A stretch of DNA of 37,656 bases, from positions 1 through 37,656 of the IMG/VR virus record IMGVR_UViG_3300045996_001255. The stretch is one strand, 5' to 3'. A program made the translations under genes and the position numbers. Shown piece after piece: positions 1 to 37,656 of the stretch (the stretch's first letter is position 1; the number at the start of each line of letters is the position of its first letter). The notes beneath the pieces were generated by a model that saw only the letters and a program-made list of their open reading frames with translations, was not told the DNA's origin and searched no databases. The DNA is from a virus.

Positions 1-112
1 GTCGCGGTAAAGGAAGAAAGCAAGGAAGCTATCAAGGAAGCTACCAAGCTAGAAAGCAAGAAAGAAAGCGAACTAGAAAGCAAGACCGAAACCGCTCCTC
101 AAACAAAGACTG
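1..112 (+). repeat. Low-complexity ESK/EAK-rich segment of the virion polymerase
   Basis: In-frame repeats of a GAAAGCAAG-like unit encode Glu-Ser-Lys runs, with KEAxK variants between them. The base composition is clearly lower in GC than the following sequence, and codons such as GAA, AAG, AGC and CTA are used where the rest of the gene prefers GAG and CTG. It looks like a charged, probably helical or disordered spacer before the polymerase domain, possibly expanded by slippage. Confidence 0.7.
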
Positions 113-3100
113 AGGAAGTGGCTTCGCCGGCTCCCACGGGCACCAAGGCCCTGTTCCCGAACCTGATCCGCCGGGCCGAGAACATGCTCGACCGCGCCTT
201 CAGGCTGGCCCAGGGAGAGCAGGCCCCGAACCGGATCATCGCCCAGGAGCAGACCCCGGCCTCACTGGTCCGGACGGCCCTGAAGAATTCGTCGGCGCTG
301 GCCGCTTTCCTGGCGACCACCGGTCAGGCGCCCAAGCACGAGCTGACCCAAGAGATCGCCGTCCGCTACCAGGCGCTGCTGGCCAATGGCACCGACACCG
401 AGGCGGGTCAGAACCTCAAGGGTATCCTGAAGGCGATGAACACCAGCCTGGCCAAGTTCCTGGCCGATCCCGCCATCCGGGCCAAGCTCAAGAGCGGCGA
501 GCCGGTCAACCGCTGGCAGGACGGTAAGGCGCTGAACATCCTCGACGAGGCGGACGGCAAGCTCAAATACAACGAGTTCCTTCAGCAGGCAGCAGCCCTG
601 GCCGGCATCCAGTGGTACCTGACCGCCAACAACTTCACCAAGGAACTCTCGCTCGAAGATCTCTCGGAGATCACCGGCCTCGATGCGGACGCCGTCCAGT
701 CGCTGTCCAAGACAGAGATCGATAACCTCAGCCAGGGTGTCAGTCTCGACGACGCGATCGGCAACCTGTCCGGCCTGATCACCCAGTTCTGGGGCCTGAA
801 GTCGGACGCCGCAGCCGACCTGGCCTATGCTCAGGGCATTCCCCAGGCGGTCGCCGCCGAGGTGCTCCAGGCTCTGATCAAGCAGGGCCTGGTGACCAAG
901 CCGCCGTCTGTCCGGCTGGGGCCTGAGCACGGCCTGGCCGAGGAGCGGACGATTGACCGCTACGTGGTCGAGTCTCTCGATGAGCAGGACCCGCTGAAGG
1001 GCTATCCGACCGCGATCCAGGACGCGGTGATGATCGAGCCCACCGAGGTGGTCTTCCTCGGCGAGGATCTTCCCCCGGTGGCCAAGCGCCAGATGAACAA
1101 CCCGGATGTCGCCAATACGCCGGAACAGATCCAGGCCCTGGAGAACGAGCAGAAGACGCCGTTCTACATCAACGAGACGATGCTGAACATCTACGCAGCA
1201 CTCGGCGTGGACGGCATGGTCACGCTGTTCGGCGCCGGGGATACCTCCAAGCGGGTGCTCAACGAGACCCACGCCAAGACTTTGGAAGGCCAAAACCGGA
1301 TGGTCCTGTCCTCGCTCGGCAGCCTGTCTTCCCTCTTGGATCAGGTCAACAACCGGGCCTCGGCCCTGGGGGTCAAGCCTGCTGAGGTGGCGATCCGCTA
1401 CGGCTACAACTTCTCCCGTGTCGGCCGCATGCAGATGCTGGGCAGCTATAACCCCCAGGCGAGCAAGCTGGTCCGCGAAGCGGTCCTGCCGACCTGGAGC
1501 ACGCTCGATCTGTCCGACCGCGGCAGCGAAGCCTCCCGCTCGTTCTTCCTCGGCATGGCCCAGGCGCTGGACATCAAGGTTCACAAGAAGGGCATCGACC
1601 AGTCGGTCACCGAGGTTCAGGCCCTGCTGTCCGGCGCTCTGGCTCCGGCGGTCGCGATGCTGGCTGACCTGGACCCGGTCGATCCCGTGCTGGACGCCGA
1701 CGCCCTCAAGGATATCTTTAAGGACGCCAAGGTGCCGGTCTCGGCGATCGCGCTGCACGCCCTGTCCGAGTACGCCCGCTACACCCAGGCCGGACCCAAG
1801 GAACTGACAGCCTTCCGCACCGGTCTCTATGTCGAGGCCGACGGTGTCACCAACGGTCCCATCAATGCCATGGTGCTGATGAGCGTCGGCAAGTTCACGC
1901 CCCAGTGGGTCCATAACGTGGCCAAGGGTGGTTTGTCGTTTGGTTCACCTAAGACCATGTTTGAGCTGAACCAGCGGGACAGCACCGATCTGTACGGCGC
2001 CTCGGCTGAGGCGACCGGCCAGCGTCTCAAGGCGCTGGACAAAGTGCTCCGCCACCAGGGGCAGGGTCTGGTCGAGCAGGCGGCCCAGCTCTACGGCATG
2101 ATGTCGCTGCTGGGGATGAAGGGCGTTGATTTCGATCCGAACCGCCCCGAGGGCAACCAGCTCAAGATCGACCGCAACATCGCCAAGAACCCGCTGACCA
2201 TCACGATCTACGGCTCGTCGGCTCCCGGCATCGCCAACAAGCTGGTCAGCATGCTGGCCGACGAGGTCCATGCCCGGATGTCGGTCGCCGCCGAGGCGAT
2301 GAAGAAGGACTCCAAACTTAGCTTTGTGGATGCCCTGTTCCCCGGCGAACCGGAGAAGGGCCGCCAGCTCGCCCAGATGATCAACGACCTGACCACCCAG
2401 AAAGTCACCTTCAACAAGGCAAAGAACGAGTATTCCCTGGTCAGCGTGCCGACCCATGACCGGGCTCCCGATCCGGTCACGTTCAAGTTCGACAAGCTGG
2501 AGCTTGATGCTCTCCGGGCGAACATGCTGAACCTGCTGGTCAACCCGATGCGGGACGGCATCACCGAGGTGGTCGGCGAGCCCCTGATGAAGGCGGTGAC
2601 CCAGCTCCGCATGGCGACCCAGGCACAGAGCATCGTGCTGGAGCAGCTCTACAAGCAGGGCATCGAGGACGCCATCAAGGAGCGCCAGAAGGCGGACCCG
2701 GACTTCCGCAAGGGCGACTTCCTGTCCCAGGCCGACCTTGCCAAGGTCCTTCAGCGGCTGAAGGGTATCTCTCCCTTGGTTCAGGCCGCCGGCCAGGTCT
2801 TCATGATCACCAAGAGCCAGAAGATCTCCCGCGACAAACATGCCTTCGCCCGCGCCCTTGACGGCACGATGCGGACCACGGCCCAGGTCTACGCCCCGAC
2901 CAACGCCGGGGTCGCCGGCATCCCGTTCACGACGATCGGCTTCGGCGACGGCGTCATGATGCTGAACCTGGCGCTGGACACCGCGGTCCAGGGCACCCTG
3001 AAGATCTTCGACGGCATGAACATGCCTCTGGATAAACTTGGGGATTACAGCCGCAAGGCCAACAAAGCTGTCTCGCAGTCCTGGGCGAACAATCCGCTCC

Positions 3101-6100
3101 GGGCCGTGGCCGAGACCTACGCCAAGTTCGTCGAGAACAAGGACCAGATCGCAGCCTCCCTGGATCGGGAAGCCGCCGAGATCGCGGACCCGGCCAAGCG
3201 GATCTACAACCAGACCCTGGTGCGGGCGCTGTTCGAGGATGCCAAGAAGGGCCAGGTCCTGCCGACCGAGACGATCCTGGCCCAGATCGTCCGGTTCCAG
3301 GCAAACCTCAACTGGGCGGCCGACTCGGTCGAGGCCCGGCACAGGGCCATGGCCGATGTCGCGATGAGCGTGGACCAGATGGCGGCGGCCGGTGCCCCCT
3401 ACGTCAACAGCCGGCCGGGAGCCGTTCTGCCCGAGCTGACCACGGACCAGACGGTCGAGCTGCTGGAGGACCGCTACCGGTTCCACCTCGCCAACAAGAC
3501 GGTTGCTCCCGCCGCTCCGGCACCGGCCACGCCTAAGCCTGTGGATAAGCCGGCTGTCAAAGTTGCGGCCGCACCGGCTCCGGTACTGGATCTGGGCAAG
3601 ATCGGCCGCACGGACAAGGCCAGCGGCGTTCGCCTGATCGGCTTCACGGCACTGAAGAAGCTGGCCCGCAAGAGCGGTTTCAGCGAGGGCCAGAAGGTGA
3701 TCCTGGGCGAGATCCTGCGCTCGCTGGGAACCAAGGAATACACCGTGGTCTCCGGCTCCGCCGAACAGATCGCGGCCTACCAGAAGGCGCGGGGTCTGAC
3801 CGGCCTGAATGCCAGGCAGACCGGCGACAGCCGGGTTCACGGCTATGTCTCGATCGGCGACCGGACGATCTACCTGATCGACCCCTCCCCCGAGACGCTG
3901 GTTCACGAGCTGGTCCACGCCGCGACCTTCGAGATATTGGCGGCGCACTACCAGGGCCGGACCCAGGGCGAGGATGCCAAAGTGGTTTCGGACACCGTTC
4001 AGCGGCTCGAAGCCATGATGGACCAGTTCCTCGGCATGCCGGTCGATCCGGTCACGACTCCGATCGAGATCCAGGAAGCGATCGAGCGTGCCAAGTCCCA
4101 GATCGAGAACGCCGAGTCGCCGGCCGAAGCGCTCAACGAGTTCATGGCCTGGGGCCTGACCAACCAGCAAGTTGCCTCTAAGCTGAAGGACACCAAAGTA
4201 AACCCGTGGGTCCAGCTCGCCAAGGATGTCTTCAAGGCGCTCAAGTCCCTGATCTGGGGCCGCAAGAAAGCCCCGGCCGTTGCCGACGACGTGCTCTCGA
4301 ACCTCCAGTTCAACGCCGGTATCCTGGTCCGGACCCAGCTTAACATCTCCTCTCTGGTTCAGAGTGCTACGCTGTTCCACCAGTCGAACGGGATGTCCAA
4401 CCGGCTGGTCCAGCTTCGGGATGCCCTCGACGCCAAGGTGATCGGCCTGCTCAACGGCTCGCCCAACCGGAATCTTGCGCTCCAGGCCGAGCTGAGCGAT
4501 GTCATGGACCTGACGGCCGATGTCACCGACGCCTTCGCCGCGGAATTCTCGATGGACGCCGGGCAGCGCTCCACCTTCGAGATGGTGGTCAAGGCCCTGG
4601 CGCTGCGGACGGAGGTGGATAGCTCGGGCATGGCCCGGCTTCAGGAGATCTACGCCCACGTCATCAAGAACCTGAACCTGGCCAGCTTCGTTCCGGAGAA
4701 CCCGGTCGATCGGCAGGCGGAGGAGCAGTATTCGGCCCTGAAATACAACCTCATCCTGGGCAAGACGATCCGCCGCAACGATCCGCAGGGGCGCTCCACG
4801 CTGCTGCCGGCCTTCCTGGCTCTGGCCCTGGTCAACGACGAGTTCCGCCAGGTGCTCTCCAATATCGAGCTGCCCAAGACCGCCCGGAACGCCGCCGGGA
4901 CGGTGGACGCCAGCCTGGAGAACGTCGGCGCCGAATGGATGGACTGGCTGTCCCGCACCCTGTCGGGCGAGGGCAAGAGCCGGAATGTGAGCCAAGCGGT
5001 TGACCGGCTGGCCGATCAGATCACCAAGTCGGCCCTGGCCGAGCAGACCCTGATTTCCGAGATCGGCTCCAAGGCCCAGGGGACCAGCGAGAGCGTCAAC
5101 CGGGCGATGGCCAACGGGCTCGATACCCTGGCGGACAAGACCATCCTGCTGAACCAGAAGCTCCAGCAGGGCGCCTCTCCCAAGGCGGTCAAGGCGCTCG
5201 GCTCGGTCGCCGAGACGCTGACCCGGATGGCCTCGGAGAAGAACGGTGACGCGGTCTCGGTCGGCATCATGGATGCCGCCAGCCGGACGAAACTCTGGAA
5301 GCCGGTGTTCGACCTGATCAACGAGGCGGTCGGCCGCACCCTGGAGAACGGCCCGGTCTACGACATGATCAAGCAGGTCCGGGCGGTGGCTCAGCAGCTC
5401 CGCCAGGAGTTCCGCGACACGGTGCCCCGCGTGATCTCGGCCAAGTTCAGCCGGACCCTGACCGAACCGGAATGGTCGGCGCTGTATGTCGGTTTGGGCA
5501 AGACCGATCTCGCGGTGCTGATGGAGGGGTCCACCCTCCAAGAAACCTTGGGGGTGCTGACCGGCAACCGGGCGCTGAACGCCCGGATCAGCGATCTTGA
5601 AGGTCAGATCCAGCGGAGCAATCCCGGCTCCTGGTCGCTCTACCAGGACAAGATGGAGCAGCTCGCCTCCTTCATGGTGACCGGCAAGACCAAGGGCAAC
5701 CTGCTGCGCAACGTTCACGCGATCAGCCGGCTGCTCGGGATCGACAAGCCCAAGGGCTGGCAGCTCCCCGACGACACCGTGGTCCGCCAAATGGACAAGC
5801 TGGTCACGCTCTACGCGGTGAAGGCGATGTCCCAGGCTGAGCGGGACACGGTTGCCTCCTTGGTTCAGGCCGAAGGCGACGGCGTCGGGTTCACTCTCAA
5901 CTACCTGGTCGGCCAGCGCCGGGCCGAGATGGAGAAGGCGCTGACGGGCAAGGCGCTGTTCAACCACTACAAGGGGCATCTGCCGAGCGAGACTCGGAAG
6001 GGTGTCTCCCTGACGGTGGCCGACGACCGTAAGGCCGCCAAGCTGCGCGAGCAGGGCTACGTCCGGGTGGCCGGTTATGCGGGCAGCATCCTGGAGAGCC

Positions 6101-7713
6101 GCCGGGGATCGATCGGCTACTACCACGCGCCGATCAGCGGCCGGGCGGCGTTCACTCAGGGTATCTTGCAGAACATCAAGCAGACCGCCAGCGGCGTCGA
6201 TCAGGCCACCGGCTACACCACTGGTCTGGTCGCCGGCCGTATCCTCGACCGCTTCAAGATCGCGACCTTCGCCCGCTCCATGAACGGCGAGCCGAGCGGC
6301 ACGGAAGTCCTGCTGCCGGTCTACTCGGATGTCGGTCAGGTGATCGCCTTCGAGCGGGCGGTGGACCCCACCCAGCTCCAGCGGATCAAGCCGTCCAGCA
6401 ACCTGGCCGACATGATCGGTGTCTGGCGCGGCCGTCAGCTTGAGGAGGGCTTCGCCCAGACGACCAACGAAACGCTGGTGGACCGGCTGTACCAGATGCA
6501 TCGCGACGATCTCCGGGCCAGTGCCTCGAACCAGAGCAAGTACATCAACCTGTTCGACGGCGGTAACAGCGCCGTCATCCGGGATGCGGTGTCGCTGTTC
6601 TCGGACGAGACGATGGAGTACATCCGGGACAAGTTCGGCACCGAGTTCTGGGTCCGCCGGGACCAGGTGGACAACGCCGTCGGCTACCGCATGGCGTCCG
6701 TCCGGGACCTGTTCGACGCGGAGAAGTCGCCGCTCTCGACGAACGCCCAGGCCAACCTGAAGAAGGCCCTGGTCGGTCTGACCAGCCCGGAGGTGTTCCG
6801 CTACCTGGTTCAGGGCGAGCAGGCGGTGCAGGGCTTCGTCCACAGCATGCGCGAGAACATCGTGATCCGGTCGATGATCGTGCCGGCCTACAACGCGGCG
6901 TCCAACATGGTCCAGCTCGCGATGAAGGGGGTTCCCTGGAACGACATCGGCAAGGGGGCGGGAACCAAGCTGAGCGAGATCCACGGCTATACCCGGACCC
7001 GGCTGCGCGAGGTCGAGCTGGAGGCTGAGCTGCGGGCTGCCGGGACCGATCCGATCCTGGCGCGCAGGCTCCAGACCGAGATCGACACGATCCAGGACAG
7101 CTACAGGCGCCTCAGCATCTGGCCGCTGATCGAGGCCGGCGAGTTCTCCACTGTGGCGGACGTGGGCATGACGGCGGAAGACCTGGAGATCACGTCGGGC
7201 AATCTCGCTGGCTTCGTCCGCAAGCAGATCGACAAGCTGCCGCCCAAGCTCCAGACGGCGGCCCGCTACGGTCTGGTGTCACGGGACACGGCCCTGTTCG
7301 CCGGTCTCCAGAAGGCGGTCCAGTACGGCGACTTCGTCGCCAAGGCGATCCTCTATGATGATCTGGTCAAGCGCCGGAAGCTGTCCTCCAAGGACGCCCT
7401 GGTCAGGGTCACCGAGGCTTTCGTCAACTACGACTTCCTGCCCGGCCGGGCCAGGAACTATCTGGAGAGCATCGGTCTGCTCTGGTTCTTCAACTACAAG
7501 ATCCGGATCGCCAAGCAGGCCCTGATCATGCTGCGGGAGAACCCGCTCCAGGCCCTGATCGGGACCGCCCTGCCGTTGCCGGACGGGGTCGGCACGACCC
7601 TGGAGGACAACGTGTTCACCAAGCTGGCCGAGGGTTCGCTGCCCTACTCGGTGGGGCCGGAGATGGCCTTCCGGGGCATGCACATGAACCCCTGGTACAA
7701 CCTCGCTTTCTAA
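1..7713 (+). CDS. Virion RNA polymerase (N4 gp50-like), 5'-truncated by window edge
   Basis: This is the DNA-dependent RNA polymerase that N4-type phages package and inject to transcribe early genes. The frame is open from base 1, so the true start lies upstream; a GTG at 118 is only an internal codon. About 2570 residues are visible. Single-subunit T7-like motifs appear in order: the (T/D)xxGR-type motif FSRVGRM at 1411-1431, motif A EADGVTNGP with its Asp at 1840-1842, motif B R-x3-K-x7-YG at 2173-2214, and a motif C candidate FGDG with its Asp at 2947-2949. Their spacing closely fits the N4 mini-vRNAP catalytic residues as I recall them. An Ala/Pro linker (about 3508-3593) leads to a zincin-like HELVH at 3904-3918 with a possible third ligand Glu at 4138-4140. 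The C-terminal ~1100 residues are unassigned; in N4 the C-terminal part is linked to packaging. It converges with the minus-strand genes at the terminator after 7713. Confidence 0.93.
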   Translation, partial: VAVKEESKEAIKEATKLESKKESELESKTETAPQTKTEEVASPAPTGTKALFPNLIRRAENMLDRAFRLAQGEQAPNRIIAQEQTPASLVRTALKNSSALAAFLATTGQAPKHELTQEIAVRYQALLANGTDTEAGQNLKGILKAMNTSLAKFLADPAIRAKLKSGEPVNRWQDGKALNILDEADGKLKYNEFLQQAAALAGIQWYLTANNFTKELSLEDLSEITGLDADAVQSLSKTEIDNLSQGVSLDDAIGNLSGLITQFWGLKSDAAADLAYAQGIPQAVAAEVLQALIKQGLVTKPPSVRLGPEHGLAEERTIDRYVVESLDEQDPLKGYPTAIQDAVMIEPTEVVFLGEDLPPVAKRQMNNPDVANTPEQIQALENEQKTPFYINETMLNIYAALGVDGMVTLFGAGDTSKRVLNETHAKTLEGQNRMVLSSLGSLSSLLDQVNNRASALGVKPAEVAIRYGYNFSRVGRMQMLGSYNPQASKLVREAVLPTWSTLDLSDRGSEASRSFFLGMAQALDIKVHKKGIDQSVTEVQALLSGALAPAVAMLADLDPVDPVLDADALKDIFKDAKVPVSAIALHALSEYARYTQAGPKELTAFRTGLYVEADGVTNGPINAMVLMSVGKFTPQWVHNVAKGGLSFGSPKTMFELNQRDSTDLYGASAEATGQRLKALDKVLRHQGQGLVEQAAQLYGMMSLLGMKGVDFDPNRPEGNQLKIDRNIAKNPLTITIYGSSAPGIANKLVSMLADEVHARMSVAAEAMKKDSKLSFVDALFPGEPEKGRQLAQMINDLTTQKVTFNKAKNEYSLVSVPTHDRAPDPVTFKFDKLELDALRANMLNLLVNPMRDGITEVVGEPLMKAVTQLRMATQAQSIVLEQLYKQGIEDAIKERQKADPDFRKGDFLSQADLAKVLQRLKGISPLVQAAGQVFMITKSQKISRDKHAFARALDGTMRTTAQVYAPTNAGVAGIPFTTIGFGDGVMMLNLALDTAVQGTLKIFDGMNMPLDKLGDYSRKANKAVSQSWANNPLRAVAETYAKFVENKDQIAASLDREAAEIADPAKRIYNQTLVRALFEDAKKGQVLPTETILAQIVRFQANLNWAADSVEARHRAMADVAMSVDQMAAAGAPYVNSRPGAVLPELTTDQTVELLEDRYRFHLANKTVAPAAPAPATPKPVDKPAVKVAAAPAPVLDLGKIGRTDKASGVRLIGFTALKKLARKSGFSEGQKVILGEILRSLGTKEYTVVSGSAEQIAAYQKARGLTGLNARQTGDSRVHGYVSIGDRTIYLIDPSPETLVHELVHAATFEILAAHYQGRTQGEDAKVVSDTVQRLEAMMDQFLGMPVDPVTTPIEIQEAIERAKSQIENAESPAEALNEFMAWGLTNQQVASKLKDTKVNPWVQLAKDVFKALKSLIWGRKKAPAVADDVLSNLQFNAGILVRTQLNISSLVQSATLFHQSNGMSNRLVQLRDALDAKVIGLLNGSPNRNLALQAELSDVMDLTADVTDAFAAEFSMDAGQRSTFEMVVKALALRTEVDSSGMARLQEIYAHVIKNLNLASFVPENPVDRQAEEQYSALKYNLILGKTIRRNDPQGRSTLLPAFLALALVNDEFRQVLSNIELPKTARNAAGTVDASLENVGAEWMDWLSRTLSGEGKSRNVSQAVDRLADQITKSALAEQTLISEIGSKAQGTSESVNRAMANGLDTLADKTILLNQKLQQGASPKAVKALGSVAETLTRMASEKNGDAVSVGIMDAASRTKLWKPVFDLINEAVGRTLENGPVYDMIKQVRAVAQQLRQEFRDTVPRVISAKFSRTLTEPEWSALYVGLGKTDLAVLMEGSTLQETLGVLTGNRALNARISDLEGQIQRSNPGSWSLYQDKMEQLASFMVTGKTKGNLLRNVHAISRLLGIDKPKGWQLPDDTVVRQMDKLVTLYAVKAMSQAERDTVASLVQAEGDGVGFTLNYLVGQRRAEMEKALTGKALFNHYKGHLPSETRKGVSLTVADDRKAAKLREQGYVRVAGYAGSILESRRGSIGYYHAPISGRAAFTQGILQNIKQTASGVDQATGYTTGLVAGRILDRFKIATFARSMNGEPSGTEVLLPVYSDVGQVIAFERAVDPTQLQRIKPSSNLADMIGVWRGRQLEEGFAQTTNETLVDRLYQMHRDDLRASASNQSKYINLFDGGNSAVIRDAVSLFSDETMEYIRDKFGTEFWVRRDQVDNAVGYRMASVRDLFDAEKSPLSTNAQANLKKALVGLTSPEVFRYLVQGEQAVQGFVHSMRENIVIRSMIVPAYNAASNMVQLAMKGVPWNDIGKGAGTKLSEIHGYTRTRLREVELEAELRAAGTDPILARRLQTEIDTIQDSYRRLSIWPLIEAGEFSTVADVGMTAEDLEITSGNLAGFVRKQIDKLPPKLQTAARYGLVSRDTALFAGLQKAVQYGDFVAKAILYDDLVKRRKLSSKDALVRVTEAFVNYDFLPGRARNYLESIGLLWFFNYKIRIAKQALIMLRENPLQALIGTALPLPDGVGTTLEDNVFTKLAEGSLPYSVGPEMAFRGMHMNPWYNLAF

Positions 7714-7735
7714 CCGATAACCTAACCAAAAAAGA

Positions 7736-7763
7736 AGCCCCTCCAAGAAGACTTGGAGGGGCT
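7736..7763. terminator. Bidirectional intrinsic terminator between convergent units
   Basis: A perfect 12-bp stem (AGCCCCTCCAAG with CTTGGAGGGGCT) closes a 4-nt AAGA loop 22 bases after the virion polymerase stop. On the minus strand it is followed by TTC and then six T (7728-7733 on plus), a good Rho-independent terminator for the replication block. On the plus strand the tail is CAGTTTCC, which is weaker. It separates the two convergent transcription units. Confidence 0.9.
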
Positions 7764-7801
7764 CAGTTTCCCCGGTCCAGGGAGGCACAGTCGGACCAGG
7801 A

Positions 7802-8275
7802 TCAGTTGACCGGCTTGCGCAGGTTGGCGAACAGCGACCGGGCGGGCGGTGCCGGCACGTCGGCAGCCTCTTCCTCGATGGCGTCGGCTTCCGGCTCGGC
7901 GGTGTTGGTGTTGGCGGTTTCGGTGACGGTGACGGCTTCCTCAACGGCAGCCGGCTCGACATCGAACGGGACCGATTCGGTTTCCACCACGGGCTCGGCG
8001 ACGACGGGTGCCGGAACGAGCTTCTTGGGAGCGAACGCCTTGACGTTGGTCTCGGCCTTGGGAGTCTCGACCTTGGCCGGAGCGGCTTTCTTGGTGGTGG
8101 CTCCTGCGGGAGGAGAGTAGACGGTGGTCTGGATCAGGTCGATGGTGGCGCCGTCGTCGGTCATGGTGACCTGGATCTCGGTGCCGTCGCTGATGACCAG
8201 CTTCTGGGAGATGTAGTCTACCAGGGCCTGCTGGACGATCTGGGCGATCTCCGCCTGGGCTAGAAGGATCTTCAT
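7802..8275 (-). CDS. Hypothetical protein with Pro/Ala/Glu-rich tail
   Basis: 157 residues of unknown function. The first ~55 residues look folded (helical start MKILLAQAEIAQIVQQALV, then a short beta-like stretch). The rest is a long Ala/Pro/Glu/Val-rich acidic region, probably disordered, ending in a short basic segment (SLFANLRKPVN). The start ATG lies 6 bases after the RuvC-like gene's stop. It is the last gene of the minus-strand replication block, just before the bidirectional terminator. Its position downstream of the SSB and resolvase suggests a DNA-replication accessory role, but I recognise no family. Confidence 0.8.
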   Translation of the reverse strand: MKILLAQAEIAQIVQQALVDYISQKLVISDGTEIQVTMTDDGATIDLIQTTVYSPPAGATTKKAAPAKVETPKAETNVKAFAPKKLVPAPVVAEPVVETESVPFDVEPAAVEEAVTVTETANTNTAEPEADAIEEEAADVPAPPARSLFANLRKPVN

Positions 8276-8281
8276 GGGGGT

Positions 8282-8836
8282 CTATACCTGCTGGTTGATG
8301 CGCATGATGTTCTGGAAGAGGGGCGTCAACACCCCGGCATGAATGGTGGCGATGGCGTCGGCGACGTGCTCCGCATTCTTGGTCAGCTTTCCCCGGAACA
8401 GGGGGAAGTTGGCTTTAGGATAAAGTTTAAGGGCCTCGGCAATCATCTGTTCCTTGGTCGCAGTCTTGCAACCGGTGAAGGCTTTCTTGACCTCGGTCGG
8501 TGACACCTCGATCAGTTGGATACCCTCGGCCCGGATGGTGCCCAGGATGCCGACGCAGACCCCGTAGGAGGCCATGGCGCGGGCACTCTGGGAACCCACC
8601 GGAACCTCGACGAACACCAGCATGGCCTTGCGGGCGGCCGACAGGACGCCGAGTGCCAACTGCTCGGCGATGGCCAAGTCGGTGGAGTTCTGCCGGACCT
8701 GTTTGCCCTTTGGGTCGTTGGGCTCGATGATCGAGAGACGGGGCGTGTCGAGATACCCCGTCTCCAGATCGAGGACGCTTTCGGCAAGACCCCAGTGACG
8801 TAAACTTGGGTCCATGCCGAGAACGGGGAGCTTCAC
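8282..8836 (-). CDS. RuvC-like Holliday junction resolvase
   Basis: A predicted RNase H-fold endonuclease that would resolve four-way junctions or branched replication intermediates. 184 residues. The N-terminal strand and first catalytic Asp are in LPVLGMDPSLRHWGLAE. The second acidic residue is the Glu of VFVEVPVGSQSARAMASYG, and the C-terminal motif is EHVADAIA (His/Asp of RuvC motif III). I chose the GTG at 8836, 4 bases after the SSB stop, because the ATG at 8815 would delete the first beta-strand carrying the catalytic Asp. An upstream extension overlapping the SSB C-terminus is low-complexity and unlikely. It is probably translated by coupling to the SSB gene. Confidence 0.85.
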   Translation of the reverse strand: MKLPVLGMDPSLRHWGLAESVLDLETGYLDTPRLSIIEPNDPKGKQVRQNSTDLAIAEQLALGVLSAARKAMLVFVEVPVGSQSARAMASYGVCVGILGTIRAEGIQLIEVSPTEVKKAFTGCKTATKEQMIAEALKLYPKANFPLFRGKLTKNAEHVADAIATIHAGVLTPLFQNIMRINQQV

Positions 8837-8840
8837 GGGA

Positions 8841-9593
8841 TCAGCCGCCGAACAGGCTCTTGCGGGCGGTCTGGACGCCGGCGACGGGCGCTGCCGCACC
8901 GGCCTTGGGCGGACGACCGGCACCGGCGGTTCCGGCTTCGCCGTCCTTGATCGTCCGCTTGTCCCGGACCTGGTCCTTGTTGCGGGCGAGCCAGGCTTCC
9001 TGGAACTTGGGCTCGTCCTGGCCGTTCCTCGCCTCGGCGACCGACAGCTTCAGCGTCGGGTGGAACACCTTGTCGATGAAGTTCTCTTCGCGCGTCTCGG
9101 CCGTGGCGACGTATTCGGTGCCCTGCTTGACGTTCTTGTTGACGATCTGCTTGATGATGCCGAGCGAGACTTCCTGACCGATCGCTTCCGTAATCATCGG
9201 GACCGACTTCGGCATCTCCTTCTTGGCCTCGAAGTCGTAGACGTTGATGACCTTCTCCTCGCTCTCCTGCTCGGCCAGCGGCTTGCCGGTGGCGATCAGG
9301 CAGAGGTCGTCGGCCACCGTGAAGCCGGGCAGCGGGACCTTCTTGGTGCGGTCGTCCTTGTTCAGGAAGAAGTTCTTGCCTTCCTTGTTGGTGACGTAGA
9401 CCGTCTCGCGGTATTCCTTGCCGTTGGACAGCTCGGCGAGCAGCGTGATCGACATGGCGCCGCCGGCGGACTGGCCGGCGTAGAGGGCCTTGATCTTGGC
9501 GGTGTAGACGCCGCTGTCGAGCGGCGAGAATCCACCCAGGCGGTCCTGGGACTGTTCGAGACCTTCGGAGGTCAGTTTACCAAACAAGCTCAT
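8841..9593 (-). CDS. Probable single-stranded DNA-binding protein (N4 gp45-like position)
   Basis: 250 residues. It follows the RecA-like ATPase gene and precedes the resolvase, the position of the SSB region in N4-type genomes. The sequence has an OB-like beta-rich core after residue 25 (GVYTAKIKALYAGQSAGGA, SITLLAELSNGKEYRETVYV, then a Lys-rich loop), followed by a charged helical part and an Ala/Gly/Pro-rich tail ending in SLFGG. N4 SSB also activates late transcription by host RNA polymerase, and that role may apply here. The assignment rests on context and overall character rather than a diagnostic motif; the alternative is an N4 gp44-like protein of unknown function. Confidence 0.65.
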   Translation of the reverse strand: MSLFGKLTSEGLEQSQDRLGGFSPLDSGVYTAKIKALYAGQSAGGAMSITLLAELSNGKEYRETVYVTNKEGKNFFLNKDDRTKKVPLPGFTVADDLCLIATGKPLAEQESEEKVINVYDFEAKKEMPKSVPMITEAIGQEVSLGIIKQIVNKNVKQGTEYVATAETREENFIDKVFHPTLKLSVAEARNGQDEPKFQEAWLARNKDQVRDKRTIKDGEAGTAGAGRPPKAGAAAPVAGVQTARKSLFGG

Positions 9594-9655
9594 GGGGGGT
9601 GTGCTTTCTCTAACTAACGTTGGGGGTACGGCGAGGGCCGACCATTATCTGGATA

Positions 9656-10396
9656 TTACTTGTAGAAGGCTTTCAGGTGATCCAACAGGAGTTGGGTGTC
9701 GTTGTCCACGTAAGTCTGTTCCTTCGTGAACATGCCCATCGGGGACCGGATTCGCTCGCCCGTGGTGGTCTTGGTCGGGCGGGTCTGGAAGACGTGCTTG
9801 AACCCCAGCTCGCGTTCCTCGTCGGAGATGGACAGCAGAGTGCTGCCGAACTTCTCCAGCTCCTTGATCGCGATCTTCTTGGTCGAGACCACAGTCGAGA
9901 AGTAGGCTTCCAGGCCGTTGTTCTTGAGCGAGCCCTTGACCGGCACGGAGGTCTTCATCTCCATGTTCTTCTCGTCCAGCACATCGAGCAGGTGGGCCGT
10001 GAAGATGGTCGGCTTGCCGAACAGGGTGACCTTCTCCTGCATCAGCACCTTGTAGAACTGGGCGAACTCGCCCCACGCCTTCATGGTGTTGGTGCTCGGG
10101 ATCACGTACTGGGTCTCGTACATGTCCATCAGGAAGGTCAGCGAATCGACGATGATCCCCTCGATCTCGGGCTTGGACGAGCCGTGGTCGAAGGCTTCGT
10201 GGACCTGGTAGGGGTCGGTGATCCGGAACGTCTGGAACTCGTTCCGGAACGGCAGCCGCTTGCCCGCCTCGGTGTTGAGGTAGAGCCAGTTCTTCTGGTT
10301 CCGGATGCCCCGGAGCGAGGCGCTCTTGCCCGTGGCGGAGAAGCCGGTGACCAGCACGAGCTGGTCGTTCGGCTCGTTGATGTCATGGTGGTCCAT
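9656..10396 (-). CDS. RecA/Sak4-like P-loop ATPase (N4 gp43-like)
   Basis: 246 residues, a predicted ATP-dependent DNA recombination/annealing protein of the RecA superfamily. Walker A is GFSATGKS at residues 18-25, and Walker B is the hydrophobic strand IEGIIVDSLTFLM. A single-domain P-loop ATPase beside an SSB and a primase-helicase matches the gp43 family of N4-type phages and Sak4-type annealases. Two starts are possible: ATG 10396 (used here, after a purine-rich AAGGAGAGG although 14 bases distant) or ATG 10426, which adds ten residues but would place that AAGGAGAGG inside the coding region. Confidence 0.82.
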   Translation of the reverse strand: MDHHDINEPNDQLVLVTGFSATGKSASLRGIRNQKNWLYLNTEAGKRLPFRNEFQTFRITDPYQVHEAFDHGSSKPEIEGIIVDSLTFLMDMYETQYVIPSTNTMKAWGEFAQFYKVLMQEKVTLFGKPTIFTAHLLDVLDEKNMEMKTSVPVKGSLKNNGLEAYFSTVVSTKKIAIKELEKFGSTLLSISDEERELGFKHVFQTRPTKTTTGERIRSPMGMFTKEQTYVDNDTQLLLDHLKAFYK

Positions 10397-10455
10397 GGGT
10401 CTTGGTAGTTCCTCTCCTTGGTTCATGTGGCCGTCCCCGGTTCACTCGGCGTGAT

Positions 10456-10467
10456 GACCCACAAAAA
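10456..10467. repeat. GACCCACAAAAA dodecamer, copy 1
   Basis: A 12-base sequence in the 119-base gap between the helicase-primase and RecA-like genes, identical to 20220-20231 in the divergent regulatory region. On the minus (transcribed) strand it reads TTTTTGTGGGTC. Here a T6 run follows the minus-strand sequence CTGACCCTCAG (4-bp stem, CCC loop), so a weak terminator is possible. Confidence 0.4.
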
Positions 10468-10515
10468 AGGCTGAGGGTCAGACCGAGTGGAACCAAAGGG
10501 ATCAGGCGAGAGCGA

Positions 10516-12675
10516 TCAGGCCGTGCGCTGGAAACGCTTGGCCACCGTGACCATGATGGTCGCGTCGATCTCGTCATCGGGCAGCGGGGTGTTGATCTTG
10601 GCGTTGAAGGCGTGAACCGCCTTCGCGATCTCGATCAGTTCCAGGCCGGCATCGACCAGGGCCAGGGCGTATTTCAGCATCTGGTTGTTGCGGCTGCCGG
10701 TCGCCATCCGTTGGGCGAACCAGCGCTCCAGGTTGCCCAGGTTCTGGACGGTCTGGAACTGGTCCCGGTACTGCTCGTTCTTCGAGGTCTTGGGGATGAA
10801 CGGCAGGGCGTCGAGGATCGCGCCCTCGTCGTTGTAGTGGAAGACGCCGTTGTGGTAGGACTCCCACTTCTTGGCCCGCTGGTTGGCCGAGGTGTCGGTC
10901 TTGAACGGCAGCCATTCCATGACGTTGTTCATGAACTCCTTGTACTCGTCGCTGTCCAGCTCCAGCACGTAGTTGATCGGCAGCACCAGCCGGAAGCGGT
11001 CACCGTGACCCTCGGTCTGGTGGCGCTTGGTGGTGTAGGTCATGAAGCGGTAGTCCTTCATGATCTCGTGGGCCATCTCCAAGGAGACGCCCTCGTCCAC
11101 GTCGATCACGATCATGTTGAAGCCGACGATCACGTTCTCCTCGGCGCGGTGGCCGTTCTTGAACGTGTGATTGGCCCAGTGGTAGCCCTCGGCCTGGGTC
11201 AGGTTGTGAAGCTGGTCGAACGGGACCTTCTCGGCCTGGTAGTTGTAGGCCCAGTGGTCGGAGTAGGAGACGAACATCTCGTCCAGCTTGGTTTCCTCCA
11301 GCGTCTCGCCCTTGAAGAACTCGATCCCGTCCACGAAGGACTTCTTGATGATGATGTGCTTCTTGTAGCCCCAGGCGGTCGCCAGGGTCATCATGTCGCG
11401 CCGGAACGCCGCACCGCCCTTGAAGAACGGCAGCGCCTCGCCGAGGTCGGTCTCGGTGACTTCCGTGCCGCAGGTGCCGATGTACTTGGCCAGCTTGACG
11501 TAGGCTTTCTCGCGGGTCAGGATCGTCTGGAAGGCAATGCCGGACTCCTCGACCAGGTAGATCGCCTGCATCAGGTGGCCCATCTCGACTTCGCTGCTCT
11601 CGTCGATGAAGGCGTAGGCGCCGGCCAGCTTGAGCGCCTTGAAGTAGCGGTGCGAGATCTCCGCCTTGCGGATCTCCTCGTGGTCGGGCAGCGTGTCGGC
11701 CGTCCGGTCGCAGGCGATCTTGTACTCCAGCAGGCGGATCGCGACATCCTCCTCGACCAGCATCTTCCAGCCGAACATGGCGGGATCGGCCAGCCGCTGG
11801 AACTGGTTCGACCACTTGGTCACGGTGTTGCTGTTGGTCGGGGCGATCAGGCGGTGATAGATCTCACTGGCCGTCTGGGTGTTCGACGCCCGGCTGGTGT
11901 GCTGGCCGAAGCCGAACAGGCAGCGCCGGGCGTAGCCGGTCTCCAGGAAGGAATAGAACTGGTCCTCGGTCTGGGCGCCGTCCAGCAGCTTGGCCGGGGT
12001 GCCGAACAACAGCATGTTGGTCGGGGTCTTGCCGTCCATTTCCTCGGCGCGGGTGTTCTCGGCCGTGTTCTTGGTCAGCTTCTGCTTGACCTGCCCCTGG
12101 TCGTAGAGTTCCAGGAACAGGGTCAGCACCTCGACCGCGTTGATCAGGTTGGAGCCGATCTCGTCGATCTGGAGGTTGATCGAGCCGCAGTTGGCCAGCA
12201 GCAGCTTGTGGCGGAGCTGCTTGACCGCCGGGGCCGTGCCGCTGTCGAAGGTGAACGGGTAGGCGCCGGCCCGCTTGTACTCGGCGTTGACCTTGTCGAA
12301 TTCCTCCTGCGGATCGGTGCCCTGGCGGAGCGACCGGTCGTTGGCGATTTCCCACAGGTTCTGCTCGGCGATCACCGGCATGGCGTCTTCCATGAAGCGT
12401 TTCTTGAACGGCTTCATGAACTCGTTTTCCATGATGTTGACCGAGTGCCCCTTGCCGAAGCCGGAGGTGGCGAGCGCCAGCGCATAGATGTTCACCGGGA
12501 TGTCGCCGCGGTCCTTGGTGACGATGGTGGCCCGCATGTTGGAGGCCATCTTGCCGAGGAAGTAGGCCACCTCGCAGCGGAAGAATCCCCGGTCGGTGTT
12601 CTGGGTTTTTGCACACAACACTTCCACGATTTCATCAATGGCGGGATGGTGCGTAACGCCGGTCAAGTCAATCAT
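10516..12675 (-). CDS. Fused P-loop helicase-like ATPase and AEP-type primase (N4 gp42-like)
   Basis: 719 residues, likely the replicative primase-helicase. The N-terminal half resembles DUF3987-type helicases: a Walker A-like ATSGFGKGHS at residues 70-77 and Walker B LQIDEIGS with Asp170/Glu171. The C-terminal half carries archaeo-eukaryotic primase features: the strand VIDVDEG with an Asp-x-Asp pair at 525/527, a His at 552 in TTKRHQ, and DRFRLVLP at about 559-566. A helical tail resembles primase C-terminal domains. The order ATPase then primase is the reverse of the commoner primase-helicase fusion. Its start overlaps the end of the upstream nuclease gene by 4 bases, so the two are probably co-translated. 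It corresponds in position to N4 gp42. Confidence 0.8.
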   Translation of the reverse strand: MIDLTGVTHHPAIDEIVEVLCAKTQNTDRGFFRCEVAYFLGKMASNMRATIVTKDRGDIPVNIYALALATSGFGKGHSVNIMENEFMKPFKKRFMEDAMPVIAEQNLWEIANDRSLRQGTDPQEEFDKVNAEYKRAGAYPFTFDSGTAPAVKQLRHKLLLANCGSINLQIDEIGSNLINAVEVLTLFLELYDQGQVKQKLTKNTAENTRAEEMDGKTPTNMLLFGTPAKLLDGAQTEDQFYSFLETGYARRCLFGFGQHTSRASNTQTASEIYHRLIAPTNSNTVTKWSNQFQRLADPAMFGWKMLVEEDVAIRLLEYKIACDRTADTLPDHEEIRKAEISHRYFKALKLAGAYAFIDESSEVEMGHLMQAIYLVEESGIAFQTILTREKAYVKLAKYIGTCGTEVTETDLGEALPFFKGGAAFRRDMMTLATAWGYKKHIIIKKSFVDGIEFFKGETLEETKLDEMFVSYSDHWAYNYQAEKVPFDQLHNLTQAEGYHWANHTFKNGHRAEENVIVGFNMIVIDVDEGVSLEMAHEIMKDYRFMTYTTKRHQTEGHGDRFRLVLPINYVLELDSDEYKEFMNNVMEWLPFKTDTSANQRAKKWESYHNGVFHYNDEGAILDALPFIPKTSKNEQYRDQFQTVQNLGNLERWFAQRMATGSRNNQMLKYALALVDAGLELIEIAKAVHAFNAKINTPLPDDEIDATIMVTVAKRFQRTA

Positions 12676-13640
12676 GGGAAGTATTTATCCTTTTGAGTGC
12701 ATACTGAGAACGCATCACAGTAGCCACATCTTTTGGGTTCACCGGGGACGGTAATAATGATCCCTTTGCCGGACTTCTCGCCGGCCATGAACTTCCGCGC
12801 CTCGATGGGATCGGAGAAGTTCTTGGTGGAGCGGCCCTGGGTTTTGGCGGGATCGGCGTAATACTTGTACTGAGGGTCGCTCTGCCAGAGATCCTCCACG
12901 GTGCATTCCGGGATCTGGTGCTCGGGAGCGTTCCGGTACTTCTCGACGCTCGCCAGCTTGTTCGCGATCCAGTCCTCGGTTTGCTGGAGGGTCAGCAGCG
13001 GGATGTCCTTGTGCAGCACCCGGCGCTGTGGGTACCGGGGGTTCTGCTTGGCCTGGGCCTTCTGCCAGTCGGTGAAGATGAAGTTGATCCGGCCGAAGTC
13101 CTCGGTGATCTTGTCCGGGTTGAGCCACTTGTAGAGGCTCATCTGGAGCTGGTAGTCGTCGTCCTTGGTGCCGGCCAGCCAGGTGTAGGATGTGGTGGAC
13201 TTGAAGTCCTGGACAATGCCCTCGGCCACGAAGTCGAACTTGCCGCCGATCGTGTAGCCCTGGAACGCCCGGAACGCGCGCTGTTCGAGGTAGACCGGGA
13301 TGATGCTGTTCGAGGCCCGCAGCTCCTCCGCCGTCGGGTTGATCCGGATGGCGTCGATCAGGCTGTTGGGATAGCCCAGCTTGCGCAGGGACTGCCGGTA
13401 GCCCTTGGTCCAGGCTTTCTCGATCGAGTCGTGAAGGCTGTGGCCCACGGCACGGGAAATGAAATCCTCCACGTCGCTCGTCCGCTGCTCTTGCGGCACC
13501 CGGCTGGGCAGGATCAGGTGCCGCAGCGGCTTCATCAGGGCCGTGGCCGAGATGTAGTTCTCGGCATCGACGTAGTCGTATTCGTCATGGAGCAGCCAGA
13601 CGGCGAGCGTCAGGGAAATATCCCCCGTGTTGGTGATCAT
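12672..13640 (-). CDS. PD-(D/E)XK nuclease, RecB/Cas4-like
   Basis: 322 residues, predicted DNA exonuclease. The catalytic pattern of the RecB family is complete: His70 in VGHSLHD, Glu119 in YLEQRAF, Asp136 in GGKFDFV, and Asp145-x-Lys147 in VQDFKST. The C-terminus has a CxxC-type cluster (RCGYCDAFSVC) which, perhaps with Cys in ECTVEDLW, could hold a Fe-S cluster or zinc as in Cas4/AddB nucleases. I chose ATG 13640 (GGGAG nine bases upstream); longer forms would run through the upstream hairpin region. It is co-transcribed with the primase-helicase by a 4-base overlap. Role inferred: end processing in recombination or host DNA breakdown for nucleotides. Confidence 0.85.
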   Translation of the reverse strand: MITNTGDISLTLAVWLLHDEYDYVDAENYISATALMKPLRHLILPSRVPQEQRTSDVEDFISRAVGHSLHDSIEKAWTKGYRQSLRKLGYPNSLIDAIRINPTAEELRASNSIIPVYLEQRAFRAFQGYTIGGKFDFVAEGIVQDFKSTTSYTWLAGTKDDDYQLQMSLYKWLNPDKITEDFGRINFIFTDWQKAQAKQNPRYPQRRVLHKDIPLLTLQQTEDWIANKLASVEKYRNAPEHQIPECTVEDLWQSDPQYKYYADPAKTQGRSTKNFSDPIEARKFMAGEKSGKGIIITVPGEPKRCGYCDAFSVCTQKDKYFP

Positions 13641-13837
13641 AGGTCGGCTCCCGGATGCAGGGGGTTGGGGTCGTTGGTTCAAGACGCAGAGCGAGGGAAC
13701 CAAAGGGGATAGGTACCCCCTTTGGATGAATCAATTATTACCAGTAGGTTTGGGTGATCCGGCCTCGTCTCGCTGGGCCGGGTATCTTGAATCAGCTTAT
13801 CTTAGAGGTCAAGGACGGGAAATCGGTTCAGCTCGAC
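13641..13837 (-). promoter_or_regulatory. 197-bp leader with two hairpins before the nuclease gene
   Basis: A non-coding gap in a tightly packed block. It contains a 9-bp perfect inverted repeat CCAAAGGGG/CCCCTTTGG (13700-13725, 8-nt spacer), a 6-bp CCGGCC/GGCCGG repeat (13759-13781) and two GAACCAA/TTGGTTC heptamers (13674, 13697). An AT-rich patch (AATAATTGATTC on minus) lies between the hairpins. It probably holds a promoter for the nuclease and primase genes, but I cannot name the site. Confidence 0.5.
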
Positions 13838-14185
13838 TTAGATCGAATTGAACGGATCGTCCAGGCTGGCCGGGACGACCACCGGCTTGTCGCCCTGGGG
13901 GATGCCCTGGAACTCCGCTTCGGTCATGCGGCCGAGCGGGGCGAGATTCAGGATCACCACGGTGAGCACCTTGGGCTCCTGGTCCGTCAGTTGCTGGACC
14001 TCCAGTTGTTTGTGGAACTGGAGCTGGGCGATCTGCTGGGCCTTGCCGATCAGCCGGGCGGTGATCTCCGGGTGCTTGTCGGACAGCACGCCGTTGACGT
14101 GAGCGGTGTAGATCATCGGATCTTCCGGCAGTTGGAAGACGATCTCGGCGGTGATCAGGGTGTAGTAGAAGGGGCCTTTGCTCAT
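13838..14185 (-). CDS. Hypothetical protein
   Basis: 115 residues, no family recognised. The N-terminus is beta-rich (GPFYYTLITAEIVFQL), followed by a segment with Asp-Lys-His (VLSDKHPEITARLIG) and an amphipathic helix rich in Gln. It has no signal peptide or membrane segment. Its ATG overlaps the stop of the upstream 99-residue gene in an ATGA junction, so the two are translationally coupled. It is the last gene before the hairpin-containing leader of the nuclease gene. Confidence 0.75.
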   Translation of the reverse strand: MSKGPFYYTLITAEIVFQLPEDPMIYTAHVNGVLSDKHPEITARLIGKAQQIAQLQFHKQLEVQQLTDQEPKVLTVVILNLAPLGRMTEAEFQGIPQGDKPVVVPASLDDPFNSI

Positions 14186-14481
14186 TTGGTGGCGTCTTCC
14201 TCTTGCTGGATCTCGATGTCGAAGTTGCTGCGCACCGCTTCCAGGAGCCGGTCGATCTTCCAGCCCCGGATGTGGGCGACGTGCAGCAGGTCGCAGATCA
14301 GGTCCTGGACGCAGGTGTAGTCGTCACCGTTCTCGATCCCGGCCATCTCCTTCTCGATCTGTGCGAACGTCCGGTGGTGATAGGTTTCACGGGCGAAGGC
14401 GTCGAGGGCGAGGATGCCCCACTCGGCACGCTGCTCGTTGGTGGGTTCGCCGGTCTTCGGGTGGGTACGGGCCTTGCTCAT
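14182..14481 (-). CDS. Hypothetical protein, small helical cytoplasmic protein
   Basis: 99 residues. ATG 14481 is preceded by GAGGAACCAAAGAGAC, a purine-rich ribosome-binding region containing the recurrent GAACCAA heptamer; a longer start at 14499 would swallow this site. The protein is mostly helical and charged, with a segment (YTCVQDLICDLLHVAHIRGW) of the kind common in phage accessory proteins resembling HTH or MazG-adjacent regions. No catalytic motif was found. It is coupled by ATGA to the next gene. Confidence 0.78.
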   Translation of the reverse strand: MSKARTHPKTGEPTNEQRAEWGILALDAFARETYHHRTFAQIEKEMAGIENGDDYTCVQDLICDLLHVAHIRGWKIDRLLEAVRSNFDIEIQQEEDATK

Positions 14482-14545
14482 GTCTCTTTGGTTCCTCAAG
14501 TTAATCCAGGGGGCCTCGACCCCAAAGAAATACTGCGGGTAGGCG

Positions 14546-15016
14546 TCACAGGAAACTGGCGTTCTTGAGCGAGACGGCGCACTTGATCAGCTCGGGCAGC
14601 ATCAGCTTGGTGCCGGTCAGCTTGTAGCCGAACTCCACGGCGCCCAGCCGGACCTTGAGGGTTGAGCCGACCGCGAGGACCCGGAAGCTCTCCGCCTCCA
14701 TCGCGATCGCGATCTTGAGGATCGTGGGGCTGATGGCCGTGGCGGTGTGCTTGCTCCAGGTGCTGTCATCGACCTTGACCTGGGCCAGCCGCTCGCCCTT
14801 GGTCAGGTTCCAGGCTTCGTTGATCAGGATCAGGTCGAACGCGCCGGATGAGTCCAGGCCGAAGCCGAAGATCGTGCCGTTCTTGTACCGGTCGATTGTG
14901 AAGCAGCCGTTCTCGGCATACTCGATGTCCCAGGTGGCGATCGACTTCCAGGTGCCTGCCTGGGCCGGGACGGTCAGGAAGGCGGTCAGCAAGGCGGCGA
15001 TCAGGATGCGGATCAT
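14546..15016 (-). CDS. Secreted protein with signal peptide inside the replication block
   Basis: 156 residues. It starts at ATG 15016 with GGAG upstream. The N-terminus is a typical Sec signal peptide: MIR, then a hydrophobic stretch ILIAALLTAFLTVPAQA with AQA as likely cleavage site. The mature ~137 residues are beta-rich with two cysteines near the ends (NGCFTID and LIKCAVS), consistent with one disulfide in the periplasm. The pattern (Trp near the N-terminus, early Cys, repeated hydrophobic strands, Cys before the C-terminus) recalls small secreted proteins common in alphaproteobacteria, including the IalB-like group; that resemblance is from memory. It sits between DNA polymerase and a cytoplasmic gene. 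Possible roles are envelope modification or superinfection exclusion. Confidence 0.8.
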   Translation of the reverse strand: MIRILIAALLTAFLTVPAQAGTWKSIATWDIEYAENGCFTIDRYKNGTIFGFGLDSSGAFDLILINEAWNLTKGERLAQVKVDDSTWSKHTATAISPTILKIAIAMEAESFRVLAVGSTLKVRLGAVEFGYKLTGTKLMLPELIKCAVSLKNASFL

Positions 15017-15045
15017 TCTATTCTCCATGAGGTTCGGGGGGGTTG

Positions 15046-17652
15046 TTATTCTGCCTGGAGCGCCTTGGTGACCTTGGCGATCAGTCCTTCCTCGGTCACC
15101 CCGTTGGGGATGCCGATCTCGTGTGCCCAGTCGGGGTAGAAGATCGAGAGTTCGCCGCCCAGCTTGACTTCCGGGTGGGCGATCTCGGGGTGGTCCTGCC
15201 ACTGAACGGCCTTGACCAGGTGCTCGTTGACATAGAGCAGCGTGTCGATGTCGTCCTTGACGATCATGTACTGGGCGTCGTGGATGTGGGCGCAGGGCCG
15301 GATCTCCAGCCGGTGCTTGTCGTGTTTCCGGACCTTGCCCATGAACTCGGCGCTGGCCCTGGAGTTGAGCAGGCACCAGCTCTGGCCCAGCGCGTTGCCG
15401 GCGGATCGGCCCTCGGCCTCGGCCTCGTAGGGGGTCTTGGAGGTGCCGCGGATGACCTGTTTGAGCAAGGGTGTCCGGACCTTCAGGCCGAAGGCCACGG
15501 TCACGTAGCCGGTCCTGGACGCCGCGTCGAGCTTGGCTTTGACCCAGGCATCACTGACCTGGTAGAGGTCGTGGTAGCGGCTCTCGATCTTGCGGGCTAC
15601 CGCTTCGCTGAAGCCTGAGTTGGTGACCAGCGTCTTCCAGGTCCCCGCGTAGGTCAGGGCGAAGGTGGGAGTCTTACTGTCCTGGCGGAGCTGCTTGTAC
15701 CGGGTCTGGATCGAGTTGATGCTCTCCACCGAATCAGGGTCGATGTCGGGCATCTGCTCCCCGAAATAGGCGTAGGCCCGGAGACAGTGGCCGTCGAATC
15801 CGTCGAGATAGACCTTGAGTTTCTGGGGGTCCTTGGTCGTCAGGGCCGAGATCCGGTCCTCCAGGGACGCGAAGTCCAACCCGCAAAACAGCCATCCGGG
15901 GGCGGCCTGGATGCAGCTCTTGATCAGCTTGGCGTATTTCGAGTTGGCCGGCAGGTTCTGGAGGTTGGGGTCCGAGCTGCTGAGGCGTCCCGACAGCGTG
16001 CCGCCGAGGTTAAAATTACCGAACAAATAGTGCCAGCCGTCCGGACCCAGCGCGGCGTTCTCCATCGCGGGGATGAAGCTGGTCAGGATCTTGTTGACCG
16101 CGTTGTAGTCCTGCATGGCCAGCAGGAACGCCTTGATCTCAGGGTCCTGGGTATGATTGACCAGGGCCTCCAGCGTGTCGCCGTCGGTCGAGGGCTGTTT
16201 GCTGTCGGTCAGGCCCAGCACCGGCAGACCCAGCATCGTGAACAGCAGGTCCTGAAGCTGGGGGCCTGAGTTCGGATTGAACACGATCACGTCCGGCACG
16301 TCGGCCAGGGTGACCCGCTTCTTCTTGAGTTCCTGGTTCTTCTTCTCGACCCAGCGTTCCTGGAGCCGGTAGGTGAACTTTTGAACCAGCCTGCTCTGGC
16401 GGATGGTGGCCAGGGCCTTGTCCTGGTCGGCTTCCATGATCGCCTTGACCGCGGCCACCCGCTTCATGCTGACCGGCAGGCCGGTGAGCTGCATTTGGAT
16501 AATATCCACCGTGGCTGGTTTGAACAGGGTTTGGTAGATCTCTTCCTGCTCGTCGGCCACCATCACCGGCCACTGCTTGTCATGGACGAACCAGGTGGAG
16601 ACACTATCCACCAGATTGTATTTGAGCAGGCTGTCCAAAGGTATCCGGGTGATGTCCTTGATGTCGGTCTCGGCGTAGTTCCCGGAGTATGCCTGGGCCT
16701 GGTCCTTGAGCGACAGCTTGTTGCCGGCGCAACTATTGGTCGCCAGGTATGTGATCAGCTTGGTGTCGTCCCAGTTCCGCAGCAGGATGTTCATGCCCCG
16801 CAGCAGGCCCTTGGTGTCCAGGATGTCGTCCATGTAGAGCTGGTAGGTCAGGACGGACACGTCGTAGGCGATGTTGTGGTAGATCGCCCGCTTGGCGTGC
16901 CGGGCGAAGAATTTCCGCAGCAGCTTACGCACGGGTTCGTTCAGGGCCTGGCGGCCGAACGGTGCCTCGGTGGCGCCCTCGATTTCCTGGTAGTCCACCG
17001 GGAAGGATATCCCCTCGGTCTTCGACCAGGCGAAGCTGATGGTGCCGATCCCGGCCTTGTGGTGCTTGAGGTCGAACGCCTCGATGTCAATCGTCAGGTC
17101 GCAGTCCATCGCGATCAGGCGGTCGAGCCAGTCCGCGATCTCGTCGTGGGTCTTTGGATACGCCTCGAACTGGATGATGCCGTTGCCAGGGGCTGAATAA
17201 CGGCCGCCGGCGTGGCTGACCAGGGCTTCCAGACCCTGGCGGATCTTGGCCCGGATCTTCTCCGGATCGTAGAACACCGCCCGGTAGTTGGGCACGTAGA
17301 CGACTTTCCACTGGCCGGGGGGACCGTAGGCGCAGTCGAGGACGTACCCCAAATTAACATCTACCTTGGGGACCTTGGCCAGCACCTTGAAATACTCGGC
17401 ATCCGCCACGACCAGGTATTTGGCGCCCTGCTCCTCCAGCGTCGGGACCAGCTCGCTGTCGATGAACGCCTTCATCTCGGCGACCGGGGTCTTCTTCTTG
17501 TCTTGGGCATAGTGGAGACCCAGGACCATCACGTCGTCGGTCGGGATGCCGAACGGGTCCAGGTATTCCTTCTGGATCTCATCCTTGCGGATGATGGGAA
17601 CCAGGAAGACCAGGGGGTAGTCCGGCTGCTGGGCATAAGTGAAATACTGCAT
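15046..17652 (-). CDS. Family A DNA polymerase with 3'-5' exonuclease (N4 gp39-like)
   Basis: 868 residues, the replicative polymerase. An N-terminal ~185 residues of unclear function precede a DnaQ-like proofreading domain: Exo I TIDIEAFD (Asp189, Glu191), Exo II YHNIAYDVS (Asp264) and Exo III KYNLVDS (Tyr345, Asp349). The polymerase domain has TLSGRLSSSDPNLQNLPA (552-569), motif A GLDFASLEDRI (Asp593), motif B RQDSKTPTFALTYAG (Arg656, Lys660, Tyr668) and motif C HIHDAQ (His791, Asp792). In motif C, Ala replaces the Glu of the usual HDE; the essential Asp is kept. No 5'-3' exonuclease domain is present, as in T7 and N4 polymerases. The start is at ATG 17652 with only a weak ribosome-binding site. 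Confidence 0.95.
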   Translation of the reverse strand: MQYFTYAQQPDYPLVFLVPIIRKDEIQKEYLDPFGIPTDDVMVLGLHYAQDKKKTPVAEMKAFIDSELVPTLEEQGAKYLVVADAEYFKVLAKVPKVDVNLGYVLDCAYGPPGQWKVVYVPNYRAVFYDPEKIRAKIRQGLEALVSHAGGRYSAPGNGIIQFEAYPKTHDEIADWLDRLIAMDCDLTIDIEAFDLKHHKAGIGTISFAWSKTEGISFPVDYQEIEGATEAPFGRQALNEPVRKLLRKFFARHAKRAIYHNIAYDVSVLTYQLYMDDILDTKGLLRGMNILLRNWDDTKLITYLATNSCAGNKLSLKDQAQAYSGNYAETDIKDITRIPLDSLLKYNLVDSVSTWFVHDKQWPVMVADEQEEIYQTLFKPATVDIIQMQLTGLPVSMKRVAAVKAIMEADQDKALATIRQSRLVQKFTYRLQERWVEKKNQELKKKRVTLADVPDVIVFNPNSGPQLQDLLFTMLGLPVLGLTDSKQPSTDGDTLEALVNHTQDPEIKAFLLAMQDYNAVNKILTSFIPAMENAALGPDGWHYLFGNFNLGGTLSGRLSSSDPNLQNLPANSKYAKLIKSCIQAAPGWLFCGLDFASLEDRISALTTKDPQKLKVYLDGFDGHCLRAYAYFGEQMPDIDPDSVESINSIQTRYKQLRQDSKTPTFALTYAGTWKTLVTNSGFSEAVARKIESRYHDLYQVSDAWVKAKLDAASRTGYVTVAFGLKVRTPLLKQVIRGTSKTPYEAEAEGRSAGNALGQSWCLLNSRASAEFMGKVRKHDKHRLEIRPCAHIHDAQYMIVKDDIDTLLYVNEHLVKAVQWQDHPEIAHPEVKLGGELSIFYPDWAHEIGIPNGVTEEGLIAKVTKALQAE

Positions 17653-17692
17653 GGCGGGGGATGCCCCTAATCGGCCTGGGGGTGGGAGATGC

Positions 17693-18199
17693 TCAGTAGA
17701 GCATACGGGTCACCGCATACATCTCAATTTTGGAGATGACTTTGGTGTACTGGCGCATGGCCCTTTCGTCGTGGCGGATCGACCACAGCGGGTCCGGGTT
17801 GGAACGGGGTGTCTTGTCCAGTTCCGGCAGCAGCGGGGCGGTGCAGTCCGGGACGGCATCTCGGATTTCCTGGAGGGTGACACACGGGTCCAGCAGCCGG
17901 ACGAACATCTGCTGGATCATGACCCGGTCCTCGGTGATCTGCTTGGTGTCCCGGATCAGGCTCTCGGCCTGGGGCGCCAGGCTGTTCGCCAGGGCCGGCA
18001 GCGGCTGGCCGACCGCCTGCCGGGTCAGGTCCCAGGGCACGAACCGGAGACCCTGGTGCCGGAAGCCGTAGAGCCGCTTGTTGGCGATCTCGCAGTTCTT
18101 CCGGTTGAGGTCCGAGACAATTGAGTCCAGTCTCCTTTCCTCGGCGGCGAACAGCCGCTTGATCAGCTCGATCATCCACGAGCGTGTGCTGAGGTTCAT
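17693..18199 (-). CDS. Hypothetical protein between helicase and DNA polymerase
   Basis: 168 residues, no recognised domain. The first third is basic and helical (IELIKRLFAAEERRL and following), the middle has several Pro/Leu turns, and the end is helical again. ATG 18199 has an AAAGGGAA ribosome-binding site. Its place between a Dda-type helicase and the polymerase corresponds to the N4 gp38 position, so a replication-associated role is plausible, but only from context. Confidence 0.78.
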   Translation of the reverse strand: MNLSTRSWMIELIKRLFAAEERRLDSIVSDLNRKNCEIANKRLYGFRHQGLRFVPWDLTRQAVGQPLPALANSLAPQAESLIRDTKQITEDRVMIQQMFVRLLDPCVTLQEIRDAVPDCTAPLLPELDKTPRSNPDPLWSIRHDERAMRQYTKVISKIEMYAVTRMLY

Positions 18200-18230
18200 G
18201 ATTGTTCCCTTTGGGTCTCTGGGGTTCGGG

Positions 18231-19544
18231 TTACTGGATCAGGCTCCCGTATTTCTCCGCCAGGTTTCCGTAGAGAACCACCCGGTTGCGGGCGCGGGAA
18301 CAGCCGACATAGAGCAGGCGGGCCGCCTGGTTGGGATTGTGGCAGGTGGACAGGTCGCCCAAATCGATCATCACGGTGTCGTGGCTGCTGCCCTGGGCCT
18401 TGTGCATCGTGGCGGCGTCTCGGGGCCTAAGATCCGGGAAGTGGTTCTTCAAGAAGAAGTACCGGTTCCAGTTCTTGGTGCGCTTGTAGTGGGCGATCAG
18501 GGCCGTGAAATGGGTCTTGTCCTCCGGCAGCCGGATGTCCTGGTAGGAGCCGAGGTTGCTGGAGAAGTCGCAGAGCCGGACTTCGAGATGGACATCGTCC
18601 TCGATCTCGACATATTCGGTGTGCTTCACGGCCTCAATCTCGATCTCCTCCTCGACCCGCAGCCGTTGCCCGGCCTTCTTGAGCTGGATCGACGAGTTGT
18701 TGATCAGCCGCTCGCCGACCGTGTAGCTGTCGGTGAAATGGCGGATCTCCCGGATGTAGTCGTTGTAGGCGACCACCCGCTTGTTGGTGTAGGCCAGGAT
18801 TCGGCTGTCGTTCGAGACGTTGCGGAAGGTGTTGTCGATCTCGGCCTGCATGGCGGCGTCGCCGAGGTAGTCGATCACGCCGGGGGCGATCCGGATCGGC
18901 TGGAACCGGCCGGTCTCGACCGTCTGACGAAGCTGGTCGTTGAGCGCCTGGAGATGGGGATTCCCGGTGCGCATCGGCTCGGTCAGCTCGAAGAAGGCCA
19001 AGCGCTGATTGTAGATCGGGCTGATCGGTTCCATGATCGGGCTGAGCTGGCAGTGGTCGCCGACATAGATCACCTTGCACTTGCACGTACCCTCCCGGAT
19101 CATCGCCAGCAGGTCGCCGTCGATCATGCTGGACTCGTCGATGAAGACGATCTTCTTCTGGTGGACCGCCCAGGCGCCGGTCTTGGTCAGCTTGCTGCGG
19201 CCGGTCGCGAAGTCGTCGGTGACCTTGAGGTTGAGGAACGAGTGGATCGTTTCGCTCGGCCGTCCGGTGCTGCTGCTCAGGACCTCGGCCGCCTTGTTGG
19301 TGGTCGCGGTCATGACGACCTGGTCGTACTCGGGCTTGATCCCCATCAGGGCGCAGGTGTTGAGGTACTGCGGCATGATGGTGTCGATCAGGTGGCCCAT
19401 CAGGAACGTCTTGCCGACGCCGCCGGGGCCGCTGATGATCATCTCGTTGTGGGGTTCGAACAGGAACTGGAAAAAGCCATCGGCAGCCGCTTGCTGGCCC
19501 GCATTCAGAGTCTTGGTCAGGGGGGTCGCCAGGATGGCGGTCAT
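18231..19544 (-). CDS. Dda/RecD-type superfamily 1 DNA helicase (N4 gp37-like)
   Basis: 437 residues, 5'-3' DNA helicase of the RecD2/Dda group. Motif I (Walker A) is SGPGGVGKTF at 38-47, motif Ia is MTATTNKAAEVL, and motif II is VFIDESSMI with Asp136/Glu137. Motif III is YVGDHCQLSPI at 160-170, motif V is TMHKAQGSSHDTV, and motif VI is LYVGCSRARNRV. All catalytic elements, including the motif VI arginines, look intact. The ribosome-binding site is AGGAAA about eight bases before ATG 19544. An intrinsic terminator sits directly upstream (19590-19611), so the gene probably starts a new transcript or is reached by read-through from the HTH gene. Confidence 0.93.
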   Translation of the reverse strand: MTAILATPLTKTLNAGQQAAADGFFQFLFEPHNEMIISGPGGVGKTFLMGHLIDTIMPQYLNTCALMGIKPEYDQVVMTATTNKAAEVLSSSTGRPSETIHSFLNLKVTDDFATGRSKLTKTGAWAVHQKKIVFIDESSMIDGDLLAMIREGTCKCKVIYVGDHCQLSPIMEPISPIYNQRLAFFELTEPMRTGNPHLQALNDQLRQTVETGRFQPIRIAPGVIDYLGDAAMQAEIDNTFRNVSNDSRILAYTNKRVVAYNDYIREIRHFTDSYTVGERLINNSSIQLKKAGQRLRVEEEIEIEAVKHTEYVEIEDDVHLEVRLCDFSSNLGSYQDIRLPEDKTHFTALIAHYKRTKNWNRYFFLKNHFPDLRPRDAATMHKAQGSSHDTVMIDLGDLSTCHNPNQAARLLYVGCSRARNRVVLYGNLAEKYGSLIQ

Positions 19545-19589
19545 GGGGAGGTTTCCTACAACTTATGTCTAGGTGTTGGGCATAAGAAA

Positions 19590-19611
19590 AGCCCCCGCTC
19601 TCACGGGGGCT
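19590..19611 (-). terminator. Intrinsic terminator after the HTH gene
   Basis: An 8-bp perfect stem (AGCCCCCG with CGGGGGCT) closes a 6-nt CTCTCA loop. On the minus strand it is followed by TTTCTTATG, giving a usable U-rich tail. It lies 34 bases downstream of the HTH gene's stop and about 45 bases upstream of the helicase start. Termination here would make the HTH gene a separate short transcript. Confidence 0.8.
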
Positions 19612-19644
19612 GATCGACGGTGGGGCCAGGATACTAGAGTTATC

Positions 19645-20013
19645 TTAGGTGTGGCTATCGGTCTTCTCGCCGATGTCGGCTTTCCGCATCTTCTCTTTCC
19701 ACGCCAGGCTCTTGCCGCGCAGGCTGTATTCCTGCTGGATCAGCTTGCGGACGAACTCCTTGATCGAGAGGTAGGGGCCGAGCTGGTCCGCCAACCACTC
19801 CTGCTCCTCCGGCTTGAGATCCAGAAAAACATCCTCCATGAACGACCGCCGGGTATCGGCCGGCTCGACCCGGAGAGACTTCAGGCGCAGCGTGATCGTG
19901 GTCGGATGGCAGCCCAGCGCCCGAGCGATCGTGGCCAGCGAGAGGCCGACGCTGTTCATCCGGATGATGTCTTCGTCCGTCGCCTTGCGGTTTGCTCGGT
20001 AGACACTGGACAT
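19645..20013 (-). CDS. Putative HTH DNA-binding regulator
   Basis: 122 residues. Residues about 12-50 form a clear helix-turn-helix (TDEDIIRMNSVGLSLATIAR, then ALGCHPTTITLRLKSL), similar to resolvase-type and HTH_23-type DNA-binding domains. The C-terminal part has a helical segment (PEEQEWLADQLGPYLSIKEF) and a basic tail. ATG 20013 is preceded by GGAAGAT. It is the first minus-strand gene after the divergent regulatory region and is bounded downstream by an intrinsic terminator, so it forms a one-gene unit facing the plus-strand adhesin genes. A role as a transcription switch for one or both directions is likely but unproven. Confidence 0.8.
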   Translation of the reverse strand: MSSVYRANRKATDEDIIRMNSVGLSLATIARALGCHPTTITLRLKSLRVEPADTRRSFMEDVFLDLKPEEQEWLADQLGPYLSIKEFVRKLIQQEYSLRGKSLAWKEKMRKADIGEKTDSHT

Positions 20014-20219
20014 GTGAGATCTTCCTGTTTACGGGTTTTCTTGGTTCAAGATCGGTTGCTCCCGGTTGGGGTAGATCACCCTCAAGTTGTCTTGGGGGTA
20101 CCGGAGCCCATGCCCCTAAGATAGATGCCTTCCGGGCCGGACCCATCTGGGCAGAGGAGGTAGCTTGCGGCCTCTTCGCGCCGTTCCTCCGTCCGATCGA
20201 CCATCCCTGGCGGATTCAG

Positions 20220-20231
20220 GACCCACAAAAA
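20220..20231. repeat. GACCCACAAAAA dodecamer, copy 2
   Basis: Identical to 10456-10467. On the minus strand, TTTTTGTGGGTC follows nine bases after the GTA-loop hairpin at 20240-20256, so hairpin plus T5 could also act as a minus-strand terminator or pause. Confidence 0.4.
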
Positions 20232-20239
20232 CATCTAGG

Positions 20240-20256
20240 GGGTCGGTACCCGATCC
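20240..20256 (-). other. Seven-bp hairpin with GTA loop
   Basis: On the minus strand, GGATCGG and CCGACCC pair (one T-G) around the 3-nt loop GTA, followed by CCTAGATGTTTTTG. Short stems with 3-nt loops are the structural hallmark of N4 virion-polymerase promoters, but the conserved central purine of those loops is absent on this strand. It could instead be a terminator with a distant T run. The hairpin at 34133-34151 resembles it. Confidence 0.45.
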
Positions 20257-20384
20257 GGGGCATGATACGTTGTGACCATCCGCTGGAAGTGGTAATTCTA
20301 GCAGATCCCTAACACGGGGTCCGCTCGGCCGTTCCTCAAAGATACCTTGAGGTCTACGGCATCCGGCCCGATGGAGTTCTCAAG

Positions 20385-21041
20385 ATGGCTGACAACGTTC
20401 CCCGGCAGAATCAACTCACCGTTCTCGAAGGTATCGCCGAGTCCCTCACGGACATGACCGGAGGCACCGTCTCCCTGATCGTGCGCGGCTCTACGCCCCG
20501 AGTCACGGCGAGCCTGACCAGGGCCTCGGACGCCACGGCTTACAGCGTCGGCGATCTGATCGCCAACAGCACGACGGCGGCCTCGGTGGTGCCGATCACG
20601 TTCGCCTCCGTCGCCCGGATCAGCGGCGGCTCGGGTCGGATCACTGGCTGCCGGTGCACCGTCGAGGCGGCCAGCGGCACGATCGTCCTGCCGGCCTTCG
20701 ACCTGCTGCTGTTCCGGCCCGAGACCGGGATTCCCTTCGCCGCCGCCGGCTACCCGGCCGACAACGCCGCCCTGAACGTCTCTGCCGCGGCCATGCGGGA
20801 ACTGGTCGCTGTCATGTCGTTCTCGGCGACCGGCTGGCGGAACCAGGCCGGCGGTGCCACCGCGGCCGGGACCACCATCTACCAGTCGGTGCCGCTGGCG
20901 TCGGGCCGGCCGTTCGCACCGTTCAACCTGGCCTCGATCCCGTCAAGCTCGCTCCTGGGTCTTCTTCAGGCCCAGAACACCTGGAACCCCGGTGCCGTGG
21001 TCCAGACGATTCACTTCGCCCTCGACGTGGATCAGGACTAA
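20385..21041 (+). CDS. Putative phage structural protein (beta-rich)
   Basis: 218 residues, read on the plus strand opposite to the surrounding genes. GGAG lies about eight bases before ATG 20385. The segment ASLTRASDATAYSVGDLIAN resembles a motif I know from uncharacterised tail/baseplate-region proteins of phages (TRPxNTTAYxAGDVV type). The rest is rich in Ala, Thr, Ser, Gly and hydrophobic strands, as expected of a virion component. It is separated by four bases from the following adhesin-like gene, so the two form a late-type operon. It could be a chaperone-like or adaptor protein for the fibre. Confidence 0.7.
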   Translation: MADNVPRQNQLTVLEGIAESLTDMTGGTVSLIVRGSTPRVTASLTRASDATAYSVGDLIANSTTAASVVPITFASVARISGGSGRITGCRCTVEAASGTIVLPAFDLLLFRPETGIPFAAAGYPADNAALNVSAAAMRELVAVMSFSATGWRNQAGGATAAGTTIYQSVPLASGRPFAPFNLASIPSSSLLGLLQAQNTWNPGAVVQTIHFALDVDQD

Positions 21042-21045
21042 ACCC

Positions 21046-22305
21046 ATGCCCGCCTTCATCAATGCCCGCAGCCTGATCATGAGCACGGCACCCACCCCCT
21101 CACGGGTGCCGACTCTGGATTTCAACTTCCTGAGCGGCGCTCTGGACAGCCGCATCACGTTCACGCGGGCGTCCGCCGGCTGGGCCTTCGACAGTTCAGG
21201 CACGCTGGCGAGTCATGCGACCAACACCCCCCGGTTCGACCACGACCCGGTAACCCTCGCGCCGAAGGGTCTGCTGAGCGAGGAGGCCCGGACCAACAGC
21301 CTGCGCGTCACGGACCCGCGTACCGGGTCCGCCGCCGGTACCCCCGGCACACTGCCGACGAACTGGACCGAACTGCTGGCCGGCGGCATCAGCCGTACCG
21401 TGGTGGGGAACGGCATCCAGAACGGCATCCCCTACGTCGATGTCCGCTGGTCCGGTACCGCCACGGGCACCAGCTACATCTACTTCGACACCACGTCGTT
21501 TGTCGTGGCGTCCACGGGGCAGGTCTGGGCCGGCAGCGCGTATGTGGCCCTGGTGGCGGGGGCGCTGACCAACGTCACGACGCAGCTCTCGATCCGGGAG
21601 GCCCTGTCGGCGGGTACCCTCGTGCGGGAGGGCTATACCGTCTTCGTCCCTACCGCCACGCTGGTCAGCTCGCGTCCGGTACGGGCCAGCACCCTGGGTG
21701 CCACCACCGAGCGGATCGTGCTTCGTCTTAATATCGTCAGCACGGGTGCGATCGACCTGACGCTGCGCATCGGCATCCCGCAGTTGGAGTTGGGCGCCGC
21801 CGCGTCATCCCCGATCCTCTCGACCGGGGCGGCCGTAACGCGGTCTGTCGATTTACCGGTCGTCGCCGAAATGCCGTGGTTCAACCCATCGGCCGGCACG
21901 GTTGTGGCCGAGTTCATGCTGTCGTCGGTGCTGTCGGCAACACAGACCGTGGTCTCCATCGACGATGCCACCAGCAACGAGCGGCACACGCTCCGCTCCG
22001 CCTCGGGGGGTGCTACCGGGTCCAGCGTCGCCGATGGTGGGGTCAGCCAGGCGGTGGTGGGCAGCGGCACGCTCGTGGCCAGCACCGCCTACAAGTTCGG
22101 CTATGCCTTCGCGGCCAATGACTTTGCGGCCTGCACCAACGGTGGTACGGTGTCAACGGACAGCAGCGGCACGCTGCCGACCGTCACCCGCATGACGCTG
22201 GGTTACCGACTCACCTCAAGTGAGAGCCTGAACGGGCACATCAGGCGTGTCCGGTACTGGACCGCCCGCCTGGCGAACCCGACTCTGGTGAGGATCACAG
22301 CCTGA
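21046..22305 (+). CDS. Putative tail appendage/fibre protein with LamG-like C-terminus
   Basis: 419 residues. Near the N-terminus is FTRASAGWAFDSSGTLASHA followed by NTPRFDHDPVTLAPKGLLSE and EARTNSL; this combination is common in phage and prophage tail-tip, fibre and head-fibre proteins. The C-terminal ~130 residues resemble a concanavalin A/LamG-like jelly roll ending in HIRRVRYWTARLANP, typical of the final strand and helix in such domains. Predicted role: virion surface protein binding host glycans. ATG 21046 was chosen because it is four bases after the upstream stop; a longer overlapping frame is a shadow. The gene ends in TGA of the palindrome TGATCA, which also encodes the stop of the convergent minus-strand gene. 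Confidence 0.8.
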   Translation: MPAFINARSLIMSTAPTPSRVPTLDFNFLSGALDSRITFTRASAGWAFDSSGTLASHATNTPRFDHDPVTLAPKGLLSEEARTNSLRVTDPRTGSAAGTPGTLPTNWTELLAGGISRTVVGNGIQNGIPYVDVRWSGTATGTSYIYFDTTSFVVASTGQVWAGSAYVALVAGALTNVTTQLSIREALSAGTLVREGYTVFVPTATLVSSRPVRASTLGATTERIVLRLNIVSTGAIDLTLRIGIPQLELGAAASSPILSTGAAVTRSVDLPVVAEMPWFNPSAGTVVAEFMLSSVLSATQTVVSIDDATSNERHTLRSASGGATGSSVADGGVSQAVVGSGTLVASTAYKFGYAFAANDFAACTNGGTVSTDSSGTLPTVTRMTLGYRLTSSESLNGHIRRVRYWTARLANPTLVRITA

Positions 22306-22566
22306 TCAGGTGACCTGGTCGGCCGGAACCAGGAAGGTGTTGACGACCTGCCGGCCTGGGAACGGGCCGGCTTCCGGTATGTAGACCATCATGCAGATCG
22401 GCTCCGGAATGCTGTCGGGGTAGTGGTCCATGGGGACGGCCACTAACCCGTGCAGCGCCAGCTTGATCATGAGCTGGCTGAGGTTTTCCGCAGTGGGATT
22501 GCCGGCCGCCCGGATCAGATCCTCACGGACCAGTATCCTCGCTTCGTTGAACTCCTCAATGGTCAT
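22306..22566 (-). CDS. Hypothetical protein
   Basis: 86 residues with no recognised family. An N-terminal helix (MTIEEFNEARILVREDLIRA) is followed by a second helical stretch and a beta-rich C-terminus. Its stop is immediately adjacent to the stop of the convergent adhesin gene (22303-22308, TGATCA). Its ATG overlaps the stop of a 15-codon micro-ORF (ATGA), suggesting translational coupling to that leader. Confidence 0.72.
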   Translation of the reverse strand: MTIEEFNEARILVREDLIRAAGNPTAENLSQLMIKLALHGLVAVPMDHYPDSIPEPICMMVYIPEAGPFPGRQVVNTFLVPADQVT

Positions 22567-22610
22567 GCCCGATCCCCCTGATCACAGGCCGGGGAGTTCG
22601 TATTGGACAT
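22563..22610 (-). CDS. Possible 15-residue leader peptide
   Basis: A micro-ORF (MSNTNSPACDQGDRA) starts at ATG 22610, seven bases after the strong ribosome-binding sequence AAGAGGAG, itself preceded by the GAACCAA heptamer. It overlaps the 3' end of the 57-residue Cys-rich gene in another frame, and its TGA overlaps the ATG of the following 86-residue gene (ATGA). The alternative is that the AAGAGGAG simply recruits ribosomes and the peptide itself has no function. Confidence 0.35.
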   Translation of the reverse strand: MSNTNSPACDQGDRA

Positions 22611-22755
22611 CGGTTTGCTCCTCTTGGTTCAGGTTCAGGGCTTTCAGGCGGTGGGTGCAGATCGTCGGGTAGCAGTAGCCGGCGTCCTGGCAGCGCGAGT
22701 TCACGTCCCGTGCCGGGCAGGCCACGGCATCGGCGAGTTCCTGGGGGTCGATCAC
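22582..22755 (-). CDS. Small Cys-rich protein
   Basis: 57 residues starting at GTG 22755, with GAGG about eight bases upstream and an in-frame stop just before. Four cysteines and one histidine (Cys13, 22, 28, 33 and His35: ACPARD, SRCQDAGYCYP, ICTHR) are packed into 23 residues, suggesting a zinc-binding knuckle; a disulfide-rich peptide is unlikely without a signal sequence. It lies between the 93-residue gene and the 86-residue gene in the same direction. Confidence 0.65.
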   Translation of the reverse strand: MIDPQELADAVACPARDVNSRCQDAGYCYPTICTHRLKALNLNQEEQTDVQYELPGL

Positions 22756-22765
22756 GGTGGGAACC

Positions 22766-23047
22766 TCAGTTGGGGGTTAAGCGGCCTCTGACCATCGTCA
22801 AGCGGACGGGCTTGGTCAGGTAGATCCGGGCGGCGACACCCACCCCGGCGGGGCGGCTGTCGAGTCGGGCGATCCAGTGGGGGTCGTAATGGTCCCGGAT
22901 CTTCGCGAAGACTTCCCGGATGACCGGTGCCGGGGTGCCGACCGCGAAGGGGTAATGGACATACTTGTTGCCTTGGGCGAACTTCGCCTCCAGGTGGGCC
23001 ACGGCCTCCTGGAACAGGGTGTCCGCATCGGGTTCCGCCGGTGCCAT
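22766..23047 (-). CDS. Hypothetical protein
   Basis: 93 residues. ATG 23047 follows the ribosome-binding site AAGGAGAA; an upstream in-frame ATG would run back into the thyX gene and is less likely. Mixed helix/strand character, with KYVHYPFAVGTPAPVIREVF in the middle, and no cysteines. No family recognised. It is the first gene after ThyX and belongs to the accessory run between nucleotide metabolism and the adhesin island. Confidence 0.72.
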   Translation of the reverse strand: MAPAEPDADTLFQEAVAHLEAKFAQGNKYVHYPFAVGTPAPVIREVFAKIRDHYDPHWIARLDSRPAGVGVAARIYLTKPVRLTMVRGRLTPN

Positions 23048-23073
23048 GGCAGGTTCTCCTTCCCTGGTTCGGA

Positions 23074-23994
23074 TCAACCCGGCACGAACTCGTTTGGTAA
23101 AAGTTTTCTGAATTGAATCCAACCGTCCAGATTGCCGTGCAGCTCGGGCTTGTCCCATTCCAGACCACTGCGTCTGACTATTTTCATATTATCAGTGAGG
23201 GGGTGTGCCCGACCTGCCTTACAGAAGAAGAGTTGCGTGTCCGGAGTCGCCTGGTGCTCGGCCGGGCTGGCGTGCAGCGGCTGATCAGCGACCAGCTTGT
23301 TGAACAGGGTGTCGTCCTGTTCGACGGTGGCCACGCTGCCGTCGAAGGTCCGGTAGCTGGTCCGGGCGCAGCGGGCGGTGCTGATCCGGCGCAAGATACC
23401 GCTGGGATCGGTGAGACCACCGTGCTCCGTCACTTCCCGGAGCAGGATGAAGGGCAGGTGCCATTCGCCGGGCTGGAGCAGGACCGGCTGGCTGTCCTCG
23501 ACGGCGTCTTTCATGGCCTGGGCCAGGTACCGGATCTCCGGCTGGGCGGCCGGATGGTTGCGCAGGGCATACCAGTTGTTATAGCTGGTCGAGGTCACCA
23601 CCACGTCGATGTAGGTGTAGGGCTCCAGCACCCGGTTGACGATTTGTTTATGGGCGGTCACGGCCATCAGGTCCTCGGCCGAATCGGCGGCTCGTTTGGC
23701 CGCCAGAATCCAGGCCGCCTGGGCGGCCAGCCGCTCGGCCCCGGTGAGTTCCTCGTGGGCCTGCATGCCGGGCTGGTTCTTGCCCCAGTCGAGCGGTCCC
23801 CAGGGGTTGTTGCGGACCTGCTCGATAATCGCCCTGGAGGGCCTGGCCCGTGAGGACCCGGCCGACCGGGAGAAGACCCGGTGCGTCATCAGTTCACTGT
23901 GAATGGGCCGCCAGTATTGAAGCTGGAAGGTGGTGAGTCTCTTGCCCTGCGCGCTGATGCTGTCAGCGACAACGGTGGCTTGGGGGAGGTGCAT
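23074..23994 (-). CDS. thyX: Flavin-dependent thymidylate synthase ThyX
   Basis: 306 residues. It would convert dUMP to dTMP using FAD, NADPH and methylenetetrahydrofolate. The ThyX signature HRxxSxxxxSxR is present at 38-49 (HRVFSRSAGSSR), preceded by the typical helix IHSELMT. The usual Asn-Glu inside the motif is Ser-Ala here, and the first Arg of the long form (RHR) is Thr37. C-terminal HASPAEHQA and the basic/aromatic tail fit phage ThyX proteins. The start at ATG 23994 is supported by the N-terminal strand VVADSIS. The first ~106 bases overlap the end of the preceding membrane-protein gene in another frame. It cooperates with the dCTP deaminase encoded at 25120. Confidence 0.9.
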   Translation of the reverse strand: MHLPQATVVADSISAQGKRLTTFQLQYWRPIHSELMTHRVFSRSAGSSRARPSRAIIEQVRNNPWGPLDWGKNQPGMQAHEELTGAERLAAQAAWILAAKRAADSAEDLMAVTAHKQIVNRVLEPYTYIDVVVTSTSYNNWYALRNHPAAQPEIRYLAQAMKDAVEDSQPVLLQPGEWHLPFILLREVTEHGGLTDPSGILRRISTARCARTSYRTFDGSVATVEQDDTLFNKLVADQPLHASPAEHQATPDTQLFFCKAGRAHPLTDNMKIVRRSGLEWDKPELHGNLDGWIQFRKLLPNEFVPG

Positions 23995-24197
23995 GGGGTG
24001 TCGTCCTCGGGAGGGCGGTGGAGAGGGGCATCGGGATACTTGCTGTCCAGGTACTTGCGAGTCAGGGTGCCGGTGATCAGACCGGTCAGCGCTCCTCCTA
24101 GAAATGTTGCACAGATCCCGGCGAGAAGCGTCAGGATCGTTTTCCAGCAGCGTGAAATCACCACCAGCGTGACGATGATGGTGATCAGGCTATCCAT
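23889..24197 (-). CDS. Small membrane protein overlapping thyX
   Basis: 102 residues. Residues 2-45 form one or two hydrophobic membrane segments (LITIIVTLVVISRCWKTILT and LLAGICATFLGGALTGLITG). They are followed by a polar, Pro/Ser-rich tail that overlaps the first ~106 bases of thyX out of frame. ATG 24197 overlaps the TAG of the preceding DUF551-like gene by eight bases. The hydrophobic half outside the overlap looks genuine; the tail composition is dictated by thyX. A phage inner-membrane accessory protein is the best description. Confidence 0.65.
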   Translation of the reverse strand: MDSLITIIVTLVVISRCWKTILTLLAGICATFLGGALTGLITGTLTRKYLDSKYPDAPLHRPPEDDTPCTSPKPPLSLTASARRARDSPPSSFNTGGPFTVN

Positions 24198-24618
24198 GCG
24201 GGGGCTTGATCGGCATCCAGTGGGTCGGGTTGGCTGCGACTTCAAAGTCGGAACCAAAGAGAAACCACCAGTCGGGGATGAAAGCGCCGCCGTCGTCGGG
24301 GTGATCGTCCACGGCGCCGCCGTAGATCAGGACGTTGGGGCCGTTCTCGACACGGGACAGGGCGTCCGCATGGGCGGCGTAGATGGTGATCGAGTCAGGG
24401 TTTTCCGGGTCTTGGTAGGGATCTTCTTCATGATTGCACCAGCCGAGGATGGGCGTGCCATCTCGGGGAGCCGAGTCGATCGGTTGCCAGCCAACCAATT
24501 CCGAAATCATGGATCGAAGTTGGGTAATCTCTTTCTTCTGGTCAGCAATGCGAGCTTCATAACCATCGCATAGGGCTTCGAAGTGTTCTTCCTCTTCGTC
24601 TTTCTCGCTATAGGTCAT
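24190..24618 (-). CDS. DUF551-like protein
   Basis: 142 residues. The N-terminal 45 residues are a charged, probably coiled-coil helix. From about residue 44 the sequence WQPIDSAPRDGTPILGW and the C-terminal NPTHWMPIKPP match the pattern of DUF551 proteins, which are common in phages and prophages and of unknown function. The C-terminal stop overlaps the next gene's start by eight bases. Confidence 0.85.
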   Translation of the reverse strand: MTYSEKDEEEEHFEALCDGYEARIADQKKEITQLRSMISELVGWQPIDSAPRDGTPILGWCNHEEDPYQDPENPDSITIYAAHADALSRVENGPNVLIYGGAVDDHPDDGGAFIPDWWFLFGSDFEVAANPTHWMPIKPPHG

Positions 24619-24645
24619 GGCATGCCTGTTAGGTTAGGTAGTGGA

Positions 24646-24816
24646 TTATAGATGGTCGCCGTCACAAGACGGGCAGTGAGAAGGTCTCTCCCGGAGCCGT
24701 CTCAAGTCATCAAGCGCGGCCAGAAGTTCGTCGCGCATAACGACGTTATTCACAAAACCTCCATGGTGGTGCTTGCTCAGAAATTCGCACAACCACTCTA
24801 GGCGATCATCGTCCAT
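24646..24816 (-). CDS. Small protein with C-terminal zinc-knuckle-like motif
   Basis: 56 residues from ATG 24816, with CGGAGA upstream; the longer form from ATG 24843 would start within the flank of the terminator hairpin. A helical body (DRLEWLCEFLSKHHHGGF, then RDELLAALDDLRRL) ends in HCPSCDGDHL, half of a zinc-ribbon-like site. It lies directly downstream (on minus) of the hairpin at 24845-24881. Confidence 0.68.
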   Translation of the reverse strand: MDDDRLEWLCEFLSKHHHGGFVNNVVMRDELLAALDDLRRLRERPSHCPSCDGDHL

Positions 24817-24844
24817 GACGCGTCTCCGGTAAAATGTGAGCATG

Positions 24845-24881
24845 AAAAAAGCGCCTGGAGATCAAGTCTCCGGCGCTTTTT
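24845..24881. terminator. Bidirectional intrinsic terminator
   Basis: The stem GCGCC-T-GGAGA pairs with TCTCC-GGCGC (one bulged base) around a TCAAG loop, flanked by A6 on the left and T5 on the right, so it can terminate transcription in both directions. On the minus strand it ends the dCTP deaminase unit or the leader transcript from 25094, only 29 bases before the next gene's ATG. It may act as an attenuator. Confidence 0.85.
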
Positions 24882-25119
24882 CTGTCTAGTCCCTGGACCA
24901 AATCGAGTTTAGGGGAGGTTCCGTCGTCCGGGTTCTCGGGCATTCGCCGGGGCCGTCTTAGCGGCGACCGGTTCCTGGGGAGAAGTGCGGGCTGTCCTCA
25001 CCGTGTTAAGAAGACGTTACCCCAGCATACTATTGGGGGACAATCTCAATTACGGGTGAGGTCAGCCCGTTAGTACAGGATCTAGGGGGTAGTCCTATAG
25101 GCTTTAGGTATGCTTTCGT
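24882..25119 (-). promoter_or_regulatory. 238-bp leader with T7-like core sequence
   Basis: No ORF worth naming and no tRNA seen. The minus strand carries AGCCTATAGGACTACC near its start (CCTATAGG at 25094-25101), which shares 13 of 16 bases with the leader of RNAP2 (35523-35530). After it comes a CCCCCTA run, then about 200 bases before the terminator hairpin at 24845-24881. It may express a short RNA or a hairpin-attenuated transcript. Confidence 0.45.
25094..25103 (-). promoter_or_regulatory. Candidate middle (T7-like RNAP) promoter core, copy 1
   Basis: CCTATAGGCT on plus. Read on minus as AGCCTATAGGACTACC it resembles the TATAGGG start region of T7-family promoters. It sits just after the dCTP deaminase stop. 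The ten-base sequence occurs again at 35523-35532, also in a long minus-strand leader. It is proposed as a recognition site of the phage RNAP1/RNAP2 enzyme; this is inference. Confidence 0.4.
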
Positions 25120-25641
25120 TCAGGTAAGGATGGCTTCCACGGGACGGTCGGCCTGACCTTGGTATTTTCCCTCGTAGCTGCGGGGAACCGCCGCCCGGTG
25201 GAAGATCACCTGGGCGATCCCGGCCCCGGCCGGAATGATCAGGTCCAGGCTGCCGTGGTAGACCAGCTCCAGGGTCAGGAATCCCTTCCAGCCCGGCTCG
25301 ATCACGGTGTTGAACACCGACAGGCCCTTGCGTGCCCAGGTGGACTTGTCGTGGACGATGCCGACCAGGTCGTCCGGCATGTCGAACTCCTCGATCGCCG
25401 AGGCGATGCAGAAGCGGGACTGCTTGAGCCGGGTGTACTTCTCGTCGGGCTCGGTCACGAAGATGTCCATGCAGCCGACACCCGACTCGGCGTCCCACTC
25501 GTGGAAGCGGATCTCCTGCTTGATCCGGATGTCATAGCCGACCTCGGCCAGGCCATGGCTGACGCCGTGCTCCCGGACCTTGGTGGTCAGCATGTTCTTG
25601 ATGGGAGCCGCGGCGAGCAGCTCCCAGTCGTTGATCACCAT
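25120..25641 (-). CDS. dcd: dCTP deaminase
   Basis: 173 residues. It would deaminate dCTP to dUTP, feeding dUMP to ThyX. Family motifs are present: HDKSTWARKGL (Ser100, Arg104), NTVIEPGWKGFLTLEL with the catalytic Glu at about 125, PAGAGIAQVIF, and the C-terminal YEGKYQGQ that contacts nucleotide in trimeric Dcd/Dut enzymes. The N-terminal E-V-G-Y-D-I-R block also fits. The gene starts at ATG 25641, seven bases from the start of the upstream gene's stop codon, in a TGAACCATG junction. No separate dUTPase is seen in the window, so a bifunctional deaminase/dUTPase is possible. Confidence 0.92.
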   Translation of the reverse strand: MVINDWELLAAAPIKNMLTTKVREHGVSHGLAEVGYDIRIKQEIRFHEWDAESGVGCMDIFVTEPDEKYTRLKQSRFCIASAIEEFDMPDDLVGIVHDKSTWARKGLSVFNTVIEPGWKGFLTLELVYHGSLDLIIPAGAGIAQVIFHRAAVPRSYEGKYQGQADRPVEAILT

Positions 25642-25644
25642 GGT

Positions 25645-25917
25645 TCAGGATACCTTTGCTTTGGCGATGGCGGCGCGGGCGAACGCCATCGCGTTCTGAT
25701 CGGCCGGGTAGTCGGAAGGCCATGTTGTTGCGATGAACTCCAATGCTTCCAGCAGCTCGGGCGCGGCGGCGATCAGGCGGGCGTTATCCGGCATTTCTGG
25801 ATTGAGGGGTGACACGGCCCCGATCAGTTCCCCGGAGAACCGGCTGCTGTTTTCGTCAAGGGTCCTGATCTGTTTCGTGCTGGCGTCGTAGCGCCACGGT
25901 CCAGGTGTATGGGCCAA
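25645..25917 (-). CDS. Conserved phage hypothetical protein (HTPGPW / ARLIAAAPELLEAL type)
   Basis: 90 residues. It begins MAHTPGPWRYD and carries NARLIAAAPELLEALEFIA near the middle. This combination recurs in small proteins of many phages of Proteobacteria, of unknown function. The hydrophobic helix is amphipathic rather than membrane-spanning. It is four bases upstream of the dCTP deaminase gene and nine bases downstream of the VWA metallopeptidase gene, so it is co-transcribed with both. Confidence 0.85.
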   Translation of the reverse strand: MAHTPGPWRYDASTKQIRTLDENSSRFSGELIGAVSPLNPEMPDNARLIAAAPELLEALEFIATTWPSDYPADQNAMAFARAAIAKAKVS

Positions 25918-25926
25918 GTGGTTCTC

Positions 25927-27072
25927 CTACTTGATGTGGATGAGCTTGCCGAAGGGCACGGTGGCGTGCGCATTGCCGGTGGCGACCCAGATCACCGGAA
26001 TGTCCCGGTCGAGCGGTTCCATCGGGGCCACGCACAGGTCGCTGAAGATGATGGCCGCCGTTGGTTCGGTCGCCAGGATGTGCTCCCGGACGGGGATCAG
26101 GCAGGTACCGCCGCGGCCGATGATCTGGATCTCGTCGAACGGATCGGATTCCTGGAACTCCCGGACGTGGGTGATCTGGGTGTCGAACTGGATCAGGCTC
26201 AGCCGCTGGGGCTTCAGGACGGTCTGGATGAACTTGACCTCCGAGTTGAATCGGAGGATGTCCCGTTCGGTGATCGAGCCGGAGACATCGAGATAGTAGG
26301 CCAGGTGCTCCAGCCGGCCGTCGTCGGTAAAGCGGGACGGCAGGTACATGCCGCAGTAGCGGCGGTTGGGCCGCTTCCAGGAGTAGTCCTCCTCCAGCAT
26401 GTCGGTGAAGAACTGCATCAGGACGACTTCCCAGGGAATCACCGGTTCGAGGAAATTCTTGAGGGTCTCCTCGATGCCGCCGGGGATGCTGCCGGCCTGG
26501 CCCATCACCTTGGCGGATTGAACAGCCTGGACCACGGCGTTGATGGCGGCCTGCTTCTGGCCGGCGTCCTGCGGCAGCATGTCCCCGGCCAGGTCGCCGC
26601 TCTGGGGCGGCGGCGGCGAGCCGGGCTTGATCAGCAGGTCGTAGATGTCCTCCTCGGAGGCGATGCCGGCGAGGTCGTAGTCGTGATCCAGGCAGGGCTT
26701 GGTGCCCTCGAAGGTGTAGCCCTCGTTCGCCAGGTCGTTGTTGATCCGGTAGTCGCAGGCCACGTTCCAAACGTCGGGGCAGCGGGAGCCGGCCCGGATC
26801 ATGTGGAGGCGGGCGACGTGCCACAGCTCGTGGAGCAGCACGGTCTCGCGCGTCTTGGGCGGCAGCTTCTGGAACCAGTCGGGGTTCCAGTAGAGATTGA
26901 TGCCGTTGGTGGCGGCGGTCTCGATGTCCCGTGTCCAGGAGAAGGTCAGGGAGCACATCAGGGAACCAAGGAAAGCAGCGTTCCGTCCGAGGAAGACGCC
27001 TGACTTGGCCCGGTCGAGTTCACGGTTGAGTTGGTACAGGTCGATGGTGTCTTCGGGAGCGCTGGCGAACAT
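25927..27072 (-). CDS. VWA-like metallopeptidase (N4 gp25-like)
   Basis: 381 residues. A zincin motif HELWH lies at 81-85, followed by WNVACDYRINNDL where Asp108 is a likely further metal ligand, as in the DUF2201/VWA-like peptidases. The C-terminal half is a von Willebrand A-like domain with the MIDAS sequence YYLDVSGSIT (Asp262, Ser264, Ser266). A disordered Pro/Gly/Asp-rich linker (about 150-165) joins them. MoxR-type AAA ATPases and VWA proteins usually act as a pair; the partner here is the ATPase at 30696-31733, about 3.6 kb upstream on the transcript. N4 has the corresponding gp24/gp25 pair. The function in infection is unknown. Confidence 0.9.
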   Translation of the reverse strand: MFASAPEDTIDLYQLNRELDRAKSGVFLGRNAAFLGSLMCSLTFSWTRDIETAATNGINLYWNPDWFQKLPPKTRETVLLHELWHVARLHMIRAGSRCPDVWNVACDYRINNDLANEGYTFEGTKPCLDHDYDLAGIASEEDIYDLLIKPGSPPPPQSGDLAGDMLPQDAGQKQAAINAVVQAVQSAKVMGQAGSIPGGIEETLKNFLEPVIPWEVVLMQFFTDMLEEDYSWKRPNRRYCGMYLPSRFTDDGRLEHLAYYLDVSGSITERDILRFNSEVKFIQTVLKPQRLSLIQFDTQITHVREFQESDPFDEIQIIGRGGTCLIPVREHILATEPTAAIIFSDLCVAPMEPLDRDIPVIWVATGNAHATVPFGKLIHIK

Positions 27073-27076
27073 GGGT

Positions 27077-27445
27077 TCAGATATCCTTGATGATCTCTAA
27101 CATATTGGCGGTGGAGTAGGTGGGCGTTACCCAGACATCGATCGACTTGGCGTTGATGCTCCGCTTCTCGGCGAGGGTGCTGATGACGGTATCCTTCTCT
27201 TCTTGGGTCGCCCACATGCAGTAGTGGCCGTCGTCATCGCCGGTCACATCGATCGTCCAATGCTTGCGCTGGAAGTGCTCCTCGATGTCGGCGATCTTGC
27301 CGGCCATCTCGGCGCGGTCGTCGTCTTCGTAGTGTTCACGCTCCGGGCCGGTCATGTTGCCCAGGTCGTCCCGGAGCGTGGCGAGCAGCTCGCTCTCGAT
27401 GTATGCCTGCACGTCGGCAGGGCTGGTGAAATGCTTGGACTTCAT
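27077..27445 (-). CDS. Hypothetical protein, acidic
   Basis: 122 residues, strongly acidic in the middle (YEDDDRAEMAGKIADIEEHF), with strand-like WTIDVTGDDDGHYCMW following. No recognised family. It starts at ATG 27445 in a TGAACCATG junction with the upstream gene and ends four bases before the metallopeptidase gene, so it is in the same operon. Confidence 0.78.
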   Translation of the reverse strand: MKSKHFTSPADVQAYIESELLATLRDDLGNMTGPEREHYEDDDRAEMAGKIADIEEHFQRKHWTIDVTGDDDGHYCMWATQEEKDTVISTLAEKRSINAKSIDVWVTPTYSTANMLEIIKDI

Positions 27446-27448
27446 GGT

Positions 27449-27634
27449 TCAGACACTTTCCTCGTAGGCGACGGAGATCCAGACCAGGCCCATGTGCTTC
27501 TTGCCGGGCTTGAGGTGGCGGATGGCGAGCTGCTTGCCGGCGTACAGGCTGGGGGCGTAGAGACTGATCTTGCGGTCGTTCAGCCCGGCGATGTAGGCGC
27601 GGTCGTGTGGGGACCTCGTGTTGATGGTTTCCAT
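27449..27634 (-). CDS. Hypothetical protein
   Basis: 61 residues, basic, with a central KISLYAPSLYAGKQLAIRHL and a C-terminal strand GLVWISVAYEESV. No family recognised. The gene is preceded by CCCAGAGAGACCGAACCC and ATG 27634, and is followed by the TGAACCATG junction of the next gene. Confidence 0.7.
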   Translation of the reverse strand: METINTRSPHDRAYIAGLNDRKISLYAPSLYAGKQLAIRHLKPGKKHMGLVWISVAYEESV

Positions 27635-27652
27635 GGGTTCGGTCTCTCTGGG

Positions 27653-27772
27653 TCAGGGGTTTTCGTGATCCTCAACGTCCTGGGCTATTTCCCTCAAGAT
27701 GAGTTGGAGGGAGATCCAGAACCAGGTCGCGACGAAGGCGATGGCCAGCAGCCAGATTAGGATGGAGCTCAC
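27653..27772 (-). CDS. Single-span small membrane protein, GTG start
   Basis: 39 residues. A hydrophobic helix SSILIWLLAIAFVATWFWIS spans residues 2-21, followed by an amphipathic acidic tail. GTG at 27772 overlaps the stop of the upstream gene in a GTGA junction, which fixes the start; longer readings in this frame do not fit. An inner-membrane micro-protein of unknown function; phage early-region micro-proteins often target host functions. Confidence 0.65.
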   Translation of the reverse strand: MSSILIWLLAIAFVATWFWISLQLILREIAQDVEDHENP

Positions 27773-27978
27773 GCCGTCACCCTCCCGACCTTGACCATCT
27801 CGCGGTACATGTCGCCGATGGAGCCCGGACGGGCCGGGTACATGGCTTCCGTGATCATCGCGGCCGTCGGGTGGATCGGCATGATGACGAAGCCCTGGCG
27901 CTCCAGTTCGGTCAGGACCCGGCGGGCGCCGCCCCGGTTCCATTCGGTAGCGATTGCGCCGTAGTTGATCTCACTCAT
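27769..27978 (-). CDS. Hypothetical protein
   Basis: 69 residues. N-terminal helix (YGAIATEWNRGGARRVLTEL) then GFVIMPIHPTAAMITEAMYP. No family recognised. ATG 27978 overlaps the stop of the upstream double-HTH gene by eight bases, and its stop overlaps the GTG of the membrane micro-protein, so three genes are translationally linked. Confidence 0.72.
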   Translation of the reverse strand: MSEINYGAIATEWNRGGARRVLTELERQGFVIMPIHPTAAMITEAMYPARPGSIGDMYREMVKVGRVTA

Positions 27979-28351
27979 GTTCGGACTTTCGGTTGGATTT
28001 CCGGAGGTGCTTCCACTGCGAGCGTCGCTCGATGCCGTTGGCCTTCAGGACATTGTAGACGCTCACGCCATGGCTGCCGATGCTCTCGGCGATCTGGAGG
28101 CCGGACTCGCCGGCCAGGTATCTCCGGCAGATTTCCTCATCGCCGATGGGCAGCGGTTTCGGTCTGCCGCCCCGCTTGTTGACCGCGATGCCGTGCCGCC
28201 GGACGATGGTCAGGACGGTGGTGCCGCTGCACCGGGCGTGGTAGGCGACGGTTTCGCTGTCCCCGCAGTCCTGGTACATCTGGCAGATCTGCTCGTCCGT
28301 CATGCAGCGGGGTTGCGCGAGGAACTTCGTGGCCTTGCTTTTCGTGGTCAT
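27971..28351 (-). CDS. Protein with two tandem HTH-like repeats
   Basis: 126 residues from ATG 28351 with AGAGAGG upstream; a TTG at 28369 would add six residues. Two similar segments are visible: MTDEQICQMYQDCGDSETVA followed by YHARCSGTTVLTIVRRHGI, and GDEEICRRYLAGESGLQIAE followed by SIGSHGVSVYNVLKANGI. Each fits an HTH of the resolvase/HTH_7 type and ends in a similar helix, indicating internal duplication. The basic C-terminus (RRSQWKHLRKSNRKS) supports DNA binding. It may be a regulator or a remnant of the DNA-binding part of a homing endonuclease; no nuclease motif is seen. Confidence 0.75.
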   Translation of the reverse strand: MTTKSKATKFLAQPRCMTDEQICQMYQDCGDSETVAYHARCSGTTVLTIVRRHGIAVNKRGGRPKPLPIGDEEICRRYLAGESGLQIAESIGSHGVSVYNVLKANGIERRSQWKHLRKSNRKSEHE

Positions 28352-28372
28352 GGAGCCTCTCTGGTCCAAGGG

Positions 28373-28579
28373 TTACCGGATGCCGAGAACGCTCCGAATA
28401 TCCTCGGCCTGCTCCTTGCGGCCGAGCTGGTAGGCCCGGTTCAGGAGAAACGCGATGTTCCCCCAGTCCAGATCACCGATGATGGTTGGCCGGATGGCGC
28501 TTTTCCGCCATTCCTCTCGCCCCCGAAGAACGATATCCACGTCGGTCTCGGAGGCCAGGTAATGGGTCTCGTTGCTCAT
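28373..28579 (-). CDS. Hypothetical protein
   Basis: 68 residues, helical, with a C-terminal amphipathic helix LNRAYQLGRKEQAEDIRSVL. No family recognised. ATG 28579 is preceded by GAGGATCAAAG. It lies 30 bases after the stop of the 61-residue gene at 28610. Confidence 0.7.
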   Translation of the reverse strand: MSNETHYLASETDVDIVLRGREEWRKSAIRPTIIGDLDWGNIAFLLNRAYQLGRKEQAEDIRSVLGIR

Positions 28580-28609
28580 TCTTTGATCCTCGGGTTGGGG
28601 GTGTTGGTG

Positions 28610-28795
28610 TTACTCGATGATCCAGGCCATGCCGTTGGGGCCGGAGTAGCCGTGGTCCTTGCCCCGGACCACGTAGGTGTTGGGAATGCCGGCGGCCCGC
28701 TTGGCTTCCCGGAAGGCTTGCTTGCGGACGGCGAACTTGCCGATGGGGTTGGCGTAGACATCGTCGGGGTTGGTGGACAGGGAGACGTGAATCAT
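28610..28795 (-). CDS. Hypothetical protein
   Basis: 61 residues. N-terminal strand MIHVSLSTNPDD, then a basic helix (VRKQAFREAKRAAG) and a C-terminal YVVRGKDHGYSGPNGMAWII. No family recognised. ATG 28795 overlaps the stop of the DUF6378-like gene in an ATGA junction. Confidence 0.7.
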   Translation of the reverse strand: MIHVSLSTNPDDVYANPIGKFAVRKQAFREAKRAAGIPNTYVVRGKDHGYSGPNGMAWIIE

Positions 28796-29085
28796 GGTGT
28801 GTTTTCCGGTTGGTTCCCCAGTCGGTTGTCGTTCAGCTCGGCGCCGCAGGCGGCATAGCCGGCCATATCCACCCAACTGTCCTCGTGGCTGGGGTTGCCG
28901 CTGGCCCGGACGATCTTGAGCCAGGCCATCATCAGGGCCACGTCGCTGGCGGTGATCTCGATGCCCTTGATCACCGACCAGCCCTTGCCGATCTTGGTGA
29001 AGCTGTCTTCCGGCCCGCCGTACTTGACGTTGCGGTCTTTCAGGACGCAGGCGGCGGCCTCGTTGAGGCATTGCTCGCGGTTCAT
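28792..29085 (-). CDS. DUF6378-like protein
   Basis: 97 residues. The order RNVKYGGPEDSFTKIGKGW, then TASDVALMMAWLKIVRASGN, then DSWVDMAGYAACGAELN matches the DUF6378 family found in phages and prophages, an all-helical family of unknown function whose conserved Lys/Asp/Glu residues have suggested a MazG-like resemblance. ATG 29085 follows TGACC at the stop of the 59-residue gene by three bases. Confidence 0.85.
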   Translation of the reverse strand: MNREQCLNEAAACVLKDRNVKYGGPEDSFTKIGKGWSVIKGIEITASDVALMMAWLKIVRASGNPSHEDSWVDMAGYAACGAELNDNRLGNQPENTP

Positions 29086-29088
29086 GGG

Positions 29089-29268
29089 TCAGATCCCTGT
29101 GTTGGGGGTTTCCATTGGGGCCTTGCCGGCGGCGATCTTGCGCTGGGCCGCCTGGAGCCAGGCAGACCGGGTAGACGCATCTCGGTGGTGCAAAGGCACG
29201 CCGACGGTATCGCTCTTGTCGTAGAGCTTCTCGGCCAGGTCCCAGGCGCTCAGGCTGTAATCGCTCAT
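29089..29268 (-). CDS. Hypothetical protein (59 residues)
   Basis: Begins MSDYSLSAWDLAEKLYDKSD and ends in a helix TRSAWLQAAQRKIAAGKAP. Fixed by an ATGA overlap with the stop of the upstream 102-residue gene. No family recognised; it is one of the tiny genes in the overlapping cassette. Confidence 0.68.
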   Translation of the reverse strand: MSDYSLSAWDLAEKLYDKSDTVGVPLHHRDASTRSAWLQAAQRKIAAGKAPMETPNTGI

Positions 29269-29573
29269 TCAAAACCTCCGGGCATGTCAAGGACGAGGGT
29301 CTTGCCTTGTTCGCAGTAGGGTACTGGGACGATCCAGATCCTCTCGCTCCAGGCCATCTCGCCGTAAATCCAGAAGGGTTCGACCCCTAAGAGAGGGTCA
29401 GCAAGATCCCGCTCAACCCGCGAAATCAATTCCGCGGTGGGCGCCGGATCGTTCTCAGGGTCGGCGATGAAGTCGCGGATGTACTGCTTTGCCGCATCCA
29501 GCGAGGGGTGCCGGGTGATCGGCTCGTCGGCATCCTGATTGTAGATAAAGACGAGATATTCATAATCGCTCAT
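29265..29573 (-). CDS. Hypothetical protein (102 residues)
   Basis: Start at ATG 29573 (MSDYEYLVFIYNQDADEP), which overlaps the stop of the upstream 42-residue gene; the longer open frame upstream is Cys-rich nonsense antisense to nothing real. A beta-rich start, a helix (SLDAAKQYIRDFIADPEN), and a C-terminal WIYGEMAWSERIWIVPVPY. Acidic. No family recognised. Confidence 0.7.
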   Translation of the reverse strand: MSDYEYLVFIYNQDADEPITRHPSLDAAKQYIRDFIADPENDPAPTAELISRVERDLADPLLGVEPFWIYGEMAWSERIWIVPVPYCEQGKTLVLDMPGGFE

Positions 29574-29698
29574 CGTGCAGTCCTGTGCTTGCGGTAGCTG
29601 TTGAGGGAAACGATCGTTGCGGTGGGGCGGGGAGGTACAGCCGGCTGCGCAGGCAGCAGGCTGTTCCAGTACGAGGCCCAGAAAGTGAACCAGATCAT
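29570..29698 (-). CDS. Tiny hydrophobic-N-terminal protein (42 residues)
   Basis: Begins MIWFTFWASYWNSLLPAQPA and ends basic (SLNSYRKHRTAR). Its ATG overlaps the upstream stop and its TGA overlaps the downstream ATG, both as ATGA, which is the main evidence that it is translated. The aromatic N-terminus may sit at the membrane surface. Function unknown. Confidence 0.55.
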   Translation of the reverse strand: MIWFTFWASYWNSLLPAQPAVPPRPTATIVSLNSYRKHRTAR

Positions 29699-29862
29699 TC
29701 CGCGGTATCCTTTTTCTGGCGCAGCACGGGACGCAGGACGGCAGGCGGGAAGTATTTCGCGTCGTGGGAGCGCCGGATGTACCGACCAAGCATGAATGCG
29801 CCAATCTCCAGAGCAGCCGCGAACAGTCCGGATATGCCGAGAACCAAGAGAGGGTCAGTCAT
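29695..29862 (-). CDS. Single-span small membrane protein (55 residues)
   Basis: Residues 4-27 (PLLVLGISGLFAAALEIGAF and onward) form a transmembrane helix followed by GRYIRRSHDAK, a positive-inside signal, and a Lys/Arg-rich C-terminus. It is linked by ATGA overlaps to both neighbours. Together with the 42-residue gene it forms a pair of small membrane-active proteins; an Rz/Rz1-like or holin-like role cannot be argued because no lipobox or endolysin is nearby. Confidence 0.62.
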   Translation of the reverse strand: MTDPLLVLGISGLFAAALEIGAFMLGRYIRRSHDAKYFPPAVLRPVLRQKKDTAE

Positions 29863-30050
29863 TTAACAATTCTCCTATCAAAAGGATTTATAGGAAGACC
29901 CACAAAGTAAGCCTTGTCTTCAAGATCCAGCAGTCTGAAGCATTCGTTGATTTCTTCAGGGGAGGATTCTTCCAGGTACAGGTACTTGGATGCGACGATC
30001 ATGGTGCCGGTGGGTCTCTTGACCGGTTTGGCCAGTTCCTGCCAGTTCAT
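29859..30050 (-). CDS. Hypothetical protein (63 residues)
   Basis: Begins MNWQELAKPVKRPTGTMIVA and contains SSPEEINECFRLLDLEDKAY. Start ATG 30050 is fixed by an ATGA overlap with the IS66-TnpA-like gene; the longer frame upstream is a shadow. No family recognised. Confidence 0.68.
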   Translation of the reverse strand: MNWQELAKPVKRPTGTMIVASKYLYLEESSPEEINECFRLLDLEDKAYFVGLPINPFDRRIVK

Positions 30051-30445
30051 GCCTGAACTCCCGCCGGGTTGGTCTTGCCCCGGATGGCCGAGAGGTACCA
30101 GGCTGGCCGCTTGACCTTGTGGTAGGCCGCGATCAGCCGGACGGCTTGCGTCGTCTTGTTGAGATCGTGGGCGATCACCTCGACCGGGATGCCGCCCGTC
30201 CACATCGCCAGGATCTGCGGTGTGTTTGGATCAACCTGCTTGGTCTTCGGGGCGTCGGTGCTTTTGGGCTTGGTGGGGCGGGCCGGCTTGGGGTAGGGGC
30301 CGTGGCCCGCTTGCTCCAGGAACCAGATCCACCATCCGAAGTTCTTGTAATTCAGGCCGTGGGTCGTGGCGTATTCCTTCCGGGTCAGCCCGCTGGCCTG
30401 CCAGGCATCGACCTGTTTGATCCAGTATGATCTAGCGGAGGACAT
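30047..30445 (-). CDS. HTH protein resembling IS66-type TnpA N-terminus
   Basis: 132 residues. The first 40 residues (YWIKQVDAWQASGLTRKEYA, then GLNYKNFGWWIWFLE) resemble the DNA-binding module of IS66 accessory protein TnpA (W..I..W..SGLS...F....GLS...F..W). A Lys/Pro/Thr-rich linker follows. A second HTH-like segment, AMWTGGIPVEVIAHDLNKTT QAVRLIAAYH split here for length, resembles the resolvase-type HTH of the 27971 gene. ATG 30445 lies in the end of the preceding gene (14-base overlap). No terminal repeats or TnpB/TnpC are nearby, so this is a domesticated DNA-binding protein, not an insertion sequence. Confidence 0.68.
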   Translation of the reverse strand: MSSARSYWIKQVDAWQASGLTRKEYATTHGLNYKNFGWWIWFLEQAGHGPYPKPARPTKPKSTDAPKTKQVDPNTPQILAMWTGGIPVEVIAHDLNKTTQAVRLIAAYHKVKRPAWYLSAIRGKTNPAGVQA

Positions 30446-30602
30446 GGGTGGCCTCCACATCGCTCATCGGTTGTTTGCGGGCAAACCCGGCTTTCACCAG
30501 GGCAGCGACGATGGTCTCTGCGGTGTGGGGGCTGTCCACCGGGTAGCCGTCTCGGTAGGATTGCTCCAGGGCCTTCTTGACCAGGGTCTCGATCTTGCTC
30601 AT
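30432..30602 (-). CDS. Hypothetical protein (56 residues)
   Basis: Begins MSKIETLVKKALEQSYRDGY; mostly helical, containing SPHTAETIVAALVKAGFARK. ATG 30602 follows a 93-base gap after the MoxR gene that contains a 10-bp hairpin (30642-30666). Its end overlaps the start of the HTH gene by 14 bases. It is the first gene of the tiny-gene cassette. Confidence 0.68.
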   Translation of the reverse strand: MSKIETLVKKALEQSYRDGYPVDSPHTAETIVAALVKAGFARKQPMSDVEATHVLR

Positions 30603-30641
30603 GACATGTACTCGGGTGCGCGGTTGCAGCGGCTTTCCCAG

Positions 30642-30666
30642 CCCTCCGGTAAATCCTACCAGAGGG
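30642..30666 (-). other. Ten-bp hairpin after the MoxR-type gene
   Basis: CCCTCTGGTA pairs with TACCGGAGGG (minus strand, one T-G pair) around GGATT. There is no T run, so it is not a classical terminator; it may protect the 3' end of the upstream mRNA or be a processing site between the ATPase transcript and the tiny-gene cassette. Confidence 0.5.
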
Positions 30667-30695
30667 CGGGCATGGCCTCCAAGATATGTTGAGTA

Positions 30696-31733
30696 TCAGC
30701 CCGCCAGGTAGCGGCTCAGCTCGCTCATCGCCTTGGCGAACGAGGGATGCTGCCGGAGATCCGGGTTGCGGATCAGCGTGGACCGGTAGAACAGGATTCG
30801 GAAATCCAGGCTGAACCGGTTGGCGTAGGTGCAGAGATCCCCGAAGTTGGACTGGTCCACCTTCTCCATCATGTGCGCGATGGTGACCCACTTCAAAGAC
30901 GTATCGCCGGGCAGGCGGCAGCCGCTGGGGTCGCCGAGAATGTCCCGGAGCGAGATCATCTCGTTGTAGACCTTGGTGAACTGGACGAACTCGACGGCGA
31001 CGCCGGACGTGATCGTGCCGGCCAGCAGGGGTGCGCTGTGGTCGGAGACCTCCTTGTTCTTGATCAGCCGGTTGGTGAACTCCCAGGTCCGGGGGCAGCA
31101 GAAGGTCTTCTCCTGGTGCTCCGGCCGGAAGTCCATCAGCTTGGAGTTATACTGGCTGAGGAAGGCGATGATTCGGCTGTCATAGCCCTGGGGCAGGGCC
31201 ACGTCGTAGAGCCACTCCTCGAAGCTGACCGTCATCTCCAGGTGAACCAGGCGGGACTGCATTGCCGTGCTCAGCGGGTTGGTGATCGCCCGGTCGGTGG
31301 ACAGGTTGCCGGCGGCGGTCATGACCACGTTCGGGTGCAGGTGGTGCTGGCCGACCATCCGGTCCAGGATGAGTTTGTAGGCCGCGGCCGCAACGCTCTT
31401 GGAGGCCGCGTTGAACTCGTCGAGGAACAGCATCCAGCCGTGCTTGCCCCTGGGCACGGGTGTGTCCTTGAGCGGGAACAGGTCGGCGAAGGGGGCGAAT
31501 TTGGCGAAGCCCTTGGCGTCGAAGGTGGGCAGGCCGGAGAGATCCTCCGGGGCCGAGGTCGAGAGCCGGTGGTCGATCATCGCCAGACCGAACTCGTCGG
31601 CAATTCCGCGCATGATCGAGGACTTGCCCATGCCGGGGCTGCTTTGGACGTAGGGAACGAGGCCCGCCTCCAGGCACTCGCAGACATACTTGCGAATCTG
31701 CCGGGGCGTGCAGCGGTAAATCTCGGTGCTCAT
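30696..31733 (-). CDS. MoxR-type AAA+ ATPase (N4 gp24-like)
   Basis: 345 residues. Walker A is SSPGMGKSS at 31-39 and Walker B is MLFLDEFNAA with Asp105/Glu106. A sensor 1-like VVMTAAGNLSTDRAI and an arginine-bearing helix follow. MoxR ATPases work as chaperones with a VWA-domain partner, here very probably the VWA metallopeptidase at 25927-27072. ATG 31733 has GGGAGA upstream within GAACCAAGGGAGA. The gene pair is separated by the tiny-gene cassette, unlike the usual adjacency. Confidence 0.9.
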   Translation of the reverse strand: MSTEIYRCTPRQIRKYVCECLEAGLVPYVQSSPGMGKSSIMRGIADEFGLAMIDHRLSTSAPEDLSGLPTFDAKGFAKFAPFADLFPLKDTPVPRGKHGWMLFLDEFNAASKSVAAAAYKLILDRMVGQHHLHPNVVMTAAGNLSTDRAITNPLSTAMQSRLVHLEMTVSFEEWLYDVALPQGYDSRIIAFLSQYNSKLMDFRPEHQEKTFCCPRTWEFTNRLIKNKEVSDHSAPLLAGTITSGVAVEFVQFTKVYNEMISLRDILGDPSGCRLPGDTSLKWVTIAHMMEKVDQSNFGDLCTYANRFSLDFRILFYRSTLIRNPDLRQHPSFAKAMSELSRYLAG

Positions 31734-31759
31734 GGGGGTGGTCTCCCTTGGTTCAGCTT

Positions 31760-31815
31760 GGGATTGGGGGGGTTCAGGTCGGGGATTGGGATTGGTTCAG
31801 GACGGGGAGAGGGGG
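31760..31815 (+). repeat. G-rich stretch, potential G-quadruplex
   Basis: Plus-strand G runs of 3, 7, 4, 3, 4 and 5 bases are spaced by short T/A/C stretches in the 89-base gap before the MoxR gene (31734-31822), with two TTGGTTC heptamers flanking or inside. On the minus mRNA it is C-rich, so any quadruplex would form in the template strand DNA. Confidence 0.4.
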
Positions 31816-31822
31816 ATTTCGG

Positions 31823-32104
31823 TCACTCAGGCTTTTTACCGCCGGCGATGACCTGGAACTTGGGCTTTCCCATGGCGGCTCGATCAACGAAGATGCTCAC
31901 GGGGATGATGCTGCCCTCTGGCGTAAGGATGGCGAACGTGTTTCCAAGGCGGGTCCATTCAATACACTGATCGAACAGCCGCATCGCATTTCGCAAGCAC
32001 TCTTCCCGGCTCTCGGAGCCGGACAATTCCATCAGATGATCCAGCCGTTCGGTGCTGCGATCCGAGAGTTTGATGGTTGAGCCTCCAGGCTTTCCCGTAA
32101 ACAT
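31823..32104 (-). CDS. Ribbon-helix-helix-like DNA-binding protein
   Basis: 93 residues. Residues about 9-45 (STIKLSDRSTERLDHLMELS, then GSESREECLRNAMRLFDQCI) read as a CopG/Arc-type ribbon-helix-helix: a short strand with alternating polar residues, then two helices. The C-terminal part is beta-rich (FAILTPEGSIIPVSIFVD). ATG 32104 has GGAGAT upstream. It may be a small transcriptional regulator of the middle region. Confidence 0.72.
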   Translation of the reverse strand: MFTGKPGGSTIKLSDRSTERLDHLMELSGSESREECLRNAMRLFDQCIEWTRLGNTFAILTPEGSIIPVSIFVDRAAMGKPKFQVIAGGKKPE

Positions 32105-32125
32105 CGGTTATCTCCAGGCGGGGGG

Positions 32126-32680
32126 TTAATCGGTTTCAACTTCGATCAGGACCACGTCCGGGTCCTTGTAGAGGCCGAGGGATTTCAGTCTTTCGACCAG
32201 CTTGCGGCCGTTCTTGGTGGCCGACTTGTCCAGGGCGGACATCTCGGGGCACTGTTCCAGGGCCTCCAGGATCGCCGCCAGAGCGTCGGCGCAGGCGCTG
32301 TCCTCGTAGAGGACCAGGATCTCGGTCTCGATCAGGTTCTCCAGCCAGCGGATGATCACCATGAAGACCAGCGGCACCGGGCGTCCCTCAAAGACGCCGA
32401 GAGCCCAGTCCGAGACGCCGTTGATCAGGACGGCGACCTCGGCCTTGCGGCCGGGTGCCAGACCGTCCAGGGGTTCGTGCATGGTCTGAACCAAGAGAGG
32501 CAAGACCTTGTCGCAGAACGCCCGTTCCCTGGGTTGGAGGTCGCGGGCCTGGGCCAGGCTGTGGGCGCACTGCCAGAGCATCCGGGAGGCCAGGGCCAGC
32601 TCGATCCGGTCCCGGTGGCCGGCGAATTTCAGCAGGGCCGTCCGGAGCTGGCGTTCCCGCCGGTCCATGGGCTTAGCCAT
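32126..32680 (-). CDS. Hypothetical helical protein
   Basis: 184 residues, almost entirely helical, with a long hydrophobic helix (PLVFMVIIRWLENLIETEIL) near residue 105-125 that is more likely buried than membrane-spanning. No family recognised. Its ATG overlaps the end of the LuxR-type HTH gene by eight bases, so the two are probably made together; a ligand or partner for that HTH protein is a possibility. Confidence 0.75.
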   Translation of the reverse strand: MAKPMDRRERQLRTALLKFAGHRDRIELALASRMLWQCAHSLAQARDLQPRERAFCDKVLPLLVQTMHEPLDGLAPGRKAEVAVLINGVSDWALGVFEGRPVPLVFMVIIRWLENLIETEILVLYEDSACADALAAILEALEQCPEMSALDKSATKNGRKLVERLKSLGLYKDPDVVLIEVETD

Positions 32681-32924
32681 GCGTGACCTTGGCGCTGTTA
32701 CGCACCAGGCTGGGGGGCGTCTTGTCGGTCAGAACCAGATAGGCCAACTGGGTCCGGTTGCGCAGACCGAACACGGCGTAGATCCGCATCAGGTGGGTCT
32801 TGATCGTCTCCTGGACGACGCCGAGCCGGTGGCTGATCAGCTTGTCTTCCCAACCCTCGGACACGAGCAGGGCTATTTCCTGCTGACGGGGGGTCAGTTT
32901 ATTAAGGGCTTCCATGTTGGCCAT
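32673..32924 (-). CDS. Stand-alone LuxR/GerE-type HTH protein
   Basis: 83 residues. LTPRQQEIALLVSEGWEDKL then ISHRLGVVQETIKTHLMRIY and GLRNRTQLAY align with the four-helix LuxR C-terminal DNA-binding domain (LTxRExEVL, NKxIAxxL, SxxTVKxHxxxI, NRTEL). No sensor or receiver domain is present, so it would bind DNA constitutively or with a partner. ATG 32924 has GGAGAG upstream. It could redirect host promoters or act as the activator of phage middle/late genes. Confidence 0.88.
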   Translation of the reverse strand: MANMEALNKLTPRQQEIALLVSEGWEDKLISHRLGVVQETIKTHLMRIYAVFGLRNRTQLAYLVLTDKTPPSLVRNSAKVTHG

Positions 32925-32958
32925 AGTGGGCTCTCCAGTTTTAAAGTAATTGGGGGTT

Positions 32959-32970
32959 TGTGTGTGTGTG
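32959..32970 (+). repeat. (TG)6 dinucleotide tract
   Basis: Six TG units follow a G/T-rich run (TGGGGGTT) and adjoin a TTGGTTC heptamer, in the 59-base gap upstream of the LuxR-type HTH gene. Slippage here would change the spacing upstream of the gene. Confidence 0.6.
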
Positions 32971-32983
32971 TTTGGTTCAGGAT

Positions 32984-33169
32984 TCAGATTTCGCCACGGG
33001 CCTTGGCGAGTGCCTTGGCCGCTTTGTTAAGTGCGATGTACTGGGCCGGCGGCTTGGCTCCGACGGCGCTCAGCACCCCGTCCAGCGCCTCGTACATGTC
33101 CCGTGCAGCCCGGAGCAGGTCGGCATCAGAAACGCCGTCCTTGGCGAGGAAGGTGTTGGGGTTCTTCAT
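32984..33169 (-). CDS. Hypothetical protein (61 residues)
   Basis: Helical: GVSDADLLRAARDMYEALDG then KPPAQYIALNKAAKALAKAR. No family recognised. It starts at ATG 33169, four bases after the upstream gene's stop, and lies upstream of the LuxR-type gene. Confidence 0.7.
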   Translation of the reverse strand: MKNPNTFLAKDGVSDADLLRAARDMYEALDGVLSAVGAKPPAQYIALNKAAKALAKARGEI

Positions 33170-33173
33170 GGTC

Positions 33174-33551
33174 TCAGTCCTTCTGCTTGGTTTGAGAGAG
33201 GAAGTCGGTCTTTGTCAGCAGGCTGATCGGGTTGTTCTTCTTCTGCGACCAGATGCAGTTGAAGCTGCGGATGGTGTCGGGGAGGACGAGCAGGCGCTGC
33301 TTGGCCGCCTCCTTGAAGAGATCCCTCGGGTTGCCCATGGGCATCTCTCCACCAAAGGACATAAAGAACAGATTGGAGCGGGTCTCGGAATCGGCGTTGC
33401 GGTTATAGTCCAGGAACAACAACTCACCATTCTGCGTAATGTCGATGTCGGTATTCGCTTCCCACAGCCGCTCGCTGATGCTGCTGATGTTCTGAGTAAT
33501 CGGGGTCTTGAGTACACCAATGAAGCCGTAGGAACGGACGGTACCGCGCAT
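33174..33551 (-). CDS. Hypothetical protein
   Basis: 125 residues, beta-rich with basic C-terminus. ATG 33551 has AAAGGATAG upstream, the same leader as the decoration protein gene, and follows the decoration protein's terminator by only about 19 bases. It therefore either depends on read-through or has a promoter in the terminator itself. No family recognised. Confidence 0.75.
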   Translation of the reverse strand: MRGTVRSYGFIGVLKTPITQNISSISERLWEANTDIDITQNGELLFLDYNRNADSETRSNLFFMSFGGEMPMGNPRDLFKEAAKQRLLVLPDTIRSFNCIWSQKKNNPISLLTKTDFLSQTKQKD

Positions 33552-33570
33552 GATTACTATCCTTTATGGC

Positions 33571-33605
33571 AAAAAGAGAGGCCCTCCTCTTTCAAGGAGA
33601 GCCTC
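33571..33605 (-). terminator. Intrinsic terminator after the decoration protein gene
   Basis: On the minus strand GAGGCTCTCCT pairs with AGGAGGGCCTC (11 bp, one T-G) around TGAAAG and is followed by TCTTTTTG. It lies about 43 bases after the decoration gene's stop, marking the end of a short high-expression unit. Confidence 0.88.
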
Positions 33606-33648
33606 AAGGTGGGAGACCACAAAAACCGAATGACGGTGGTGCCAGGGT

Positions 33649-34104
33649 TTACGAGACGGTGATGGCCACCGTGTCGGTGGTGCTGCCGTCGGCGGACGTG
33701 GCGGTGATCGTCGCCGAACCAGTGGCAACACCGGTGACCAGGCCGGTGGTGGCGTTGACCGTGGCCTTGGTCACGTCGGAGCTGGCGTAGGTGACCCGTG
33801 TGTTGGAGGCCGTGGCCGGGGATACCACCGTGGTCAGCGCCTGTGTCCCCGCCGCGGCGATCGTGGCGGCCGCCGGGGTGGTGACGATGCCGGTGACCGG
33901 TACGAAGGCGTTGATGTTGACGAAGCCCATGTCCTCGACATCGGCGGCGTAGAGCAGGTCCCGGACGTAGTGGTAGGGAACCAGGTTGTCCCCGTCCACG
34001 TCGGTGTAGGTGCCTTTGCTGGTGTGGGTCGTCGGAGCGGTGCGGCCGGCCGGCACGAGAAGCACTTCACGTGTCGAGGCCCGGTAAACGACGGTGGTGG
34101 CCAA
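33649..34104 (-). CDS. Capsid decoration protein with Ig-like (Big_2) domain (N4 gp17-like)
   Basis: 151 residues. An N-terminal ~70 residues precede a C-terminal bacterial Ig-like group 2 domain: VTGIVTTPAAATIAAAGTQ, then VTYASSDVTKATVNATTGLV and GSATITATSADGSTTDTVAI. N4 gp17 is an Ig-like protein decorating the head and lies next to RNAP2, exactly as here. The likely start is TTG 34104, seven bases after AAGGA; no in-frame ATG is nearby. Bounded upstream by a strong hairpin (34133-34151) and downstream by an intrinsic terminator, it forms its own transcription unit inside the middle region. Confidence 0.85.
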   Translation of the reverse strand: MATTVVYRASTREVLLVPAGRTAPTTHTSKGTYTDVDGDNLVPYHYVRDLLYAADVEDMGFVNINAFVPVTGIVTTPAAATIAAAGTQALTTVVSPATASNTRVTYASSDVTKATVNATTGLVTGVATGSATITATSADGSTTDTVAITVS

Positions 34105-34132
34105 TGGACTATCCTTTCAAACATATGTAGGG

Positions 34133-34151
34133 GGAGACTGTACCAGTCTCC
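34133..34151 (-). other. Eight-bp hairpin with GTA loop before decoration gene
   Basis: On the minus strand GGAGACTG and CAGTCTCC pair perfectly around GTA, followed by CCCTACATATGTTT. It resembles the hairpin at 20240-20256 in loop and 3' flank. It lies between the RNAP2 stop and the decoration gene start. It may be an N4 virion-polymerase-style promoter hairpin, a terminator for RNAP2 without a T run, or an RNA processing site. Confidence 0.55.
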
Positions 34152-34188
34152 TCCTAGATATGCCATGGGTCCAATTTAAGGTAGGGAT

Positions 34189-35400
34189 TCAGCTAAGAGC
34201 ATAGTCTGTATCAAGGATGTCGTCGGCCAGCGTCGGGTCCAGCTTGCCAACCTGCACGGTACGGCCGGTGATCTGGCTGAGCAGGAAGCTGAGCAGGGTG
34301 CTGCGGGCGATCAGGTGGAGCTGGAGATTGTACTGGAAGCGCAGGTCGTTGGCGTAGTTGGGCAGCACGCGGAAGCAGTCGTGAACGCTGACCACCTGGA
34401 ACGGCTTGGCCGGCAGGCTGTCGATCAGCGCCCGGATCTCCTCCGGATCGACCAGGGTCAGCGTGTCGCTGTCGATGTAGTCGAGGATGCGGGCCGAGAG
34501 ATAGCCCGAATCGACGTAGTGGTCCCACAGGACCATGACCATCCGGACGGCTTCGTTCTTCTCGTCCGTGGTGGTGAAGCGGCTCTCGACTTCACCGTCC
34601 AGGATGTCGCGGATGAGCTGGACCCAAGCGGGATCATAGCTGCACCGCCGGGACATCTCCCGGACCACCAGGGCATCCAGCGAGTGGATGGTGTTGGCGC
34701 CCAGGCTCCGGCCCTCCTTGGTCGGGGCGTTGACGCGGTAGGTGATCTCGACCGGCTCGTTGAGGAACTGGATCGTCTCGACGACCGGCGCCATCACCTT
34801 GACCTGGACATGGAAGTTATCCGGCAGGACCCAGTCGTGGGACAGGGCTTCCGGGTTCCACAGCTCGGGGAATACTTCGTTCAGTTCCCAGGCGGCCGGG
34901 GCCAGTTCTCCCATGGTGCTCTGGAAGGCGGCGAGCAGGGCACCCTCGCCGAAGATCTCCTTGGGCTTCGCCGTCGAGCCGTAGATCGCCGGTACGATGG
35001 CGCCCTTGATGTCGTCCCGCTTGATCTTGGACTCTCCGCCGACCTTGGTGAGCATGTGCTGGTAGACGTTGGTGTAGGCGTCCTCGCGCTTGCCGGTATT
35101 GACGACGTTGCACAGTTCGGCGGCCGAGCGGTCACCGGTCAGGACGGCCAGGATCTGGATACCGCTGGCGGTGGCATCGAGGCTGATCGGGTAGCCGATC
35201 GGCTGGCCGGCCTTGACCTGCGCCCACGCCTGGACGCCGGCGTAGTACATGGCCGGGTCGGCGGCCTTGGGCAGCATCTCCAGGAGGTGATCTTCGTGCT
35301 CGTTGAACCAAGCAAGCCGCTGATCCCAATCCTGCTTGTCGAGGCCGTAGCTGTTGGCGATGTCGATGGCCAGGTACTGGCGTGCGGAAAACCTTTGCAT
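34189..35400 (-). CDS. RNA polymerase subunit RNAP2 (N4 gp16-like)
   Basis: 403 residues, the larger subunit of the heterodimeric T7-like polymerase that transcribes middle genes. Motif A is PISLDATASGIQIL (Asp75), motif B is RDDIKGAIVPAIYGS (Arg128, Lys132, Tyr140), and motif C is SVHDCFRV (His340, Asp341). The size matches N4 gp16. ATG 35400 is used because AAGGAG lies seven bases upstream; a start at 35487 would add unconserved residues and run through the leader. The (T/D)xxGR part is supplied by RNAP1 (35896-36726). Here the two subunit genes are separated by an 82-residue gene and a 250-base leader. Confidence 0.95.
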   Translation of the reverse strand: MQRFSARQYLAIDIANSYGLDKQDWDQRLAWFNEHEDHLLEMLPKAADPAMYYAGVQAWAQVKAGQPIGYPISLDATASGIQILAVLTGDRSAAELCNVVNTGKREDAYTNVYQHMLTKVGGESKIKRDDIKGAIVPAIYGSTAKPKEIFGEGALLAAFQSTMGELAPAAWELNEVFPELWNPEALSHDWVLPDNFHVQVKVMAPVVETIQFLNEPVEITYRVNAPTKEGRSLGANTIHSLDALVVREMSRRCSYDPAWVQLIRDILDGEVESRFTTTDEKNEAVRMVMVLWDHYVDSGYLSARILDYIDSDTLTLVDPEEIRALIDSLPAKPFQVVSVHDCFRVLPNYANDLRFQYNLQLHLIARSTLLSFLLSQITGRTVQVGKLDPTLADDILDTDYALS

Positions 35401-35522
35401 AACGCGCTCCTTAAGGTTTGATGGCTTGATGTGCGGGGGTGCTAGGTTCTTGGTTATAATTAGAGCTATGTCCAACCGATGGCCCATCCGATGGTGTTAC
35501 CGGCACGGGAGACGAAGGTCAC

Positions 35523-35532
35523 CCTATAGGCT
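35523..35532 (-). promoter_or_regulatory. Candidate middle (T7-like RNAP) promoter core, copy 2
   Basis: Plus CCTATAGGCT; the minus strand reads AGCCTATAGGGTGACC, very like the 3' half of a T7 promoter (CACTATAGGG). It is the second copy of the ten-base sequence at 25094-25103. It lies about 120 bases upstream of the RNAP2 start. Confidence 0.45.
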
Positions 35533-35577
35533 GCCTCCCATGTTCCTTGGCGTTTTGGGGGGACATGCCTCACCTTG

Positions 35578-35607
35578 CCTGTGACGGTACGGGGGTGCTG
35601 TCACAGG
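35578..35607. repeat. Inverted repeat CCTGTGAC/GTCACAGG
   Basis: A perfect 8-bp inverted repeat with a 14-base spacer, in the leader upstream of RNAP2. It could be an operator or an mRNA hairpin; no T run follows on either strand. Confidence 0.5.
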
Positions 35608-35650
35608 GTTGGTGAGGGTGTTGGGTTCTTGGTTCGGGTAGGGCAGGGCG

Positions 35651-35899
35651 TCAGTGGACCGAGGACGGGGTGGTGTCCGTCTTCTTCTGCGGAAGGTTCT
35701 GCTTCAGGTACCATTCGACAACCGGGCAGGTCATGATGCGGTGCATCTCGTCGTAGCCGTAGTTGTAGGCGGCGATCTGCTGCTCGGTCCAGTGGCCCCA
35801 GTAAGACCGGGGCTGAGAGGCACGGGCATGGTTCTGGCCCATCTCCTGGATGGTCTCCAGGATGCGGTTGGCGGCGGTATTCGGTTTGAAAAAGCTCAT
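35651..35899 (-). CDS. Hypothetical protein between RNAP1 and RNAP2
   Basis: 82 residues, with WGHWTEQQIAAYNYGYDEMH in the middle. ATG 35899 overlaps the RNAP1 stop (ATGA), so translation is coupled to RNAP1. No family recognised. Its position invites the idea of a third, small polymerase-associated factor. Confidence 0.75.
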   Translation of the reverse strand: MSFFKPNTAANRILETIQEMGQNHARASQPRSYWGHWTEQQIAAYNYGYDEMHRIMTCPVVEWYLKQNLPQKKTDTTPSSVH

Positions 35900-36726
35900 T
35901 CGATGAATTCCTTATCAGCGAGTTCAATAACGGCCTTGTTCCAGGCCGCACCTTGATAAGTCGCATGGTAGCCCATGCAGTAGATGCGGCCCCGCTTGTC
36001 GTACCGGTGCGTCAGGTGGAAGTGATCGCCCTCGGTCATGAGGAGCTTGATCACCTCCCGCGAGGTCCGGTCGTATTTCTCGAACGCCTTGCGGCGCTTC
36101 TCGAAGTCCTCCTTGGTTTCGCCCTCCTTCGGTTTGTCGAGATTCCGCCACTTGTTCTTGACCATCGCGGCGGTCTCGGTGTTGATCGTGAATCGGGTCT
36201 GGTTGACCCGGTTGATGTGGTCGAGGCAGACATCCTCCTCGTGATGGTTATCGCGTAAAATGATCGAGCCCTTGGCGGTCAGGTAACCGGTTTCCCGGTT
36301 GCTCCGGACCTGCTTGGGCTCGACCACCATGGGCAGGGGAAACTGGAAGCGGTCCAGCTCCTCCTGAACGTCGGCGCTGATCGTGAACTTGACGATGAAC
36401 AGCTTGAGACCGGCGGCATAATCCACAAGGTCGGCCTCGGCGCACTTCAAAATCATGTCCGCCGTATCCTGGCACGGTTTAGAGCTATCCTTGAAGTGGT
36501 GCTTCAGGCAGCCGACCAGCGTCTGTAGGGTAGTTCTCTTGTGTAGGGCCATCTGAACCAGAAGGCTGATCCCGAACTCTTCCGGGATACCCTGTGCGGT
36601 CATGTAGCTCGCAAAATCGAAGTCCGGGCAGGCGGTGAACTCGCGGCGGATGCGGGGCAGGAGCTGGTTGTTCGAGTACAGTTCTTCCAGCGCGATCTGA
36701 CGATCCAGGGTCTGTTGGTCGGGCAT
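35896..36726 (-). CDS. RNA polymerase subunit RNAP1 (N4 gp15-like)
   Basis: 276 residues, close to the N4 gp15 length. It supplies the N-terminal part of the split T7-like polymerase and carries the (T/D)xxGR motif as YDKRGRIYCMGYH (Asp243, Arg247) near its C-terminus, the last conserved element before the split. ATG 36726 (MPDQQTLDRQ) has GGAAGGAAG upstream; the longer open frame is Pro/His-rich and not conserved-looking. It is coupled by ATGA to the following 82-residue gene. Confidence 0.92.
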   Translation of the reverse strand: MPDQQTLDRQIALEELYSNNQLLPRIRREFTACPDFDFASYMTAQGIPEEFGISLLVQMALHKRTTLQTLVGCLKHHFKDSSKPCQDTADMILKCAEADLVDYAAGLKLFIVKFTISADVQEELDRFQFPLPMVVEPKQVRSNRETGYLTAKGSIILRDNHHEEDVCLDHINRVNQTRFTINTETAAMVKNKWRNLDKPKEGETKEDFEKRRKAFEKYDRTSREVIKLLMTEGDHFHLTHRYDKRGRIYCMGYHATYQGAAWNKAVIELADKEFIE

Positions 36727-36764
36727 AACGCATCTTCCTTCCAAGTTAGGTTGAGGGTGTCGAT

Positions 36765-36890
36765 TCACCGGTACTTCAGGCGCTGGTAGCCTCGGATGGT
36801 GCGGCGGATGTGCGGCATGCAGGGGAGGCTGTAGCCCCGGAGGCGGCTGAGTTGGTTCCACTTCCGGATGAATTCGGTTCTCAGCATCAT
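36765..36890 (-). CDS. Small basic protein (41 residues)
   Basis: MMLRTEFIRKWNQLSRLRGY is followed by a C-terminal basic stretch IRRTIRGYQRLKYR. Very high Arg/Lys content suggests nucleic-acid binding or host targeting. ATG 36890 overlaps the upstream stop (ATGATG). Confidence 0.58.
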   Translation of the reverse strand: MMLRTEFIRKWNQLSRLRGYSLPCMPHIRRTIRGYQRLKYR

Positions 36891-37117
36891 AGCTTGCGAA
36901 ACCGCTCCCAAAGGGTGCGGGTGGTGTTCTCCAGCTTGGCCAGGTGGCGGTCCTTGAGCGGATCGGTGCCGGTCCTGGTCAGCATATCGACGTGGGCCGT
37001 CATCTCCCGGCGGGTCGCCTTGATCTTGGACCAGAGGGCGGCCTGGTCCTCGGTGCTCAGGCTCTTGGTGGTGTTGGGATCGAACTTGACGTGCTGGCAG
37101 TTGGGTTCGCGGCACAT
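36887..37117 (-). CDS. Hypothetical protein (76 residues)
   Basis: MCREPNC at the N-terminus (two Cys four apart, possibly half of a metal site), then helical and basic with STEDQAALWSKIKATRREMT. ATG 37117 is two bases after the stop of the 83-residue gene. No family recognised. Confidence 0.7.
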   Translation of the reverse strand: MCREPNCQHVKFDPNTTKSLSTEDQAALWSKIKATRREMTAHVDMLTRTGTDPLKDRHLAKLENTTRTLWERFRKL

Positions 37118-37119
37118 GG

Positions 37120-37371
37120 TCAGTCACCCCTGACTTTGACGAGTGCGGCATCGCGTGCGATGCGCGCGTTTTGAAGTTCCTCCTCATCGTCGTTGGCTTC
37201 CGCCCATTGCCATTGCATCAGGGCTGAGTACATGGCCGTTGATGCGGCGGTCAGACGGGCGTTCTGTGTATGCGCCTCAGCCAGTTGATCGAGCATCGCA
37301 TCCGCGAACTCAGGATCTCTGGTCAGACGTTCCTTGATGGTGATGCGGGAATCGCGGGTCAGCATGGTCAT
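37120..37371 (-). CDS. Hypothetical protein (83 residues)
   Basis: Helical protein (MLTRDSRITIKERLTRDPEF then AHTQNARLTAASTAMYSALM), with an acidic EANDDEEELQNAR segment. ATG 37371 overlaps the upstream stop (ATGA). No family recognised. Confidence 0.7.
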   Translation of the reverse strand: MTMLTRDSRITIKERLTRDPEFADAMLDQLAEAHTQNARLTAASTAMYSALMQWQWAEANDDEEELQNARIARDAALVKVRGD

Positions 37372-37556
37372 TTGTCCTTCAGGGCACGGATTTCACGGGC
37401 GGCGACGCCTGGGCTGATCAGGAAGGCAAACTTGCCTCCCAGCGCTTCGATGCGGGATGCCGCCTCTTCAAGCCCCAGGCTCCGGCCGACCAGTACTGCC
37501 TTCGCACGTTCGGTAACGAGGAAGGCCGCCAGGTCTTCGTGGGGGTTCTCGCTCAT
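37368..37556 (-). CDS. Hypothetical protein (62 residues)
   Basis: MSENPHEDLAAFLVTERAKA, then GRSLGLEEAASRIEALGGKF. ATG 37556 overlaps the stop of the partial gene at the right edge (ATGA), which fixes the start over the longer open frame. No family recognised. Confidence 0.7.
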   Translation of the reverse strand: MSENPHEDLAAFLVTERAKAVLVGRSLGLEEAASRIEALGGKFAFLISPGVAAREIRALKDK

Positions 37557-37656
37557 AACCAGTCCTCCTCGTCCCACCCATCGGACTCGATCGGGTCGCA
37601 GTCTCCCGAGCTGTGCTGGATCGAGATCCGATCCGCCTCCAGCTCGATCAGGTTGT
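37553..37656 (-). CDS. Partial acidic protein, start beyond right edge
   Basis: The last 33 codons plus stop of a gene entering from the right edge. The visible C-terminus is strongly acidic (SGDCDPIESDGWDEEDWL). The ATGA overlap with the next gene supports it. Start and total length unknown. Confidence 0.6.
   Translation of the reverse strand, partial: NLIELEADRISIQHSSGDCDPIESDGWDEEDWL

Follow-up and report, generated by a model that had tools for sequence, protein, structure and literature searches.

Our analysis shows that the N4-like phages (Schitoviridae) carry a real DNA element under selection, which is oriented, spread through the whole family, provided with a tail on one side only and acting strand by strand. 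In the genome studied here its core is the heptamer GAACCAA/TTGGTTC. What the element does is inferred, with no enzyme assay and no mapped primer ends: we lean, by a modest margin, to the reading that the phage AEP-type primase begins its primers there.

The window, that is, the whole stretch of 37,656 nucleotides analysed, is a 37.7-kb fragment of an N4-like phage, and the known isolates are distant from it (~74% DNA identity, mostly over the primase). The virion RNA polymerase (vRNAP) gene occupies 118-7713 on the plus strand (phrog_2206, 2099 bits), and nearly all other genes lie on the minus strand. Among them are genes for replication and recombination, namely the single-strand DNA binding protein (SSB; 8841..9593, minus strand, phrog_743), the expected partner of the primase; a Sak4-like annealing protein; the DNA primase itself, our proposed reader, with 719 aa and belonging to the N4 gp43 family (10516..12675, minus strand, phrog_2135, 1189 bits); an exonuclease; the DNA polymerase expected to extend the primers (15046..17652, minus strand, phrog_17); and a Dda-like helicase. 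The exonuclease, which is of PD-(D/E)XK type (RecB-like), and the Sak4-like protein are encoded in genes adjoining that of the primase. Further minus-strand genes encode thymidylate synthase, dCTP deaminase, an AAA ATPase and two RNA polymerase subunits. An Rfam search of the window gave no match, and neither did a search of viral contigs with the RNAPII protein.

Some features of this layout are recorded here for their own sake. Two plus-strand genes (20385-22305) lie within the otherwise minus-strand middle region, and the second of them, of 419 aa, matches phrog_5939 and phrog_1419, both of them families of tail proteins. Among early and middle genes, beside an RNA polymerase subunit gene, lies a gene (33649-34104, minus strand) whose product has an Ig domain resembling tail or structural ones. 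Antisense to the vRNAP gene runs an open frame of 1679 codons (1945-6984, minus strand) without family match, probably a by-product of GC-rich codon usage. The palindrome CCTATAGG is over-represented in the non-coding DNA of the window, and the leaders of genes like the one for the ATPase (31755-31800) are A/C-rich and G/T-poor (e.g. AATCCCCGACCTGAACCCCCCCAATCCC).

The heptamer occurs in 24 exact copies in the window, 15 on the minus and nine on the plus strand, where 3.5-3.8 are expected. An earlier note on this DNA had counted about 20; all 20 positions it listed are correct, and those it missed start at 3728 (+), 6962 (+), 26061 (-) and 28810 (-). Dinucleotide shuffles of the window give a mean of 3.8 copies and a maximum of nine, and since this null is too weak it was replaced by synonymous-codon shuffles. 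With proteins and codon usage kept, the genes hold 13 copies against 2.8 expected (largest of 1000 shuffles, 11), while the 4.1 kb of non-coding DNA, with dinucleotides kept, hold 11 against 0.69 (largest shuffle, five). GAACCAA ranks first among all heptamers in the non-coding DNA (11 vs 0.59) and first in the coding DNA under the codon-aware null (second when the genes were called automatically). The coding and non-coding halves are independent, so the result is not an artefact of choosing the best word. The over-representation claimed by the earlier note thus held under the codon- and dinucleotide-preserving shuffle that the note itself had named as able to refute it, and the enrichment in relatives that it wished to see checked is found across nearly the whole N4-like family, as described below.

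The copies are found both inside and between genes. In the vRNAP gene, antisense copies lie at 1940..1946 (-; six purines in the ten bases of the tail), at 2776..2782 (-; followed by GGGAGAGATA, Leu-Val-Gln being encoded as TTG GTT CAG) and at 5860..5866 (-; followed by GGAGGCAACC), and sense copies at 3728..3734 (+; GGAATACACC) and 6962..6968 (+; GCTGAGCGAG). The gap upstream of the Sak4-like gene contains 10418..10424 (-; GGAGAGGAAC) and, just past the primase stop, 10490..10496 (+; AGGGATCAGG). The exonuclease gene leader has 13674..13680 (-), with only four of ten tail bases purines, and the antisense copy 13697..13703 (+; AGGGGATAGG). The copy at 14488..14494 (-; AGAGACATGA) lies seven bases before the start of gene 14182-14481, that at 20041..20047 (-) in the leader of gene 19645-20013, and that at 22624..22630 (-; GAGGAGCAAA) in the small gene 22582-22755. 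The weakly supported gene 24190-24618 is crossed antisense by 24251..24257 (+; AGAGAAACCA), and the metallopeptidase/VWA gene 25927-27072 bears the heptamer in sense at 26061..26067 (-) and antisense at 26963..26969 (+; GGAAAGCAGC). Further along, 28810..28816 (-) falls at the end of gene 28792-29085, just before the start of the next gene, and 29841..29847 (+; GAGAGGGTCA) is non-coding. The ATPase gene leader carries 31748..31754 (-; GGGAGACCAC) and 31792..31798 (-; only two of ten tail bases purines), gene 32126-32680 an antisense copy at 32488..32494 (+; GAGAGGCAAG), and the leader of gene 32673-32924 a copy at 32972..32978 (-). The remaining copies are 35305..35311 (+), antisense in the RNAPII subunit gene 34189-35400; 35629..35635 (-), non-coding and upstream of that gene; and 36852..36858 (-), in gene 36765-36890, itself weakly supported, and upstream of the other RNAP subunit gene.

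We then present the distribution of the element in the family, for which searches with the primase and the vRNAP gave 95 loci and whole genomes were then analysed. Of the first ten full genomes, most have GAACCAA at rank 1 when tested against the codon null, with counts such as 94 vs 19.5, 99 vs 25.3 and 85 vs 16.4, and a typical full genome has about 50-110 copies of its leading heptamer. The letters vary between clades. N4, G7C and several others carry GAACCAG instead (N4: 103 vs 29.6), the leading word of LIT1 is AAGCCAA (77 vs 12.1), that of Possum AAGCCAG, of Pollock AAACCAA and of KPP21 AAACCAG; Vibrio phage 1.261.O has TAACCAA (TARCCAA-type), and 1.245.O has TGAACCA. The family form is RARCCAR, plus some other first letters. 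The specificity is sharp: the word itself is enriched 2.3-6 fold and single-letter changes mostly have a ratio near 1, the tolerated ones being A/G at position 3 and, with some freedom, position 7. Exceptions exist, as Vibrio phage pVa5 has no clear motif and Erwinia phage S6 has the heptamer without the purine tail. Outside the family, the element is absent from T7, T4 and phiKMV. Phages of one host may differ in their letters, with GAACCAG in N4 and AAACCAA in Pollock (both on E. coli) and likewise different words in LIT1 and KPP21 (both on P. aeruginosa), which points to a phage-encoded reader. In addition, the letter types cluster on the primase tree, with 23 changes against 37.9 in shuffles. 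The 249-kb record of SonariX (PQ898399.1) contains a complete N4-like gene set at ~195-239 kb and has AARCCAG as top coding word; because this full set comes together with long T4-like stretches, the record is probably a chimeric assembly, and its use as a natural experiment, with an N4-type primase in a 249-kb record, was dropped.

A purine-rich 3' extension had been claimed for the window copies and is confirmed there: on average, the first ten bases 3' of the heptamer include 6.7 purines, the following ten only 4.1 and the ten on its 5' side only 4.5. In the family, the purine excess runs from +7 to about +16 and falls to the null level from +17, while upstream of the heptamer there is no consistent excess. 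Coding sites of the GAACCAA-type genomes have an excess of 0.09-0.15 at +7..+11 (n=1733, standard error 0.012, codon-controlled). At non-coding sites the purine fraction is 0.73-0.79 at +7..+11, 0.66-0.71 at +12..+14 and ~0.48 beyond +17. The tail is thus ~8-10 bases long and confined to the 3' side, and coding sites on both strands carry it. Its leading base is G at +7 and +8 and A thereafter. GANCCAN words have the tail, whereas CAACCAA, TAACCAA, AAACCAA and GAAGCAA in the same genomes do not. In most GARCCAR-type genomes, heptamer and tail occur jointly 2.7-5.5 times as often as under the codon null.

The earlier note had supposed that selection acts on the DNA itself, and this is shown by the codon-aware null, the six phases, both strands and the conservation of sites. 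All six codon phases are enriched (1.7-9.1 fold), the antisense enrichment is as strong as the sense at about 3.0-3.5 fold (2.96-3.54, 23 genomes), and all 12 genome bins are enriched. Between relatives at ~68-77% identity, 21-54% of sites are retained against 13-29% for anagram heptamers, and in most pairs of relatives the sites are kept 2-3 times more often than the anagrams. Individual sites therefore persist yet also turn over. As to strand bias, a further point that the note had suggested checking, nearly all genomes have a forward-strand excess of ~60:40, but the codon null yields the same ratio; with the skews at fourfold sites following gene direction as well, we do not use it as evidence of fork direction. 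A separate observation is that nearly all of 29 Schitoviridae genomes are rich in T at fourfold-degenerate sites, as read on the coding strand and whichever way the genes point.

The spacing along each strand shows how the element is read. Same-strand gaps are more even than chance, with a combined z of -5.4 forward and -2.9 reverse over 29 genomes, where the null is drawn from one-mismatch positions (the first tests had a uniform null) and control words average z +0.6. Within the window alone the evenness is weak, and only the minus strand has it (P 0.03, against P 0.27 for the plus strand). At distances of up to 600 bp, pairs on the same strand are depleted, both forward (1359 vs 1596, z -6.2) and reverse (760 vs 856, z -3.3), while cross-strand pairs in the same range match the null (2144 vs 2159, z -0.3). 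The same-strand depletion reaches ~1 kb, forward pairs under 100 bp being at 0.72 of null, and the same-strand spacing is about 1-3 kb; control anagram words cluster on the same strand instead. The pattern remains when the analysis is limited to coding sites (z at 0-300 bp: -5.5 on the same strand, +1.1 across strands) or to 17 divergent genomes (z -4.6 on the same strand, +0.1 across strands). Same-strand avoidance together with cross-strand independence indicates a function read strand by strand, which is consistent with single-strand reading without proving it. Since a site on one strand is no substitute for a site on the other, the data favour a process reading single strands over a double-strand binder indifferent to orientation.

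The earlier note had offered binding, priming or packaging as the function. Among these three, priming fits best because of the per-strand action, the one-sided purine tail of 8-10 nt and a near-identical site known for an AEP primase. The template word TTGGTTC, and a tail beginning where such an enzyme would start, lead us to propose a recognition heptamer and a primer tract, i.e. an oriented element of ~15-17 nt, 5'-GARCCAA-R(8-10)-3', with the heptamer as core. In the putative mechanism, the template 5'-(Y8-10)TTGGYTC-3' would become single-stranded behind the fork and the C-terminal PriCT-1 domain of the primase would bind TTGGYTC; synthesis would begin at the template base adjoining it on the 5' side, which is often C, giving a primer that starts with G; and a purine-rich primer of ~8-10 nt would be made and then handed to the phage DNA polymerase. 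Three elements of this mechanism are inferred: the identity of the reader with the primase, that of the tail with the primer, and the use of both strands as lagging-strand templates. The primase of the window has a P-loop ATPase-like N-terminal part, an AEP-like region and the C-terminal PriCT-1 domain. PriCT_1 scores above the Pfam cut-off in this protein and is matched in 30 of 30 aligned proteins, and the consensus contains IVIDVDGG and TTKRHT..NRFRLILP-type stretches that resemble AEP motifs, including an AEP-like DxD motif, as judged by eye. A recognisable gp43-type primase is present in every N4-like genome tested, and this protein is among the core proteins of the family (PMC7650795). 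Searches among the sequences of solved structures found no relative of the primase. For the position-7 letter, no residue of the primase gives a closer association than residues in other replication proteins do. It counts against the priming reading that the fold enrichment is equal on both genome strands, whereas with a single unidirectional fork sites would be needed on only one of them. There is also a bolder reading, to which we give slightly better than even odds: the whole family would have its lagging-strand map written in the genome, as each strand's own self-spaced heptamers with pre-shaped purine primer tracts for the AEP primase, in a code that changes with its reader between clades.

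Other explanations have to be weighed against priming. A Chi-like oriented site for the control of recombination or exonuclease, read by the RecB-like exonuclease or a Sak4-type system, is suggested by an oriented, over-represented word evenly spaced per strand and by the PD-(D/E)XK-type exonuclease and Sak4-like annealing protein encoded beside the primase. We consider it unlikely: no helicase-nuclease complex is evident in the window, where only the lone exonuclease is noted, Chi is not known to have readers other than such complexes, and this reading would explain neither the primer-length purine tail nor the similarity with the site of the NrS-1 primase. It is equally doubtful that the sites belong to a distributed protein binding double-stranded DNA, such as a nucleoid-like, transcription, ejection or packaging factor. 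The sharp specificity, the clade-specific letters and the presence on both strands would suit such a protein, but if it were blind to orientation all neighbours should avoid each other, and only same-strand neighbours do. Another oriented single-strand signal acting with the N4 SSB, in helicase loading, polymerase switching or annealing, would be expected to show the same per-strand behaviour; we hold it improbable, as no precedent with this sequence was found, and tblastn did not find the SSB and the Dda helicase in the TARCCAA-type phage 1.261.O, where they may only be too divergent.

The explanation by gene expression, in which GAACCAAGGAGA is an extended Shine-Dalgarno in a ribosome-binding leader or mRNA element, is very improbable and is refuted as the main cause. 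Several copies do lie 7-59 bases before gene starts with GGAG or GAGA, and the leader function claimed for some copies by the earlier note holds for a few and may add to the signal there, leaving the rest unexplained: 13 of the 24 copies are inside genes, many of them antisense; antisense enrichment equals sense over the 23 genomes and extends to all codon phases; and the tail is borne by coding sites irrespective of strand. That the enrichment merely reflects codon usage, codon-pair bias, composition or the mutation bias of the host can be practically ruled out. In favour of this explanation the high-order Markov expectation is high, because sub-words are enriched too; against it are the synonymous-shuffle nulls, the six phases, the non-coding enrichment, the different letters in phages of one host and the per-strand spacing. 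Packaging fits poorly because the sites are genome-wide and evenly spaced on each strand; a pac or terminal signal was rejected, as the element is not localised near genome ends and every one of the 12 bins is enriched. The promoters of N4, which are hairpin early and AT-rich middle ones (PMC4496689), were rejected too, the element being a CC-core heptamer with a purine tail, within genes and on both strands, and a hairpin promoter with a CTTG-AAC-CAAG stem was abandoned, as only a few copies agree with it.

N4 was isolated in 1966, and neither this motif nor a primase site for the N4 family is reported in the literature we searched, most subscription journals being outside the scope. Under the priming reading, the motif would predict where primers start, how long they are and which sequence, with its variants between clades, is recognised; it would also imply priming of both strands along the whole length. 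If the bolder reading above is true, a genome-wide system of priming sites would be readable from sequence, and recognition sequences for dozens of primases would be at hand ahead of experiment. Furthermore, functions that read strands can be told from double-strand binders on sequence alone by comparing spacing on the same strand with spacing across strands. The approach could be extended to other phages and to plasmids with long primase sites; to our knowledge it has not been used for priming sites before, although we made no dedicated search.

Compared with known systems, the element resembles Chi (RecBCD/AddAB) in being an oriented word over-represented in a genome, and differs in its reader, sequence and purine tail; moreover, the window is without an evident RecBCD-like complex. 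The gene 4 primase of T7 also uses a short oriented template site throughout the genome, 5'-(G/T)2GTC-3' (PMC12839067), of which TGGTC resembles TGGTTC. Its Okazaki fragments, with an average of ~3 kb and a range of 1-6 kb (PMC12839067), agree with the N4-like same-strand spacing of ~1-3 kb. However, it is a DnaG-type enzyme of unrelated fold that makes tetramer primers, and its site is so short that strong enrichment is not needed. The primer-sense site GACCA is enriched in T7 (125 vs 82, rank 7 of 512 pentamers), so a trace of this kind can be left by primase sites; the non-primase words ACTCA, CAATC and CTCAA are over-represented against the codon null in T7 too. In pRN1 ORF904, likewise an AEP enzyme, the template is read by a PriCT-1/helix-bundle domain (PMC8718748, PMC5862659), PriCT-1 being the identity given to the corresponding domain of this protein (PMC5862659), but the site is 5'-GTG-3', only three bases. 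The NrS-1 primase-polymerase, a phage AEP enzyme, recognises the template 5'-TTTGGTTA-3', with synthesis beginning at the adjoining template base (PMC8718748); it also uses 5'-GTG-3'. TTGGTTC has six bases in common with TTTGGTTA, the template core TTGGTT being the reverse complement of AACCAA. The NrS-1 site is bound by a helix-bundle (PriCT-1-type) domain, and the start at the base 5' of the template site is where the N4-like purine tail begins. The comparison is weakened by a discrepancy, in that the binding oligo in PMC7102993 contains TTTGACCA and not TTTGGTTA. There are also differences: NrS-1 is reported to carry its 8-mer just twice, close to the middle of the genome (PMC7102993), while the N4-like phages have about 50-110 copies of their leading heptamer per typical full genome, spaced along both strands, and the NrS-1 enzyme doubles as replicative polymerase, unlike in the N4-like phages with their separate DNA polymerase. 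On the whole, primase sites are already known as a kind, and what would be new here is a distributed, self-spaced and purine-tailed series of them across a family.
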